DNA of 64,000 nucleotides from Polystyrenella longa (lineage in GTDB: Bacteria > Planctomycetota > Planctomycetia > Planctomycetales > Planctomycetaceae): the NCBI RefSeq assembly GCF_007750395.1, contig NZ_CP036281.1, positions 2,379,001-2,443,000 of the forward strand, read 5' to 3'. The notes under the pieces are model-generated. The model was not told the DNA's origin. It did not search any database and saw only the letters and a program-made list of their open reading frames with translations. Every line of letters starts with the position of its first letter. Within the stretch, counting starts at the first letter, position 1. Shown one piece after another: positions 1 to 64,000 of the stretch. Made by a program: the position numbers and the translations under genes.

Positions 1-3000
1 CTCCGTCTCCATCCAAGTCGCCAAGTTGAAGACCCCAGGGAGTCGTGTTGTTGCCATCGTTGGGGATACGGAGCGACTGTAGGCTGTCAGTAAATACGCC
101 ATCTCCGTCATTCATCCAAACTTGGTGACCTACTGTTGTTCCAGCGACGGTAACAAAGGCATCGAGATCACCATCGCCATCCAAATCTGCAAGACGGGCT
201 GTTCTGCTGAGGGCAGAACCAAGCTTCTGCCCGCTATCTGTAAATGTCCCTTGACCATCATTCAGCCAGACTTTATCAAACGAATCTGTCTGGAAGGTAT
301 TAGAACGCACGATGTAAGCATCTATGTCACCATCGTCATCAATATCGCCCATTGCGATCCCTGAACCACTGTCTAGGGATTGTCCGCTGTCGAAAAACCT
401 ACCAGTCCCATCGTTAATCCACACCAGAGATGGGACATCGTGCATCGCGACGATGGCGTCGAGGTCTCCGTCATGATCGAGGTCAGCGAGTTCAATGTCG
501 TGACTGTCGCCCGCAGTCAATTCTTGACCGTTGCTAACAAAGGAGGCGAGCCCATATCCCGCTCCGAGTACGACAATATCGCTATCATAGTCGCTGTTGT
601 TATCGAGGTTGGTCTCAACAGCGCTGGCAGCGTGAATGGAGGCAGTATTGGTAATGACGGTCTGCACACCGTAACGAGCTTTACCAGATACGGTGTAGGT
701 GATTGTTGAGCCGGCCAACAGGTCGACGAATTCCGCAAGGTCTCCTTCACCGTTGATTTTTCCGACAGCCCCGCCACTAGCAACTGCAGTCCAGGTGACT
801 TCCTCCAGGAATTCGGTGTAGTGATCTTCTACGAGCGCATTGGTAACAGCAGATGGACCGTGATTAGAGACGGTGATGGAATAGGTGACTGTTCCCCCAG
901 CTGTTACGGCGACTTGACTGGATGATTTGGTGATCGCCAAGTCGGCTGGATTTCCGTTGAACCACACTTTGCCAGGACCATTCACGTATCCAACGAACAG
1001 ATCCAGGTCCCCATCGTTATCGAAATCGCCGGAAGTGGCTGAATGTGACGAATAGATGGATTTTTGAACCGTGACCTTGGTGAATGAGCCTGATCCATCG
1101 TTCAAATACAGTTCATTTCCTGAAACGCCCGATCTCAACTCGTTAGTAAAATACAAATCGAGGTCGCCATCATGATCGTAGTCTGCACTGGTAATTGAAA
1201 GGAGGTCTGGAGTTTCGATTTCTTCATCATGCTCTGTAAAGATTCCAGAACCATTATTGATCCACAACTTAGAGGCCGCCTCTTGCAGAGAGACCTCATC
1301 GTCCTCTTCGAAATAATTACCGGCGATGAAATCGATGTCTCCATCACCATCGAAATCTCCTGGTTCGATACGCAAGGTGCGACGGTTTCCGAGCCGCTGG
1401 TTGCTATCCGTTAAATGGCCCTGACCATCGTTCAGATATACGTAAACAGGGTACAGTTCATCCTGTCCAATTATGAGATCGAGATCGCCGTCTCCGTCCA
1501 AGTCAGCAATGCCTGCGGAGTGGACATCTTCTTCCAGTTCCAAAGTATCAAACAGATTGTACTGTCCGAACCCATCGTTCTGCCAAATTACCACTGAATC
1601 GCTATAGAATACCAGATCCAGATCCTGGTCCCCATCGATATCCACCATGTCGATTTCAATCGGCCATCCAATTGGGAAGACCTGTTCGCTCTTGATAAAA
1701 CTACCGAAGCCATCATTGAGCCATAGTTCTTGAGGGGTATGTCGGGTGGACATGAAAACATCCAGATCACCATCATGATCGACGTCACCGATTGATGTTG
1801 AGAAACTAAGGGAATCTCCGAGTGCATCCGCCTGTAATGTGAACTCCCCCTTACTGTTGTTCCACCAGATTTCTGCTGACTCGCCGGTACTACGATTGGA
1901 AACGATTACGTCGAGGTCACCGTCTCCGTCTAAGTCACCGGTATTGACTTTCTCCGTTAGTTGGTTGCCTCCTAGCGACTGGCCACTGTCAGTAAAATTC
2001 GTTACCCCTGTCCTACCCGAGAGGAAAACGAGATCACTGTCTGCGTCTTGGTTGTTTTCCGGAAGAGGATCAGTGAAATCCAGAGAGTTCACCGTCGCCA
2101 CATTGGTATTCAGTCCTCGTACGTCACTTCGAACGCGTCCTGAAATCGTATAAGTTACGACGGCGCCAGAGGGGAGATACAATATTTCATTGATTGAATC
2201 CGACCCGTATCGAGTCCCTTCACTCACGGTACTAAAGTCAGCCGTCCAGGATATATCTTCCAGAATACTCCCAACATCATTGGTTACAAGGGCATCTTCG
2301 ACTAGATAGTCGCCATTGTTCCTGACCGTGATCGTGTAGGTCAGTTCGTCTCCCGGCTTAACGACAGATTGATCAGAAGTCTTGGAAATTGACAGATCGT
2401 TGTTGGGGCTGTTCAGAAAAACTTGATGATGATAATGGTCACTATCGCCAATCGTGAAAATATCAACGGATCCGTTTCCGTCGAAGTCCCCGAGAGCTTG
2501 CCCATATCTCGAATAGACGCCCTTTGAAAAATGCTCTTCGTAAGTCGTGTCTAAGTTTCCGGAGCCATCATTGTAGTACAGTTCCTCCCAGAGATTGGTA
2601 TTATTGATAAAAACGTCAAGAGAACCATCGGCATTGAAATCTCCAAGATCGATATCAGACACAGTATTTTCGTATGATCTTATTATATAAGGTGAAGTGA
2701 AAGTTACCTGGTCGCCCTCAAGATTACTAAGGAAGACGTTTACACGACTTTCATAAAAACTGTAGGTAATTAAATCCAGAAAGCCATCGCTATTGAGATC
2801 ACCGGTGACTCCTCGTTCTCGGCTCGCAACACCGGAATAGGGAGAATCAAAATTCCCCAGTCCGTCATTTATGATTGAGTATCTGGAATTTACTGATAGA
2901 TCGAGATCTCCATCGTTATCGAAATCTCCTGAAGTGAGACCCAGGAAAGATTCATCTGTTGCACTAACGGTATCGTACTCACCTGCAGTGTTACTGATTA

Positions 3001-3910
3001 ATGTCTGAAAACCTTGGCCAAAGGCAAAGTCGATTACACCATCAGCGTTGAAGTCGTCGGCCCTGACTGGTCCTGGAGAATTCGATGAATCGATATTAAA
3101 TCCCAGCGGTCGGGAACCTATGTCTGTAAAGCGACCAGTTCCATCATTCTGCCAGAAACGGAGTTGATCATCTCCTTCCATAGCCTCCAAATTCAGGATG
3201 AGATCCAAATCACCATCAGTATCGAAATCCACTATCTGATGATAGTATCCTAGTCTGTGGTCAGGTTGGATATGAGACGAGTTGTAAGATATGGTCGAGA
3301 ACTGCGCCGCCCCGTCGTTTTCGAGAATATCGAATCCTTCCCGGGTTAGTACAAACACATCCAACTGTCCATCTCCATTGAAATCAGCGGCTTCTGCGTC
3401 ATAAGCACGGCCGGTTGTCAAAATGGAATTCACTTCAACGAAATAAGTAGAGCCAGCGGTAGCGCCTACGCGAAAATCAAATACGTGGGGAACCACCGGT
3501 TCATTTGCTGTCGTTTCAACGTTATTGGTCACGATGACGCGTACCGTTTCTCCAGTGAAAAAATCGTTCACAGGATTGATTGTGATCGTGGAACCATTGA
3601 TTTCAAAAGTACTTGACGGATCGATCAAACCAGATTGGGAACCACTCACGAGAATGCTGGCTGAGTCTACGGATTGACTCAGAATGGCTTCTTCAAAGGT
3701 GATTTCTATGTTGGTATTCGCCGGTTCGTTCATCGACTGAATCACCGGATTCGTATTCAGAACCGCCGCCGATAACATCGCTCGATCTTCAAGACGATCT
3801 AACTGGTGCCAAGTGGAAGCTTGGGTGCACTGACTTAGGTGCGACATCTGCTTACGGGCATGGCGTTTACGGGCGCGTAGAAAAGACGTCAAGTGTGAAA
3901 TGAAAATCAT
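1..3910 (-). CDS. Giant FG-GAP/VCBS repeat surface protein with DUF11 domains, 3' end outside window
   Basis: The frame is open from an ATG at 3910 to the window edge (1303 codons), so the C-terminus lies to the left. The N-terminus is basic, followed at about residues 40-47 by RLEDRAML, the LEPR-type motif common near the start of planctomycete exported giants. Residues about 60-145 resemble a Big_5/SbsA Ig-like domain (EPANTNIEITFEEAI). Dozens of FG-GAP units follow, with calcium-loop motifs such as DFNGDGQLDVF and DLDGDGDLD. They are interrupted by two DUF11-type repeats near residues 505-615 and 987-1100 (ADLAITKSS, VTYSITVSNHG). Such proteins form beta-propellers at the cell surface; a role in adhesion or cell contact is family inference. 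No clear Shine-Dalgarno precedes the ATG. Frame and domain class are sure; exact start and total length are not. Confidence 0.9.
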   Translation of the reverse strand, partial: MIFISHLTSFLRARKRHARKQMSHLSQCTQASTWHQLDRLEDRAMLSAAVLNTNPVIQSMNEPANTNIEITFEEAILSQSVDSASILVSGSQSGLIDPSSTFEINGSTITINPVNDFFTGETVRVIVTNNVETTANEPVVPHVFDFRVGATAGSTYFVEVNSILTTGRAYDAEAADFNGDGQLDVFVLTREGFDILENDGAAQFSTISYNSSHIQPDHRLGYYHQIVDFDTDGDLDLILNLEAMEGDDQLRFWQNDGTGRFTDIGSRPLGFNIDSSNSPGPVRADDFNADGVIDFAFGQGFQTLISNTAGEYDTVSATDESFLGLTSGDFDNDGDLDLSVNSRYSIINDGLGNFDSPYSGVASRERGVTGDLNSDGFLDLITYSFYESRVNVFLSNLEGDQVTFTSPYIIRSYENTVSDIDLGDFNADGSLDVFINNTNLWEELYYNDGSGNLDTTYEEHFSKGVYSRYGQALGDFDGNGSVDIFTIGDSDHYHHQVFLNSPNNDLSISKTSDQSVVKPGDELTYTITVRNNGDYLVEDALVTNDVGSILEDISWTADFSTVSEGTRYGSDSINEILYLPSGAVVTYTISGRVRSDVRGLNTNVATVNSLDFTDPLPENNQDADSDLVFLSGRTGVTNFTDSGQSLGGNQLTEKVNTGDLDGDGDLDVIVSNRSTGESAEIWWNNSKGEFTLQADALGDSLSFSTSIGDVDHDGDLDVFMSTRHTPQELWLNDGFGSFIKSEQVFPIGWPIEIDMVDIDGDQDLDLVFYSDSVVIWQNDGFGQYNLFDTLELEEDVHSAGIADLDGDGDLDLIIGQDELYPVYVYLNDGQGHLTDSNQRLGNRRTLRIEPGDFDGDGDIDFIAGNYFEEDDEVSLQEAASKLWINNGSGIFTEHDEEIETPDLLSITSADYDHDGDLDLYFTNELRSGVSGNELYLNDGSGSFTKVTVQKSIYSSHSATSGDFDNDGDLDLFVGYVNGPGKVWFNGNPADLAITKSSSQVAVTAGGTVTYSITVSNHGPSAVTNALVEDHYTEFLEEVTWTAVASGGAVGKINGEGDLAEFVDLLAGSTITYTVSGKARYGVQTVITNTASIHAASAVETNLDNNSDYDSDIVVLGAGYGLASFVSNGQELTAGDSHDIELADLDHDGDLDAIVAMHDVPSLVWINDGTGRFFDSGQSLDSGSGIAMGDIDDDGDIDAYIVRSNTFQTDSFDKVWLNDGQGTFTDSGQKLGSALSRTARLADLDGDGDLDAFVTVAGTTVGHQVWMNDGDGVFTDSLQSLRIPNDGNNTTPWGLQLGDLDGDG

Positions 3911-4124
3911 GCGAGTCGGGAACCCAAAGCCAGGGGAAAGAAGCTATGAATGAGCGCAGGAGGGATTTTGATAGTGCCGCAATAGGACGAATTATTTGAC
4001 TTAAACCATTACAACGACGGGGTGTTGATAAGTCAACAGGCAATGCACCTCAGTTGCATTAATGATTAATTGTGGCCGCTCCCTTTATATGCCAACATTT
4101 GATTTCTGAATCAGCCGACCTATT

Positions 4125-4282
4125 AATCGGTTAAAGTTTCAGAGTTATTTTCCCATCCTCTCTTCGGAGCCGTTTTCATGAACTCCTGGTGCTGCCTAGC
4201 ACCTGCTGGTTTTCACGCTCGCAAGCTGGATGAATCGCGAAGAGCGACGTGTGATCGATTATTTGAAAACAGAGAATAGCGT
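4125..4282 (+). mobile_element. 5' fragment of an IS copy, cut by a second IS copy
   Basis: The sequence matches the early transposase region of the intact element at 58.5-60.0 kb (compare CTGGATGAATCGCGAAGAGC here with TTGGGTGAATCGCGAACAGC there). Similarity stops abruptly at 4282, where the left terminus of another copy (CCCGTACCGAAAA) begins. No functional reading frame remains. The left limit is approximate. Confidence 0.6.
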
Positions 4283-5112
4283 CCCGTACCGAAAAAAAAC
4301 TCAGCCGAACTTAATACTCTACAAAATAAGGTGTCTGAGAGAGACGAGCTACCCCTGTTCTCGGACGATCTCCTGACTTTGTTCGCCAGAACAATCAGTG
4401 TGACTGTTATTTCTGATTGAGGAAGAGGTCATTAATTCTTGATTCATGGTTTGATACTGACGGTCAGCGGTTAGAGTTCCAAAGTCACCTTCCCCTGTAC
4501 TTTGGTAACTGATTTGATGGAATTACAGATGCAGCCCTGGTATCTGTTCCTGCTCACCATGGTTGGTTGTATGACTCGTGAACAGCAACATGTGATCGAC
4601 TACCTGCAGACGGAGAATAACATCCTCCGGAATAAGATTGGCAAGAAACGAATCCTGCAGAACGACGATGAACGTCGTCGCCTGGCAGTCAAAGGAAAGC
4701 AACTTGGTCGAAAGTTGCTAAGTGAACTCGGCACGCTCTTTACTCCTGATACAATCCTTCGTTGGCACCGGGAGTTGATTGCCCGGAAATGGGACTACTC
4801 ATCGAAGAAGAAATGTGTTGGTCGACCTCGTATCTGAACAGAGATCGTCGAATTGATTCTGCGGATCGCGAACGAGAATCCCACGTGGGGAGCTGATCGA
4901 ATTCAAGGTGCTCTGGCAAACATTGGTTTTCACATCACCGACACGACTGTCAGCAATGTGCTCAAGGCGAACGGTATCGAGCCTGCACCAGACCGTCCCA
5001 CTTCGATGTCCTGGCAGACGTTCCTGAAAGCTCACTGGGAAGTTATCTTCGCCATTGACTTCACCACGGTGGAAGTCTGGACGAAGACCGGTCTGACCAC
5101 GTTCTGCATCAT
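4283..5112 (+). mobile_element. Degenerate IS copy (D,D35E family) lacking its right end
   Basis: It starts with a terminal sequence CCCGTACCGAAAA...CTCAGCCGAAC, matching the left ends at 53888 and 58452. It carries the N-terminal half of the transposase and loses similarity to the intact copy at about 5112, so the right inverted repeat is absent. It is inserted into the older fragment at 4125-4282, an IS-in-IS arrangement seen twice more in this window. Confidence 0.7.
4502..5112 (+). pseudogene. Transposase remnant with in-frame stop and 3' truncation
   Basis: The frame begins near 4502 and stops at TGA 4835-4837, where the intact copy has an Arg codon (VGRPRI-R). The same frame resumes directly and encodes NENPTWGADRIQGALANIGF and the first catalytic Asp region (AIDFTTVEVWTK). 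Similarity ends at about 5112, before the second Asp and the Glu of the D,D35E triad. The product cannot be active. Confidence 0.8.
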
Positions 5113-5301
5113 ACTGCCGCGGAAATATTCATCAAAAATGCCGAATACACCTTTGACATGAAGGTCGTCACCGAAGGCTTCACTTTTACGGGGTTTTATG
5201 CTGCCGAGCGGGAATACGAGGACGATGACGACCGCAAGCGGTACTGGTTTATGATAATCGTTGCCAAATTACTTAGATCAGTGAGGAGTGTTCCTAGATG
5301 A
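5113..5301 (+). pseudogene. Short coding remnant of unknown origin fused after the IS fragment
   Basis: From 5116 a frame different from the transposase frame reads AAEIFIKNAEYTF, then VVTEGFTFTGFYAAEREYED, and stops at TGA 5299. The residue composition looks like real protein, but there is no start codon of its own and no family I recognise. It may be the 3' end of a host gene truncated by IS-mediated deletion. The rest of the gap to 5397 shows nothing. Confidence 0.35.
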
Positions 5302-5397
5302 TCGCAGTGTCACTCGGGGCTCTGGCTTTGGTATGAGACTGAAGATCTCCTTGATGGACTTCTCGCTCCTGGATTCTTCTCGCATGCGACGGGGGTA

Positions 5398-8300
5398 TTA
5401 TTTGCTAGCTGGTTCCTCTACTGTTGGCGACGCGATGGTTATTTCGACCGGTTCTCCAAGTCTGGTATTGATCGACATGTGAACGAGGTGGTCGAGATGG
5501 GTACCGTCGTTGCCGCTATGATACGTCCACCCTTCGACGTCCATGATTCGGGGGATCCAGGCAGAGTCGTTGGGGAGATTGTTCGTTAGAAAGACGCGTT
5601 GATTTTCTCCGAGTTCTTTGTCGAACTGAAGGTCATTGAGTACTTCCTCGGTTGGTGTTCCATACAGTCCCATCACGATGAAGGTCAAGCGTCCCGTCGG
5701 TATGTCGAGCTTGAGCGGACCGGTCGACGACTTTCCGACGTTATAGACGACGTAACCGACCATTCGGCGATCACTTCCGGAACCCTGACTGAATTTGAAG
5801 AACTTACTTTCTTGGTCGGGCAGCGCGTGTTGCCAGTCACCGGTGAAGTGAGGTTGAACCTGGTCGCCCGCGAGAAAAAATTTGTCATGATCCACGTCTC
5901 CATCCTCAGGGTGCCAGGACCATTCCAGAGGTTCACCGTTGATCTGTTTGATTTCCCTGTCGATCCTTATGCGGACTCCGATACTGACGTCCGTAATTCC
6001 ATTCGATATCGTGGGGAATGTCTCATAGACGTCCCTCTCTTTATCCGGCTCGGGAATGAATTTGGGAAAGTAACCGGCACTCCCATTCAGGTGTGATTCG
6101 AACTGGCCGAAACTCAGGTGTTTGATGGCCTCGTTGTTCATCGGACCGAGCTGATTGAGCACGATCAATTGGGTGCGTTCGTTCAGGTTGGGCGCCACAA
6201 CTTCCAAGTCGAGCCCCTTGTCGAATTCGACATTCAAGTCCTTATAGCGAGCGTACCACCCTCCTGGTAATCGCACGGTCGTGTAGTACTTACCGTAGGG
6301 AAGAACTCGGTCCATGGCGATGCCGCTCTCGTCTGTTTTACCCGTGACTTCTAATTTGACACCTTGGACGTCCGGCAACCGCATCATGACTTCCGCACCC
6401 GGAATCGGTTGGCCATGTTCGTTGACGACGCGAATCTTGACGGGAGGGATATCGGGCTGCGGTGTATTGTCGTCCGTTTCTTCCTCGAGATTCTCTGCCG
6501 CCTGTACCTCTAGCAAACCGAGCGATTCTGGAATGCTTTGATCCCCGTTCCTCCATGCCTTCAATTTATCACGCACGCGCTGGTGCGCCTCTACTTTGGT
6601 ATTGATGTACCAGATGTCTGGTTCGTCACCTTTTTGGGAAATCGTCGTGACCGCGTCTGGCACACTAGCCAATCGTTCTAACAGCGATCGCAAGGCTTCG
6701 TGCTCGTCAGCGGGAATATCGCTGACATCGTATTTGTGACTGACCCGTTTGACAATCAACGACTCTGACAGGTTTTCGTCCTCTTCGGATACCTCCTGTT
6801 CTCGTCGTTGAATGCGGGAAGGTGCGTCATCACCATACGTAGACGACCTAAAACCATCGCCGCGATAAGTTAAATCGAGTGACGACAACATAATCAGGTG
6901 TCTCTTTTCTCCAGGCAAACTCAAAGCGAAACTAGGGAGGATGCGCCGGTGTATACGCTCCCCTTCTCCACTCCCCGTTTCCCCAACAAGAAACCTCGAC
7001 TCATTACCTAGTTTGCCTGTACTTACAATCTGATCGAGGAGTTTTGCAATATCCGGATATCCTAATTTTCTCTTAATCTCAGCGGCCGCCTTGATGCCTT
7101 GTTTTAGTTGTTCGATAGTGAGTTCGGGGATATCCGGTTCGAACAGTTCTTTCCGCTGGTCAGCCGTTTGTTCGTTAAAAAGGGCGACCATACCGGCGAG
7201 GGTTTTGGGGTCGATGTTCGTGGAATTATCCACTCTTTCTGCATTCGTTTTACTCTTTTCTAGATAATCCATCGGTAACAGCTTATCGATTTCTTCGATC
7301 AAGTTTTTGTTGACAGCTTTCTCTCGCATGTGCCCCAGGTATTTCTTGACGAGCCCCCGCGTTGCAAAGGGGACCGACATGGTCTTGCGGAGCTGACCTT
7401 CGAACCCGTCCGATCGGTGAGCCGAATCGGTAAACAAAGAAAGGATGCGCTCATCAACCGCTTCATTCTCGCCTGTAAAGTGCGACAGAACAGCCAGCAA
7501 AAATAGAGGATCAATACTCGACTCGTAGAAGTAGTGTTGTTTTTGCGGGACTACGGTCGCCTGCAGCAGCCAGAATGCACTTTGGAAGTCCTGCACTCCG
7601 GTTGACTGGATGGCGATTCTTATCGTCGTAACAGGATCCGTGGCAATTAATCCTGTTAGCATTTCACGATGGCGGTTCAGTTCTGCTTTGTCTGACGCTT
7701 CATTGGCCAGGTATTGAAATTGAGACAGGGTCGACTGATTAAAGGTCAGGGGGCGATTTTCAAAAACAAACTCAGGTAGGTCACCACCTGCGAGGACGAA
7801 GTACTTCAGCAGGTCTTCTGTTGAAGTGTGAACCTCTTTGATAGTTTCGGCTGGTTCCGGGGGGTAACGGCGCTGTAGTCTGAGGAGCAGTTGTTCTCGC
7901 AGGCCTTCGAGGTTCCAGTCATCCTCCTCGGTACGAATCCGTAAAGTAGTTTCCAGTGATTGCAACATTGTGTTTGCGTCGGGAGAATCTTCTGGATGTT
8001 TGCGGAGCCAGTCAGCCACTTCTTCGACCCACAGTTTCCAAAGCGGAAGGCTGTTTTCACGCACCGTCGACAGGTTCGTTTCCTGTTCGGCGCTGACGAA
8101 GGAGTCACTGATGAGAAACCGACTACGTACATTGTTTCCAAGGCCATGAAATGTTGAGGCAGGAATCAACAGTAACATGCGTGTAATCCGCGCCAGATCG
8201 GGAGTCTGCATTTTTAAATGGATGGCAGCATTCAGCAACTGTTCCGCGAATAATCTGTCTTCATCCGATTGGAACTCTTCGGAAAATTGCTGGCTCGCCG

Positions 8301-10557
8301 TTCGCATGTCCAACCGCAGTTGTTCTTTCGCTTCTTCAGTAGCCTTCTCTAGGTAAAGATAGTTATTTCGAGCCAGCAAGGCCGCGCGATTAAGGTAGGT
8401 CGAATCTGGATGTCGGAACTGGGTCAGGATGAGATCGATCGCTTTCGGATTACGGCTTATTGAGACACTGAGGGCTTTTTCCCAATCGTTTGCGGCCGCG
8501 TGTAATGTCAATGCAAACAGAAATTCGTCCGTCGCCAGATTCTGTGAGGTAATCTCTTTCGCGATTACCATCGGATCAATCTGCTGACATAGAATCTGCG
8601 CAGTCTCACAGAAGTAATCCCATTTCTTTTTGATCTCGTCACTTTGAGGCCAGTCTGGAAATGTATAGATCCGACCAAAGAACAGATCAACAGCCATCTT
8701 TTCTCCCCGGGAACCGACCGCATCGCTCAGCACAGAACCTCCAATTTCCAATATTCTGCGGAACTGAGCCTGATCCTCCAAATGGCGTGACATGGAAAGC
8801 AACGCGATTCCCGCATTCATCTTCGCTATCGGGTCCGTTTCCTTGTTGAAGATCTTCTGCCATTCAGATGAAGACTTTCCCTGAAACAGCGGTTCCCTGG
8901 CAGATGTAGGTTTATCTAATAAAGTTGTTTCGTTCACCCGCGTAATCCGTGCCACCTCCGTTTCATTTCGCGTCAGCACAAACTCATCCGGTTCCACTTT
9001 GATCGAATCGTGGCTCCCTTTGATGCGGACTTTGTATTTCCCCGCGCGAAGTACAGTCTCTCCTTCTTTGTTTTTGATTTGCAAATTCTGGACTTGGTCT
9101 TGCTCATCTAGTACTTCGACGGAGATGTCATCGACTTCCGATTCGATTCGGAGTGTTCCCTCCCCTGTTTTCAGAAAGATGACAATCCCCAACAGCAACA
9201 GAGGCGCCATTGCGGCGAAGGCGATCATGATTCGGCGACCGTTGCGATTTCCTGATCCCGTTGTTTTCGGCTTGGGCACGGCCTGTGTTGACAGGACTTC
9301 TTCTGCATCGTCACCTAAAAGTTCAAGGAGCGACTCCTTGACGGCACTGTCCTCCTCCGCAGTCCTTGGTTCCGCAATGTCGATGGTAGCAACAAGTTCT
9401 TTCAGTGCTTGGTCCACCCCGGGGCCAGTCCATTGAGCTAACAAAGTGGCGACTTCCTTAGCGTCGGAAATACGTTGTACGGCGTCGTTCTCCAGAAGAT
9501 TCGCGACGAGGTCGACGAGTTCTTTTGGCACATCGTTCCGCAGTTCGTCTAATCTGAGGGCTTCCGCTTCGGTGATTGCACGAATCTGCTGGATGAGCGT
9601 CCGTTCTCCTTCCCCTGTCTTTGGAGGGCGACCGGTTAAGAGAAAGAATAGACTCGCTCCGAGCCCATATAGATCCACGGCAGGAGTGATTCCGGCTCCG
9701 TCTGCCTGTTCCGGTGCCATATAGTCAAGGGTCCCCAGAAGTCGTCCCAATGAGGTCTCGCTGTGGTTATGAATCGTATCGGACAAATGGGCGAGGCCGA
9801 AATCGAGCAGTTTAGCCCGTCCCGTGCGGTCGATCATCACATTAGATGGTTTCACATCCCGATGGATCGCGCCCGCCTCGTGCGCCGCTGCGAGTGCCAG
9901 CGCCAATTGTCTGACGATTTCACACGTTTCTGAAACTGACAACGGCCCGGTCTTACGGACGAGAGCCGCCAAGTCGACGCCGTCAATGCGTTCCATGACC
10001 AGATACGCCGCACCTCCAACACGACCGGCATCCGTCGCAGAGACAATGCCGGGATGATTGAGTGCTCCCAACACTTCAATTTCCCGGTTGAACCGGCGTT
10101 GGGCTTCTTTCGCCGCGACCAGTTTGGGGCTGACAACTTTAATCGCGACAGGACGCCCCAACTGACGATGCCTAGCGTCGTAAACCACCCCCATGCCCCC
10201 CTTGCCCAAGACACCGAACAGCTGATATGCCCCGAAGGTCGTTTCACCGTCTTGCAAAGGCTCGGCGAGAATCGCGTCGTCGGCATCATCCGAATTTTCT
10301 GCAGGAGGACCGGACATTAGTTGCTGCAACCAGCCCGGGTTATTGACATCACTTGTCTCACTGGGTCTCTGAGCCAGTGGGAGATGCCGTACGAGGGAAT
10401 CTCCCGACGCATCAAACTGGGACAATGTTTCTTCGCAGGAGGAACATTGCGTCAGGTGTTCCTCGATGACCGAGCCTTCATCATCGTTGTAGTTTCCGAG
10501 GGAGTACCGTCGGAGTGCTTCTGAGGGGGGACAGGGTTTCATTGATATCGCGGGCAT
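5398..10557 (-). CDS. Membrane-anchored Ser/Thr protein kinase with very large exported C-terminal region
   Basis: 1719 residues. The N-terminus (about 1-45) has a zinc-finger-like anti-sigma pattern (EEHLTQCSSC). The Hanks-type kinase spans about 111-375 with GKGGMGVVY, K140, HRDVKPSN (D234), DFG 252-254 and APE 281-283, so it is predicted active. One transmembrane helix lies at about 442-463 (FAAMAPLLLLGIVIFLK), followed by a PEGA-like beta segment (about 466-540), then about 1100 residues of mostly unassigned, partly helical sequence probably outside the cytoplasm, with a beta-rich segment near the end (VNEHGQPIPGAEV). The ATG at 10557 has an in-frame alternative 15 bases downstream (MKPCPPSE), equally plausible. 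It is divergent from the ECF sigma gene at 10721 with 163 bases between, a common planctomycete pairing. I infer phosphorylation-controlled signalling across the membrane; the target is unknown. Confidence 0.93.
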   Translation of the reverse strand: MPAISMKPCPPSEALRRYSLGNYNDDEGSVIEEHLTQCSSCEETLSQFDASGDSLVRHLPLAQRPSETSDVNNPGWLQQLMSGPPAENSDDADDAILAEPLQDGETTFGAYQLFGVLGKGGMGVVYDARHRQLGRPVAIKVVSPKLVAAKEAQRRFNREIEVLGALNHPGIVSATDAGRVGGAAYLVMERIDGVDLAALVRKTGPLSVSETCEIVRQLALALAAAHEAGAIHRDVKPSNVMIDRTGRAKLLDFGLAHLSDTIHNHSETSLGRLLGTLDYMAPEQADGAGITPAVDLYGLGASLFFLLTGRPPKTGEGERTLIQQIRAITEAEALRLDELRNDVPKELVDLVANLLENDAVQRISDAKEVATLLAQWTGPGVDQALKELVATIDIAEPRTAEEDSAVKESLLELLGDDAEEVLSTQAVPKPKTTGSGNRNGRRIMIAFAAMAPLLLLGIVIFLKTGEGTLRIESEVDDISVEVLDEQDQVQNLQIKNKEGETVLRAGKYKVRIKGSHDSIKVEPDEFVLTRNETEVARITRVNETTLLDKPTSAREPLFQGKSSSEWQKIFNKETDPIAKMNAGIALLSMSRHLEDQAQFRRILEIGGSVLSDAVGSRGEKMAVDLFFGRIYTFPDWPQSDEIKKKWDYFCETAQILCQQIDPMVIAKEITSQNLATDEFLFALTLHAAANDWEKALSVSISRNPKAIDLILTQFRHPDSTYLNRAALLARNNYLYLEKATEEAKEQLRLDMRTASQQFSEEFQSDEDRLFAEQLLNAAIHLKMQTPDLARITRMLLLIPASTFHGLGNNVRSRFLISDSFVSAEQETNLSTVRENSLPLWKLWVEEVADWLRKHPEDSPDANTMLQSLETTLRIRTEEDDWNLEGLREQLLLRLQRRYPPEPAETIKEVHTSTEDLLKYFVLAGGDLPEFVFENRPLTFNQSTLSQFQYLANEASDKAELNRHREMLTGLIATDPVTTIRIAIQSTGVQDFQSAFWLLQATVVPQKQHYFYESSIDPLFLLAVLSHFTGENEAVDERILSLFTDSAHRSDGFEGQLRKTMSVPFATRGLVKKYLGHMREKAVNKNLIEEIDKLLPMDYLEKSKTNAERVDNSTNIDPKTLAGMVALFNEQTADQRKELFEPDIPELTIEQLKQGIKAAAEIKRKLGYPDIAKLLDQIVSTGKLGNESRFLVGETGSGEGERIHRRILPSFALSLPGEKRHLIMLSSLDLTYRGDGFRSSTYGDDAPSRIQRREQEVSEEDENLSESLIVKRVSHKYDVSDIPADEHEALRSLLERLASVPDAVTTISQKGDEPDIWYINTKVEAHQRVRDKLKAWRNGDQSIPESLGLLEVQAAENLEEETDDNTPQPDIPPVKIRVVNEHGQPIPGAEVMMRLPDVQGVKLEVTGKTDESGIAMDRVLPYGKYYTTVRLPGGWYARYKDLNVEFDKGLDLEVVAPNLNERTQLIVLNQLGPMNNEAIKHLSFGQFESHLNGSAGYFPKFIPEPDKERDVYETFPTISNGITDVSIGVRIRIDREIKQINGEPLEWSWHPEDGDVDHDKFFLAGDQVQPHFTGDWQHALPDQESKFFKFSQGSGSDRRMVGYVVYNVGKSSTGPLKLDIPTGRLTFIVMGLYGTPTEEVLNDLQFDKELGENQRVFLTNNLPNDSAWIPRIMDVEGWTYHSGNDGTHLDHLVHMSINTRLGEPVEITIASPTVEEPASK

Positions 10558-10720
10558 AATTACATCTCACTTAATCTTATTCTCACTCAATCTCATACAG
10601 TCATATTAGGCGACTCAGAGCATGTTTGAAAAAGCCGGGATTGTGGCTCTCTATCAATACAATGCAGACGTGTGACACCTTCTGATGGATTTTTCTGAAT
10701 TCCTCTCGTAAGATGGGTGA

Positions 10721-11329
10721 ATGTCGACCGTTACCCAAAACAGAAATGATTCCTCCGGATTGAGCCTAGCGATCCGTTTGCAGCGTGATTCGGCGGAAGC
10801 CTGGCACGATCTCGTCGAATTGTACGGACCGCTTGTTGCCAGTTGGGCTAAGCGTACTGGACTTGATGCAACTGCGACGGAAGACATCGTTCAGGAAGTC
10901 TTTTTGAAAATCCATAGGTCGATCGATCAATTCGATCCAACTGTAAAAGGGGCGACCTTCCGCGGCTGGTTGTGGCGTGTCACCCGGAACGCCGTTCTGC
11001 AGTCGATGCGAAGTAAATCTTTCGATGCCCGTGGTGGCAGCACGGCTCAGGCACAGATTGCGGCGTTTCCTGACGTGTGGAATGAAGAGTCACTCAGCGT
11101 CGATCCGCCCAGTTCCACTGACGATACTGCGGCGTTGCTCTCGCGGGCGATGCAGCAGATTGAATCTCGAGTAGAACCAACGACCTGGCAGGCCTTTTTG
11201 CGAACTGTAATTGAAAGTGAACCGACTGAGGATGTTGCTAGAGATCTGGGATTAACGGCCGCTGCGGTCAGAAAAGCAAAGAGCCGGACGTTGCAGAGGC
11301 TTCGCAAACAACTGGGGGATCAGTTATGA
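10721..11329 (+). CDS. ECF-type RNA polymerase sigma factor
   Basis: 202 residues, the usual ECF length. Region 2 is visible at about residues 22-95 (EDIVQEVFLKIHRSIDQF and FRGWLWRVTRNAVL). A linker of about 45 residues leads to region 4, which has the helix-turn-helix sequence DVARDLGLTAAAVRKAKSRT near the C-terminus. It should direct RNA polymerase to a specific promoter set. The gene is divergent from the kinase at 5398-10557, whose N-terminus has a zinc-finger-like anti-sigma pattern, so the pair may be coupled. The 3' end is followed within about 15-30 bases by IS debris, but the C-terminal RLRKQLGDQL looks complete. The last residues could have been reshaped by the insertion. Confidence 0.93.
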   Translation: MSTVTQNRNDSSGLSLAIRLQRDSAEAWHDLVELYGPLVASWAKRTGLDATATEDIVQEVFLKIHRSIDQFDPTVKGATFRGWLWRVTRNAVLQSMRSKSFDARGGSTAQAQIAAFPDVWNEESLSVDPPSSTDDTAALLSRAMQQIESRVEPTTWQAFLRTVIESEPTEDVARDLGLTAAAVRKAKSRTLQRLRKQLGDQL

Positions 11330-11344
11330 ATGTGAATGACTCTT

Positions 11345-11489
11345 CGATACCAAGTTGAGAGAAACCATTCTGGTCTCGACAATCAGTTTCGGGTAACAAC
11401 ATTCTCGTCCGAAAATCTTCGCTTACCATATACACAACCGCTTAGAAGCACTGGTTTTTAACGTCGGTTGAATATTTTTACGATACGGG
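11345..11489 (+). mobile_element. Solo right end of an IS copy inserted into another copy
   Basis: The segment matches the 3' non-coding end of the intact element (AACCGCTTAGAAGCACTGG against AACCGCTTGGAATCACTCG) and ends with the terminal repeat TTTTTACGATACGGG at 11489. Transposase-coding sequence of a second copy follows at once. The left part of this copy is missing up to the sigma gene, which suggests a deletion. The left limit is approximate. Confidence 0.65.
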
Positions 11490-12071
11490 CGACGATGGTT
11501 TCCTCGAAAACGCGTCTCACCTGAATCTTGATCGTGAATCCAGCTTCCAACCCCTGCGTTCGTTTCTGAACGATCAGACTCAGATTGAACTGGTGCTGTT
11601 TCCTGCGAAAAGTCCGAACATGAATGCGTATCTTGAACGATTCATGAGAAGTCTGAAATCGGAATGCCTGGAAAAGATGATCTTTTTCGGTCCGCACTCA
11701 CTCGAACGAGCGTTGAAAGAATACGTCGCACATTACCATTGCGAGCGGAATCATCAGGGCCTCAATAATCAGTTGATTGAACCTGATGATGAAGTCGGAT
11801 GCGTCGCCGGTAAGATCGAATGCCGGGAACGTCTCGGTGGGCTGCTCAAGTATTACCATCGCGACGCAGCTTTAGCCAGCCTCGAATAGATGTCAATCCT
11901 CGTGTTGTGATTCCGCGCTACCGTTGCGCTCGGAAGTACGATTTTGCCTCAAATCCGACAATCAGCTACGAGCAGTGAAACCAATCTCGTCCGAAAACCG
12001 TAACTCGTCAGTAACATAACCACATGGAATCACTCGTTTTCAACGTCGACTGAATATTTTTACGATACGGG
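11490..12071 (+). pseudogene. 3' part of an IS with C-terminal transposase fragment
   Basis: The open frame 11490-11889 encodes the second catalytic-Asp region in altered form (SHLNLDRESSFQP) and the Glu region (NMNAYLERFMRSLKSECLE) of the D,D35E transposase. The right terminal repeat TTTTTACGATACGGG ends at 12071. The N-terminal half and left end are missing because the copy was interrupted at 11489. It cannot be autonomous. Confidence 0.8.
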
Positions 12072-12087
12072 GTTAATAATGCGATGA

Positions 12088-14181
12088 TCAGTTTAGATCT
12101 TGATTGACCTGGAATAATAGATAGTGCACTTCTCCTAAATCTTCTGGAAGGCTTTTGATCCATTCCTTCATTTCCAGAATATTTGGCTGTGTGATTAAAA
12201 GTTCGGGGTTTCCCAGGGGACGCGATTCGGCAATCAGGTCTCTGTTCAGCAGCTCCTCCTGCTCTTTCGGCAATTCGATGTGATGGCCGATCTGCTGTCC
12301 ATCGACGACCACTGGCCCTTGGAGTTGCTGGCTAAACTGTGGAATTTTTTTTAGATGGACTGTTAGGGAGGCGGATTCTGGCAAGGGTTCATTTCGAAAA
12401 ATGAGCAGGCAGAGTTCCGTGCCTGCAGATTTGATTAAGGGGAAAGCAAGTTCGTTTTCTCCAGGAAGCTTTAGTTCTTTGACCGGGTTGGTGTCTGGCT
12501 GTGGTGATTGCAATACATTGATTTCTTGTACTTTGCTCTCCGGATTCGTTCCGATCCAGACGACATAGGGATAAATTGCTTCTTCAAACTGGAAATTGAG
12601 TCTGATTGAATCCCCTTCATTGATCGTCTGTGGGAGATTGATCAAATCAGTTTCTAGATGTTTCTTTCCTCCGGGATAGAGCATAATCTGCCAGTTCACC
12701 TTGCCTGCCAGGTCAGACGAGGTGGTATAGATCGACGGATTCAATTCAGACGATTCCTTCGTGCGTAACATCATGACGGCAATCAGGACCGTCAAACATA
12801 TCGCAAACAAAACTGTGGGAATTGCCCAGTTTGGTCGAATGTTAAGAATCACCGAACGAATTGATGATTCGGCCTGTTCTCTCGGATAAGATCCTGACTT
12901 TACCTTCAGGAGTGCTTCTTCAAATTCACGAGCAGATTGAAATCTTTCCTGGGGATCTTTCTTTAGAGCTTTCATACAAATCAATTCGACAGAGACCGGT
13001 ATGTCGAGATTGACTTCGCGCGGGGAACGATTAGGTATGGGTGAGATCAGTTTCGCGAGTACCTGCATCTTACTAGACCCGACGACGGGTGGTTCCCCCG
13101 TCAGAAGAGTGAACAATAAACCGCCCAGTCCATAAACATCGGTCCGGGAATCGATTGATCCCAACGAACGGTCCGCCTGTTCCGGTGCCATGTATTGCGG
13201 CGTGCCAATGATCTGTCTGTCATCTGACTTCTCCAAGGGGCTTTCGTCCACTTGAAGCGACAGGCCGAAGTCAGTCACTTTCACCTGACCATAACTGTCC
13301 ACCAGAATGTTTCCGGGTTTAATATCTCGGTGAATGATCCCGCGGGAATGAGCATGGTCAATCGCCCTTGCAATAGTGGCCATGATCGGAACGATTTCTT
13401 CCACGGAAAGCCTACCGTGAATCGTTAACTTATCGAGGTCTTTGCCATCGATATAGTCCATCACTAGAAAGTAGCGGTTATCGTTGGTGCGACCCAAACC
13501 ATGAACGTCGACAATGTGCGGATGATGCAGGCTAGCAACCATGCGAGCTTCGCAGAGAAACCGTTCTCGCAATTCGTCATTATTCCGGCCGATTTCGCCC
13601 AGAATCTTGATCGCCACCGTTTTTCCAAGACTCTTTTGAGTTGCCCGGTAGACCTTTCCCATCGCCCCCTCACCCAATTCTACATCGAGTTGATAGTCGG
13701 AAAAGGGAAGTGGCGCGGCAGTCAGTGGATCACTTAGCGGGATGGTTGAATTCGAGGAAACCGTACTTACGTCTCGCTGAATCTCAGACAGATCAATTTC
13801 TTCCATCCAGCGGGCGACTTCAAACTGACGCTGAAGTTTCTCTCGCCATTCAGGAAAACGGGATTCAAGGTCTGCTGATCTTTCGGCAACATTCGCATCC
13901 GTTCGGTTTCGGAACTCGCCGTAAATGAGATCAATACTCTGTTCCGGATGTTGTGAAAGCTCGGGGTAGTTTTCGAAATACTGTTCAACGGGAATCCCCT
14001 TTCCCTCAGCCCATCGTTCGGATTGATCGATCAACAAGACATCCGTAAGTTCCTGTAAATCGAGTTTAGTGGACTCATTGAGAAAATCCTTTAACACAGG
14101 TGATTCACTGCCACTCTCCCACAAATCGAGATACCGATCTGCGGCAGAAAGCTCTTCTTCCGGATGTTCTTTTGAAAACAT
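12088..14181 (-). CDS. Membrane Ser/Thr protein kinase downstream of ECF sigma gene
   Basis: 697 residues from the ATG at 14181; a longer frame to 14259 is open but adds an implausible N-terminus. An acidic helical N-region of about 160 residues precedes the kinase (about 162-430): GEGAMGKVY, K192, HRDIKPGN (D286), DFG 304-306, APE 332-334, so catalysis is expected. One transmembrane helix lies at about 450-472 (WAIPTVLFAICLTVLIAVMM). About 220 beta-rich residues follow on the far side of the membrane (SIRLNFQFEEAIYPYVVWIG), possibly a ligand- or protein-sensing domain related to DUF4384-type modules. The gene is last in a same-strand series with the sigma factor (124-base gap), the caspase-fold protease and the large CHAT protease. 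It may transmit an envelope signal to the paired sigma factor; the operon is inferred from order and strand only. Confidence 0.93.
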   Translation of the reverse strand: MFSKEHPEEELSAADRYLDLWESGSESPVLKDFLNESTKLDLQELTDVLLIDQSERWAEGKGIPVEQYFENYPELSQHPEQSIDLIYGEFRNRTDANVAERSADLESRFPEWREKLQRQFEVARWMEEIDLSEIQRDVSTVSSNSTIPLSDPLTAAPLPFSDYQLDVELGEGAMGKVYRATQKSLGKTVAIKILGEIGRNNDELRERFLCEARMVASLHHPHIVDVHGLGRTNDNRYFLVMDYIDGKDLDKLTIHGRLSVEEIVPIMATIARAIDHAHSRGIIHRDIKPGNILVDSYGQVKVTDFGLSLQVDESPLEKSDDRQIIGTPQYMAPEQADRSLGSIDSRTDVYGLGGLLFTLLTGEPPVVGSSKMQVLAKLISPIPNRSPREVNLDIPVSVELICMKALKKDPQERFQSAREFEEALLKVKSGSYPREQAESSIRSVILNIRPNWAIPTVLFAICLTVLIAVMMLRTKESSELNPSIYTTSSDLAGKVNWQIMLYPGGKKHLETDLINLPQTINEGDSIRLNFQFEEAIYPYVVWIGTNPESKVQEINVLQSPQPDTNPVKELKLPGENELAFPLIKSAGTELCLLIFRNEPLPESASLTVHLKKIPQFSQQLQGPVVVDGQQIGHHIELPKEQEELLNRDLIAESRPLGNPELLITQPNILEMKEWIKSLPEDLGEVHYLLFQVNQDLN

Positions 14182-14305
14182 GCTCGACTCTGGAAAAAAA
14201 AAGGATAGAGAATTAAGGGGGCAGATGAAGTTCCTGTTCTGATTTATCGTAAACAACACAAAAACAGGACGCTAAAATGCTGTCTTTGATGAATTCTCCT
14301 TAAAA

Positions 14306-14899
14306 TCATTCCGTAGCATAAGTTTCCATCTTCTCGACTACCCGTTTGAGGGCCCGTTCGAACTGCTTTCGGAGGGCATCCGGACTGGAGTCGATCTCCA
14401 GCTTCTCCGTGATTTCGCTCCAGCCCATCCTCTGCTGGCGACTTTCAAGTATCTGTACTTCTCGTTCGGAAAGGTTCTCGCGAATCATCGCCATAAGTTC
14501 CGCATTGGATACGATCTGACTAGGCGTCTGAAGCTCCCCCGAAATGTTCTCTGCGAAGTGAGTGTCGAGGCTGGTATCGCGGCGCATGTCCCGTCGTTGT
14601 GCACGCCAGAACCGAGCGAGATCAGCCACCTTGGCTCGAACCATTGTCTTGAGCAGAGCGACCAGCTGATTCGGTGTTTCGAATTCGTAATTTCCCGCCC
14701 ACAAACCAACGAATAACTTCATCATCACAGACTGGCAGACATCGCTTTCGCTCACAACACGTTTGAGCCGATGATCAAGGAGCGAAAAACGAACTTCACG
14801 GCGAATCGCTTCGCCATAATCGTCGAACAGTTGTTGAATCGCTTCTTCATTTCCAGCCTGTACATTGGAAATCAACGATTCGAAATTTGACTTCTCCAT
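14306..14899 (-). CDS. ECF-type sigma factor between caspase-fold and kinase genes
   Basis: 197 residues from the ATG at 14899. A longer frame to 15049 would overlap the protease gene and adds an unrelated, Lys/Cys-rich N-terminus. Region 2 is recognisable (VSESDVCQSVMMKLFVGLW, NQLVALLKTMVRAKVADLAR). Region 4 is NLSEREVQILESRQQRMGW followed by a recognition-helix segment (SSPDALRKQFERALKRVVE). This is the planctomycete ECF type, commonly encoded next to a WD40 or TM kinase as here. Its position inside the protease run suggests it controls, or is controlled with, the exported CHAT and caspase-fold proteases. That is an inference from neighbourhood. Confidence 0.92.
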   Translation of the reverse strand: MEKSNFESLISNVQAGNEEAIQQLFDDYGEAIRREVRFSLLDHRLKRVVSESDVCQSVMMKLFVGLWAGNYEFETPNQLVALLKTMVRAKVADLARFWRAQRRDMRRDTSLDTHFAENISGELQTPSQIVSNAELMAMIRENLSEREVQILESRQQRMGWSEITEKLEIDSSPDALRKQFERALKRVVEKMETYATE

Positions 14900-15024
14900 G
14901 GTCTGATCGATCAGCTTGGGGAGGGAATTAAAGAGGATCCTACTATGGATACAACACTTAGTCTTCATCATACCGCTGATCTTATTAGGTATACAACTAG
15001 TCTTTAAATATTGAATCCTAGATT

Positions 15025-17268
15025 TTACTTTTCCGGTACAGCCAGCCATTCAAGCGTTGCTGCTGACCATGTTTCGTCATAAAGCTTGACCGGTCGACGT
15101 CGACGGTCGCCCCGAGTTGTATTCTGAAAATACGTTTGCTGCATCAGCAAGTGGCCTAACGACTGAGACTCTTCAGTCTTAAGTGACCGCGTGGTCTGTA
15201 GGCTCGGTTGTGATAGCATGTAGAAATCATTCTGTGTACGTGTCGCAAGCACTACTGCCCAGCGCTGACCTGGAAAATTCGCCGCATCACACTCAAAGCA
15301 ATCCGTCAGGCGAGACTCTCCTGGAGTGAGTGTTTGTTCGCCAATCAGTTCAACTCCGTCCTGGAACGGGAGAATCTGATCGATTCCCATATTCGAATCG
15401 ATCGAAAGCACACTGATGTAAACTGGAACTCCCGAAGACTCTCGATTGGTGACTTCGAAGGCATAAAGAGCCCCCTGCTCCATAATGAGAGCATCTTCTT
15501 CCGGTTCCCAGCGATGCCAGCGGTGAGGAGTAAAACCATCGTCTTGGAATTCATCAATCGCAACTAGATCCAGTGAGACATCGATAGCAGATCCAGATTG
15601 CCCGCGTGCGTTACCTGCCAGTGCGACCTGTGTGTTTGAAATTCGCAATAGGTTTCGAGCTCGGTTGATCGACCGCAGAAACTGTTCCAGCGACATCGGG
15701 TCACTATCATCTTCTACCTGGCACTTCGCCGTTTGGATATGGAACGGCCCCCATCCCCCTTTCAATGAAGGGGGGATATCACCGCGCGTGGTAGTTGCAT
15801 CCTCAGCGACGTATGCAAAACCAGTGGATGGAAAGAGAGCCGCGTAATTCCCATCAATCTTGAGGACCACATCACAAGATTCCTCACCATCTGTCCTTAA
15901 TAGCCAGGGACTTTCAGTAGATCGGGTTGTCGAGTTGATTGCAGCGGCAATTGCAGGGGGGACAAGTTCGCTTCCAGGCGGCAAAACAGAGACGTCACCG
16001 CTCTCGGACGTGACCTGTTCGATTCGTAGTCTCAACTCAAAACTACCGTGATGATGGAACCGCTCGACGGCATAGCCACGCGTAAACTTAGATGGGAATT
16101 TATCGATAATCTGTTTATCGCCATTCCATTGGAAGTAGCTCGCCGTTCCCGTGGCACCGGAGGTACTGTCCACAAGGAGCCAGCCCAGTGAGTTCCCGTT
16201 GTGACCGGAGAGTTCACCCGTCAGTTCGATTTCAACCGCAGCGTCATAGACTTCATAAATCGATCCCGCCGTTACGCCATGAAACGCCCCCGCTTTGAGC
16301 AGCATTTTGGAACGATCAGTGCCGTTCTTCTGCACTTCCCAGTATTGTGGTCGATCAACTCCCGTCTTTCCCAGGATACCCCCCGTGATGAGACTCGACT
16401 CCCCTTCCAACTGAGGTACAGGCGCCTGTGAAACAGAAGGATCACGGCGATAGCATGAGACTATTGATTCCCGTAACAAACCGTAAGAGAGTTTTGAGAT
16501 ATTGTTTTCCTGATTGAGGACCTGTACCAGAAAGCGAGTCATGAGGCCATAGCTCTGATCTCCATCACGATATTCGGGTTCGACTTCACGCGCTCGACAT
16601 GCGGCAAGCATCACGGCTCCGGAGGGTAGTTTTCTCTTTGTTAGGTTACCGCCAATTGATTGTACTGGTTCCTGCTCCCTAATAAGCTTTCGGAGTTTCG
16701 TTGTCCCGCGGGCACCACTACCACTGTGACAACAATCAAGTACCAGCCACATATGTGCTCGATTCTCGTGACAGATCTCTTCCACATATTGGAAAAGTTC
16801 GTCGTCACGGAGATCTTCTTCGCTCCCCTGCTTCGACGCGTCATGTGGTACGAGTGTTTCATCGAGACCGTCGGGTTCGTCGTGATTCGGACCAGACGGT
16901 TGATCGGGGACTTGTGAGCCATGCCCACTGAAATGAAAAATTACCTGGGCGGCTGGCAATTCATCAGGTAAAACGCGAACGCGATCGGACAATCGTTTGA
17001 GCGCCTCTCGGATCGCCGTACCTGTTGCCTCTTCGTTAGTAAGCGTTTCAATCTGATTGGCTTCGAAGCCGAATCGTTCTTCGAGCAGTTGCCGCATTAC
17101 TACAACATCATTTGAGCAGCCATCCAATTGCTCGCCGCTACTAAGGTGAGCGTATTTTTCGACACCGACGAGTAACGCGAACCGGGGAACGTCGACTTCA
17201 GCCGCACGGCTGAAGGATTGCATTCCAAGACCGATTATAATCATGTGCAGGAGAAAATAACGAATCAT
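15025..17268 (-). CDS. Exported caspase-fold (peptidase C14) protease with DUF4384-like C-terminus
   Basis: 747 residues from the ATG at 17268 (a TTG 12 bases upstream is also in frame). A signal peptide is visible (YFLLHMIIIGLG to the SRAA cleavage region). The metacaspase-like p20 domain covers about 28-290: FALLVGVEKYAH, HFSGHGSQ with catalytic H116, and LVLDCCHSGSG with catalytic C180. The acidic S1 pocket typical of Arg/Lys-specific metacaspases is plausible (DEPDGLDETLVP) but not proven. A middle region (about 300-520) is unassigned. The C-terminal 200 residues resemble DUF4384 (LYAFEVTNRESSGVPVYISV, ILPFQDG), a module often paired with caspase domains in bacteria. The gene lies 50 bases downstream of the 2109-residue CHAT gene and 125 bases upstream of an ECF sigma gene. 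Export of a caspase-like enzyme is less usual than cytoplasmic location. Confidence 0.93.
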   Translation of the reverse strand: MIRYFLLHMIIIGLGMQSFSRAAEVDVPRFALLVGVEKYAHLSSGEQLDGCSNDVVVMRQLLEERFGFEANQIETLTNEEATGTAIREALKRLSDRVRVLPDELPAAQVIFHFSGHGSQVPDQPSGPNHDEPDGLDETLVPHDASKQGSEEDLRDDELFQYVEEICHENRAHMWLVLDCCHSGSGARGTTKLRKLIREQEPVQSIGGNLTKRKLPSGAVMLAACRAREVEPEYRDGDQSYGLMTRFLVQVLNQENNISKLSYGLLRESIVSCYRRDPSVSQAPVPQLEGESSLITGGILGKTGVDRPQYWEVQKNGTDRSKMLLKAGAFHGVTAGSIYEVYDAAVEIELTGELSGHNGNSLGWLLVDSTSGATGTASYFQWNGDKQIIDKFPSKFTRGYAVERFHHHGSFELRLRIEQVTSESGDVSVLPPGSELVPPAIAAAINSTTRSTESPWLLRTDGEESCDVVLKIDGNYAALFPSTGFAYVAEDATTTRGDIPPSLKGGWGPFHIQTAKCQVEDDSDPMSLEQFLRSINRARNLLRISNTQVALAGNARGQSGSAIDVSLDLVAIDEFQDDGFTPHRWHRWEPEEDALIMEQGALYAFEVTNRESSGVPVYISVLSIDSNMGIDQILPFQDGVELIGEQTLTPGESRLTDCFECDAANFPGQRWAVVLATRTQNDFYMLSQPSLQTTRSLKTEESQSLGHLLMQQTYFQNTTRGDRRRRPVKLYDETWSAATLEWLAVPEK

Positions 17269-17318
17269 GATGTGAACCAACTGACAGAGTAGATCACTTG
17301 AGAATAACGTTTAAATAG

Positions 17319-20300
17319 TTAACGCCAGTCGCCCGATAATACAAATGCCGCCCACGATTCAGGATTGAGCCTGTTTGCCGCAACTGCAGGTTGATTCGGG
17401 CGGACACGACGATCTCCACGGACGAGTTCGGGGTTATCAATCGCTTCGGGAGTGTTCAGCAGAAAAATCTGTGCTTCACGCAAAGCATCGAGGCGACTCA
17501 TTTTCTTTTCCCAGTAATTACGATAGAACCGTTCCATCAGGACTCGAGTCGCCTGATCAGGCACTTGCCACAAACTAGTGATAGTCGCTCCAGTTCCCGC
17601 CACCTGGAAGGAGCGTTGTATTCCGATCAATCCCTCGCTTTGAATTACTTCTCCCAGTCCCGTTTCGCAAGCTGAAAGTACGGCGAGATTGACATGTTCC
17701 ATGTCGAGGTTGACGATCTCATCCGCTGTGAGAAGACCGTCATTGTTTTCTTCGTGATCACGGTTATTGGCACCTGCGAAGGCGAGTCCTGACATTAATC
17801 CCGGATTAAATCTCCGCAATGAATTACTGCCAGTAGCTTCATTATCATCGATAAAGTAACCGTGAGTGGCAATGTGCACCTGACTGCAGTTAGCGATCTG
17901 TTTGCGAAAGGCGAGTTCAGATGCCTCTGTTTGAGCCAATTGCTGTAATTGTTCAGCAGTGGCTTCGGGATGTCCCTGTTGAAACAGAGTAGAAATTGCA
18001 TTTATCTCATCACGAGTTCCGGGGAGTGGAGCAAAGTGTGAGTCGGTATGAAGAGAGCGGTTCAACACGTTTTCGACGAACCCTTCATTCGGAGTCTGGT
18101 CATAACTGACATCTCCGACCAGTAACATGTTTCCAGAACCAGAATCTTGGGTCGGCTCGTTCCTCTGTACTAATAGCTGTGGCACAGGGATGACGCTAAG
18201 CTTGTGTTGTTCAATCAGGTATTGCTTTCCGTCAACTGTCGGTAAGGCATGGAAGGGCAACTGTGCCAGAATGCCATCGGGAGAGATGAGAATCAGCTCA
18301 GGCTGCGCAAGCTTGGGAACCAGTGGATCCCACAGGATCGTGCGGAGGAGATCTCCCGCCTGCTTACTGTCAGGCGAAGTGCCCAGCGTGCTGCGCCAGA
18401 TTGAAAGAGCCTCTTTAACGCGGTTTAAACGATCCAAAGGGAAAACTTCAACATTGCCATTCTGTTGAATGAGAGTTGCGAGAATGATCGGTTCCTCTTC
18501 CCCAGCCACTTCCGCGTTCTGGGGTTGATAAACAAAGTAATCGACAAAAGTAGCCTCTTCGGGGATGGAATCCATGAAGTCCGCCAAGGTTACCGGATTC
18601 CTGAGGTCCATATAGGCAATTCGCGCTGCACTCAATTGGCTTTCGAGCAGATCTTTGAACTGCGTTAATTGGTCCAGTTGACGTATTCGGTCGATATTCT
18701 GATTACTGGAAGGGCGTGAAACGGTCGCCAGCTTAGTCGAAAGCCGGTCGAGTTCTATATAGAAAGGCGCGACATTGGCTTCCTTTGCCCGTTGGTGAAT
18801 CGTCCGTTGGCGAACTAGGCCAGACCCTTTCCACTGCAATATCTGATCGTAGCAGAGGCTGGCTGAATTAGGATCCGGGACGGCGATTGTCAGGAAGAGG
18901 TCGAGGCTGGACCGCATCGTGTTGGAATACAACATCTGCTGACGAGGTGAGAGAAGATATGCCGAACGTTCGACCAGTCTTCTTGTATTGTTCAGAGCCT
19001 TAAGCGATGATTGCAGAGCGTTGTTCTGGTCTCCTGTGGAAAGATAAACGCGTGAGAGTGTTTCAAGGGCGCGGCAGTAAGGGAGCGAATCTTCTCCTTG
19101 CTCCTGCAGGGCTAGATCAACAGCTTCTGTCGCGTAGGTCGACGCCTTTTCCAGATCAGTCAGTTGCAGCCACAGGTCAGCATAGATAAGGCGTAGCGAG
19201 ATCTCATCGTGGGCGGAGAATTGTTTGGATTCCAGTAAGCCAGTTCCAATAGTTACAAATTCTTTTGCATTGTCTAAGTTTCCTGTTTTTAGGCTGATGC
19301 GGGCAACCAAGGCTACCGTTTTAACGTATTCGAGATTTTCTTTCGTCGACAGAATGTCTGATGCTGATTCAGCGAAAACGAGGGCTTCGTCCAATTGACC
19401 GCGTCCGAGATGATGTTCGGCCAGGCTTTTCAAGGTGGATGGAAAATAAGCCAGGAACGGTTCCGACGGTTTCTTGCTCTGTTCGAGTGCTTCGTTGTAT
19501 AGCTGGAGAGCCGTTTCATGCTCACCGAAGTAATCGTTCACTTCCGCCTGACAAGTCAACATTTCAATGACGAATGGATCGTCCCGGTAGTCCCCCGTTT
19601 GCGTAACGCATTCGCGGAGAACCTTATCCGCCATTTCGTAGTCACCCAGTTCAATATACGTTCTGGCTAGTGGTGGAAGAGTCTTGACGAAGTTCAGCTG
19701 TCCCACTTTCTGGGAAGCGAGTCCTTCTCGTAATGCTTCTGTGAGCGCCTTGCGAATCGTCATTTCCAAGTGATACTGCCCCGATTGATGCATTTGAGTG
19801 GCTAAGGCAGGATAATTGGCATAGTATCCCTGATATGGATTCACTTTCTGGTAACGCCAAATGCTGTCAGTAAACCACGCCAGACTCTCTTTCGACCCCG
19901 CTTTCTGCAAATGGTCACCAATTACGTTTGCTATTTCGCCCGTGCGATCTTGATTGTTAATCTGGTCAAACAGACGAAACGAACGCTTTAAGTATTTGAT
20001 ACCTGTTTCAAATTCGCCCTCACTCAGCTTTCGTAACCCAATGAAACGTGAATCCTGAGCGGCTGTTGGCACATCAAGTTGTTTCTCAGGGATTTCCTGA
20101 AGTTCTATTAGTAGGTCGATTACGCCTTCGGGCCTTCCGGCATATTGCTGCAAGTAGGCACGCTCTGACCGGTCAGATTGGACAACTTTCGCTTCAGAGC
20201 CGAAGATTGCTGTTGAGATCGTAGTCAGCCGGTCAGCGACCTCAAAAGCTTTCTGGTATTCCTCTACTCGAAACAGCAACTGTCGAAGTTCACGGAGATC

Positions 20301-23300
20301 GGCGACGATCATGACTGAATCCGATCCGAGCAAACGGGATCGGACTTCGATATTGGCTTCAAGTAACGGGATCGCTTCGGCTAACTTATTTTCCTGGATA
20401 AGGGTTTTAACCTGCTGAACCTGTGGGGTCACCGAGTTGTATTCTTCCAGTTCTTCCACAGTCATTTCGGCCAGTCGGGCATACACGTCAACGAGCCGCT
20501 GATCGATTCTCACCTGTGGATCGTCAGGTCCAAGCGTGGCAAGCGTCATTTCTGCGCGTATTCTCTGCTGGTCGGTTGTGACGTTTGGATAGCCGAGACG
20601 ACTGGCGTTGTTGATCACCCATTCGTTTGTGTCCAGTGGGATGGAGCCATCGTCGCCATATAGTTTACGCTCGATCTGCAACACCTCTGTAAGAAGGGCA
20701 AGTCCATCTTCGGGTTGCTTGTTTTGCAGGAACTGAATCGCCTCATTTCTCATTTGCTCGCGCTGTGTGATGAGATCTTCTTTTTCTTCCAATGAAAGTT
20801 GTTCAGGTTGATCAGTCAATCGAGATTCAACAGTGGCGATGGCTTCGTTAACGAGTGAACTTGCTTCGGTCTCGGTCAAAAGTTGTTTGAGTTCAGCAAG
20901 AACATCCGCGTTACCAGTTTCGCCTATCAACAAAGAGGCTCTCCGGGCGATTTCCTGACTGGGATGAAACAAATAGACTATTAGTTCGTTAGCTTCCGAA
21001 TCATTCTCATTCATTACCATACGTTCGCGATTGAATTCGTCTTCATTCATGAACAGAAGCGACACCAATTGCGGAACATGATCTCGGCTGTATAAGCGAA
21101 CCAAGTTTTCCTCGTGATTAAGCATATGCCTCATCTGATTTTCGTCCGCGCTGTGCGGAGTAGATTCGAACGCCCAGAAGAGCCGAACGCCCATGCTTTG
21201 AATATAGGGGTTCTCATTCTTCAGCATACGGGATGCGATTTCGAGAACCTGTTCACTTGGATTGTCTTGATCTTTTTGTCCGTTTTCGTCAACCATGTTT
21301 AACTTTTCTGGTCCACCATCGGCGTATAGGAACAAATTCTTGTATTGCTCATCGGATTGTGGAGGGAAATGGTGATGCGAACCGTCGATCATGCCTATCC
21401 GGTGATTTCCTTGATCGGTTTTAAACAGGAACGACTCAAACTTCTCGCTGAGGGTCAGGTCATCCGGTTTTGTCCACGGACGGGCTTCGTTGGCTTCGAC
21501 AATGGCACCGGTCATACTGGTACCATCTGTAATCTTGTTGAAGTCAACGCGATCCGTGAAGACGGTGCCCTTTCCCTGTACACTGACTACACGAGTCATA
21601 CCCGCTGGGAGTTGCTGTTCAGAATCACGGAAAACTGCGGGCATTTTTTCAATTAACTGTTTATTGTGTTCACTGTCCCACGGTTCATCGAAATGGAACT
21701 GATCGTAGAGTTCCTGTTCTTCCAGCATTGGTAAGATGCGAACACGCCAGCTGAGCCCGGCTTTTTTGTCGGGAGTCGCGATATCGGGAGGAAACTGTGC
21801 ATAAAGATCGTGATGGATGTGCCACGCCAGCATAATATTTGAAATAGTGCTCGGCGCGGATTCCTCATCACTGCCAACAAACAGTTGTTTGTTGGCAAAA
21901 ACTTTCCAAAAGGCTGTATAAACAGTCTGATATCGATCACTTTCCAATTGCTCCAGCACTTCAGGAACTTCGGGTTGAGAAATTGAATAGGTTTCAAGGA
22001 TCTGTTCATCAATACGGGATTCGGACGGATTGAGTAGTTCGTAATCAATATCATTTCCGTCGTTGATGGAGAACAGATTTTGATAAAAATCGTCCGGTAC
22101 CATCTGAGAAAATCTGACCGAACCGTCCATGAATCCGAGAATGTTCTGGCTCCCGTGTTCATGAAGTTGCTTGCTCATCTCGGACTGCAAACTCAGGTCT
22201 GCCGGCTGTGTCCATGGAACTGGCTTTTCGGCTTCAGTCAGTGCGATCGTATTTGATAATCCATCAGTGACATCAGAGAGACCTTCCGCCGACGTGAGAA
22301 CAGTACCGTCCCCAGTAATTCCTTGGACTCGGGTTTCGAAAACATTCTCTGAGTTCCAGATATCCTGATAAACCAAAGGGACCTGGGTAAGCAATTGGCG
22401 ATTGTGCTCACTATTCCAAGGTTCGTCGAGCTTGAATTGTTGATAGAGTGCCTCGAGGCCGAGGTGAGGAAGTATTTGAACGCGCCAACTGAGAAGAGGG
22501 TTTCCGTTTGCATCAACCAGGTCTTTAGGAAGCTTCTTCTGCAGGTCTGCGTAGTTATGCCAGGCCAGCATTACCTGCTTATAATTATTGGTAAGCTGCA
22601 TTAGACGCGCCGATTCACGCGCCATCTGCACAGCAACAGCCAATAGATTAGAAGTACTGGAGAGTGCACGACTGAACGAAGGGGCCGAATCGTTAATCAG
22701 GACGAGTTTATCTTTTGACGGTTCGAAAGCACCTGCAAATTGAGCGATCAACTCCAGTTGGTTTTGCAACCTCTTGATCAGTTCGTCGGGCTGACTCGGA
22801 TTCTGATAGAACGATAAAGATGCAAGAAATTCGCGCACAAGTTGCTCTGGGTCCTGTGCCCAGGCGGCAATTGCTTCCACCGCCGGTTGATCCGAAATCT
22901 GCACATTATCTCGAGGTATCAATCGAATCGTCATCTCATTAGACTGTTTTCCAAACACCGACTCGAGCGATGCGACCGACAACTCGGAGGGAATGGTCAT
23001 CACTTGTCGAATGCTCTTCATTTTTGCGAATGGGGGAGCGACATCAGCGAACATACGTAACTGACCCACATCGATCATCGCAGCAAAATTGACGTTAGGA
23101 TTGAGGTTGCTGGCATAGTTATAAACCCTGCCCCGCTCCGCTTTCTCAGCGGCATTCAGCAGATTAGCGGGGTCATCACCACTGAGAATTAAAGTGGTTG
23201 CCGAAGGGAAGATCAGATTTCGAAGACCAAATATTCCTTCTTCAACATCATCTGTTGCCTCATAGTAAGGTAGTCCTGAAGAGTGTTCAGTCAATTTGGC

Positions 23301-23648
23301 ATTGGGAGCCAACCAGCGGGTTAGCGTGGCACGCGGAAACTCCCGTCGGAAATGGATAGCTATTGCTGGAGACGCTCCCCCTCCTGGTTTCATTCGAAAC
23401 AGCACTGCTATGTTTTCAATCTCGGAAGGAGGAATCGGGAATTGACCCAAGTACGGTATGTCACCGAGCACTTCTTGTTCTGTGTCTTGAATCAGCGAAT
23501 GCGGCCGCACAAGAACCAACCCTACGATGTTATCGGATACATACTCAAGAAGTGGGTTGGAATCGGGCGGAGCAACTTCCGCAACAACCACAGTGGGAAG
23601 CCAGACGACCGACAAAATGTAAACCAAGAAGAGGCGTAACTGTTTCAT
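17319..23648 (-). CDS. Exported giant protein: two DUF1559-like segments, TPR array and active-site-intact CHAT protease
   Basis: 2109 residues, ATG at 23648, with a signal peptide (LFLVYILSVVWLPTVVVAEV). An N-terminal domain of unknown family (about 25-340) precedes two tandem copies of a DUF1559-like module at about 350-525 and 600-770. Each has LSWRVQILPHL / LSWRVRILPML, a WxSEHN motif and a terminal MDGS/IDGS box. Helical HEAT-like sequence (about 800-980) and a long TPR-type array (about 1000-1600) follow. The C-terminal CHAT domain has IATHGYF (H1929) and LSACETGLGE (C1994), the dyad of caspase-HetF-associated TPR proteases. It is the first gene of a minus-strand run with the caspase-fold protease, ECF sigma factor and kinase. 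The fusion of pilin-associated DUF1559-like modules to TPR-CHAT is not one I know. Substrate unknown; an envelope location is inferred from the signal peptide. Confidence 0.93.
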   Translation of the reverse strand: MKQLRLFLVYILSVVWLPTVVVAEVAPPDSNPLLEYVSDNIVGLVLVRPHSLIQDTEQEVLGDIPYLGQFPIPPSEIENIAVLFRMKPGGGASPAIAIHFRREFPRATLTRWLAPNAKLTEHSSGLPYYEATDDVEEGIFGLRNLIFPSATTLILSGDDPANLLNAAEKAERGRVYNYASNLNPNVNFAAMIDVGQLRMFADVAPPFAKMKSIRQVMTIPSELSVASLESVFGKQSNEMTIRLIPRDNVQISDQPAVEAIAAWAQDPEQLVREFLASLSFYQNPSQPDELIKRLQNQLELIAQFAGAFEPSKDKLVLINDSAPSFSRALSSTSNLLAVAVQMARESARLMQLTNNYKQVMLAWHNYADLQKKLPKDLVDANGNPLLSWRVQILPHLGLEALYQQFKLDEPWNSEHNRQLLTQVPLVYQDIWNSENVFETRVQGITGDGTVLTSAEGLSDVTDGLSNTIALTEAEKPVPWTQPADLSLQSEMSKQLHEHGSQNILGFMDGSVRFSQMVPDDFYQNLFSINDGNDIDYELLNPSESRIDEQILETYSISQPEVPEVLEQLESDRYQTVYTAFWKVFANKQLFVGSDEESAPSTISNIMLAWHIHHDLYAQFPPDIATPDKKAGLSWRVRILPMLEEQELYDQFHFDEPWDSEHNKQLIEKMPAVFRDSEQQLPAGMTRVVSVQGKGTVFTDRVDFNKITDGTSMTGAIVEANEARPWTKPDDLTLSEKFESFLFKTDQGNHRIGMIDGSHHHFPPQSDEQYKNLFLYADGGPEKLNMVDENGQKDQDNPSEQVLEIASRMLKNENPYIQSMGVRLFWAFESTPHSADENQMRHMLNHEENLVRLYSRDHVPQLVSLLFMNEDEFNRERMVMNENDSEANELIVYLFHPSQEIARRASLLIGETGNADVLAELKQLLTETEASSLVNEAIATVESRLTDQPEQLSLEEKEDLITQREQMRNEAIQFLQNKQPEDGLALLTEVLQIERKLYGDDGSIPLDTNEWVINNASRLGYPNVTTDQQRIRAEMTLATLGPDDPQVRIDQRLVDVYARLAEMTVEELEEYNSVTPQVQQVKTLIQENKLAEAIPLLEANIEVRSRLLGSDSVMIVADLRELRQLLFRVEEYQKAFEVADRLTTISTAIFGSEAKVVQSDRSERAYLQQYAGRPEGVIDLLIELQEIPEKQLDVPTAAQDSRFIGLRKLSEGEFETGIKYLKRSFRLFDQINNQDRTGEIANVIGDHLQKAGSKESLAWFTDSIWRYQKVNPYQGYYANYPALATQMHQSGQYHLEMTIRKALTEALREGLASQKVGQLNFVKTLPPLARTYIELGDYEMADKVLRECVTQTGDYRDDPFVIEMLTCQAEVNDYFGEHETALQLYNEALEQSKKPSEPFLAYFPSTLKSLAEHHLGRGQLDEALVFAESASDILSTKENLEYVKTVALVARISLKTGNLDNAKEFVTIGTGLLESKQFSAHDEISLRLIYADLWLQLTDLEKASTYATEAVDLALQEQGEDSLPYCRALETLSRVYLSTGDQNNALQSSLKALNNTRRLVERSAYLLSPRQQMLYSNTMRSSLDLFLTIAVPDPNSASLCYDQILQWKGSGLVRQRTIHQRAKEANVAPFYIELDRLSTKLATVSRPSSNQNIDRIRQLDQLTQFKDLLESQLSAARIAYMDLRNPVTLADFMDSIPEEATFVDYFVYQPQNAEVAGEEEPIILATLIQQNGNVEVFPLDRLNRVKEALSIWRSTLGTSPDSKQAGDLLRTILWDPLVPKLAQPELILISPDGILAQLPFHALPTVDGKQYLIEQHKLSVIPVPQLLVQRNEPTQDSGSGNMLLVGDVSYDQTPNEGFVENVLNRSLHTDSHFAPLPGTRDEINAISTLFQQGHPEATAEQLQQLAQTEASELAFRKQIANCSQVHIATHGYFIDDNEATGSNSLRRFNPGLMSGLAFAGANNRDHEENNDGLLTADEIVNLDMEHVNLAVLSACETGLGEVIQSEGLIGIQRSFQVAGTGATITSLWQVPDQATRVLMERFYRNYWEKKMSRLDALREAQIFLLNTPEAIDNPELVRGDRRVRPNQPAVAANRLNPESWAAFVLSGDWR

Positions 23649-24648
23649 GGAAACTATCCCGAAAGAACACGACAGAAATCTGCGTATAAATCATTGCGTA
23701 CAAGCAAGAAATGTCTTTGGTATTGGATTAATACTGATTGTATTAGGAAGAAGAGAAAACGCTTGCTGGCCTTGGGAGAGAGGAAAGACTAATGCAGCCG
23801 TTCAATAATCGAGTTTACCGGTCCCTTGCATCAAGTCAATACCCGAGTCCTTATCGCAGGATTTATACAAAGCGGACAAAAAAAGCTCAAAAAATAATCA
23901 AACTATTGTTAACTGCACCAACTAATTATTTAAGAAACTCGCTAACGCTACACTATCGTCGTTTGAGGAGATGGAGGCTGCTGGGACGCTTTTGAGTTTG
24001 TTTGAAAATCCGAATTTAGCATGTCCTGAATCCCGACTCATTCCGATTAGGTAAATAGGTGACGAGTTCGTTTGAGCTCTCGAATCCGTGGTGCATAATT
24101 TCCGCTTTTAGCGTATGAATGCAGGTGTAAAACTGGTCTCTCATCAGTTTCGATGACAAATTACTTTTGCTTCCATTGGACTTGGCAATTATTTCTCTGG
24201 TGATATTGGGGTTACACCTTATTGTTACTACTCCAGTACCGGTGATTATGCTCAAGTGGGTGGAGTTTCTGGAATATTAGCACCAGGGAATATTATCACC
24301 AGGATGAATCAAGATGCCGCTAGTGACTATGGGGGGTAGTTCGCATCCGCAGTGCTGTCAACTAATATGACAATGAGAAACTCGACAGTGAATAAGTGTC
24401 GAATTACCTCGGAAGACGGTTAATTCTCAGAGGACTCGTGTCTATGTAAGAATATGTCTTTGTAAGAATCATCGCAAAACTGAAATCCGAATAACGTGAG
24501 TTCCGGAGGGTCGTCTATTCAGAGCAGATGGCTTCTGAGTGTGTCTCATAATCTTTTCGTATCATGTCACATTTATGTTATTTGAAAACAGTGAAAATCA
24601 TGCCCGCAGAGAGAGACGACTTCCTAATTTCATAGAATTGATGAGCAT
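23649..24648. other. 1 kb intergenic region between divergent CHAT genes
   Basis: No convincing gene is present. It should contain the promoters of both diverging protease genes. On the plus strand 24157-24339 is a 60-codon open segment without a start (NYFSGDIGVTPYCYYSSTGD, ILAPGNIITRM) that reads like a fragment of a glycine-rich secreted protein and may be a gene remnant. The rest is AT-rich with no clear hairpin. Confidence 0.4.
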
Positions 24649-27600
24649 ATGCGAATTATTACATTCAATCTGACTACCGTATTCTTGATCCTGGTCTGTT
24701 GCTCCCGTATTCCGGCTCAAGACGCAGGTCAGATGCCTCAAGCAGTTCTGATTCAGTATGATGATGAATCAATTTCAATCGTCCCCTTGAGTTCTCCCCA
24801 GGACCCAGCGCTTCAGTCGGCTGAGGGAATTCTTCTATGGGCAGACCGGGGAATGGAACAATGGCGTCCCTACCCCCAAAACCCGTCTGAGGAAAAAATC
24901 GAATTGGTGAATGGTTTGATCCAACCTACTCGTTCGCCCGATGCCACTTCGAGTATTTCGGTATCTGCATTTACAACGCAACTTGATCAACTGACAGGAC
25001 TCGCACTCTTCCGCGGAAACGGATTTATCTCACCTGCCGCTGGTGCAATGCACCTCAATCCCAAAATCGTCATTCGCCGGGAAGCTCAGGAGGGAGACGT
25101 CGCTTATCCTGCGGTGACGCTCACCTTGCTTCGTGGGAACGAGGAAGTCTTAACGTTTCCAGTAACTGAAGGCACATCACGTATTACGTGGAGCGAAATC
25201 CCACAAATTCCCGAGTCATTTCAGGAGGGGCTTACTTCTGGCGAATATACTTTGCGTGAGGCCGATGGAGACCGTTCTGTTACTTTTGAAATTGAAAGTC
25301 CTGAAAACTTCGAATGGGTGATGGAATGGCCCGAAGAACTGAAGCCTCTTCTAGGGGATGATGAAGGTCCGTTGTATGTGCATCTCGTTGTCGAACATCT
25401 GCTCGGTCAGCTTGACGAAGAAGGGAAACCGATCCCTTATTATTCTGATGCGCTCGATCTGATCGAAACATTACCAGAGGGGGAACGGACGACAGCCCTC
25501 GAACAGACACGAAAGGTGATACTCTCAAGACTGGAGGGAGAAGAAGAAAATGTTTCTTATCTGGCACCGACTGGTGTACCACTCATTGATCAAGCTCGCG
25601 AGTTGATCGCGAATGGTAAATGGGAGCAGGCTAATCAACTGCTTGATTCGTCCGAGCTTAAAGATGGAGGACGAAAGGAAGGTCTCGCTGCACTCTATCG
25701 GGCAGTGATATTAACGGAATCGGGATTGAGTCAAACGATGAATGCGATTGCCGAATATAGGCAAGCAAGTCTGTTGCTGCAAAACAGCGATGCTGCAGAT
25801 CGCTTTCGAATCAGCAATAACTACGGTGGTTTTCTACTGAATCAAACTCAGGACCGTCTGTATAATCATGCATTCAGCATCGCGACGGGAACCTCGAATG
25901 TTCTTCTGGAGTCGGCTCTCTTCTGGAACCTCGCACGAGCTCAGTATGAATCTGCTCAAGAACTGGCCAGTGAGCTTTCAGACAGTCACGCCGCAGTGGT
26001 AGAGGTGAATCAAGCTCGCCTGTTCGCAGTACTTGCGGATCTCATCCGTACGCTAGATCGTCCAGACGACGAAGAAAGACTATTTGATCGCGCCGTGGCA
26101 AGGGCGACCCTGTTCGCTCACGAAAAAGCCAGTGCAGCCAGTAATAACGAATCCACCGACGCGATTACACGTGCATCGGCATATGAAATTCTTGCGCAAA
26201 TCGCCTTTCGCAAACAGCAGTTTGAAGAAAGCCGCAATGAAGCGAAACTGGCTGAAGCGGCTTATCTTGATGCTGGATCACTGGCTGGTGTGGAAAGCGT
26301 CCGGCGACTCCGAGGTTTGATTGCTCTACGGCATCAAGGGGAAGGTTCTCCCGAGGACGCGCTCACTCACCTGCTTATCTCACACGAAATTGCCGAACTC
26401 TTGCGAGAACAGATTCCTGATGACCAGATTGGAATAAGCCGCGCCGGATTTCTAGCCCGCCGTACTTATGTGAACGAGTTGATCATTGGGTTGCTTGTCG
26501 AGAAGAAGGAGTATAAACGCGCATTATCTTTCGTCGAACTAGCCAAGGCCCGTTCTTTGGAGGACGTCCTGATTGAACAACCGGTTGAAGAGAGTGACGC
26601 TTCAGCTTCGCAGCGAACGCTCACCGAAATTCTCGAAGCCTGGCCAAAGAATACCACAGTCCTGGAATATTATCTCGGCGGAGATCGGAGTTGGGTCTTT
26701 ATCATTAGCCCCGAGGGAGAGGTTGTCGCACATGTTCTCTCCAGGCTTGATGAGAAGCCGTGGCCTTCACGGCAACTTGTTACGGGTGTTAAACAGCTGC
26801 AGCAGAACCTTGGCAGTCAGGCAGTCAAGATGCGTCAACGACTCGTTGCTCGTCAGGGATTTGACAATGCGTGGCAGCAAGAACTGCACGAATTCTATAA
26901 TGTTCTGATTCCAAACGATGCCCGGGAACAGATTGCTCAATCAGAGAGTCTGATTGTCATCCCGCATCATGTTCTGCATTATTTTCCATTTGCAGCACTC
27001 GTAACTAAACTCGACGATGCCGCCGATTCCAAAGGAGTTGCTAAACCTGAATTCTGGATTGATGCTGGTTTTAATCTCTCTTTTGCCCCTTCTCTGTCGA
27101 CGTGGGACCTCTTGCGGCAGAACTCGACTCCGTTGCAATCGGCCAACGCCGTTGGCATCGTTGAATTTGAAGACGCTCCCCGATTACCGGGTGTCGAGCT
27201 GGACCTTGCTAACATGCGACTTGCCTTTAAAGGGAAAGTAAACAAGGTTGTTCCAGGAGATAAGGCGACCGAAGCGAATGTAATAAATCTTCTGCAACAA
27301 CCGGGCCTGTTATTGTTTTCTACCCATGGTCAAAACCTGCCCGATAATCCCCTGATGAGCTACCTGTTATGTCGATCCGATGCGGAGCACGACGGTAAAC
27401 TTACTGGTAGAGAGTTATATTCCATGCCGATTGAAGCGGATCTCATTGTGATGAGCGCTTGTTATTCTGGACTCGCTGATCGCTCTCCATTGCCCAGCGA
27501 CGACCTGTTTGGCCTGCAGCGGGCGTTGCTTCATTCTGGCTCGCAAACGGTCCTTTCTGGACTGTGGGATATCTACGATGCAACTGGACCGATCCTGATC

Positions 27601-27783
27601 AACGAATTCTTTGAGAGAATGGCCAACGGAGAAGACGCTGCTAAAGCCTTGACTGAGTCGCAGCGTAGCTTTCTCAATGAACGACGTAACTCCGGAAAGA
27701 CAGAACCATGGCTGCACCCTTACTTCTGGGCCGTCTACACTGTCTCGGGTAACGATCAGATTCACTTCAGTACGGCTAAATGA
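24649..27783 (+). CDS. Exported TPR-CHAT protease
   Basis: 1044 residues. A signal peptide is visible (FNLTTVFLILVCCSRIPAQ). The N-terminal 230 residues are beta-rich and unassigned (ILLWADRGMEQWRPYP). A helical TPR-like region (about 240-640) leads to the CHAT domain (about 670-1040), with FSTHGQNLPDNP (H893) and VMSACYSGLADRS (C938); the dyad is intact. The C-terminus (HPYFWAVYTVSG) has the WAxFxxxG ending typical of CHAT domains. It is divergent from the 2109-residue CHAT gene and convergent with the propeller membrane protein, with a palindromic repeat between them. It is the only protease gene of the cluster on the plus strand, so it is separately transcribed. Proteolytic activity is family inference. 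Confidence 0.93.
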   Translation: MRIITFNLTTVFLILVCCSRIPAQDAGQMPQAVLIQYDDESISIVPLSSPQDPALQSAEGILLWADRGMEQWRPYPQNPSEEKIELVNGLIQPTRSPDATSSISVSAFTTQLDQLTGLALFRGNGFISPAAGAMHLNPKIVIRREAQEGDVAYPAVTLTLLRGNEEVLTFPVTEGTSRITWSEIPQIPESFQEGLTSGEYTLREADGDRSVTFEIESPENFEWVMEWPEELKPLLGDDEGPLYVHLVVEHLLGQLDEEGKPIPYYSDALDLIETLPEGERTTALEQTRKVILSRLEGEEENVSYLAPTGVPLIDQARELIANGKWEQANQLLDSSELKDGGRKEGLAALYRAVILTESGLSQTMNAIAEYRQASLLLQNSDAADRFRISNNYGGFLLNQTQDRLYNHAFSIATGTSNVLLESALFWNLARAQYESAQELASELSDSHAAVVEVNQARLFAVLADLIRTLDRPDDEERLFDRAVARATLFAHEKASAASNNESTDAITRASAYEILAQIAFRKQQFEESRNEAKLAEAAYLDAGSLAGVESVRRLRGLIALRHQGEGSPEDALTHLLISHEIAELLREQIPDDQIGISRAGFLARRTYVNELIIGLLVEKKEYKRALSFVELAKARSLEDVLIEQPVEESDASASQRTLTEILEAWPKNTTVLEYYLGGDRSWVFIISPEGEVVAHVLSRLDEKPWPSRQLVTGVKQLQQNLGSQAVKMRQRLVARQGFDNAWQQELHEFYNVLIPNDAREQIAQSESLIVIPHHVLHYFPFAALVTKLDDAADSKGVAKPEFWIDAGFNLSFAPSLSTWDLLRQNSTPLQSANAVGIVEFEDAPRLPGVELDLANMRLAFKGKVNKVVPGDKATEANVINLLQQPGLLLFSTHGQNLPDNPLMSYLLCRSDAEHDGKLTGRELYSMPIEADLIVMSACYSGLADRSPLPSDDLFGLQRALLHSGSQTVLSGLWDIYDATGPILINEFFERMANGEDAAKALTESQRSFLNERRNSGKTEPWLHPYFWAVYTVSGNDQIHFSTAK

Positions 27784-28056
27784 TCATGCTTACAAGGCGC
27801 GTCTAATTACTACTAGATCTTGTCCAAGATAAGTGTAGCGGCTTTTGTGGGCGAAGAGTGATTGAAAACGTGATTTTGCGCCGCCAGAAAACGCTATGCT
27901 TAAATGTGATTCGCTCTAGTTCATTCCGATCAGGTACATTGAGAAGGCTGAGACATATGAATATGTCGAATACTGCCTTGATCAGTATGATCTTCTCCAC
28001 TTCGCAGTATTCTCTTGCGACAGATGTAACGGAGGGCAGCATCGATTGTTTATATA

Positions 28057-28142
28057 GAGCCCATCCTGAAACCAGGTTGTGGTGATCTTTAAGCCTACAG
28101 ATCAAGTTTGATGTTGTTTCACCAGAGGGTTTCAGAATCTCA
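28057..28142 (-). repeat. Palindromic intergenic repeat, copy 1 (reverse orientation)
   Basis: Reading the minus strand, it begins GAGATTCTGAAACCCTCTGG and ends ACAACCTGGTTTCAGGATGG. The outer CTGAAACC/GGTTTCAG arms can pair. It matches the copies at 45024 and 52676, and half of the one at 36697. It lies between two convergent genes and could help end transcription. Confidence 0.7.
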
Positions 28143-28259
28143 TATAATCAGTAACAGCAGGTAACAGCTTATGGATTTATCTCGTTCAGACATGCTAACT
28201 GACGATCCTGAAGTGTTCTCAGTGGACTTCCACAGGCTAATGCATCCGATCACGCTCGT

Positions 28260-30140
28260 TTATCGTCGCATCAGTAGTAAGTTGATGATCGTTTCCGCTT
28301 CCTCTTTAAAACTTATGATCGAGTCTGCGTCGTCTGAGGAGAAGCGAGATGACGTGAAAGACTTGACTCGTTGCCATCGCATCAGAACGGAATCTTCTTT
28401 GATTTCTATTGTCCAACCCTGATTCTCATACAGGAATCTCGCCAGTTCATCGTGAATTACTTCCTTTGTTCTTTCTAGATCTGGAGAACGAAGCGTATAA
28501 GCTTCGGAGAACTTCTTAAGAGCGTCGCTTTCGTTAAGGTCAATATCCTGAAATCCGATCCACTCGGCTATACTATTGAAGAGAAACTCTGGCTGAATGA
28601 GCATCTCCGGTAGAGTATCAGATATGTGTGGAAAGATGATGCATAGTTCTTTGAGTGCGACCCGGTTCTCTCTGGATTGCTCCGTCCAGGAAAAAATGCC
28701 CAACATAATTGGGTAATGGGTTCCCTCGCCAATCAGAATATGTTCAAAGTGCCCATCAATCTTGCCTTCGAGAAAACTAAAACGTGGCAACGAACTTGGA
28801 ATCTCTCCCTGAGTCATCTTCCAGTTCAATCGTTCTCCAACATTGATCATGCCGGACTTCCGGTGTTTCTTATTCCGTTCTTCATGTCTGGAGATTACTC
28901 CTACCATCAACAATAGCATCACTGAACCGAACAGATAGATATAGATCTGTGATGTGTGATGCCCTTTCAAGACTCTTGTCTGCTGACCATTGGCACTGTG
29001 AAATATAAAGATGTCTTCGATGAAACCCTGCCCCGCGATTTGTTCATCATTGGGCGAAAACTGGATGTTACGCGTACTAGGCCAAGTCGCTTTCCACATT
29101 TTCTGAGGCTCATCATTGGCGAGCGACCACATCTCTGCACGAGATCCCGAGTCAACCCACACGATTCGATGATGCGATTGGTCAATGTCGATCGAATGAA
29201 TTTCCTTACGATCCCGATATAACTCTTTAACCAGTTCTCCCTCAGGTGAATATAGTTCGACTGTGCAATCCAGCATGTCTTTACCAGTGACGACGAGCAC
29301 AACAGGTTCAGGTTCAGTTTCTATCATTCGGACGAACTGCACCGGTTGTTGATATTCGATTCGCTTCACCGGTCCAGAGCCTACTTCCCTGTCCCAGAAA
29401 TATACTGGTGAAGGGCCAGGTAAAGAAGCAAGGGAATACCGACTTGCAGCGATATATCTACCATCATTCGAAATCGCCACCGGCCCGAGTTCCAGATTAT
29501 CGAGTACTGAAAGCTCTGTATAACTATCAGTCGCTTTCATGTCCCAAGTCAGAACATTCGACACGCTCGTGGCTGCTAGAAACTGTTCGTTGGCAGAAGC
29601 AGTAACACGAACGATTCGATTTTCACGATCTTCATATAGCAACATGCGTGGGCTTAGATCCGCTCCCAGAATCTGAACCTGATACATTCCATACACTACA
29701 AGCTGATTGGTCCTGTCAAGCGGTACAACTCCTCCGAGATAGTCTGAGATCAGGCTTGAATCAGAGTCTAGGTTTAATGATTCATCAAGCAGAGAGATTC
29801 GAGGCGGAGGGTAATCGTTGAAAGCTCCGTTCTTGGGGTACGAGAGCATGAACAACGTTGGTTCGTTGATTAATTCATGAATCCAGGTCGAGCGGCCAAG
29901 CTGGTGTGTTTCTCCTGCGATCCTTTTACCGGTTCCCACGTCCCAGACAATCATTTCTGTATCAGTGTCATCGCTAGCCGCAGAATAAATTTTCGAACCG
30001 TCAGCGCTCCAGGAGATGACGTCGACCCAAAGAGTATGACCCCTGGTCATCAATTGATAGATCCAAAAACCTGTAATTAGGAATAGAATTAAACCAGCAC
30101 TCAAAAAATATATTCTTGAATGCGATGTCGGTATTCTCAT
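28260..30140 (-). CDS. Membrane protein with exterior WD40-like propeller and conserved cytoplasmic C-domain
   Basis: 626 residues from the ATG at 30140, which has AAAAGGAATAG just upstream; the open frame to 30224 is probably not translated. A transmembrane helix at about 10-31 (IYFLSAGLILFLITGFWIYQ) is followed by about 350 residues of WD40/YVTN-like blades (DVISWSADGSKIYSA, VWDVGTGKRI, GPVAISNDGRYIAAS). A second helix lies at about 385-407 (YLFGSVMLLLMVGVIS). The remaining 215 residues (LPEMLIQPEFLFN, DIDLNESDALKKFSEAY, GWTIEI) look like a conserved soluble domain that I recall from other bacteria without a name. This topology suggests a sensor joining an outer propeller to a cytoplasmic domain. 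It is convergent with the CHAT gene at 24649. Confidence 0.88.
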   Translation of the reverse strand: MRIPTSHSRIYFLSAGLILFLITGFWIYQLMTRGHTLWVDVISWSADGSKIYSAASDDTDTEMIVWDVGTGKRIAGETHQLGRSTWIHELINEPTLFMLSYPKNGAFNDYPPPRISLLDESLNLDSDSSLISDYLGGVVPLDRTNQLVVYGMYQVQILGADLSPRMLLYEDRENRIVRVTASANEQFLAATSVSNVLTWDMKATDSYTELSVLDNLELGPVAISNDGRYIAASRYSLASLPGPSPVYFWDREVGSGPVKRIEYQQPVQFVRMIETEPEPVVLVVTGKDMLDCTVELYSPEGELVKELYRDRKEIHSIDIDQSHHRIVWVDSGSRAEMWSLANDEPQKMWKATWPSTRNIQFSPNDEQIAGQGFIEDIFIFHSANGQQTRVLKGHHTSQIYIYLFGSVMLLLMVGVISRHEERNKKHRKSGMINVGERLNWKMTQGEIPSSLPRFSFLEGKIDGHFEHILIGEGTHYPIMLGIFSWTEQSRENRVALKELCIIFPHISDTLPEMLIQPEFLFNSIAEWIGFQDIDLNESDALKKFSEAYTLRSPDLERTKEVIHDELARFLYENQGWTIEIKEDSVLMRWQRVKSFTSSRFSSDDADSIISFKEEAETIINLLLMRR

Positions 30141-30308
30141 CTCTATTCCTTTTGTTGAATGTCTAGTAATCGTTGCGGGAATCGTGAAAGTGGAAGGTGA
30201 AAACGAATTACGCAATCTCAACACAAATGATCAAGTACAATTGAATTTTGCAGGAGCGTTGATCGAGTATGCAATTAGCTCCTCGATGTCTCAATAAGAA
30301 AAGTGCTA

Positions 30309-30881
30309 TCAGTGGTCATTATCTTCGTATCGTTCGATATCATCTATTGTCCATTCATCAACGGGCTTGTCCTGAAGCTGTAACTTAACATTCGATTCGT
30401 AGACCCGCCGAGAAATCGCCGCAACTTGATGCATGCGTTCTAGAAAATGCTTCCACCCATTTCCCGCCAATAACATCGCCGGGACTTCACCGAGCGACTT
30501 GCCGTTGTGATCGATCAGCTCGTAGTACACTCTGGTAGACGTTCCGCTATTATTGTCGACACGGCGAGAACCTTGACGCACATGTGCGAGGTCTGCTGTC
30601 GGCATTCGAATTGTCCTAAACCAGCCTCGTAGGACAACTTCTTCGGTCGTTAATTGCCCACCGATAAACATCCAGCGGTAAACCATGAACGTAAATAGCG
30701 GTCCAAGAATTAGTGGGAATGCTATCGCCCAAGGATCCTCTAAGATCGCTGATGGATGCGTCATTGCGTACAGAAGACCGAATACCGACGGAGCCGCACC
30801 GACGATTCCCAAAAGCAATCCCAAGTATCGGATTAGTGGTCGCAGCGTAATCGTAATTGCTTTGTTGTCGTGAAGCGGCAT
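30309..30881 (-). CDS. Small membrane protein with PH-like domain, unknown function
   Basis: 190 residues, ATG at 30881 preceded by AGGTGG at a good distance. Two hydrophobic helices near residues 16-40 and 50-70 (GLLLGIVGAAPSVFGLLYAM, FPLILGPLFTFMVYRWMF) are followed by a soluble beta-rich segment (LTTEEVVLRGWFRTIRMPTA) like bacterial PH/YdbT-type membrane proteins. The acidic C-terminus ends DIERYEDNDH. It may be cotranscribed with the propeller protein downstream at 30140 (168-base gap). No enzymatic motif is visible. Confidence 0.8.
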   Translation of the reverse strand: MPLHDNKAITITLRPLIRYLGLLLGIVGAAPSVFGLLYAMTHPSAILEDPWAIAFPLILGPLFTFMVYRWMFIGGQLTTEEVVLRGWFRTIRMPTADLAHVRQGSRRVDNNSGTSTRVYYELIDHNGKSLGEVPAMLLAGNGWKHFLERMHQVAAISRRVYESNVKLQLQDKPVDEWTIDDIERYEDNDH

Positions 30882-31253
30882 GCTACCACCTGTTAGTGTT
30901 TGAAAAGTCTATGCCATGAATTAAAACCTTGTTCAGTTGTGCGGAGACTGGCGTTAGTCGGATGGATTGTTCTGCATCTACAGTATGACTCTTATTACGA
31001 GGTGCGGTGGTGCCGAGTCTCCGCATATTGGATGAAATACAGATTCAGTTGGCCAGCCTGCAGGCATGTTAGCAGCGTTCTATTTCGCGAGTAGGAGCGA
31101 GCTGTAGTAAGTCGACCGAATGCACCATGTGCTCAGTAGAGAACAAGCTACCTCCTGTCTTGCAAGAGATAGCTTATTCTCGTCGACCTTAAACAACCTT
31201 GAATCCCGAATGCGTTATTTCTAAGACTGCGAAACAAGGGTAAAAAGTAACTG
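30882..31253. other. Intergenic region without recognisable gene
   Basis: About 370 bases with no supported reading frame. A weak hairpin (AAGCTA...TAGCTT near 31150) could be a transcription end for a neighbour, but it lacks a T-tract. Confidence 0.3.
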
Positions 31254-33236
31254 CTAAAATGGAAGACTTTTCAAAAAGTTATTGCTCTTCGGAGTCGGTA
31301 AAGGCTTAACATTCTTTTTCTTCTTCGGAGCAGTAAAGGAAGTCTCACCGGAGTCCGTTCGAATCTTACGATTGTCTTGCTGAGGTTGGTACTGAGGTTG
31401 GTACTGAGGTTGGTACTGAGGTTGGTACTGAGGTTGATACTGAGGTTGATACTGAGGTTGATACTGAGGTTGGAACTGAGGTTGGAACTGAGGTTGGAAC
31501 TGAGGTTGGAACTGCGGTTGCTGGTCAGGAATAAATCCACCCTGACCTTGGTTCGGGTCAATAGACCCTGCGATAATTTGCAGAATTCCTGATGCAATCT
31601 GCCGTCCCTGGTCGTCACGGGCGGGACTCGCTAATTGATCGGCACCGATCTGATTTAGCAGGTCGGCCATTTGCTGGTCAGAGCCTCTGTCTTCCGGTGC
31701 AGCTGTACGCATCGTTCCCACGACCGATTCCAAATACTCTTTTTGATCTTCAGAAAGGTTAGAATCTTCAACTTCTTTGGAAATGAAGATGATTTCTTTC
31801 CAGTCTTTCAGCAGGAAAGCATTCTTGGCTCTGCCGCAATAATCATTCATTTGGGCTTGCTCGCTCTCGTTTTCTGCTGCAGGTATTTCCTGTATAGCAG
31901 AGCGAACGGAATCATGTAGAGAAACTCTGTTCTCAAGATGCGTCAGTAGATCTACTTTTTCGAACTTTGTTATTGCTTTCCGCAAGCGGTCCAGTGTCAC
32001 CTGGTTCTCCTGCTGAATCGCCCAGTCGATAGCTAACCGCAGTAGTTTGTCCGCAGAGATGAGCTTATGAGTTCGCAGCAGTGCTTCTTCGCCAATTGCT
32101 AACTGGATTGCCACGTCAGCCAGAAGTTGACAATTCATTGTGTTACGAGCAGTGTGAAGCAGTCTGATGTCAACGTACTTTTCAAAAGGACGATCGAGGT
32201 ACTCATCTGGAACGACAGGAGTGAACAATAACTCGGAAAGCTTTGCTTCCAGATCTTCTGTCGTCGATTCTTCCTGATACTCATTTTCGGTATCAGTGGT
32301 GGTGTTTTCAGTATCCTCGATTGAGATACGGGAATCGGACTCCAATTCTACTACATCGACAGACGAAACTTTCTCTTGCTGTTCGACGCCGATTGGAACA
32401 TCGAAGCTGGACTCGTCTGAATCAGTCTCTTCTTCCAGTAGAGCTCGCGATGCTCCTTGGATAATCTGCAGAATACCGTTTGCAATTGCCCCCTGTTGCG
32501 ATTGAGGTTGCTGATATCCTTGCTGAGAGTAGCCATTCGAGTTGAATTGGTTCTGATTGTAATTACCGTTGTTCTGGTAACCGCTATTGGGATATCCATT
32601 ATTCTGGAAACCCGAATTCGGCTGAGGGATGAATGGAAGGTTGGCCGGCACACTGTGAGAACGATACACATAGTAAGGTCGTCCCCAGCTTCCATATTGG
32701 TATTTAAGCGTGGCTTGACCAACGGTGTAGCCTTGTTGATACCCACCGTTTATATATTTGTGATTTCGGACTTCTCCCGTGTTGGGATTGATCACCGTTT
32801 GAATGGTGGTGACTTTATCATCAAAGGTGAGTTTCCCTTTACCCAATGATCCATCATTCTTCTTCTTTTTGGGAGGAGGGTTAAATTCAATCTGCCTTTT
32901 CTTTTTCTTATATATAGTGGGGTCGAATGGGGAATTCTTGATTGGCTCATTGTCCCAGGTCCTTGGATCCAGCGGCGTGTTGGCGATCCCTCCAAAACGA
33001 CTTTCACCTTCCAGAGATTCGTCGTATTCGGTTTCATCAGATTCGTCCATGGTGACGTTTCTACCTTCAACATCGACTGGCATGAATACACGCAGGCGAC
33101 CTTCCTCATCTTGAAATACATACCCTCGAAACTCCATATCGGAAGGGTCGTTGGCGGTAGCCTGTTGAGTGAAGACGGTCATTAATAACAGACTGCCAGT
33201 CAAGGCAGCGTAAATAGCAATGCTGAGATGTTTCAT
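31254..33236 (-). CDS. Exported helical-domain protein with Q/P-rich repeat tail
   Basis: 660 residues, ATG at 33236 with AGGATAAG upstream. A signal peptide (AIYAALTGSLLLMTVFTQQATA) precedes a short beta segment (FRGYVFQDEEGRLRVFMPVD), a Lys-rich stretch, and an Asn/Tyr/Gln-rich spacer. A helical domain at about 365-440 (LADVAIQLAIGEEALLRTHK) is clearly similar to one in the protein encoded at 45321-46439. The short motif GILQIIQGAS/GILQIIAGSI occurs twice, on either side of that domain. The C-terminus holds an array of QPQ(Y/F) units encoded by 12-base repeats and a basic end (KKKKNVKP). The repeats suggest an extended cell-wall or stalk segment. Function is unknown. The neighbouring serpin gene is on the same strand. 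Confidence 0.88.
   Translation of the reverse strand: MKHLSIAIYAALTGSLLLMTVFTQQATANDPSDMEFRGYVFQDEEGRLRVFMPVDVEGRNVTMDESDETEYDESLEGESRFGGIANTPLDPRTWDNEPIKNSPFDPTIYKKKKRQIEFNPPPKKKKNDGSLGKGKLTFDDKVTTIQTVINPNTGEVRNHKYINGGYQQGYTVGQATLKYQYGSWGRPYYVYRSHSVPANLPFIPQPNSGFQNNGYPNSGYQNNGNYNQNQFNSNGYSQQGYQQPQSQQGAIANGILQIIQGASRALLEEETDSDESSFDVPIGVEQQEKVSSVDVVELESDSRISIEDTENTTTDTENEYQEESTTEDLEAKLSELLFTPVVPDEYLDRPFEKYVDIRLLHTARNTMNCQLLADVAIQLAIGEEALLRTHKLISADKLLRLAIDWAIQQENQVTLDRLRKAITKFEKVDLLTHLENRVSLHDSVRSAIQEIPAAENESEQAQMNDYCGRAKNAFLLKDWKEIIFISKEVEDSNLSEDQKEYLESVVGTMRTAAPEDRGSDQQMADLLNQIGADQLASPARDDQGRQIASGILQIIAGSIDPNQGQGGFIPDQQPQFQPQFQPQFQPQFQPQYQPQYQPQYQPQYQPQYQPQYQPQYQPQQDNRKIRTDSGETSFTAPKKKKNVKPLPTPKSNNFLKSLPF
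31381..31512. repeat. Tandem array of eleven 12-base units inside a coding gene
   Basis: Units of TGAGGTTGGTAC type: four end in GGTAC, three in GATAC, four in GGAAC, in blocks. On the minus strand they encode Q-P-Q-Y or Q-P-Q-F. The block order shows recent copy expansion by slippage. All units keep the frame. Confidence 0.95.
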
Positions 33237-33476
33237 GATGCTCTTATCCTGAAAGCGAATCGTGGAAAGTTGATTAGTGCTCGAACGATGAAATTCGATA
33301 TGTTCACTACCTGATTGTTAATATGAGCTGAGCTGAACGGAACGGGTAACTTACAAGTTGTTATTATATTTCCTTCTGGTATTGAGAGATCACCGCGAAG
33401 TCGAACTGTGTCTGCTTTTGTACTTGTATAACAAAGAGAAACTATGAGGATTCAGAGGATCTCTTTACTGGCGAAA

Positions 33477-34772
33477 TCAATATTCCGGTTGCTCCACTCG
33501 GCCAAAGAACAGGACTGCACCGGTGCGGTGGTCTCTGATTAAGAACAGAAAAGGGTGATCGGCATGGAAAGTGAGGACTGGTTTTCCCTGTTTTCCGGGG
33601 CCGGAAGGCGCATAACTATTTATGACGGCCGTGGCTGCTGCAGCTTCAGTCCCCTTTTCATCCACCTCGATGAAAGCTTGATGAATCACATTGGAGATTT
33701 TTAACTCTTGACGCTGAGACATGGCAGAAAAGTCGGCACCATTACTAAATGCTGATTTCATGCCTAACGACTTTAGAGCGTCCGAGAGTCTGAACTGAGA
33801 CCGCATCATGAACTTTGGTATTCGAGTATTCACTGGTCTGTCTCGTTGCAACTGCCTCATCCATTCATTGAAACGGCCTAGAGTCAGTTTGTCTTCTAAG
33901 GTCGAAAGACCATCAGTATTTATGGGAAGAATAACCACAATCGACAATTCCTGGTCTTGATAAGGAATTGAAAGGATTTCAGCATCCTCATTTCTGGTGT
34001 ACCAGAACTTCTCCTGCTGCTGCATTGTTGGTACATAAACTTTGTTCGCCGGCGTGAGGTGGAATGGAGACTTTCTTGTTGATTCTTTACGGAAAGCAGA
34101 TGACCATTTACCTTCGAAATGAATTGCATTCGTTAGTACTATCTTAGTGTCGGGATCCAAAACTCCAGAGCCAATCAGGTCAACAATCTTGTGCTGAGTC
34201 TCCTGCTTAACCCACTCATTGATTGCTTTCCTTGCCTGCTCTGGTTCGGAGAAGTCCAGAGTCTCTAACTCGGCACGATATTTAATTCTCGTCAGTTGTA
34301 GAAAATCACTCTCGAGCTGAAATTCTTTGTGTCCCCACAGTCGATTTGCAGTACAAAGTGAATATCCATTATGGCTGCCCTTACTATTTAACAGGCTTAA
34401 CAGCGTGGAGAATCCTTCATGTGCGTTCTGATGTTTACTCAAGTGTAATACTGAAGCCATTTCTCGTTCTGTGAGTCCCTCAGCCCCTCCGTAGGTCATT
34501 GCTAACGCCGTCGAGATGCTCGCTGGTGAAAAGAACAGATTACCCTTTTGCTGTCGAACCTGCTGGTACAGGTCAAAAGCAAACTGGTTGCTGGACCTGA
34601 CCACCTGTTGCGTTTCTTCTGAAATGAAAATCTTGTTTCCGCGCGGTTCGGAGTTGCTATTTATTAATTTGGGAACCAGGCGTGGCTGTTTAGCTTCCAC
34701 TGGATCAGCGAATATAGTCATTCCTAAACTGATCAATACCAGACAGTATCCAGTGTTTCGTAATGTTCGCAT
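33477..34772 (-). CDS. Exported serpin (serine/cysteine protease inhibitor family I4)
   Basis: 431 residues, ATG at 34772 with AGGGATAAA upstream. A signal peptide (VLISLGMTIFADPVEA) precedes a full-length serpin domain: NLFFSPASISTALAMTYGGA, TNAIHFEGKWSSAF, VVILPI and the C-terminal signature FHADHPFLFLIRDHRTGAVLF (shown here in two parts: FHADHPFLFLI, GAVLFFGRV). The reactive-loop hinge is VDEKGTEAAAATA, the small-residue pattern of inhibitory serpins, in contrast to non-inhibitory members. Counting from the hinge puts P1 near the Ser-Tyr-Ala-Pro positions, but this needs alignment. It lies among genes for five predicted cysteine proteases of clan CD. Serpins of animals and poxviruses can inhibit caspases, so a local target is attractive but untested. 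Confidence 0.93.
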   Translation of the reverse strand: MRTLRNTGYCLVLISLGMTIFADPVEAKQPRLVPKLINSNSEPRGNKIFISEETQQVVRSSNQFAFDLYQQVRQQKGNLFFSPASISTALAMTYGGAEGLTEREMASVLHLSKHQNAHEGFSTLLSLLNSKGSHNGYSLCTANRLWGHKEFQLESDFLQLTRIKYRAELETLDFSEPEQARKAINEWVKQETQHKIVDLIGSGVLDPDTKIVLTNAIHFEGKWSSAFRKESTRKSPFHLTPANKVYVPTMQQQEKFWYTRNEDAEILSIPYQDQELSIVVILPINTDGLSTLEDKLTLGRFNEWMRQLQRDRPVNTRIPKFMMRSQFRLSDALKSLGMKSAFSNGADFSAMSQRQELKISNVIHQAFIEVDEKGTEAAAATAVINSYAPSGPGKQGKPVLTFHADHPFLFLIRDHRTGAVLFFGRVEQPEY

Positions 34773-34987
34773 TCTTTTATCCCTGTTTTGGTAATATGAC
34801 TACTCAGTTATGGAGTAAAGGATCATTTCTTAAATCACGGGGAAGGCAATAAACGGATATTCTTAATGTCCAATTCCAGTCATGTGACACAGTGGAGGAG
34901 AAAGTGCAGTATGAAAGGAATAACCAGTCACAAAGTATGCGGCTGGCTATTCTTCTCTAGTTTAGGTTAGTTTGGAAAATGGCTGAT

Positions 34988-36634
34988 CTATAAACTCTGT
35001 TGCTTAAGAATCTCTTGAAGTCGACCCTTGAGCATTGTTTGTTTCAGAATATCCTGAGACTCTGTTTTCGAAGAGACAATGTTAAAATTGGTTTCAGGGT
35101 ATAAGTCTAACAGGCCGTCGTTAGTATTGACTGCCACAACCAGTGCCGTCTTGGCGTCATTGAGTTGCTTTCGAGCTGGTTCACCACCATTGCCACGGTC
35201 AAACAGAGCTGTGACTGGGTATTGACTGGTGTATGTCATCTGCTGGCCACTGGGGATATCAATCTGCTCTTCGTTGAGGGTGACGTAGAAAATATCCGTG
35301 TTCTCCGAGTTATCGATCGTGACTTCGAATGACTCCCGCCACAATTTCCAACCTTGGGCTCCAAGTTGTCGAAAGGCGTAATTCCCTGGTTTTATTGTGA
35401 ATCGCAATTCGCCAGCCTCAATTCCTGATTCGAAAACAATCACTTGAGAGTGGTTCACAGGTAATTGTTGGTTTTCACCAGGTTGTAGTGTGTAATTGAC
35501 CCCTTCCACTTGATAGTTGACTCCTTCTCCGTTCTCTTCTGGGTTCTGTATAATAATTCCTATTGCAATAGAATCATCTGTTGATTCAATTTCGGGTTCA
35601 CCCATTCCCAAGTTCATGTTCAGCATGTCACAAGTACCTGGATCATAAACCTGAAGTTCCCCTTCACCGCCGGTTCCGACCAATGCACAGCCGTCTGGCA
35701 ACATGAACTGCATGTCTTGGGGAAGTGCTGGCATCGTCAGAATCTGACCGACTGGCAGTCCCGGAACGAATCCTCCATCTGGATATGTCTGATCCTGTAA
35801 CAATTCGTTGGCTTCACTGAGGTTGATTACATCGTCGAAGGAACTGATTAGAGCATCTGGTGTAAATCCTGGAGGGAATTGTGCCGGATCAACTGCTTCT
35901 AATCGGTTTACCAGTTCGTTGATATCTTCTTCAGTCACTGCCTCACCATTTTCCGCTTTGGCTCGAATCTCTTCGAGTTGTTCGGCGACAGCCGGGTCTT
36001 GTGCTGCATCGCCCAGTTGGTCTTCCATTTCATTTATCGCTTTTCCAGTTTGAGCATGGACTAACTCGGTTGCCAATTCTTGTGATTCTGCATCAATCGG
36101 TTCGAAAAGATCGATGCCAGGTTGGGAATTGGCTCGTGCCAGAGGCATTTTAGCTTTGGGGATAGTATTGGACTGAACCGAAACATTACGTCGAACTGGG
36201 GTCTGGACAACATGAGTCTGCGGAATGTATTGCGGTTGCGGTTGTACTTCGATAGGAGGCCGGCTTCTTTCAATATACTGCTCTCTGCGATCTTTATGCC
36301 TCTCGATTCCACTGGCAATGTTGTCCCAAATGTTGATGTTGGTAGGACGTGGATCGAAACCTTCATGATGCTTTCTGGGAGGGTGTGAATTTCCCGTGAC
36401 ACCCGGAATAACGACGTGCCCCAAGATCTTTCCTTCCCCCGTGTTTACTCGACCTGTGTGGCTTCTTCGTTTGGGGTAGTGTGGGCTGCGTTTGATTAAG
36501 GAATCGAAATTTCCTAGAAACTTATTGTTGGAGCGGCTACTTCTTTTTCCAGCCTGAGCTTCACTTGGGAAAGATCCGCAAGACAGCAATGTGATGATGA
36601 ATAAACAGATGGCAGACTTAAATAGGCTAGGCAT
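34988..36634 (-). CDS. Exported protein with conserved beta domain, unknown function
   Basis: 548 residues from the ATG at 36634; a longer frame to 36688 adds residues upstream of the evident signal peptide (AICLFIITLLSCGSFPSEAQA). A basic, low-complexity N-region (Arg/Ser/His-rich, residues 30-150) is followed by a short helical stretch (AEQLEEIRAKAENGEAVTEE) and a beta-rich domain at about 360-460 (VNYTLQPGENQQLPVNH, FTIKPGNYAFRQLG, GWKLWRES). I know that domain type from many planctomycete secreted proteins of unknown role. It sits upstream of the serpin gene on the same strand (215-base gap) and could be cotranscribed. No catalytic motif is visible. Confidence 0.86.
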   Translation of the reverse strand: MPSLFKSAICLFIITLLSCGSFPSEAQAGKRSSRSNNKFLGNFDSLIKRSPHYPKRRSHTGRVNTGEGKILGHVVIPGVTGNSHPPRKHHEGFDPRPTNINIWDNIASGIERHKDRREQYIERSRPPIEVQPQPQYIPQTHVVQTPVRRNVSVQSNTIPKAKMPLARANSQPGIDLFEPIDAESQELATELVHAQTGKAINEMEDQLGDAAQDPAVAEQLEEIRAKAENGEAVTEEDINELVNRLEAVDPAQFPPGFTPDALISSFDDVINLSEANELLQDQTYPDGGFVPGLPVGQILTMPALPQDMQFMLPDGCALVGTGGEGELQVYDPGTCDMLNMNLGMGEPEIESTDDSIAIGIIIQNPEENGEGVNYQVEGVNYTLQPGENQQLPVNHSQVIVFESGIEAGELRFTIKPGNYAFRQLGAQGWKLWRESFEVTIDNSENTDIFYVTLNEEQIDIPSGQQMTYTSQYPVTALFDRGNGGEPARKQLNDAKTALVVAVNTNDGLLDLYPETNFNIVSSKTESQDILKQTMLKGRLQEILKQQSL

Positions 36635-36696
36635 GAAATCACTTTCTGAATAGTAGGGGCTAAATGAGAAAGAAATGCTGCAGGACACTCATTTAA

Positions 36697-36884
36697 ATGC
36701 CTGATGACCTGCTACAACCCCTTATCGTGATTGCTCTCCAACTCGGACACAGAATGCGAAAAATAGAGAAATCGTAGCTATAATCGTCTCTTTCCTGAAT
36801 ATCCTGGTCCATCTACGGGCATGTGTCGGCGTATCCGTGCAGCATCGAGAACAGCCACAACCAGATTTGAGAAGGGGTTCTAGA
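36697..36884 (+). repeat. Diverged copy of the palindromic intergenic repeat, with longer centre
   Basis: The right arm at 36848-36884 (ACAACCAGATTTGAGAAGGG) resembles the right arm of the copy at 52676. The left arm near 36697-36720 (CCTGATGACCTGCTACAACC) is a weaker match. About 120 unrelated bases lie between them. A 79-codon open frame here on the minus strand is not convincing as a gene. Confidence 0.4.
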
Positions 36885-37074
36885 ACGACCTTCTTTAATT
36901 CAATTCGCTTGCGGAGTAGAACTGACTCACCTGAGTGAAAACAGAGTTGAAACTCGCGCAATCATGTATTTCAGTATCCATGGGATTTGCCATCAAGATT
37001 ATGGCTATAACAAATAGAAGTGACTTGAGAGACAATTGTCTGACAGACTTTCTATCAGCTAGGGGAAATTGATA

Positions 37075-38553
37075 TTACGCTTTTTGAATTACTCGTGGTG
37101 GGCTTCCTATCCACAGCAAAGCCAACGGGGCTATCCAGGGAACGACGCGTTCAAATGGATCGCCTGGGAGATGTGCCCAGTTAACCAACAGTGTCATTAA
37201 TCGATTGAATCCGATAGGTTCAATTTGACCTAGCGCGTTGAAAAAGACGGTCAGGCCAAATCCGCAGATCATAGCAATTAGGATCGAAAGCCCTCTTGGT
37301 TCGAAAGACAATACTCGCATTACGACAATGGGGCCAAAAGCAGCGCCCAGTGCCGACCAGGCAAACAAAACTCGAGCGAAAATGGTGCTTTCGATTGTCA
37401 GGGTCATCCAAACGGCGACTGCGGCGATCAAGAACATAACGATGCGAGAAACTAGAACTTCACGATCAGGAAACAGACGCGACATACCCATGTCATGGGA
37501 TACGGCTGCCGATGCAGAAAGCAAGATGGAGTCAACGGTGGACATCACCGCCGATAAGACTGCTGCAATCACGATACCAGCCAGAACCGGTGGAAGCAGG
37601 TCATCAGCCAACTGGTAAAAGAGCGATTCACCGTTAGAGTCGCCTCCCACTAAGGCTCTTCCTGATAATGCCAGTGTAGCCATGCCTATAAAAACGACGA
37701 CTCCCCAACTGAGTGCTATTGCAAACCCTCGCATGCGTGCTGCTTCGTCTTTTACCGCCATAAGACGCGCAAGTAAGTGAGGCTGACCCATTGCTCCAAT
37801 TCCCACTCCCCAGACTCCCAATACAAATCCCACTAGCAGGAACCCTGAAAGTCCGCCCGTGATATCAAGGTATCCTTCCGGGGCGGATTCGGCCAAAGTA
37901 CTGAAGAGCTGGAAAGGACCGCCTGCCGCAAATAGTGCGGCTATGGGAAGCGAGATTGCCACGACTGCCATTAATAGTCCTTGCAACATATCAGTAACAC
38001 TCACTGCCCAGAATCCTCCCAGCAAAGCGTAGGTCAGAACGACGGCAGCTCCGATCAATACTGATTCGTTCGTCGCCAATCCGAATTGAGATTCAAAGGC
38101 GACTGCCGCAGCTCCGAACTGAGCCGCAATGTAGAAAATAAAACAAAAGACGACAAAGACAGAAGCGGTCATTGCGATCAAGGTCCGCATTGGACCGGAG
38201 ACCTGCGCAGTAAGATAATCAGTGAGTGTAAGATGATTCATTTCGGCTGTTTCTTCTCGGAGTCTCCGACCGAAAAACAACCAGACCGCTACGTAGCCCC
38301 CCCAGACTCCGGGAATCATCCACAAGGCAGAAAGTCCTTTGGAGTACACAAAACCAGTAAACCCCAGGAGCACCCAGGCCGAAGAAGTGGAAGCGGCATA
38401 ACTCAATCCTGCAGTCCAAGGTCCCAGCCCTTGCCCGGCCAGGAAGAAGTCGGATTCTGTTTTGGTACGTCTAGAAGCCCAAACACCCACCGAGATGAGC
38501 ATGACTTTGTAAACGATTAGGGTGACCAGAACGATCTGGGTATTCGTATCCAA
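37075..38553 (-). CDS. Sodium/solute symporter (SSS family, PutP-like)
   Basis: 492 residues from a TTG at 38553 that has GGAGA six bases upstream; a GTG at 38637 is also in frame but lacks a ribosome site and would add 28 polar residues. About 13 transmembrane helices are evident. SSS motifs are visible: FFLAGQGLGPWTAGLSYAAS in the first core helices, GGFWAVSVTDMLQGLLM, and the discontinuous-helix Na+ site region AAVLSAVMSTVDSILLSASA with its Ser/Thr pair. The closest type is proline/Na+ symport (PutP), but substrate cannot be fixed from sequence. It should act in the inner membrane. The cupin gene upstream ends about 100 bases before this start, on the same strand, so the two may share a transcript. 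Confidence 0.92.
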   Translation of the reverse strand: MDTNTQIVLVTLIVYKVMLISVGVWASRRTKTESDFFLAGQGLGPWTAGLSYAASTSSAWVLLGFTGFVYSKGLSALWMIPGVWGGYVAVWLFFGRRLREETAEMNHLTLTDYLTAQVSGPMRTLIAMTASVFVVFCFIFYIAAQFGAAAVAFESQFGLATNESVLIGAAVVLTYALLGGFWAVSVTDMLQGLLMAVVAISLPIAALFAAGGPFQLFSTLAESAPEGYLDITGGLSGFLLVGFVLGVWGVGIGAMGQPHLLARLMAVKDEAARMRGFAIALSWGVVVFIGMATLALSGRALVGGDSNGESLFYQLADDLLPPVLAGIVIAAVLSAVMSTVDSILLSASAAVSHDMGMSRLFPDREVLVSRIVMFLIAAVAVWMTLTIESTIFARVLFAWSALGAAFGPIVVMRVLSFEPRGLSILIAMICGFGLTVFFNALGQIEPIGFNRLMTLLVNWAHLPGDPFERVVPWIAPLALLWIGSPPRVIQKA

Positions 38554-38655
38554 AGTTACGTCTCCATGGATAAAAAGTCTGCTAAATTGAGCTCCGGAAC
38601 TCAGGACAGAGTGCTGAATAGACCCAAGAGGAGCCACAGCCCGGTATCATGGGCT

Positions 38656-39444
38656 CTAGAACAGTTCAGCAGCTTCACGCGAAGTAATCTTAGGTGCCTT
38701 GAAAGTGTCGGTCCCCAGTTGATCCGCCCGATGGATATCAATATTGATACGGCCCCTCAATTGACGATGGTCCTCCACGTTGATCAATTTACTCGTAAAC
38801 AAATAACAATCGTTGGTTTTGGCAGTCAGCCAATGAATATTATTTCGATAGTCAGAGATGCTGGACCATGTTCCAACTCCTGCATTTTTATCGTGGACTG
38901 TCTGGCGAACGATCATATGATTATCCTGATCTTCTAGACGATCATACTGCCGCACTTCGAATTCTCCCGAGACACACAGAAAAGCACTCACCATATTGGA
39001 ATGTCCATGCGGCGGAATACTACTTCCTTTGCGGACATGAGCGACTTTAGTGATGAGGGCACGACGAGGCTCTTTGGTATCCGTTGATTCCTGGCTGGCA
39101 GTCGCTTGAAGTTCAACTCGATGAAACAGTTCACCGCGATCAGCGGGCATCTGGTCTAGTATTGTTTTTCTAAGTGATTCAAAGTCGAGTCGTTGTTTCA
39201 GTTGATTCATGGGGACTCCGGCATAGATCTGATCCATTGCCTCCTGCCAGTGAAGAGCCGAAACCTGATGGGAGCCGAGGTTAACCGAGTTGGTATGCAA
39301 TTTCTCAATCCAATCCGAAATGTCCAGCTCCGCAGTTTCATCATCCGCCAGGCCAACCCTGCCGAACGAAACTCCTAAGGCGGACATTCCCAGTGCGGAT
39401 ATTCCGAAAGTCTTGAGCATTAATCGTCTGTCGATATTGGGCAT
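38656..39444 (-). CDS. Tat-type exported cupin, possible thiol-dioxygenase-like protein
   Basis: 262 residues, ATG at 39444 with AGGAG upstream. The N-terminus NIDRRLMLKTFGISALGMSA has twin Arg followed by a hydrophobic stretch, so Tat export is likely. The cupin core contains IPPHGHSNMVSAFLCVSGEF (metal-binding His pair) and a later partner His (NNIHWLTA). The fold and motif spacing recall cysteine/thiol dioxygenases, but the assignment is loose. Iron cofactor and substrate are inference. It lies upstream of the symporter gene. Confidence 0.85.
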   Translation of the reverse strand: MPNIDRRLMLKTFGISALGMSALGVSFGRVGLADDETAELDISDWIEKLHTNSVNLGSHQVSALHWQEAMDQIYAGVPMNQLKQRLDFESLRKTILDQMPADRGELFHRVELQATASQESTDTKEPRRALITKVAHVRKGSSIPPHGHSNMVSAFLCVSGEFEVRQYDRLEDQDNHMIVRQTVHDKNAGVGTWSSISDYRNNIHWLTAKTNDCYLFTSKLINVEDHRQLRGRINIDIHRADQLGTDTFKAPKITSREAAELF

Positions 39445-39595
39445 GGTAAGAGACTCCTGTTAGATTGGAATTAAGTAGTCCCGATCGATTCAACAGAGAA
39501 TCTTTACTACTCACTTCCGAAATGAAGGCATATCAATCCGCTGAATTTGCTGCTCTTTGTTCTATGACGGACATTGAATAGGGTTCGCCCCTCGA

Positions 39596-42481
39596 TTATC
39601 GCCAATCACCACTCAGCACAAATGCAGCCCAGAAATAAGGGGGGCTGTTTTTCGGATGGCTTTCTTCTTTTATTTGTTTATTGCGGACGCGAAAATCTCG
39701 GCGTGGACCTTCTCGCAACATCCAGAGTTGGGCTTCACGCATGGCGGGAAGCATGTCCATCTCTTTTCTCCAGAAGTTATCGTAAAAACGTTCCATAAGG
39801 CGTCGCGTCTGATTGTCATCTACTTTCCAAAGACTGGAGACGACAGTTTTTGTACCGGCGACTTGAAATGCCCGTTGCAGTCCCAAAACTCCTTCACCGC
39901 CGGCCAATTCTCCGAGACCAGTTTCGCAAGCGGATAACACGGCGAGTTCAACCCGGCGAAGATCCAATTCGGCCACATCAAGAGCAGTTAAAACTCCATC
40001 GTCTCCTTGGTCGACCGGTTGATTGGCTCCTGCAAACACTAAACCCGATAATAGACCGGGGTGATATGCCATTTCAGATACGGAAGAGTCGCCCCCACGA
40101 CCTTTGGTCATTTCCATGGCTGATCGCAGTTCTTCCGGAGCAAAAAAAGCGTGAGTGGCAAAATGCAAATACTCAGCACCAGGTGCTTTGTCTCGTACAT
40201 TCCCTTCCGATGCATTTCCGTCAGTAAGTAATGTAAGATTGCCATCGTCGTAGACTCCTTTGAAGGAGTTCGCGATGGTAAGTGCTTCGCCACGAGTCGC
40301 GGGGAGATCTGACCAATGGTAGATTCCGCCCGCCCTTCTCCGGCGCCTCGCTTTAGGCTTTGGAGTTTCAGGTTCCTGCTCGGGAGTGACCAGATTCTCA
40401 AAATCGACTCCGCCCACAACAAGCATTGCCAAGGGCTCATTATCCGGAATATCGAGTGAGGGTGGTCCCAGAATCTGCGGTAACAATTGAGCGACCGGTA
40501 GAATGGACAACAGATGGTCTTCCAGTAGATACGTATCTGCCGCGCTGCCTGGAAGGGCCGAGAAAGGAATGCGATTAAGGGAGCCATCAGGTGAAACGAG
40601 TACCGTCATATCGGGTGAGAGATGTTTAGCGATTGGTTCCCAGACAAGTTCACGAACTACCTTAGCAGCAGATCGCTCCTGTTGATGATTTCCAGTTGTC
40701 TGGAGATATCTTCGCCATTCGTTCACCGCTTTATTGATCGGAACCGATTCGCCTAAATCGATTAATACAGGTTTATTCCCTTTCAGGGAGACAAAAACAG
40801 CGATGTGTTGTTGTCCTGGCTCAGTCAACGACGGACCTGTCGGCGCTACTTGTAGGAATTCAAAATAATCGACCAGAATGCAGTTCTCGGGGAAATTGGA
40901 TTTCCAATGATCATAGGAAAACTGCCCAAGGGTTGCCGCATTCGACTTCTCATGGTTGATCAATTGTTGCTCAAGAGCTTCCTTTTCCTCCTTCAATATC
41001 TGAAATTGTTTCTCACGCGATTCTTCTCCACGCGAAGCGGTCGTCATGGCGAGGTTGGTAAGCTGTAATGTTGCTGTTTGTAGTTTGTGAAACACGTCTC
41101 TTAACTCGGGATGAGAACGGCTTAATTTCATCCATCGTTCACGAGAAAACACACTTCCTTTGTACCTCAATACCCATTGGTAAAGACTATTAGTATCAAG
41201 TTCGCTCCGATTGGATATCGAAAGGAGATGGTTTAAATATGTCAGGAACTGGGAGTTCGTTTTAAGCTGCTGTTGTTCTGTTTGAACCCGGCTCGCCATT
41301 TCCGCAGTGGTCTGTGCGGTGTCTATCGCTTCCAGTAAATAGGGGATCGACTGAGCATAATCCCCTTGCGCATCGTAAAGACGAGCTAAGTCATACTGTG
41401 TGTCGGCAGTATCAAGATGATGAAGTCCAAACAATTCTGTTCGCAGTACTAGAGCTTCTTCAAGTTGTTCTTCTGCCAAGTCATATTTCTGCATGCGAAC
41501 ATTGTGCAGCCCGGAATTGTTCAATGTCCTCGCGTAATCCGAATGTTGCTTGCGGTAGACTCGTTCAAAAATGGCTAAAGCTTGCTGGTGTAATGTCTCT
41601 GGTTCCTGCAATTCACCTTTGCGACTCAATAGTAGCGCCATTGATTCCAGGACATGTGCATACTCAGGTGAATTATCTGAGTGGTTATTCTTCGTGAGCA
41701 ATAACGATTCTTCTAGCAGCTTTTCAGCTTCATTACTTTCCTGTAACCGTTCATGAACTAACGCCAGATTGTGAAGGCTGGGAGCTAAAGACTCAGGATT
41801 GGATTCCGGCTGTCGATAAATAGCAACTGTTTGAAGATAATACTTTTGAGCCTCAGAGTAATTACCCATCTGATAAAAAAGATTGCCTAAACCGTTGTAG
41901 GCACCTGCGAGATCATCGGGAGAGTCTTCCAAATCCTTTGAGAGCGTGAGCGCCTGGTTCAGGTTAGATAGAGCCAGCTGATAATTCCCACGTTCAACAT
42001 ACATGCTTCCTAAAGCTGTGTAGCAGGCAATCGTCTCTTGATCGGGCTCCTCAGATTTTGAAAAAGAATGTTCTTGTGCTGTTGTCAAAGCTGCTTCGAA
42101 CATCTGCTGAGATGATTCATAATCTCCCAACTGAAGATAAAGACGCCCCAAATCTGACTGGAGACTTCTAATATGCAGCCAGTCTGTAACCTCATCAGAG
42201 CCAGCGTCTGTCTTGGGAAATTCCTGGGATAAACTAAGATTGAGGCTGGCAACTTGGGATTGTAGTCCCTCGAAATCAGTGGGGAGCTCCCGCTCATAAG
42301 AAAGCCGAGGCTCAGCGTAATCGTCTGTCGCACGGGAGGGGGCGAGAATGATCTGCGGCTCAAATACAGCCTGAGCCCACGTGCAATCGCTGCACCACAA
42401 ACAGCAACTGGAAAATCCCAGCCAGAGACACCAGGAATAAATTGATGATCGTTGATTTTTGGATGGAGAGCTCAAAGACAT
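39596..42481 (-). CDS. Exported TPR-CHAT protease
   Basis: 961 residues from the ATG at 42481, with a GGGGGAG ribosome site just upstream; a TTG 24 bases further up is also in frame. A signal segment (SWCLWLGFSSCCLWCSD) is followed by seven or more TPR units (DLGRLYLQLGDYESSQQMFE, AYNGLGNLFYQMGNYSEAQK) to about residue 420. A coiled-coil linker precedes the CHAT domain at about 560-960, with FATHAFFAPEE (H777) and LSACETGLGEL (C852). The dyad is intact. The C-terminal half (VAGTKTVVSSLWKVDD, FWAAFVLSGDWR) is very similar to that of the 2109-residue CHAT protein, so the two are paralogues. Target unknown; an envelope location is inferred. Confidence 0.94.
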   Translation of the reverse strand: MSLSSPSKNQRSSIYSWCLWLGFSSCCLWCSDCTWAQAVFEPQIILAPSRATDDYAEPRLSYERELPTDFEGLQSQVASLNLSLSQEFPKTDAGSDEVTDWLHIRSLQSDLGRLYLQLGDYESSQQMFEAALTTAQEHSFSKSEEPDQETIACYTALGSMYVERGNYQLALSNLNQALTLSKDLEDSPDDLAGAYNGLGNLFYQMGNYSEAQKYYLQTVAIYRQPESNPESLAPSLHNLALVHERLQESNEAEKLLEESLLLTKNNHSDNSPEYAHVLESMALLLSRKGELQEPETLHQQALAIFERVYRKQHSDYARTLNNSGLHNVRMQKYDLAEEQLEEALVLRTELFGLHHLDTADTQYDLARLYDAQGDYAQSIPYLLEAIDTAQTTAEMASRVQTEQQQLKTNSQFLTYLNHLLSISNRSELDTNSLYQWVLRYKGSVFSRERWMKLSRSHPELRDVFHKLQTATLQLTNLAMTTASRGEESREKQFQILKEEKEALEQQLINHEKSNAATLGQFSYDHWKSNFPENCILVDYFEFLQVAPTGPSLTEPGQQHIAVFVSLKGNKPVLIDLGESVPINKAVNEWRRYLQTTGNHQQERSAAKVVRELVWEPIAKHLSPDMTVLVSPDGSLNRIPFSALPGSAADTYLLEDHLLSILPVAQLLPQILGPPSLDIPDNEPLAMLVVGGVDFENLVTPEQEPETPKPKARRRRRAGGIYHWSDLPATRGEALTIANSFKGVYDDGNLTLLTDGNASEGNVRDKAPGAEYLHFATHAFFAPEELRSAMEMTKGRGGDSSVSEMAYHPGLLSGLVFAGANQPVDQGDDGVLTALDVAELDLRRVELAVLSACETGLGELAGGEGVLGLQRAFQVAGTKTVVSSLWKVDDNQTRRLMERFYDNFWRKEMDMLPAMREAQLWMLREGPRRDFRVRNKQIKEESHPKNSPPYFWAAFVLSGDWR

Positions 42482-42673
42482 TCTCCCCCTTGTGTTAAAT
42501 CTCAACCGGAATGAACAATACCAAACTCCTGTTCCATTATGTCTACTCCAAATCTCTTCCTGAAACCTGTATCATCCGATTATCGCGGTGAGTATAAAAT
42601 GATCCTCTGATAAAAGAACAATTCAGCGTAACATGCCGTCCAGAGTGCTTCTCTCAGTATGAGTTCAAAATGG

Positions 42674-43132
42674 TCATCTTGATCCTGTTCTTGATTCAAT
42701 TCGAGTCTGAATCTGTTGAGTAGGAACTTGTTCGACTTGGACATCTTCAGTTGGTGCTTCCGGCGCGGGTGCATCTGAGGTATCGCCCATTATTGTTACT
42801 CCTATTAAAGACAATAGCAGACCGACGGATCCGTAGAGTGGACGACTACTCCCGTCCACTTTTCCATAACCGAAGAGCGAGAGAAGCCCGAATATAAAGG
42901 CCCCTGCCATGGCACAGAAAATGATCACGACAAAAAGGAGTTGTGTCGCGATAACCAGTAATGAAGGTTCTTGGCCGACTTGTTCTGCCGAAGTGAAGTT
43001 ATGCAGAGCACCGATCACGGCAGAGCTTAGGGCGCTAAAAATGATCCCAAATATCGCAAGTAGAATCGCTGTTTTTCCAAACGCAGGTAAAAAACGTTTT
43101 TTCTCGACGGGAGTTTCAACTTCTAAATTCAT
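42674..43132 (-). CDS. Small three-helix membrane protein, unknown function
   Basis: 152 residues, ATG at 43132 with GGAGA upstream. Three hydrophobic helices are clear (AILLAIFGIIFSALSSAVIG, LLFVVIIFCAMAGAFIFGLL, GSVGLLLSLIGVTIMG). The C-terminal tail is acidic/Gln-rich (APAPEAPTEDVQVEQVP) and probably soluble. It lies 59 bases downstream of the caspase-like gene at 43192-44967 on the same strand, so it may be cotranscribed and could anchor or assist an envelope process. No family recognised. Confidence 0.8.
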   Translation of the reverse strand: MNLEVETPVEKKRFLPAFGKTAILLAIFGIIFSALSSAVIGALHNFTSAEQVGQEPSLLVIATQLLFVVIIFCAMAGAFIFGLLSLFGYGKVDGSSRPLYGSVGLLLSLIGVTIMGDTSDAPAPEAPTEDVQVEQVPTQQIQTRIESRTGSR

Positions 43133-43191
43133 GCGTATTCTCCAAAAAGTGTGAAGTTGTTTCTTCTGAAATGATTAGGGATGAGAGTTAT

Positions 43192-44967
43192 TTATTTGGA
43201 TTCAATATCCTGATTGAACGTTCCCGTCTTTAGGCGTTCGGTAGATTGCTGTTGGTATTTATCCAGGAGGGTCTCCATCAAAGCTTCGGAAAATCTTTTA
43301 TCTGAAGATATTCTGGAATAGACATCGGCATAATCAATCGTGGAGTAGGTCAGCCCATTCAAATCGCTGGTCCAGATGTAGCCCACATTCTCGGCCTGTG
43401 ATCGGAGCAAGGCCGTCTGTTCTGCTCTCAGTTCGCTCTTGCAGGATTCAGCAAACAGCAATGGGAAAACCTGTCCCTGTTTTCCTGCTGAGAGGATAAG
43501 CTCAACAAACTCCTGTTTGGTGGTTCCCTGGTAAGGAACGATAGGCTTGCCTTTCTCATCCGTACCTAAAGTATTGTCAGACATTGGTTCCAAGGTCCCA
43601 GTTTTTCCCCAGCCCATGTCCTTATCGAGATAGCCAAGTACTTTTATGCCCAACGTATCATTTGCACTTGGGTCTAAGGTATCGTCCGCACTTGGATCCA
43701 AGGTGTTGTCAGAACTAGGATCCAATAAGTCCTCATTATCGAGCAGGTCTTCATTACCTAAAGTCTCGATGGGGTCCGGTAAGCCGAATTCTTCAGGAGT
43801 GCCAATTAATAGATTCAGAGCCCGCTCGGTAAACAGGCTCTCTTGGGATTTCGGATCCAATTGAGCGAGCCGAATGGGACGGTTCTGCTCTCCCAGTACC
43901 AGTTCAACCACAGCGGTCTTTTCTCCAACCAATAATGGTTCTTTTGATTTCGACAAGATGAGCTTTCCCTCAGTGAACACGATTCCTTCACCCGAAGTTG
44001 TCTGTAACGGTTGCTCGAGTCGGTCGACGAGAACAATCTCAGTTCCATGCTTGACTAATAATAATCGCCCCAGATATTCAGCCTGCAGACGGCCGTTGAG
44101 TTCGTAAACTTTCCCACCATGACATAAGTCGATCGGGTTACCAGAGGCGTCAGTCAGTAAACGTCCTTCTTTGATGAAGGGACTGACTTGTTGTGAGAAG
44201 CTTTCTTGCAGTTTGGTAACTAACTGATCGCGAGTCATTTTATCGGTATCAACCGAAACTCGTGTGGTCAGCAAATAATCACGACTTCCGTGGGATTTCG
44301 TCACGAGCACATATTCGTGGTTCTCAGACGGAAATAGCTGGGCGACTTTGGACAACACAGCCTGTAAAGTCTGGGGACTCGCTAAAGGCCAGGCTTGCAG
44401 GATGGATGTTTTGAGAGTGGGAAGTTCAAAGCTTTCTTTTTGATACTCTTTCCCCGTTCTGGTGAATTCCAATTCTGAATTTCTGGCCAGAATGTTGGTG
44501 ATAATGACAACGGGGGTGTTGATCTCTGCAGCTGAATTGGCTCCAGAATGTTTGATCGACTGTATGTCCTTGTTCACAGCATCTTGGAACTGGACTGCGT
44601 CCCGTTCGATACTTGCTGCCAAAGCTTTTATTTCGGGATGAGAGGAGGATCGAAGCCAACTGGTAATCGTCTCCACATTTCTGGCACCTTCCCCTGCGTA
44701 CGAAGTGTCATTGGCGTAATAGATCAGCACCTGAGTCTTAGCAGGATCACCAGTCACCGAATGAAGTTTGAGCGGTTTGTTCAGATCACGACTCTCTTGT
44801 TGCAGTTGTTGTAAAACAGCTTTGCCTTGTTGATTCGATTTTATATTGGGCTTCTCTGCAGCATGCGACAGCAAGGACCCACCCAGTGTCAAATTAAACA
44901 GGCTCAATAGAAAGAAACAGCAGGTCCATGCTCTGCTATGGAATGGTCTCATTTGTAACGTACTCAT
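43192..44967 (-). CDS. Exported protein with a divergent caspase/clostripain-like (clan CD) fold
   Basis: 591 residues, ATG at 44967 (a second ATG five codons in). A signal peptide is visible (CCFFLLSLFNLTLGGSLLSHAAE). A first strand-helix unit (KTQVLIYYANDTSYAGEGAR) is followed by EYVLVTKSHGSRDYLL with candidate catalytic H226, then an insertion of about 280 residues, and VFPLLFAESCKSELRAE with candidate catalytic C509. Strand-HG and strand-xxC in this order, followed by AENVGYIWTSDLNGLTYSTI, match the clan CD plan seen in clostripain- and caspase-type peptidases. The insertion includes an 8-residue acidic repeat (DPSADDTL). The assignment rests on motif order and not on overall similarity. 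It would be the fifth cysteine protease of the locus. The small membrane protein follows it on the same strand. Confidence 0.8.
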   Translation of the reverse strand: MSTLQMRPFHSRAWTCCFFLLSLFNLTLGGSLLSHAAEKPNIKSNQQGKAVLQQLQQESRDLNKPLKLHSVTGDPAKTQVLIYYANDTSYAGEGARNVETITSWLRSSSHPEIKALAASIERDAVQFQDAVNKDIQSIKHSGANSAAEINTPVVIITNILARNSELEFTRTGKEYQKESFELPTLKTSILQAWPLASPQTLQAVLSKVAQLFPSENHEYVLVTKSHGSRDYLLTTRVSVDTDKMTRDQLVTKLQESFSQQVSPFIKEGRLLTDASGNPIDLCHGGKVYELNGRLQAEYLGRLLLVKHGTEIVLVDRLEQPLQTTSGEGIVFTEGKLILSKSKEPLLVGEKTAVVELVLGEQNRPIRLAQLDPKSQESLFTERALNLLIGTPEEFGLPDPIETLGNEDLLDNEDLLDPSSDNTLDPSADDTLDPSANDTLGIKVLGYLDKDMGWGKTGTLEPMSDNTLGTDEKGKPIVPYQGTTKQEFVELILSAGKQGQVFPLLFAESCKSELRAEQTALLRSQAENVGYIWTSDLNGLTYSTIDYADVYSRISSDKRFSEALMETLLDKYQQQSTERLKTGTFNQDIESK

Positions 44968-45023
44968 CAGTTCGCCCTATTTATCTGATTTAGATATTAA
45001 ATATGAAACTGGTCCTGTTAGCG

Positions 45024-45109
45024 GCCCTGAAATTCTCTGATGGGTCATGCTAACCCTTGTATTGCAGTCTCTAACTTGTCCACCACTAGATTTCTGGGAT
45101 GGGTTCTCA
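45024..45109 (+). repeat. Palindromic intergenic repeat, copy 3
   Basis: It begins GCCCTGAAATTCTCTGATGG and ends TTCTGGGATGGGTTCTC, matching the copy at 52676 at both arms while the centre differs. It lies upstream of the gene starting at 44967, in the gap before the next gene's end. Confidence 0.65.
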
Positions 45110-45257
45110 TAACAGCTTCCGTCGCTCATGGGCGCCATTGGGCTCCAATCTGGATGGTGCCGTCTTGACGTTTGTATTTATCTTTTCTTTGGTGTTCGCC
45201 TTCTGAGTTTCTCCGAAAGTTTCACAACTTTACCGCTAGTCCAGTTCGATAGATAAA

Positions 45258-45288
45258 GATCGCGTTCCACTCATGATGGAACGCGATC
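45258..45288 (-). terminator. Intrinsic terminator after the gene at 45321-46439
   Basis: A perfect 12-base-pair stem (GATCGCGTTCCA / TGGAACGCGATC) with a seven-base loop. On the minus strand it is followed by TTTATCT. It lies 33 bases past the stop codon of the helical-domain gene. Confidence 0.8.
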
Positions 45289-45320
45289 AATGATGATCTC
45301 TCAATAGACCTTAACTGGCT

Positions 45321-46439
45321 TTAGCGGCTCCAGAAATTAGGAACAGTTCCCAGGTGTTTTCCACCACCCGATTGAAAACCCTGATTCTGCTGCTGCTGTT
45401 GTTGCCCTGGACGAACCCAAACTTTGCCATTGGATTGTTGGACGATGCGTCCCCCTTTCTTGGTGTTAAAGTTGTAATAATGTTGTTTCGTGCGCGGGTT
45501 ATATGTTTTTTTGGCCTGTCCAGCGTATTTCCCTCCAATGGTAACCCGACCACCTTTGTTGATATTGACATCATTGAACTTTCGATAGCCCAGGTTTTTC
45601 ATACGATTTCCACTGGCTCCCTGGTATTTGGGGGGCTGAGTTTTGGGAGGAGGATTCCAGCCAGGAGCGGGTCCAATAATGGTTTCAGATTCCTTCAGTT
45701 TAAAGTTCCCTAAAAACCCACCACGGCTTGCTCCAACGAGCGACGTTAATGCTTCAGCTTCCTCATCAACTTCTTCACCGACTGATTGTTCCGCCTGATC
45801 AATCTTACTATTGAGCCAAGTCTTCAGATTTTCTGGCAATTCGGAGATACCGACATCCACTCGTAGTTCTCCAAGTGTTTTGCGGTCAGAAATATTCTCT
45901 GCCAGTTCAATGTTGTCGGCCAGTTCCTGAGCAGCGGCGACATCTTCAGGTGGAGTGTCGACGTTAATCTCGGCAGGAGGAATGATGGCTCGACTTTCTC
46001 CACCCAACATCGTGGCTGCCTCCAGTTGCGATGTCAGCTCTTCGTTATTAGTCGCTTTGGCCACTTTGTTCAATCGAGCTAGGTTGTCCTTATCGTTTTT
46101 GTTGACAGCCATTTTCATGGCCATCTGTAACAATCTGTTGGAATCGATCTTGGGATGATTCCGTAGCAGGATGCGTTCCGCTTCTGCCAATTGCAGCGCG
46201 ACATCGGTTACACCAGTGGCGTTCCCTTCAGCCAGTGCGTTGGTCATCAATTCGAAATCGACCATCCGTGTGAACGCGGGGTCATTCCAATCAGAAAAAT
46301 CATTCTGTACTTCTTCTTCAGCCATAAACAATTCGATGGGAGGTTCTTCATCTGCCGGTGTTTCCGGTTCAGGCTCTGCGGAGAGTAAGAGTGCGGAAGT
46401 CATACATACGATGACACTGGTAAAAATGTGAATTCTCAT
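45321..46439 (-). CDS. Exported helical-domain protein, unknown function
   Basis: 372 residues, ATG at 46439 with AAAGGACC upstream. A signal peptide (FTSVIVCMTSALLLSAEP) precedes an acidic Pro-rich linker. The helical segment at about 77-146 (TDVALQLAEAERILLRNHPK) is similar to one in the Q/P-repeat protein at 31254-33236, aligned over roughly 70 residues with shared DVA-QLA, LLR-H and LARL/LDRL positions. A second helical region (150-245) and a glycine-rich basic C-terminus (GGRVTIGGKYAGQAKKTY) end in a Gln run. The last part resembles small surface proteins. It has its own terminator at 45258. Function is unknown. Confidence 0.86.
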   Translation of the reverse strand: MRIHIFTSVIVCMTSALLLSAEPEPETPADEEPPIELFMAEEEVQNDFSDWNDPAFTRMVDFELMTNALAEGNATGVTDVALQLAEAERILLRNHPKIDSNRLLQMAMKMAVNKNDKDNLARLNKVAKATNNEELTSQLEAATMLGGESRAIIPPAEINVDTPPEDVAAAQELADNIELAENISDRKTLGELRVDVGISELPENLKTWLNSKIDQAEQSVGEEVDEEAEALTSLVGASRGGFLGNFKLKESETIIGPAPGWNPPPKTQPPKYQGASGNRMKNLGYRKFNDVNINKGGRVTIGGKYAGQAKKTYNPRTKQHYYNFNTKKGGRIVQQSNGKVWVRPGQQQQQQNQGFQSGGGKHLGTVPNFWSR

Positions 46440-47667
46440 TGTCAGGTCCTTTAGATAGGAATGATTGATAAGTCATACTTAAACTGGGAGGTTCTTCTCC
46501 CCACTGCCTAATCGAAAGCAATGACGATGTCGGACAAATTATCTTAAAAAACGAGTAGTTATCGTGTGGATAACCTGAGAGGAACGATGAACCTAAACGA
46601 TAAGTAAGCGGAAAACGGAAAGCGGAATGAGGTACAGACAACGATTCTATGCACAGCTTTATCTTCAATAATCTACAAGGAACATTCCGTAACCAATATA
46701 AAATCAGACGTTTGTCTGAATGAGTACTCACAGGAGTCTAAATGAAAATATCTAATCCTCATTCAATGAGATTCTGAAGGGTTCATATTAGAGTCGAGAT
46801 TCCAATGAAAACGTTTAGAACATATAGGCTGAACTTCCATAAAGTATTCAAAACCATTTATCATGTGTTTTTGGTTCTTTTCGTAGTCAATGGTGACTGG
46901 AACTATGAATATAAAACCTTGAAGCCTATCACTTTGAGTGAGAGCTTATGTCTCTTCCACTGATGAAACTTGGTCAATTCCAACCTGAGCAATTACCTGG
47001 AGTCGTTTACGGACCTTGCCTATTCAGGAGGTACAGTCGCCCTTAATAAGAACAAATGCCTGTAACATAAGAGGGCACAGTGGCCTTTGTGGACGCGTTC
47101 ATTAGAGGCTTGATTTCAAGGCCCGTACTGCCCTGTTACCTACAAAAGCTGTATGAACTGCTCCTGCATACTGTGAAAGAGAACTCCATCTAAGTAGCCG
47201 GTTGAACTCACGGAGCTTGTTCAAAGTCGGGCACAAAAGTGCCGATATCACAGTGCGAAAAGTACTGAAGCCGTTGGTTCGGGATTACCCCGCAGCTCAG
47301 TGTTGCTGGATATGTAAACGGTTCTAAAGGAGCACTGAGAGAGCTTCTACGATTCAATCTGTCACTCACGCGTCTTGAAGATATCCGCGATTCCACTGTA
47401 TTCGGTCGGATGTTATCTTATTGAACAAAGAGAGCTCAATTGCTTCTTTTGGTCTAAGAGCGTATGGATGCGTCTGCTGTCAGGAACAGCCGTGTGTCAT
47501 TACTTGTTTTAATGCGGAAGAGCTTTTGTGAGGCTGGATGTACGCTGCGAATATCTCGCTCGTCGGTTCAGTTTAGTGGAACTCGACTGTTTGTCCGTTG
47601 TCTCAAGTGAATCATAAATGGTCTCCGACGTATGGTGCAAACAATTGGACTCGAATACGCTGGGCCC
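46440..47667. other. 1.2 kb region without a recognisable gene
   Basis: Only short open frames with no ribosome site and no protein-like composition are present. It is probably decayed coding DNA plus the region upstream of the gene at 46439. No long hairpin, IS end or RNA gene was seen. Confidence 0.35.
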
Positions 47668-50600
47668 TCATTTTTCTCGCCAATTGATAATCTGAATCTT
47701 GGTTAAGTCAGAATCGGGATTTTTCAGCAAACAAGCTAGATAACGTCCATCTTTGGAAAAGCTAATGGACTTAGGTCGAATCCTACCATGATCAATTGAA
47801 TACAATTCTTGTTCATGCCCCGGTTCAATACTCCATATCTTGACCTGACCATCGTCGCCACCTGAAACTAAACGGGAGGAAACGGGGCTGAACTCGGAGC
47901 AAAGGACTCCGTTATTGTGCCCTGCCAAGACAACTGGAGATGTCCAGGTATCAGAATTCCATAATTTAATTAGTCTGTCTTTACCACTAGTCGCTACAAG
48001 GTTGTTGTGAAGATTGCTCTCAATATACAGGATAGGGTGAGAATGCCCTCTGATATCGTGCAGAACTTTTCTGGTCTCGACATCCCAAACAACCAGTGTA
48101 TTAAAAGAGCCGCTGAAAAAGAGTTGTTTACCATCGTTAGAAAAACTGACGGAATTACACTCAACAGGAATATCTCTGGTATAAGTCTGCGAAGTTCGAA
48201 GGTTATGAACATACAGTGCACCTCCCGTTTCGATTGGAAAACTGGTTGCTGCAATGAGCTCATTATTAGAGGATATTCTTATCTGTTCAGTATCAAATCC
48301 ATCTCTGATGTTCCACCCGCGCACACTCCTGTCATGGACAACATCATAAAGAACTAAGTCCCCTTCACGTCCTCCGGCTACAATGATTGAAGAGTCCCTC
48401 GAAACGGTGAGCGTTTGCAGATGAACCTCCGATTTATGCAAGCTTCGTATCAGTTGACACGTTGCAGGATCCCACAGTTCAATCACGTTCTTTTCTAGAG
48501 TGACAAGGCGTTCTCCTTCAGGAAGTGTAATGAACTCGACCGCGTCGAAGTCACAATTCTGCTTTTGCAGGTAATTGCGTTGAAACTGTTTCTGGTAATT
48601 CCAGGCAAGGACTAGACCATCTTCTCCTACAGAGAGTAACTGATCGTTGAGAGGAGAGGTGGCCAAGTGGTAGATGCGTCCTTCATGTGCTTTCCAGGAT
48701 CGATTATCTTGACCATTCTTCTGACCTAACGGCCAGACCGAAATCATACCGCTAAAGTCTCGACTGATCAGCGACTTTCCATCAGATGCAAACACGACTC
48801 CATGCACTTCATCCGAGTGGAGGAACTCTTCGATAAGCTCTCCCGAATCACTGTTTCGGAGCTGTATTCGTTTATTTGTACTAGCAACAGCAAACTGGGT
48901 CCCGTCCGGTGAGAAAACGAGAGACGTTGGCCGCCCAACTTTATCTTTTTTCAGGTATGGCAATTCAAGCAAAGGTTCTTGCGAATTGAGATCCCAGATA
49001 ATTACTCGCTGATCGAATCCGACTGATGCCAATATGTTTTCCGCAGGCGATAGCGCGATGCTGACTTTTGAATCAACATGTCCTGTCAGATGACCTTGAG
49101 AGGCTCCCGTCTTCGCATCCCATAACTTAACGTTCGGATCATTTCCTGCAGTGATGATCTGGTTTCCGTCATGGCTGAATAAAACACGAAAAGCGATTCT
49201 CTCATGAGCTTCGATTATTAACTTCTCGCTGGCTTGATTATGCTTCCAGTCAATTTCCCATACACGAACAGTACCATCGTCACCTACTGAAGCGAGTTTG
49301 TCTCCTTGCGGTGAAAAATCGAGTCCGTTGACCTCGATTTGCCCTGTCGCAAATTCTTGTATTAATTGAGAAGTTGAAGCATCGTATATCCGGATGATGG
49401 CATCCAGACCGCTGGTAGCATATGTCCGCCCGTTTGGGGAGAAGCAAAGAACATAAACAGGCGTGTCGGATTCAGAAATAAGTTTTCTTGAATTGTGAAC
49501 TTGATTCCATAGATAATGCCATTCTTCGCCACGAAAGTCCGGCTCTTCCTGCTGCGGACGGAGATTACCTAGAATTTGTGTAACCTGCCGTGTGTCTCCC
49601 GCCTCCAAGGCGGTACCCGCTTCTTTGATTTTGGAAAAATAAAGCGACTTTTTCAGTTCAAGTTGACTTCTCTCAGCCAACTTCAATAGCTCCAGCTGCC
49701 GGTGATTATGAACAGCCATCATCGTGATCAGTACGACCAACGCAATGATGCTCACTAATGAGACACTGAGAAAGGTTGTGATGAATAATTTATGTCGACG
49801 CGGCCACTTCAAACTTCTATCCCATAATCCGGCCCTTTTCGCCAGAATTGGTTCGTCTTTCAAGAAGCGTTTTAAATCGTCAGCCATATCACTCACAGAG
49901 TGATACCGTTCAGTAATCTCCTTGTTCATCGATTTACATAGGATAGTTTCCAAATCCACGGGCATTGCTGGATTGTAAACTCGCGGGGCAATCGGCTCTT
50001 CTTCCGCAATCTTGAGATAAAGCTGATCAAGTCTTGCCACCTCAAAGATTGGCTTTAAGGTCAGTAATTCGTATAAAGTCACACCAAGAGAATAGATGTC
50101 GGTCCGATGGTCAACCAGGCCTTTCGTCCCACTTGCTTGCTCAGGACTCATGTACCGCGGAGTTCCAATGACCGCCCCGGTCATCGTAAGATCCTCACGG
50201 GATTCAAATTTGGCGATCCCGAAGTCACTGATCCATATTTTTCCTGTCTGATCTATCAGCAAGTTTGAGGGCTTAATGTCACGATGCACAACGCCCCGAT
50301 CATGCGCGTACTGCAACCCTTCTGCGACTTGAATAAAACGCTCTGCGACCCCTTTGAAAAATTGGGGGTCGTGAACTCGGTCTGAGCCAAACACTTTCTG
50401 GATATTGTTATTATCTTGAGCGGATTGATCTACTTGAGGAACAATAGAGACTTTCTCATCGGTCGGCTCATGTAAAGATTTAGTTGGAGCTTGGCTAGAT
50501 ACGGCATTATAAGGAGGCCCCAATGAGAAACTCGCTGAAGAACCTGGAGAGAAAGCGAATCTTCTTTCAGCGGTCGGTGTCTGGTCCGTTGAATCCGTCT

Positions 50601-51210
50601 GTATTGTCGCCAGACTTCCAATGAAATGCGCTAAATTCGATCCAGTGATTAATTTCATCACCAGATAATGGTTCCCATTTGATGTCACGCCCACTGACAT
50701 AATAGGGACAATATTCGAATGATCCAGACGAGCCGCCGCCAGTGACTCGTTCTTAAATCGTTGCAATTGCTGGTCAGACACGATGCCGAGATTTGAGAGG
50801 AGCTTTACGGCTACTCGCCGTTCCAGTGAAATCTGTTCCGCTTCGTAGATCACGCCCATTCCACCCTGGGCTATGCGCCTAAGCAAGCGATAGTCATTAA
50901 TCACCTGACCTTCGATAGGACTTGGTGCGTTTACTGGCGGGTCCGATTGGAATCCGTCGTTGTCGATCTGATTATTGAAATGAGAGATTAACTTCTGACA
51001 ATGTTCTTCTTCAGTATATTTTTGAATCTTCAGGGCAGACAGGATTTCATCTTCACCGGCTGTCTCGTTAGAGATTGATTCTTCGTCCGGATTCAATTTT
51101 GCCAGACAGTTCTCACAAGTACTCAAATGTAAGAGTAGTTGGCCCTGTTGCGGTTCGGGAATATTTCCTTTTTCCAGACGCTCTAAAATATCAATCGGAG
51201 GGCAGTCCAT
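47668..51210 (-). CDS. Ser/Thr protein kinase fused to transmembrane helix and WD40 propeller
   Basis: 1180 residues, ATG at 51210. The N-terminus has a zinc-finger-like LHLSTCENC motif (about 28-36). The kinase spans about 107-460: AQGGMGVIYEAE, K136, HRDIKPSN (D311), DFG 329-331, SPE 355-357, so it is predicted active. About 100 extra residues, rich in Ser, Pro, Gln and Asp, are inserted between the hinge strand (YLVMKLITG) and the helix before the catalytic loop. One transmembrane helix lies at about 474-500. From about 590 to the end there are roughly twelve or more WD40 blades (VYVLCFSPNGRTYATSG, LASVGDDGTVRVWEID), probably two propellers outside the cytoplasm. The ECF sigma gene lies 94 bases upstream on the same strand. 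A signalling role through the sigma factor is inferred from this pairing. Confidence 0.94.
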   Translation of the reverse strand: MDCPPIDILERLEKGNIPEPQQGQLLLHLSTCENCLAKLNPDEESISNETAGEDEILSALKIQKYTEEEHCQKLISHFNNQIDNDGFQSDPPVNAPSPIEGQVINDYRLLRRIAQGGMGVIYEAEQISLERRVAVKLLSNLGIVSDQQLQRFKNESLAAARLDHSNIVPIMSVGVTSNGNHYLVMKLITGSNLAHFIGSLATIQTDSTDQTPTAERRFAFSPGSSASFSLGPPYNAVSSQAPTKSLHEPTDEKVSIVPQVDQSAQDNNNIQKVFGSDRVHDPQFFKGVAERFIQVAEGLQYAHDRGVVHRDIKPSNLLIDQTGKIWISDFGIAKFESREDLTMTGAVIGTPRYMSPEQASGTKGLVDHRTDIYSLGVTLYELLTLKPIFEVARLDQLYLKIAEEEPIAPRVYNPAMPVDLETILCKSMNKEITERYHSVSDMADDLKRFLKDEPILAKRAGLWDRSLKWPRRHKLFITTFLSVSLVSIIALVVLITMMAVHNHRQLELLKLAERSQLELKKSLYFSKIKEAGTALEAGDTRQVTQILGNLRPQQEEPDFRGEEWHYLWNQVHNSRKLISESDTPVYVLCFSPNGRTYATSGLDAIIRIYDASTSQLIQEFATGQIEVNGLDFSPQGDKLASVGDDGTVRVWEIDWKHNQASEKLIIEAHERIAFRVLFSHDGNQIITAGNDPNVKLWDAKTGASQGHLTGHVDSKVSIALSPAENILASVGFDQRVIIWDLNSQEPLLELPYLKKDKVGRPTSLVFSPDGTQFAVASTNKRIQLRNSDSGELIEEFLHSDEVHGVVFASDGKSLISRDFSGMISVWPLGQKNGQDNRSWKAHEGRIYHLATSPLNDQLLSVGEDGLVLAWNYQKQFQRNYLQKQNCDFDAVEFITLPEGERLVTLEKNVIELWDPATCQLIRSLHKSEVHLQTLTVSRDSSIIVAGGREGDLVLYDVVHDRSVRGWNIRDGFDTEQIRISSNNELIAATSFPIETGGALYVHNLRTSQTYTRDIPVECNSVSFSNDGKQLFFSGSFNTLVVWDVETRKVLHDIRGHSHPILYIESNLHNNLVATSGKDRLIKLWNSDTWTSPVVLAGHNNGVLCSEFSPVSSRLVSGGDDGQVKIWSIEPGHEQELYSIDHGRIRPKSISFSKDGRYLACLLKNPDSDLTKIQIINWREK

Positions 51211-51304
51211 AACATGCTCTGACGGGATTTGGGGTGTTAAACATCATCCACTTAAATGATGCCGTCTACTAATAGAACACATATCTGTAACGACAATGAT
51301 GCGA

Positions 51305-51928
51305 TTACTGCTGTGGTTGTTCTTCCCATAAATCCTGAAATCGTTTCAAGACGCGTCTTTTGGCCATGCGAACCGCGTCTGCAGTCATCCCCAACTGTAG
51401 TCCAATCTCTTCTGATGATGAAACTTCAGCGATCATCAATTCGAACGCCTGCCAAGTTTTAGCAGAAACCTGTCCCTGCACCTGATTAAGAACCATTTGC
51501 ACCTTGAATTGGCGATCGGTGAGAGGCTGCGGGTTTTCTTCCGTGTGTTCAGCCTCTGTAGGTGGTGGAAGACTCACTCCATTTAGATTACTGAACAAGG
51601 CATGCTTTTGGTCCGCTTCTGCCAGCGATTTTTGTTTGATGAAATAATTATTCACCTTGCTTGTCGTAACAACTCTTAGCCACTTACGAAATGACCCGTG
51701 ATTCCTGCGATGAAAATTCCCCAAGCTTCTTGTGAGTTCCATTAAAACGTTTTGGGTCACGTCCGAGGCATCAGAAGGCTGTAACCCACATTTACGTGCA
51801 ATTTGATACACCAGGGGCGTGTATGCTTCAATCAGAACTCGCCAGGATTCTTGACTATTAACCTGTGCCCGCTGAAGCAATTTGTTGTCAGTTGTGTCGA
51901 ATTGATTTGATAAATAAGGAACAGACAT
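51305..51928 (-). CDS. ECF-type sigma factor paired with WD40 kinase
   Basis: 207 residues from the ATG at 51928; a TTG seven codons upstream is also in frame. Region 2 is visible (SDASDVTQNVLMELTRSLGN, FRKWLRVVTTSKVNNYF). An acidic linker (PPPTEAEHTEENPQP) follows, then region 4 with the helix-turn-helix SSSEEIGLQLGMTADAVRMA. Organisation and sequence resemble the sigma factor at 10721 more than the one at 14306. It lies directly upstream of the kinase at 47668-51210, likely in one transcript. Confidence 0.92.
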   Translation of the reverse strand: MSVPYLSNQFDTTDNKLLQRAQVNSQESWRVLIEAYTPLVYQIARKCGLQPSDASDVTQNVLMELTRSLGNFHRRNHGSFRKWLRVVTTSKVNNYFIKQKSLAEADQKHALFSNLNGVSLPPPTEAEHTEENPQPLTDRQFKVQMVLNQVQGQVSAKTWQAFELMIAEVSSSEEIGLQLGMTADAVRMAKRRVLKRFQDLWEEQPQQ

Positions 51929-52344
51929 TTTTAGAAAATACTTTTCCAAACGCGATGTTTTAAGTGATGGTGAATGGCCAAAGGCTTCACTTACGCCAAA
52001 TAAGATAATCTGCTTCGTTCCTCGAATTGTACCTGAGAATCACGGGTATTAGTATTTATGTCTTTGGGTGAATGCTGAATCTGTATTCGAATTCAATGTT
52101 CGTTAATCGGCCTCAAAAAGAATCTCATCCTTGTATCGACGTTTATTTAATCATTTTCTGTTCACATGTGAGATGACTTTGCCCCTGAAATAGGCCTTCT
52201 CCCTGACGCCTGTGCCAGAATAAACACTAAATGTAGTATGTGTATGTCTTTAATTAGAAAGGGCTTATGGGATATTTGTGTCCGCCATTCTGAAGGGGTT
52301 TCTTGGAATGACGTCAATCACGTTACAGCGTGTTGTTTTCCATT
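51929..52344. other. Intergenic region upstream of the sigma gene
   Basis: About 415 AT-rich bases with no supported gene. It should hold the promoter of the sigma/kinase pair, but no promoter element could be fixed by eye. Confidence 0.3.
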
Positions 52345-52653
52345 TTAGAAAGTCAGATTCTTAAATATGAGATTACATAGTTCCTCTCTCGTTGATTCAT
52401 TTACGGAGAATTGCATTCTCTGCGGTAATCCTTGCAGAAACGAATTCAACAGATCGATGAGAGAGTTGTCGACATTCAGTAAGGGGGAAGTGCTCGATCG
52501 TAACTGACTTAACGAGATCGAAATCATCTTATTTCTCCCGATTGTCTCCTTAGCTAGTGTACTGTCTCGCAAATACAGGACCTTATCATTCCGGCAGAAA
52601 TGAAGCAGAACCCGCTTATTCTGCCGGCTACGGCTCTCTGAATAAGTTCCCAT
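52345..52653 (-). CDS. Possible small hypothetical protein
   Basis: 102 residues from an ATG at 52653, without a convincing ribosome site. The middle is amphipathic (LLNVDNSLIDLLNSFLQGLP) and looks protein-like, but no family is recognised. It stands alone between the sigma gene and a secreted-protein gene, just beside the palindromic repeat. It could equally be a decayed fragment. Confidence 0.35.
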   Translation of the reverse strand: MGTYSESRSRQNKRVLLHFCRNDKVLYLRDSTLAKETIGRNKMISISLSQLRSSTSPLLNVDNSLIDLLNSFLQGLPQRMQFSVNESTREELCNLIFKNLTF

Positions 52654-52675
52654 CTGTTAGCGACGGCACCCTATA

Positions 52676-52764
52676 AGCGGTCCTGAAACCCTCTGATGGG
52701 TCACAACCGACCTTATTTCAAAGGCTTCAAGAGAACCACAACCGGGTTTCAGGATGGGTTCTAG
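52676..52764 (+). repeat. Palindromic intergenic repeat, copy 4 (best conserved)
   Basis: The arms CCTGAAACCC (about 52682) and GGGTTTCAGG (about 52744) are perfectly complementary, with inner ACAACC/GGT segments. The unit ends ATGGGTTCTAG. Both arms recur in the copies at 28057 and 45024. Neither IS-type coding sequence nor a T-tract is present. Confidence 0.75.
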
Positions 52765-52800
52765 TTTAACACGAAATTTATGGAGTTCGATCGATAAAAC

Positions 52801-52836
52801 AAAAGGCGAACTGCATCAGTGAATGCAGATCACCTT
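52801..52836 (-). terminator. Intrinsic terminator after the gene at 52860-53744
   Basis: On the minus strand AAGGTGATCTGCAT pairs with ATGCAGTTCGCCTT across a six-base loop (one wobble and one mismatch). The tail is TTGTTTTATC. It lies 24 bases past the stop codon of the secreted-protein gene. Confidence 0.7.
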
Positions 52837-52859
52837 TCAAATTAGCTGATAAAGCATGA

Positions 52860-53744
52860 TTAGAATCTGACTTTTGCGCCTCCGACCTGAAAACTGCTTC
52901 CTGAAGTTGAGATATTTGCCTTTGCTTTCACCTTATGTTTTCCTACACCCACAGAAGCTTTACCGTGAGCTCCTTTTCGATCTATCGAGGCACGTCCTTT
53001 TGCCTTAGCACCACCAACGCCTCCACCTTGTTCGTAATGGACGTTGGAATTCTTTCCTTTCCACTGGACACCGTATGCCTGATGACCGTGGACACTTCCT
53101 ATACGACCTCCCCTGTGGTCGTTATAGCCATGGCGATTGATGGTTGTTTTCCGACCGCCAATTCTATTTCCCCCAAGGACGGAGAGATCCTGACCGTATT
53201 GGACCTGGGAATCGCGCCCCTTATAATTAATATCAGTCCAGGTACGCTGCTGCGTGCCGTAAATTGGGCCGGGGGAAGTCTGGCCGTAATTCACGTTCGT
53301 TCCGTTCGGACCATGACTGAAACTGCCATCTCGTCCATACCCTTTCTTGGTCATGGTTGAAACACCAAGGCCGGTGGTCCCACTCCGGTTATAAATAACC
53401 CCCGAATTGGTTCTTTTACTGTTTCGGTTTTGATATTCGTATTGAGATCCATTTGAGCCATTATGAATTATATGGCCTGTACCGTATCCATATTGGTTGT
53501 AGTTGGAATAGTTTCCACCGTGAATGTTGTTGTGCCTTTGGATGCCGTATTGTCGACCTTTCTGTTGATTATGATAGTGAAATCTGTTGAAGTTCTTGTG
53601 CTGGTTCTGCGGAGCTTTATACGAATTACCGCCTCCATAGTAACCTAGGACCTTTCCCGCTTCGGCGGAAGAACCTGACATCGTTGCCAGTACGATCGAA
53701 GCAGAGAAAAACACGAAGACATCACGCAGTTGAGTAAAAGACAT
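52860..53744 (-). CDS. Exported Gly/Asn/His-rich low-complexity protein
   Basis: 294 residues from the ATG at 53744, which has AAAGG upstream and begins a clear signal peptide (VFVFFSASIVLATMSGSSAEA). The open frame continues to 53798 without a good start. The mature protein is rich in Gly, Asn, His, Tyr and Lys (HYHNQQKGRQYG, GGNYSNYNQYGYGTG) and basic near the end (GVGKHKVKAKANIS). No domain is recognised. It is probably an extracellular matrix or wall-associated protein. A terminator follows at 52801. Confidence 0.82.
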   Translation of the reverse strand: MSFTQLRDVFVFFSASIVLATMSGSSAEAGKVLGYYGGGNSYKAPQNQHKNFNRFHYHNQQKGRQYGIQRHNNIHGGNYSNYNQYGYGTGHIIHNGSNGSQYEYQNRNSKRTNSGVIYNRSGTTGLGVSTMTKKGYGRDGSFSHGPNGTNVNYGQTSPGPIYGTQQRTWTDINYKGRDSQVQYGQDLSVLGGNRIGGRKTTINRHGYNDHRGGRIGSVHGHQAYGVQWKGKNSNVHYEQGGGVGGAKAKGRASIDRKGAHGKASVGVGKHKVKAKANISTSGSSFQVGGAKVRF

Positions 53745-53887
53745 TTCAGAAACCTTTGCTAAAGAGAGATTTGTTAGAGCCATTGGCAGGCGACTCAATT
53801 GCCCGCTCTACTCTCCTGATCGCAGTCCACGAGGTTTCCGGACAGAATTTCTTAATAATTTCCGATTGCCTTTGAAACATACCTATT

Positions 53888-54482
53888 CCCGTATCGTAAA
53901 AAAAACTTAGCCGAACTAAAAATACTGCAAATCAAGAGGAATGTGAAAGGTTCATGGCATGTATCCTCAGACGAGTTGACGACAACGCTCGCCGCTACAT
54001 TTAGCATAACAGTTGAATCCTTTCGTAAAGACTGGTGACGATATCCCATTCTTGAAAGCCAAGGCTCAGAGAATGGTTGTAGCTCCAAAGTAACCCTCCC
54101 CTTCACTTTGGTCTTTGAAATGATGGAGGCATTTCTGGTACCTGTTTTTTCTCACCATCGTCCGTTTTATGACTCGTGATAGCAATAAGTGATCGACTAC
54201 CTGCAGAAGTAGAATATCATCCTCCGGGATAAAAGTGGAAAGAAACGGATCCTGCTCAACGATAACGAGTGTCGCCGATTGGCGGTTAAAGGAAAACAGC
54301 TTGGTCGGAAGTTACTGAGTGAACTCGGCGGGATCTTCACTCCCGATACCATCCTCCGTTGGCACCGGGAGTTGATTGCCCGGAAATGGGACTACTCATC
54401 AAAGAAGAAATGTGTTGGTCGACCTCGTATCCGATCAGAGATCGTCGAACAGATCCTGCGGTTCGCGAAAGAGAATCCGTAC
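53888..54482 (+). mobile_element. Left part of an IS copy interrupted at 54482
   Basis: The left terminal repeat CCCGTATCGTAAAAA starts at 53888, followed by the usual leader. The transposase frame is damaged in its first part by stops but open at 54279-54482 (KQLGRKLLSELGGIFTPDTI). Similarity to the intact copy stops after GAATCCG (54473-54479). The missing remainder resumes at 56242, so about 1.7 kb was inserted within the gene. Confidence 0.8.
54118..54482 (+). pseudogene. Transposase N-terminal half, with stops, interrupted
   Basis: The sequence matches residues 1-120 of the intact transposase but has TGA/TAG/TAA stops in the first 30 codons and ends at the insert junction. Its C-terminal continuation is at 56242-56949. 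Confidence 0.75.
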
Positions 54483-54740
54483 CAAAGGGTAAATCATTGT
54501 TGCTTTCGTATGCTTTGAGTGTTTAAACACTATACTCAGCGCGTTTCTAAAAAATTGCTTTCGGACAGTATAACGTGTTTTTCTCGCGTTTAGGTAACAT
54601 TTCAGGTAACACTGATCGTGTTTGAGCGCCTCATCGCATGGTGGAATCGAGCGTTTGAAATTACCAAATCGACTGACAGCAGAAGTCGAAGTCTTATCGT
54701 CGTACATTATCAGAAATGTCTGTATATTCGAATCGCCCAC

Positions 54741-55053
54741 CTAAACATCTTCGGCCTCGGCCCGATAATCTTGTGGAAGCTTCAGCGTCAATTCCATGCT
54801 GTCGTGCAGATCGCTCGTTATTTCAATAGAGCCATCTTTACCATTCCGATAGATCACGAAATGACGCGGCTTGCGAATTATGCCAATCGATTTGTGTACG
54901 TTATCCCGACTGTTTCGCAAGTGATAAGATCTCGCCACTTCGATCAGCTTCGGTCGTCGTTGACTGCCAGTCTGTTCTGGATCAGTTTGTAAATCTAAGA
55001 TTGCTTGAATTAATAATTCTTCAGAGCGCAGGCGAGAGACGGATACGAGGCAT
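54741..55053 (-). pseudogene. ParE-type toxin remnant with internal deletion
   Basis: The start (MPRIRLSPAL) and the C-terminal 65 residues (RSYHLRNSRDNVHKSIG, KPRHFVIYRNGKDGS) match the intact toxin at 57608-57988. About 75 bases in between (residues about 10-37) are missing and the frame is shifted to an immediate TGA. The C-terminal part retains an open frame at 54741-54938 but lacks the first helices. The gene is therefore inactive, while its antitoxin gene upstream is intact. Confidence 0.8.
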
Positions 55054-55055
55054 CG

Positions 55056-55355
55056 TCAATGTTCTTGGCCCTTTTTTTCCAAACGTGATGCTTGTCGTTC
55101 AAGTCGCGCAATTGTGCTCCGTACTCCTTTTTCAGTCGTCGCATTAAGCCCCTGACCTTGTTCCAACTCGTTAAACCCTTCCGTAGCCAAATGTCGTAAG
55201 ATCTTAATTTTATCAGCTTCGGTCTGTGTCTGCTCTTCAAGCAGTCGCAGTCCAGCAAGCAACACTTCGCTGGCGTTAGAGTTATGCACCGCTTCAATTT
55301 GTTCTGCAACAAATCGATCGTAATGCTCAGTAAGGTTGATGTTTCGCGTAGGCAT
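55056..55355 (-). CDS. parD: ParD-family antitoxin without a working toxin
   Basis: 99 residues from the ATG at 55355 (an in-frame upstream extension to 55391 is unlikely). The N-terminus RNINLTEHYDRFVAEQI is the ribbon-helix-helix dimer and DNA-binding part of ParD-type antitoxins, followed by SNASEVLLAGLRLLEEQ. About four fifths of residues are identical to the intact antitoxin at 57991-58290. It may still bind and repress its own promoter and could cross-protect against the neighbouring toxin; that is inference. Confidence 0.82.
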   Translation of the reverse strand: MPTRNINLTEHYDRFVAEQIEAVHNSNASEVLLAGLRLLEEQTQTEADKIKILRHLATEGFNELEQGQGLNATTEKGVRSTIARLERQASRLEKKGQEH

Positions 55356-56141
55356 GATTGCTCCTGTTCCAATGAAGCTTGAGTATGCCACAGTTGTCAG
55401 TGGTGCAAGATTAACTTCAGTCGAATTTGAAAAATCGTAAATCCAGATATCTGCTAGACATCGACCACTCCAATTCTTACATGAGCTAATTCAAATGCAC
55501 GGGAGCACAAAACGTTGCGTGTTTTCTCGGGTCGAGGTAACCGTTCGGATAATAGCAAATAATCAGAGAGGAGTTAACGTGATCAGAAAATGATATTCGG
55601 CGCAGAAAAGTTGAGTAGAATTAGAAGCCAGTAGACTGGAGTAAAGGGGGACAAGTCAATCTGCGAAAGCTGATGGAACAGCTTAGGATCGGCACGCAGA
55701 AAGTGATTGCTGAATGTAAAAGGTTGAAAGCACTACCTCCGCAATGGGGCGATTCACAAAACATGGTCACACTGACCTTATTCCCTGCCCCCGAACCGAT
55801 GTTGCAGGTCTCGTTGAGTGAGCGGTAACAGTTGTTTCTGGACAGCTTGGAGACAGGTCAGTCCTATAAGTCCAACGATTAGGATGAGGTCACTGGCGTG
55901 GTCGAACGGCAAGCCCGCCGCGAGCTCCTGGAGTTGATCGACTTCAGCTATTTCGAGCGAAAAGACGTGGCCCTTCCACCGTCTACGTCCGCACGGAGAA
56001 GCCGTCATGACCCTAATCCGGACAGCACGCGATTATGGTATTAGATGTAAGGATAGAGGCATGTTTCCCTCAGGGAAGACTGGGTTTACAGAATCCAGAC
56101 CGTATTCGGACACGTCCGGACCTTCCTATAATCCAAAGGTA
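55356..56141. other. Insert remainder with unassigned coding debris
   Basis: An ATT-like sequence GTGTTTTCTCGGGTCGAGG occurs at about 55519-55538. On the plus strand about 55672-56005 reads as broken coding DNA (MEQLRIGTQKVIAECKRLKA, LFPAPEPMLQVSLSER, then RELLELIDFSYFERKDVALP) with stops in between. I cannot name the family. No intact gene is present. Confidence 0.4.
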
Positions 56142-56241
56142 CCCTGTAACGTAAAAAACTCAGCCGAACTCAAACCACTGCAAATGAATGGATATTTAAT
56201 CACTCATTTTCGGTGTCGGTTGAATAAATTTACGATACGGG
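56142..56241 (+). mobile_element. 100-base MITE-like deletion derivative of the IS
   Basis: A left terminus (CCCTGTAACGTAAAAAACTC) is joined almost directly to a right terminus (CTGGG-type GTCGGTTGAATAAA then TTTACGATACGGG). No coding sequence remains. Such two-ended derivatives can be moved by a transposase supplied elsewhere; the intact copy lies 2.3 kb away. Confidence 0.75.
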
Positions 56242-56949
56242 GGAGCTGATCGAATTCAGGGTGCTCTGGCGAATGTTGGATTTCACATCACCGACACGAC
56301 GGTCAGGAATGTACTTAAGGCGAACGGAATCGAACCCGTCTCTGACCGCCCTGCGTCGATGTCCTGGAAGACTTTCCTCAAAGCTCACTGGAACGCCATC
56401 TTCGCCGTCGACTTCACTACTGTAGAAGTCTGGACGAAGACCGGTCTGACGACATTTTATGTCATGGTGGTAATGGAACTGAAATCACGACGCGTTGAGA
56501 CCGCAGGCATTACAACGAATCCTAACAAGCAATGGGTGACACAGGTTGGACGTAATCTCACCGGCGACAGTGGTTTCCTGGAGAATGCCTCTCATCTGAT
56601 ATTGGATCGCGACACATGCTTCCAACCACTGCGATCTTTTCTGGAAGAACAGACTGACATCGAACCGGTGCTGCTTCCTCCGAAAAGTCCGAACATGAAT
56701 GCGTATCTCGAACGCTTTATGAGAAGCTTGAAATCTGAGTGCCTGAAAAAGATGATCTTCTTCGGCCAGCATTCTCTCGAACGAGCACTGAAGGAATACG
56801 TCGCTCACTACCATGCTGAGCGGAATCATCAGGGACTCGACAATCAGTTGATTGATCCTGGTGAGGAAGTCGGAAGCATCGCTGGTAAAATCGAATGCCA
56901 AGAGCGTCTCGGCGGTATGCTCAAGTATTATTATCGCGATGCCGCGTAG
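56242..56949 (+). pseudogene. Transposase C-terminal part, continuing the gene cut at 54482
   Basis: Open from GADRIQGALANVGFHITD to the stop at 56949, with all three catalytic positions present (AVDFTTVEVW, LILDRDTCF, NMNAYLERF). It lacks the N-terminal DNA-binding half and its own promoter. The IS right terminus follows, ending near 57136 in TTACGATACGCG. Confidence 0.8.
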
Positions 56950-57251
56950 CACCGAATCGTTCGCAGACCGTAAATCTCATGCGACATTCTCCGCTACCGG
57001 TGCGCCCCCCATGTCCTTTTCAAGTTAAATTGGACATCACCCGTCAGGTCTCGAAACGAATCTCGTTCCTGGTCAGCAACATAACGACTTGGTATTACTC
57101 ATTTTCATCTTCGGCTGAATATTTTTACGATACGCGCTCTGTGAATTAGAAAGTAATGCTCAAATGAGCATGTTTCTGCGATGAGTAATACAGGGTGTTC
57201 AACTTTTGTCCAGGTAACACTTTAGATAACACCCCCCTATATTGAACAAAA

Positions 57252-57284
57252 AAAGGACTTACGCCTATTTGACGTAAGTCCTTT
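57252..57284 (-). terminator. Intrinsic terminator downstream of the tRNA-Leu half
   Basis: A perfect 12-base-pair stem (AAAGGACTTACG / CGTAAGTCCTTT) with a nine-base loop, followed on the minus strand by a run of Ts. It is 11 bases past the tRNA 3' end and looks like the native tRNA terminator. Confidence 0.85.
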
Positions 57285-57292
57285 CATATCAT

Positions 57293-57350
<58 letters not shown>

Positions 57351-57607
57351 GTGCCAAAGTGTGATTCATTATTACTTACGTATGCTTATATTGGTTAAAC
57401 ACTGTTCTCAGCGTATTTGTGAAATGTGGCTTTCGTACAGTATAGCGTGTTTTTCTCGCGTTGAGGTAACATTTCAGGTAACACCGATTTCGTTATGAGC
57501 GTCTCATCGCCCGGCGGTGGCGATCGCTCGATAATACTAAATCTCTCGAGAACAAAAGTCGAATTCGTATTGCGGTACGTTGCCAAAAGTGAATGCGAGT
57601 CTCTCTC

Positions 57608-57988
57608 TTAAATATCGTCGGTGTGGGCACGATAATCCTGTGGAAGATGCTTAGCCAAATCCATGCTGTCGTGTAGAATTCTCGCGATTTCAAGAAAGCT
57701 ATCTCTACCAACCCGAAAGATCAGGAAATGGCGCGGCTTGTGAATCCTACCAATGGATTGATGAACATTATCCCGACTGCTTCGCAGATGATAAGAACGT
57801 GCCTCATTGACCAGTTCCGGTCGTCTTTGGCTGCCAGCGCGTGCTGGATCGGTTTGTAGATCCAAGATTGCTTGAATCAATAATTCTTCGTAGAGCAGGC
57901 GAGTTTGCTCACCAAAGGTTTCATGCGTCCAACGCAATATTGATTCAATATCCTGTTCGGCTGCTGGTGCGAGACGGACGCGAAGCAT
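57608..57988 (-). CDS. parE: RelE/ParE-family toxin
   Basis: 126 residues from the ATG at 57988 (a TTG two codons upstream overlaps the antitoxin stop). ParE-type features are LAPAAEQDIESILRWTHETF at the N-terminus and RSYHLRSSRDNVHQSIG with RPRHFLIFRV-like strand (KPRHFLIFRVGRD) and final HLPQDYRAHTDD. Family members act on DNA gyrase or on translating ribosomes; which applies here cannot be told. It lies two bases downstream of its antitoxin gene in the normal order for ParDE. A damaged paralogue is at 54741. Confidence 0.87.
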   Translation of the reverse strand: MLRVRLAPAAEQDIESILRWTHETFGEQTRLLYEELLIQAILDLQTDPARAGSQRRPELVNEARSYHLRSSRDNVHQSIGRIHKPRHFLIFRVGRDSFLEIARILHDSMDLAKHLPQDYRAHTDDI

Positions 57989-57990
57989 CG

Positions 57991-58290
57991 TCAATTTGCT
58001 TGGTCCTTTTTCTTAGGACGTGAAGCTCGTCGTCCAAGTCGGGCGATTGTGCTCCGTACTCCTTTTTCAGTTGCCGCAGTAAGTCCTTGACCCTGGTCCA
58101 ACTCGTTGAACCCTTCCGTAGCCAAATGTCGTAGGATTTTGAGTTTTTCAACTTCGGTCTGTTTCTGCTCTTCAAGCAGCCGCAGGCCAGCACGGAGCAC
58201 TTCGCTGGCGTTTGAGTAACGTCCCGTACCGATTTGTTCTGCAACAAATTGGTCGTAATGCTCAGTAAGGTTGATGTTACGCGTAGGCAT
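57991..58290 (-). CDS. parD: ParD-family antitoxin
   Basis: 99 residues, ATG at 58290. The ribbon-helix-helix start RNINLTEHYDQFVAEQI and SNASEVLRAGLRLLEEQ are typical of ParD. The basic C-terminal part (GRRASRPKKKDQAN) would hold the toxin-binding region. It precedes the intact toxin gene and should autoregulate the pair. The module sits immediately beside the tRNA half, inside a presumed island end, and may serve to stabilise it. Confidence 0.88.
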   Translation of the reverse strand: MPTRNINLTEHYDQFVAEQIGTGRYSNASEVLRAGLRLLEEQKQTEVEKLKILRHLATEGFNELDQGQGLTAATEKGVRSTIARLGRRASRPKKKDQAN

Positions 58291-58451
58291 AATTGCTCCT
58301 GTTCCAATGAAGCTCTAGTATATAACAGTTGGCAAATATTGCCAATAATTAAGCGGCACATCATATAAATTCAGTCGAATTCGAGACACCATAAAGTTAG
58401 ATAACTGTAAGACGTTGACCACAGTCGAGTTCGGATGAGCTGTTTCAAATA

Positions 58452-59961
58452 CCTAGCTTCGTAAAAAACTCAGCCGCACTCAAGACTCTACAAATTAAGG
58501 CATCTGCGAGACACCGACCGTGTCGATTCTCAGACGACCTGACAATGACCCTCGCTGCCACAATCATCACAACCGGTATTACCGCCAGTCGAGACTAACA
58601 GCGATCTCTGATTTGCGAGTGCTAGGGCTCAGAGAATGGTTATAGTTCCAAAGCAACCCTCCCCTTCACTTTGGAACTGATTAGATGGAATATGTGATGC
58701 AGCCTTGGCACCTGCTCGTCTACGCTCTGATAAGTTGGGTGAATCGCGAACAGCAATTGACGATTGAATACCTGAAGACTGAAAATAGTATCCTCCGCGA
58801 AAAAATCGGTAAGAAACGCATCTTGCTCACTGACGAACAGCGTCGTCGCCAGGCGGTCAAAGGGAAAATGCTCGGCCGGAAGTTGCTGAGTGAACTCGGT
58901 GCGATCTTCACTCCTGATACCATTCTCCGCTGGCACCGGGAGTTGATTGCCCGGAAATGGGACTATTCCCCGAAGGCACAACGCGTCGGTCGACCGCGCA
59001 TCCGCCAGGAGATCGTCGAATACATTCTACAGTTTGCGAAGGAGAATCCGACGTGGGGAGCTGACCGCATTCAAGGTGCTCTGGCGAACGTAGGGTTTCA
59101 CATCACCGACACGACCGTCAGGAATGTACTTAAAGCGAACGGTATTGAACCTGTCCCTGACCGTCCTGCCTCAATGTCCTGGCAGACGTTTCTGAAAGCC
59201 CATTGGGAAGCGATCTTCGCAGTCGATTTCACAACAGTGGAAGTCTGGACGAAGACCGGTCTGACGACGTTCTACGTCATGGTACTGATGGAATTGAAAA
59301 CACGACGCGTAGAGATCGCAGGGGTTACGACGAACCCCAACAAACAATGGGTAACTCAGGTCTCTCGCAATCTCACCTGTGACGATGGTTTTCTGGAACG
59401 AGCCTCTCATCTGATTCTCGATCGCGATATGTGCTTCCAGCCACTGCTCACCTTTCTGAGGGACCAGACCGACATCGAACCGGTGCTGCTTCCTCCGAAA
59501 AGTCCGAACATGAATGCGTATCTCGAACGCTTCATGAGAAGCCTGAAGTCTGAGTGCCTGAGGAAGATGATCTTCTTCGGTCAGCATTCTCTCGAAAGAG
59601 CATTGCGGGAATACGTTGCTCACTACCATTCTGAACGAAACCATCAGGGACTGGACAACCAGTTGATTGATCCTGGTGAAGAAATTGGATGCGTCGCCGG
59701 CAAGATCGAATGCAGAGAACGTCTCGGTGGGCTGCTCAAGTATTACTATCGCGACGCAGCTTGAATCAGCCTCGAATCGATGTCGGTCCTCGTGTTGTGA
59801 TTCCGCGATACCGTTGCGCTCGGAAGGTCATTTTTGCATCGAATCTGATAGCAGAGTTCAAGTCGTGAAACGGATCTCGTTCGAAATCTGCCACTCTCCA
59901 GAGATATAACCGCTTGGAATCACTCGTTTTCAACGTCGGCTGAATATCTTTACGATACGGG
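58452..59961 (+). mobile_element. Intact-coding IS copy of the window's IS family
   Basis: The left end is somewhat altered (TTCGTAAAAAACTCAGCCGC near 58459), while the right end CTTTACGATACGGG ends at 59961. One full transposase gene lies between. The family has termini of CCCGTATCGTAAA type. No clear target duplication was seen. The other copies in the window (4.1-5.1, 11.3-12.1, 53.9-57.1 kb) are all broken. Confidence 0.82.
58685..59764 (+). CDS. D,D35E transposase (rve integrase core, IS3/IS481 supergroup)
   Basis: 359 residues. The N-terminus has a helical leader (YLKTENSILREKIGKKRI) and helix-turn-helix segments (GAIFTPDTILRWHRELIARK, then IVEYILQFAKENPTWGADRI). The rve core has D181 (AVDFTTVEVW), D246 (LILDRDMCF) and E281 (NMNAYLERFMRS), with exact 35-residue spacing between the last two. 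The C-terminus is complete. It should cut and join the element's ends. ATG at 58685 is chosen because the other copies keep the same start. It is the only whole copy here and could mobilise the 100-base derivative. Confidence 0.92.
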   Translation: MEYVMQPWHLLVYALISWVNREQQLTIEYLKTENSILREKIGKKRILLTDEQRRRQAVKGKMLGRKLLSELGAIFTPDTILRWHRELIARKWDYSPKAQRVGRPRIRQEIVEYILQFAKENPTWGADRIQGALANVGFHITDTTVRNVLKANGIEPVPDRPASMSWQTFLKAHWEAIFAVDFTTVEVWTKTGLTTFYVMVLMELKTRRVEIAGVTTNPNKQWVTQVSRNLTCDDGFLERASHLILDRDMCFQPLLTFLRDQTDIEPVLLPPKSPNMNAYLERFMRSLKSECLRKMIFFGQHSLERALREYVAHYHSERNHQGLDNQLIDPGEEIGCVAGKIECRERLGGLLKYYYRDAA

Positions 59962-60094
59962 TTTTCGTGTTAACACAAGCATCTCCGTACTCCGTTACCG
60001 AGGTTAAAAATCAAGTTTTCTTAAAGCCTTGTCGCCATACAAAGTCGATATTCAGAAGTTGGATGCGTTGTTTTGATAACTCGTTCCAGTTTTC

Positions 60095-60152
60095 GTAGGG
60101 CCGGTTCCTACCGGCCATCGTCGAATTTCTGGCCGGTGGGAACCGGCCCTAC
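60095..60152. repeat. Long palindrome (23-base-pair arms)
   Basis: GTAGGGCCGGTTCC...ACCGGCCA pairs with its complement after a 12-base loop, with a single G:U-type mismatch. It lies just beyond the stop codon of the gene at 60174. It could act as a bidirectional terminator or be a REP-type element. Confidence 0.8.
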
Positions 60153-60173
60153 AGCTGCCCTGCCTGCAATGAC

Positions 60174-61685
60174 TTAATCAACCATTTCGATCTCGCTCGG
60201 ACGCCAGCCCCTGTCGTACCAGACTTGCGTCGGGCCATAGATGCGCCAGAGCATATTCCAGCCCTTGGATGGATCCGTTTGAATCCAGTTCACTTTTCCA
60301 TCAGGCTTCTTTGGCCCGATGTAGACGTCATAGGAGCCATCGGTGTTCTGCACGGTGGCCTTATCGATGCTGGTGACGCCGGGGTACGGATTGTCGGTCT
60401 GCAGCAACGAGCGGGTCTGGTTGTCGTAGACGGTGATATCCCAGAAGCGTTTGGCCGGAACGTTGGGCGGAATGTGGATTCGATAGGTCTTGCTGCCGTC
60501 GAGTGCCTTCCCCTCGGCATCGCGCAAACCGATCACATACTGCGATCCCGCACCGACGGGCGGTTTCACCATCGCCGGCGTGATGCCGGTGGCGTAGAAA
60601 TGGAAGCGGACCCGCGAGTTGATCAAACTGACGCCGTCGTTCAGGAACTCGTGACTGCCACCGGCGAAGCCTAGCTCCCAGCTTTTGCTGCCGGGCCAGA
60701 TCACGGTGTCCGTGTCGCGGTTGCGAAACAGGATGGTGCGTTGGGCGGCGGTGCCCACGGCAGCGGCCTCGGCGAGGATCTTCTTCATGCGGGCGTCCGG
60801 TTTGAAGGGCTTGCCCTTCCGGATGCCGATCGAAGCCAGCAGCCCGAGGATCTCCGGATCCTCGGCCGAGTTGGGCTCTTCTTGGACTGTGATGTTGACC
60901 TCGTCAAAGAAGGTGGCGTCCTGGGCGTGCAGGGTGTTGAAGTCCTTCATCGCTGTGTTGATCCACTTCACTTCCTTCGGTTCGCTACCGAGGGGATAGA
61001 GCCGGAAGTGCTCCTTCATGTTCTTGACGACGGGAACCGGATCGAAGTCCGTCATGAAGCCGCGCATCGCCAGCCAGTGGCCGTAGGTTTTCGACTTCTT
61101 GACGAAGTAGCCGTCGGCCGGCAGTTCGCCATTGTAATCAGGCGGGACCAGCAGGAACTTTCCGCCCTTGCCCTTGTCATCGCCGGCATTGCCGAAATCG
61201 CAGACATAGTGGAACCACGCATCGTCGATGATGCCCAGCACGTTGGGCGGCGTCTCCATCACCATCGGACCGTCCTTGAGGTCGATCCACATGAAGGTGT
61301 AGACCACCGTGGTATTGCCCGTCAGCAGCAAGCCTTTGGAATCCAAACGCCCTCCCCAGTAAATCATGGTCTCGTTATCCGGGCCCCACTTTTGGATGCC
61401 TTTGCGAAATCCCTGCAGCGAGGCCGCGGGCGTGGTCATGATCATGGACTCCACGGCGCGCGAGAAGTCCATGTGATTCCAGACTTTCTCCGCTGTGGCT
61501 TCAGTTGGGAAACCGTCGACGAACTCAAGCGCCCCGAGACGCGTCTCGGTCCGGTCCGGCGTGATGACATTCGCGGGGATGTCGGTGGAGTATTTCATTT
61601 TGGGTGCCTGTGCCTGGACGGCCGATGAGAAACAGGTGACGGCCAACGCCGCCAGTATCAACGGGATTCGGTGTGCCAAATTCAT
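60174..61685 (-). CDS. Exported DUF1254/DUF1214 protein
   Basis: 503 residues, ATG at 61685 with GAGGAA upstream. A signal peptide (PLILAALAVTCFSSAVQAQ) precedes a DUF1254 domain (about 60-190: ETPPNVLGIIDDAWFHYVCD) and a C-terminal DUF1214 domain (about 370-490: KTYRIHIPPNVPAKRFWDIT, NPYPGVTSIDKATV, GWNMLWRIYGPTQVWYDRGW). The family is widespread and its biochemical role is not settled. A homologous gene lies directly upstream. G+C is clearly higher than in the rest of the window, a sign of different origin. Confidence 0.93.
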   Translation of the reverse strand: MNLAHRIPLILAALAVTCFSSAVQAQAPKMKYSTDIPANVITPDRTETRLGALEFVDGFPTEATAEKVWNHMDFSRAVESMIMTTPAASLQGFRKGIQKWGPDNETMIYWGGRLDSKGLLLTGNTTVVYTFMWIDLKDGPMVMETPPNVLGIIDDAWFHYVCDFGNAGDDKGKGGKFLLVPPDYNGELPADGYFVKKSKTYGHWLAMRGFMTDFDPVPVVKNMKEHFRLYPLGSEPKEVKWINTAMKDFNTLHAQDATFFDEVNITVQEEPNSAEDPEILGLLASIGIRKGKPFKPDARMKKILAEAAAVGTAAQRTILFRNRDTDTVIWPGSKSWELGFAGGSHEFLNDGVSLINSRVRFHFYATGITPAMVKPPVGAGSQYVIGLRDAEGKALDGSKTYRIHIPPNVPAKRFWDITVYDNQTRSLLQTDNPYPGVTSIDKATVQNTDGSYDVYIGPKKPDGKVNWIQTDPSKGWNMLWRIYGPTQVWYDRGWRPSEIEMVD

Positions 61686-61742
61686 TACATTTCCTCTTTG
61701 ATTTCTTCATTGATTGGTAAAAGCGTAGCGTCAGCGAACTGT

Positions 61743-61790
61743 TGCGGTTTCCAGCCGCAGCGCTCTTTCTCAACTGGAGGCGGAACCGCC
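61743..61790. repeat. Degenerate palindrome related to the one at 63425
   Basis: TTCCAGCCGCAGCGCTCT followed by CAACTGGAGGCGGAACCGCC resembles one arm and loop of the palindrome at 63425 (TTCCAGCCGCAGCGTTCT, CAACTGCGGCTGGAAG). The arms here pair poorly. It lies between the two DUF1254 genes. Confidence 0.55.
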
Positions 61791-61798
61791 ATCCACGA

Positions 61799-63382
61799 CT
61801 ACTTCACGAGTTCCAGTTCGCTCGGTCGCCAGGTCTTGTCGAGCCATGGCTCCAGCGGGCCATACATCCGCAGGATGATGAACCAGCTCTTGCCGGGGAC
61901 GGTCTGGATCCAGTTGCTCTCCTTGCCCTTCGGGGCCTTGGGAGCAAAGTAGAGGTCATACGAGCCATCCGCATTCGGCTTCAACTCGCCGCTCAGGCTG
62001 TTGACGCCCGCGAAGGGTTGATCGGTCTGCAGCATGGAACGGTGCTGCGTGTCGTAGATGGTCACGGACCAGTTGTCCTTGGCCGGCACGTTGGGCGGCA
62101 GGTGCAGCTTGTAGGTTTTGGCACCGTCGAGTGGCTGGTGTTTCGAGTCCATTCCGACAATGCCGTAGTCCGACCCGACCCCCGGTTGGATTCCTGCCAT
62201 GGCCGGAGTCACACACACCGCGTTGAAGTGCATCCACAGGCGGGCATCGATCCGACGGATCCCGTCTTTCAGGAAGAAGCAATCCTTGTCGGGAAAGGCC
62301 ATCACCCATTCGCTGTCGGTCTCCGGATAGAAGCGGTGACCCGGATCACGTGGATAGACGGTGTTGGCACGGGCATAACCGCTGCCGATCGCCACCGCTT
62401 CGGTGAGCAGTTTCTTCATGCGAGCATCGGGTCTGAAGGGCTTGCCCTTCTGGATGCCAAGGCCGGCCATCAGACCGCGGGTTTCGGGTCCGATGAATTC
62501 GATCGGCTCCTTCTGGATGATCTCATTGAGTCGCTCAAAGTAGCTGAAGTCATTCGGCGGGACCGTGTTGTAGTGGACCCCCGACATGTTCTTGAACTCC
62601 ATCTTCGGCGGGTTGTCCTTCCTCGCCAGCGGATAGACCTTCAGGTTGGCCTTGATGTTGTCGGCGGACCTCTTGACGTCCGCCGGGTTGGTCACGCTGC
62701 CGCGCACGTAGCCCCGCATGAAGTTCCAGACCACATAGCTCGTGGATTTGACGACAAAGTAGCCTTCCGGCACATCGCCCTCGTATCCCGGAGGCAGTAC
62801 CAGGTACTTGCCGCCCTTGCCCTTGTCAGGTCCGGCCGCACCCATGTCGCTGAGGTACCGCATGTCGCCGTCGTCGAGGATTCCCAACACATCGGGCGGG
62901 ACCTCGATCACGGTGGGACCGTCCTTCTCCAGATCGAGAAAGCCCCATGTGTAGAGCGAGGTGTTGTTATACGTCAGGACCAGCGACTTGGAATCGCCGA
63001 GCTGTTCCCAAAGGACGATCTGGTTGGAATCGCCCATGTTCATGTCCCGGCTCCCCTGGAGGAGGCTGTAGGTGGACACGGCGGGGATCATTTCAATGTA
63101 GACCTGCACCGCGCGGGCGCGGTCCACGTAGTCGTAGAGCGCGTCCTTGGTGCCGCCGATCGGAACTCCGTCGAAATATTCGAGGGTGCCAATAGGTGTC
63201 TCCACCTTGTCCGGGGTGATGATCGACTCCGGAATATCCGTGGTCATTTTCATCTTGGGCTGTTGCGTGTCCTTCGCTACTTGAGCGACAGCCAGCTTGG
63301 TTGTGCCGCACAAAATGCATGTCATCAGAAGCACCGCGGCAAGAGGCCCTGATTTCGTTTGGAATATTCGTTTCATGTTCAT
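61799..63382 (-). CDS. Exported DUF1254/DUF1214 protein
   Basis: 527 residues, ATG at 63382 (a second ATG two codons on). A signal peptide (GPLAAVLLMTCILCGTTKLA) is followed by a DUF1254 domain (VPPDVLGILDDGDMRYLSD) and a DUF1214 domain (KTYKLHLPPNVPAKDNWSVT, QPFAGVNSLSGELKPNADG, SWFIILRMYGPLEPWLDKTW). It is a paralogue of the next gene; the two share many residues (LIVxPDxYxG-type motif, KPFxPDARMKKxL). It is in the same strand and order as the sulfatase gene to the right, with a palindrome between. A long plus-strand open frame overlaps it but is its shadow. Confidence 0.93.
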   Translation of the reverse strand: MNMKRIFQTKSGPLAAVLLMTCILCGTTKLAVAQVAKDTQQPKMKMTTDIPESIITPDKVETPIGTLEYFDGVPIGGTKDALYDYVDRARAVQVYIEMIPAVSTYSLLQGSRDMNMGDSNQIVLWEQLGDSKSLVLTYNNTSLYTWGFLDLEKDGPTVIEVPPDVLGILDDGDMRYLSDMGAAGPDKGKGGKYLVLPPGYEGDVPEGYFVVKSTSYVVWNFMRGYVRGSVTNPADVKRSADNIKANLKVYPLARKDNPPKMEFKNMSGVHYNTVPPNDFSYFERLNEIIQKEPIEFIGPETRGLMAGLGIQKGKPFRPDARMKKLLTEAVAIGSGYARANTVYPRDPGHRFYPETDSEWVMAFPDKDCFFLKDGIRRIDARLWMHFNAVCVTPAMAGIQPGVGSDYGIVGMDSKHQPLDGAKTYKLHLPPNVPAKDNWSVTIYDTQHRSMLQTDQPFAGVNSLSGELKPNADGSYDLYFAPKAPKGKESNWIQTVPGKSWFIILRMYGPLEPWLDKTWRPSELELVK

Positions 63383-63424
63383 GGTCTTTACTCTGGTATT
63401 AGTTGTTTTGACTTAGGTGTCTTT

Positions 63425-63489
63425 ACGTGGCTGTGGCTTCCAGCCGCAGCGTTCTCCTGCCCAACTGCGGCTGGAAGCCACAGCCACGT
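63425..63489. repeat. Perfect 25-base-pair palindrome
   Basis: ACGTGGCTGTGGCTTCCAGC... pairs without mismatch with its complement after a 15-base loop. It lies between the sulfatase and DUF1254 genes. The GGCTTCCAGCCGCAG core recurs in weaker form at 61743. REP-like, function unknown. Confidence 0.9.
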
Positions 63490-63537
63490 TAGTTTCCGGT
63501 AATCCCCGGCACAGCATGCAATGCCTTTTTGACCCAG

Positions 63538-64000
63538 TTACTTCGCAAATTTTGTCATGCTGAAGGCCGGAGGATTAGGATACTTCTTCAGAGACTGCTG
63601 GTATTCGCCCACGATCTTCATATACGGTCCGAGCACCCAGGCAGAGACTGCAACCTGGTTCCATTGTTCCCGTGGATCACGGGCAATGTTGAAGATAGAA
63701 GGATAACCCATCCCCTCGGCACGATAGCCGCCCACGCCCATGAGGGACGGGTTGCCAGCAGATGAAATGAATTCCTTTGGATAAATCCGCCAATGCTTCC
63801 AGCGCACTGCAGCAACCTCGCCTTCCATGAACGTGATCAGGCTTTCGCGCGCTGACTTCTTGTTTTTGCCCAGGAAGAAATCACCCTGATCGACGCCATC
63901 AATGGCACGGTCAGTTGGTACTTTGGCCCCGATAATGTTGGCCACTGTAGGGTAAAAGTCGTGGATAGCTACCATCTCGTTGCTCTTTGCCGGTTTGATC
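63538..64000 (-). CDS. C-terminal part of a sulfatase, 5' end outside window
   Basis: The frame is open from the window's right edge to the stop at 63538. Visible pieces are SNEMVAIHDFYPTVANIIGA (sulfatase C-terminal strand-helix hDhYPTh pattern), AIDGVDQGDFFLGK, then AVRWKHWRIYPKEF and FNIARDPREQWNQVA (the arylsulfatase RDPxE ending). The active-site Cys/Ser-x-Pro-x-Arg motif would lie beyond 64000. Such enzymes remove sulfate from polysaccharides or other esters in the periplasm. The gene reads toward the two DUF1254 genes. Confidence 0.85.
   Translation of the reverse strand, partial: IKPAKSNEMVAIHDFYPTVANIIGAKVPTDRAIDGVDQGDFFLGKNKKSARESLITFMEGEVAAVRWKHWRIYPKEFISSAGNPSLMGVGGYRAEGMGYPSIFNIARDPREQWNQVAVSAWVLGPYMKIVGEYQQSLKKYPNPPAFSMTKFAK

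Follow-up and report, generated by a model that had tools for sequence, protein, structure and literature searches.

Most of what is known of CHAT proteases comes from separases and CRISPR systems. In the type III-E CRISPR system, the TPR-CHAT protease Csx29 is encoded alongside Csx30 and an ECF factor, CASP-sigma, and proteolysis of an inhibitor frees the sigma factor (PMC10028731, available text). ECF factors can also be controlled by a neighbouring Ser/Thr kinase, as the available part of PMC8103513 describes for EcfP/PknT, EcfK/PknS, ECF43, ECF59 and ECF60. In the accessible portions of the respective papers, prokaryotic homologues of caspases that bear N-terminal signals (PMC3501461) and cyanobacterial caspase-DUF4384 fusions (PMC7475262, PMC8283722) are reported, and planctomycete membrane kinases are described as having a periplasmic repeat sensor, mostly of the WD40 or TPR type (PMC11032199).

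The DNA analyzed here, referred to as the window, is a whole stretch of 64,000 nucleotides from Polystyrenella longa (GCF_007750395.1, NZ_CP036281.1, positions 2,379,001-2,443,000, forward strand; window coordinates 1-64,000), and the locus of interest occupies 12088-46439. A preliminary description of this locus, made from the sequence, is partly confirmed: its domain calls and catalytic dyads stand, while one proposed caspase and one signal peptide do not (see below). Pfam recovers the three TPR-CHAT proteins and the single C14 caspase with intact dyads, as well as the ECF/kinase pair said to close the first operon. The features are listed in Table 1, with dyad positions numbered from the first start codon of each ORF. 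The numbers given earlier agree for CHAT-A and CHAT-B, and are 8 too low for CHAT-C and 4 too low for the caspase because of different start choices only.

Table 1. Features of the locus (window coordinates; export as predicted).
Feature	Coordinates	Strand	Basis
Ser/Thr kinase (residues 189-441), membrane helix ~480-498, outside DUF4384 533-641	12088-14259	-	Pfam kinase, HMM, hydropathy
ECF sigma factor, SESD replaces DAED motif	14306-15049	-	Pfam Sigma70_ECF, motif alignment
Exported C14 caspase (H120/C184), weak C-terminal DUF4384-like domain at ~residues 600-690	15025-17280	-	Pfam, HMM
CHAT-A: signal peptide, two DUF1559 stretches, TPR, C-terminal CHAT (H1929/C1994)	17319-23648	-	Pfam, dyad, signal call
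CHAT-B: another exported CHAT protein, transcribed divergently (H893/C938)	24649-27783	+	Pfam E 3e-46, dyad, signal call
Exported inhibitory-type serpin, judged an unlinked neighbour	33477-34772	-	Pfam, linkage tests
CHAT-C: TPR-CHAT (H785/C860), signal peptide not called	39596-42505	-	Pfam E 2e-64, BLAST, dyad
Exported orphan protein, conserved His (226), probably Cys (509)	43192-44967	-	Relative comparison, signal call

The four-gene run at 12088-23648, which begins with CHAT-A and continues with the caspase, the ECF sigma factor and the Ser/Thr kinase, is a coherent unit. CHAT-A and the caspase gene are separated by 38 bp, the ECF ORF, when read from the first start codon, shares 25 bp with the caspase ORF, and 46 bp separate the ECF and kinase genes. 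The CHAT domain (PF12770) of CHAT-A is matched at E 7e-63, together with a weak HEAT match, and the caspase matches Peptidase_C14 (PF00656) at E 8e-23 (81.8 bits against a cut-off of 21.4). The dyad His and Cys are invariant in the 7-row alignments of CHAT (CHAT-B not among the rows) and of C14. A full-length CHAT-A ortholog, 52% identical, is found in a congener (G018), where a beta-propeller/PKD-like protein takes the place of the caspase downstream. About 24 kb of the 6.1-Mb genome holds three of its six CHATs and its sole C14, and the clustering is therefore above chance. A search of the CHAT profile against the PDB returned no chain at E 0.01, and when six window proteins were scanned with PADLOC, the models hit were those of a caspase, a TPR protein and kinases, none of them decisive.

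Like the Csx29 system, the run encodes a TPR-CHAT protease beside an ECF sigma factor; it differs in the predicted signal peptide of the window protease and in the transmembrane kinase that accompanies the sigma factor. No Csx29-type protease is recognised over the model cut-off: CHAT-B is distantly similar to the Csx29 model, with 38 bits where the cut-off is 300, neither CHAT-A nor CHAT-C matches this model at E 0.01, and Pfam recognises neither Cas7-11 nor Csx30 among the 20 window proteins scanned. The resemblance to EcfP/PknT-type pairs, as far as the available text of PMC8103513 describes them, lies in an ECF gene adjoining a transmembrane kinase gene and in the change of the acidic DAED to a Ser-containing motif, although the window SESD retains two acidic residues whereas the STTA of EcfP is uncharged. 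The window pair differs from these in its DUF4384 kinase ectodomain and in being encoded with exported clan CD proteases. The caspase shares the signal/caspase-DUF4384 architecture of the homologues mentioned above if its weak DUF4384-like match is accepted, but the available portions of PMC3501461, PMC7475262 and PMC8283722 describe no tie to TPR-CHAT neighbours or DUF4384 kinases. Finally, the kinase has the arrangement of the planctomycete repeat kinases, with the N-terminal kinase domain inside, a membrane helix and a sensor outside; here the sensor is a DUF4384, and a protease neighbour is not described in the accessible part of PMC11032199.

Signal peptides were called with a permissive in-house heuristic, for which the background is 173 of 502. 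The preliminary description had assigned them to all proteins of the set; this holds for CHAT-A, CHAT-B, the caspase, the serpin, 43192-44967 and both helical proteins, but not for CHAT-C, which received a lax lipoprotein-like call alone. By the same heuristic, 56 of the 69 complete proteins among the 80 best CHAT relatives look exported, so that the premise of a mostly cytoplasmic CHAT family fails for this branch. CHATs of the module described below look exported in 15 of 19 cases, compared with 27 of 83 in the control. Exported C14s are equally common near CHAT (10/17) and away from it (18/30); export is thus no mark of the CHAT-C14 pair, and was rejected as a hallmark of CHAT-linked caspases.

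The assignment of the kinase ectodomain to DUF4384 comes from an HMM built from 15 other kinases (E 2.8e-13, 39 bits, 20 window proteins searched); with the Pfam model itself (PF14326) the match is at E 0.05 and 14 bits, with a cut-off of 27, and several other kinase matches also fall under this cut-off. By hydropathy, the best hydrophobic window is at 480. The structure model of the ectodomain is poor (pLDDT 54), with a best Z of 5.3 in the fold search, among unrelated beta sandwiches, and a best Foldseek E of 0.03. A PDB profile search returned antibody V domains (best E 2.5e-4), which we read as chance or as a shared Ig-like strand pattern.

Across 101 genomes of the family there are 27 DUF4384 hits (E 0.05 or better), 19 of which lie within 10 kb of a CHAT (0.16 expected). 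The linkage holds for hits over Pfam's cut-off (15/19), by genome (16/20, in 14 genera) and with the window's own genome removed (18/26 hits). Conversely, no DUF4384 was detected within 10 kb of 80 of the 98 CHATs. It should be noted that CHAT counts at the phylum level are at-least values. In the 25 loci examined in context, the DUF4384 carriers are 15 kinases, two C14s and eight others; seven of the kinases abut a CHAT on the same strand, two more lie within 2 kb on the same strand, and six are without a CHAT. An ECF gene directly upstream of the kinase, as in the window, is found in three of the nine CHAT-linked DUF4384-kinase loci (G034, G030 and G047). In the first locus set, a kinase is the tight neighbour of 4 of 52 CHATs; the figures are 3 of 167 for the remaining ORFs of those loci and 1 of 652 for ORFs in serpin loci. 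All four of these CHAT-adjoining kinases match DUF4384, two of them over Pfam's cut-off. Clustering of the neighbours of CHAT loci yields mostly TPR, ABC transporter and other common families. The third DAED position is Ser in all four module ECFs compared, versus one of eight other ECFs. This is consistent with kinase-regulated ECFs as described in the available text of PMC8103513, and the window ECF combines the two features by which these are recognised, namely an adjacent Ser/Thr kinase and a Ser in the DAED motif.

C14 and CHAT genes lie within 20 kb of each other in 8 of the 30 genomes that carry both (own genome counted; 1.2 expected). The earlier view that the first operon, with its exported clan CD proteases, forms a coherent unit is right. 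Pairs on one strand that are at most 50 bp apart occur at five loci, including two outside the phylum, and pairs recur in three phyla, including a cyanobacterium and a flavobacterium. The Pfam DUF4384 model (E 0.05 or better) matches 6 of 17 CHAT-linked C14 ORFs and none of 30 unlinked ones. With an HMM derived from caspases, the domain is called in 1 of 30 unlinked C14s and, the training set left aside, in 6 of 14 linked ones; Pfam does not confirm the calls at L093, L101 and L264. For the window caspase, an HMM from other CHAT-linked caspases gives E 5.9e-4, Pfam gives 19.2 bits (under the cut-off of 27; E 0.0063 in the genome search) and the kinase-derived HMM gives 0.047. Judged from these profile matches, the caspase seems to carry a DUF4384-like domain related to that of the kinase.

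Taken together, we consider it on balance probable that the run represents a recurring planctomycete module in one of its forms, an envelope-facing protease circuit with a DUF4384 receptor kinase and an ECF factor. The module comprises an exported TPR-CHAT protein and a membrane kinase with an outside DUF4384, at some loci with an ECF gene immediately upstream of the kinase gene, and in the window an exported caspase as well; its observed features are domains, dyads, gene order and spacing, statistical linkage, hydropathy topology and the Ser at the ECF DAED position. Within such a circuit, the TPR-CHAT protein and the caspase would act as a protease pair in the envelope, the TPR part perhaps holding a partner or substrate. 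The DUF4384 of the kinase may bind, or be cut by, the protease or its product, and so sense protease state or products. The kinase would then phosphorylate the ECF factor on the serine that replaces an acidic residue, and the phosphorylated factor would recruit RNA polymerase for expression of the operon. By analogy, this would parallel Csx29/CASP-sigma, yet outside the cytoplasm and apparently without CRISPR. More tentatively, an exported counterpart of the TPR-CHAT/sigma pairing that works without CRISPR could be in wide use among planctomycetes, a relay from protease to kinase to ECF across the membrane in which DUF4384 is the recognition domain shared by the receptor and the partners of the protease (the caspase here, a cyclase or secreted adaptor elsewhere); we see this as possible rather than probable. 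If true, the exported relay would be the first functional setting for DUF4384 and for a large class of exported CHAT proteins. As a strong partner, the DUF4384 receptor kinase, at some loci with an ECF, places exported CHATs in a pathway, and TPR-CHAT/ECF sigma coupling is suggested not to be exclusive to CRISPR.

The TPR-CHAT protein and the caspase might instead be exported lethal effectors, either released or kept at the surface, that attack competitors, predators or dying kin, switched on by an ECF/kinase pair that does not read the proteases. Bacterial conflict systems employ CHAT proteins and caspases as effectors (PMC10907252, PMC8195603) and extracellular fratricidal caspases have been proposed (PMC3501461), in each case according to the text available; in Flaviramulus, the C14-CHAT pair adjoins a trypsin-ankyrin protein and a T9SS-tail protein. 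We judge this unlikely: the DUF4384 ectodomain common to the kinases and other CHAT neighbours suggests sensing and not mere induction, and all four genes of the run are assigned, with nothing among them that resembles an immunity gene or a delivery component. Planctomycetes are rich in kinases and ECFs. An alternative that we rate lower still is a duplication hot spot, in which expanded CHAT, C14 and kinase families multiply in the same regions without shared function. CHATs do occur within 20 kb of one another on 7 contigs and C14s on 13, partners vary by species, and the abundance of the kinases is documented in the accessible part of PMC11032199. Against it, CHAT-A and CHAT-C are 29% identical (BLAST) and hence not recent copies, the CHAT-abutting kinases are DUF4384 kinases placed tightly on the same strand, and C14-CHAT pairs recur across the three phyla.

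The preliminary description had proposed a serpin-regulated envelope protease set over the whole 34 kb. All genes are indeed together at this locus, and the serpin is intact (Pfam Serpin E 1e-122, whole model covered), exported by the heuristic call and, from its small-residue P15-P9 hinge EKGTEAAAATAV, predicted to be of the inhibitory type, as stated earlier. A C14 fragment is directly upstream of a serpin in one relative (G005), a C14 is ~21 kb from a serpin in another (G023), and the solved structures closest to the window serpin include MENT and serpin B3/B4. These inhibit cysteine proteases. However, serpin and CHAT lie within 40 kb in only 1 of the 13 family genomes having both, namely the window's own, and the flanking stretches covered around 41 serpins of relatives contain no CHAT and one C14. 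Across relatives the serpin is therefore scattered without linkage, which the preliminary description had itself named as an argument against one system. The expected P1, by manual count, is Ala, neither Asp nor basic, with no Asp nearby, and the reactive loop varies among relatives. A serpin-regulated system is thus highly improbable and the serpin was rejected as a member on linkage. As a whole, the earlier interpretation survives in the unity of the first operon and in CHAT-C14 linkage, and loses the serpin tie and the cytoplasmic-CHAT premise. CHAT-B and CHAT-C are tied to the four-gene run by position only, and the module does not appear to include the serpin, 43192-44967 or anything else in the 34 kb.

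The protein at 43192-44967 had been called a cryptic caspase-like protein. This was rejected as unproven: it has no Pfam, NCBIfam or PDB match (other clan CD families being covered through Pfam), its hhalign probability is 0.2% against C14 and 0.1% against CHAT (from a two-sequence profile of weak power), and its AlphaFold pLDDT is 37. Its single relative among 343 genomes of the phylum keeps the His; an AE-x-C motif is kept there by manual reading, unaligned by MAFFT. Neither the two helical proteins at 31254/45321, which are 27% identical to each other, nor the protein at 34988-36688 has a BLAST match in the CHAT or serpin neighbourhoods compared. An SSF transporter and a WD40-like membrane protein are present in the window (Pfam), the latter being the beta-propeller protein noted earlier between the proteases. 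When this WD40 protein and 43192-44967 were compared with 60 loci (L061-L120), 43192-44967 found a match in G035 alone.

The window occupies positions 2379001-2443000 of contig C1 in the P. longa genome, which is a single contig of 6.1 Mb. Between 12 and 48 kb of the window the GC content is 0.45-0.50 without a sharp break, and no tRNA gene was found in the region; thus, nothing observed marks it as a recent island. Pfam searches place in the region three CHAT proteins, one C14 caspase, one full-length serpin, a WD40-like membrane protein and an SSF transporter, with ECF sigma factor/kinase pairs both inside and beside it. The His/Cys dyads given in the preliminary description for the CHAT proteins and the caspase are as claimed, apart from start-codon offsets. 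Signal peptides had been claimed for all the proteases and the serpin; by our own home-made heuristic, they are predicted for CHAT-A, CHAT-B, the caspase, the serpin, the 43192-44967 protein and the helical proteins, but not for CHAT-C.

Features of the region and its flanks
Feature	Position	Strand	Remark
Ser/Thr kinase	12088-14259	-	four-gene run
ECF sigma factor	14306-15049	-	four-gene run
C14 caspase	15025-17280	-	four-gene run
CHAT-A	17319-23648	-	four-gene run
CHAT-B	24649-27783	+	
CHAT-C	39596-42505	-	
Serpin	33477-34772	-	
Helical proteins	31254; 45321		
Unnamed feature	34988-36688		
Proposed cryptic caspase	43192-44967	-	
Flanking pair 1, kinase	5398-10557	-	beside region
Flanking pair 1, ECF	10721-11329	+	beside region
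Flanking pair 2, kinase-WD40	47668-51210		beside region
Flanking pair 2, ECF	51305-51949		beside region

The proteases and the serpin had been proposed to form one regulated system of 34 kb. To examine conserved co-occurrence, the three domains were located in the same 101 genomes of the family, in which serpin is carried by 22, CHAT by 49 and C14 by 52. In 1 of the 13 genomes having both, namely P. longa itself, the two are at most 40 kb apart when serpin is compared with CHAT (several of the others are fragmented). No CHAT was found in the flanks of 41 serpins from relatives (up to about 36 kb, some nearly nil at contig ends), a further order-level search found no serpin linked to CHAT, and the reactive loop differs in length and sequence among relatives. 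Thus, judged from these comparisons, the serpin is no member of a conserved set, and the 34-kb system is not supported. The same flanks contain one C14, in genome G023. In genome G005 (contig C294; loci L256 and L014), the gene directly upstream of an exported-looking serpin, on the same strand, is a C14 ORF that is truncated and, by our own reading, has a PDZ-like tail. No other adjoining serpin-caspase pair was observed, and this C14 is absent from the 41-serpin tally. Neither the helical proteins nor 34988-36688 gave a match in the neighbourhoods retrieved around CHATs and serpins.

The description of 43192-44967 as a cryptic caspase-like protein likewise found no support in profile comparison, which gave no similarity to C14 or CHAT. 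Its family is present in 2 of 343 genomes of the phylum, P. longa included; His226 is aligned in the sole relative, and the Cys is probably kept there in an AE-x-C context (our own reading by eye). The AlphaFold model was unusable.

Among 578 confirmed relatives of the CHAT domain in named genomes, the best 80 belong to Planctomycetota, Cyanobacteria, Bacteroidota, SAR324, Acidobacteria and others. Excluding 9 with cut N-termini and 2 without a clear ORF, 56 of the remaining 69 are predicted by our heuristic to be exported, compared with 173 of 502 background ORFs. DUF1559 is usually a pilin-like domain in planctomycetes, and CHAT-A is a fusion of DUF1559, TPR and CHAT that recurs in the congener G018 (52% identity).

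A kinase directly adjoins the gene on the same strand for 4 of 52 planctomycete CHATs, the corresponding figures being 3 of 167 for the other ORFs there and 1 of 652 for ORFs around serpins. A DUF4384 scan covering 8 of the 33 kinase matches detected the domain in all four CHAT-adjoining kinases (2.7e-9 to 0.0095, two above cut-off) and in a fifth (locus L190); the remaining three, situated at a greater distance from CHAT, gave no match. Across the 101 family genomes there are 27 DUF4384 matches in 20 genomes. Of these, 19, from 16 genomes belonging to 14 genera, have a CHAT no more than 10 kb away, versus 0.16 expected; among the 19 matches that exceed the Pfam cut-off, the number is 15. The expected figure presupposes that genes are placed at random and that genomes are independent; linkage is partly concealed by contig breaks and inflated by kinship, three linked genomes being of one genus. 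We examined 25 carriers in context, leaving out P. longa and one of two matches on contig C40 of G043. Fifteen are kinases with a membrane helix followed by a C-terminal DUF4384: 7 adjoin a CHAT on the same strand, 2 lie within 2 kb on the same strand and 6 have no CHAT. The rest are 2 caspases and 8 other proteins, 6 of these beside CHAT. For five more of these fifteen kinases, Pfam confirmed both domains (DUF4384 9e-6 to 0.002). Since 6 of 15 DUF4384 kinases lack CHAT and 80 of 98 CHATs have no DUF4384 within 10 kb, neither partner is obligatory. Outside the family but within the phylum, loci read by eye among the matches listed show DUF4384 at most 10 kb from CHAT in at least 7 genomes (G216, G497, G230, G116, G404, G156 and G202). 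An HMM built from the 15 kinases gives the window kinase E 2.8e-13, the match covering residues 533-641, C-terminal to the membrane helix; the window caspase reaches only 0.047. In one genus (G088, G066 and G023; loci L300, L068 and L069), the order is kinase, secreted DUF4384 protein (about 260 aa), cadherin/Ig-like protein (1290-1305 aa) and TPR-CHAT; here DUF4384 is thus on a protein of its own, and the unit has gained a surface-type protein.

CHAT-C14 linkage also holds, but less strongly than that with DUF4384 kinases. On the same assumptions, 22 pairs are no more than 20 kb apart, against 1.2 expected, and G042 alone supplies ten. Counted by genome, linkage is present in 8 of the 30 with both domains (1.2 expected, P about 6e-6), or in 7 of 29 without P. 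longa (1.16 expected). Same-strand pairs with gaps of at most 50 bp occur in 5 of 109 CHAT-bearing loci (the G018 contig counted twice, as L106 and L127): the window (39 bp by this count), G051, G042, the cyanobacterium Nodosilinea and the flavobacterium Flaviramulus. With the Pfam model at E 0.05 or better, DUF4384 turns up in 6 of the 17 C14 ORFs linked to CHAT (one each in L105, L144, L196 and the window, two in L266; all but the L266 pair weak or near cut-off) and in 0 of 30 unlinked ones. Our own three-sequence HMM, which missed one strong Pfam case, called it in 6 of 14 further linked C14s (those in L093, L101 and L264 unconfirmed by Pfam) and 1 of 30 unlinked.

In the window, CHAT-A, caspase, ECF and kinase are consecutive; if each ORF is taken to begin at its first start codon, the spacings are 38, -25 and 46 bp. 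An ECF (confirmed by Pfam) followed by a DUF4384 kinase is also found in CHAT loci of G034, G030 and G047, the ECF-first arrangement making up 3 of 9 kinase-CHAT loci. In the congener, CHAT-A is kept but the downstream gene encodes a beta-propeller/PKD-like protein. At the DAED position, the ECFs of the four CHAT/DUF4384-kinase loci read SESD, DESD, GISD and DESD, with Ser third in all; among other aligned ECFs this holds for 1 of 8, the window's second ECF (51305-51949, DASD). The ECFs of L295 and L297, which neighbour DUF4384 kinases without CHAT, have no Ser there. In kinase-regulated ECFs the acidic DAED motif is replaced, and phosphorylation of Thr or Ser gives the charge back (PMC8103513). 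The simplest reading of these arrangements is a relay in which the protease(s), predicted to be exported, would act on the DUF4384 ectodomain of the kinase as ligand, by cleavage or via a product, and the kinase would in turn signal through the ECF to transcription.

A precedent exists in Csx29, which differs from the proposed relay in working in the cytoplasm. Unlike the relay, too, it is guided by RNA; this TPR-CHAT protease acts on the inhibitor of a sigma factor (PMC10028731). Exported bacterial caspases were already considered in 2012 (PMC3501461) and caspase-DUF4384 fusions are known in cyanobacteria (PMC7475262, PMC8283722). In the mostly open-access literature searched (CHAT with Planctomycetes, caspase, signal peptides and two-partner secretion), no description of an exported TPR-CHAT with a receptor kinase was found among the papers listed. 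The type III-E CASP-sigma model picks up the window's second ECF as a distant match, at 34 bits against a cut-off of 100.

In locus L105 (G034, contig C12), the gene immediately before an exported-looking C14-DUF4384 caspase, itself beside two CHATs, encodes a guanylate/adenylate cyclase. The cyclase has a hydrophobic helix and matches DUF4384 faintly (E 0.11), and the arrangement is possibly a cyclase version of the kinase module. Finally, tandem C14 arrays occur on contigs C8 of G046 (9 in about 23 kb) and C11 of G068 (7 in about 22 kb), partly covered by L283 and L282. Neither contig has a CHAT match; of the ORFs scanned, 5 of 8 in G046 and 4 of 4 in G068 are predicted to be exported.
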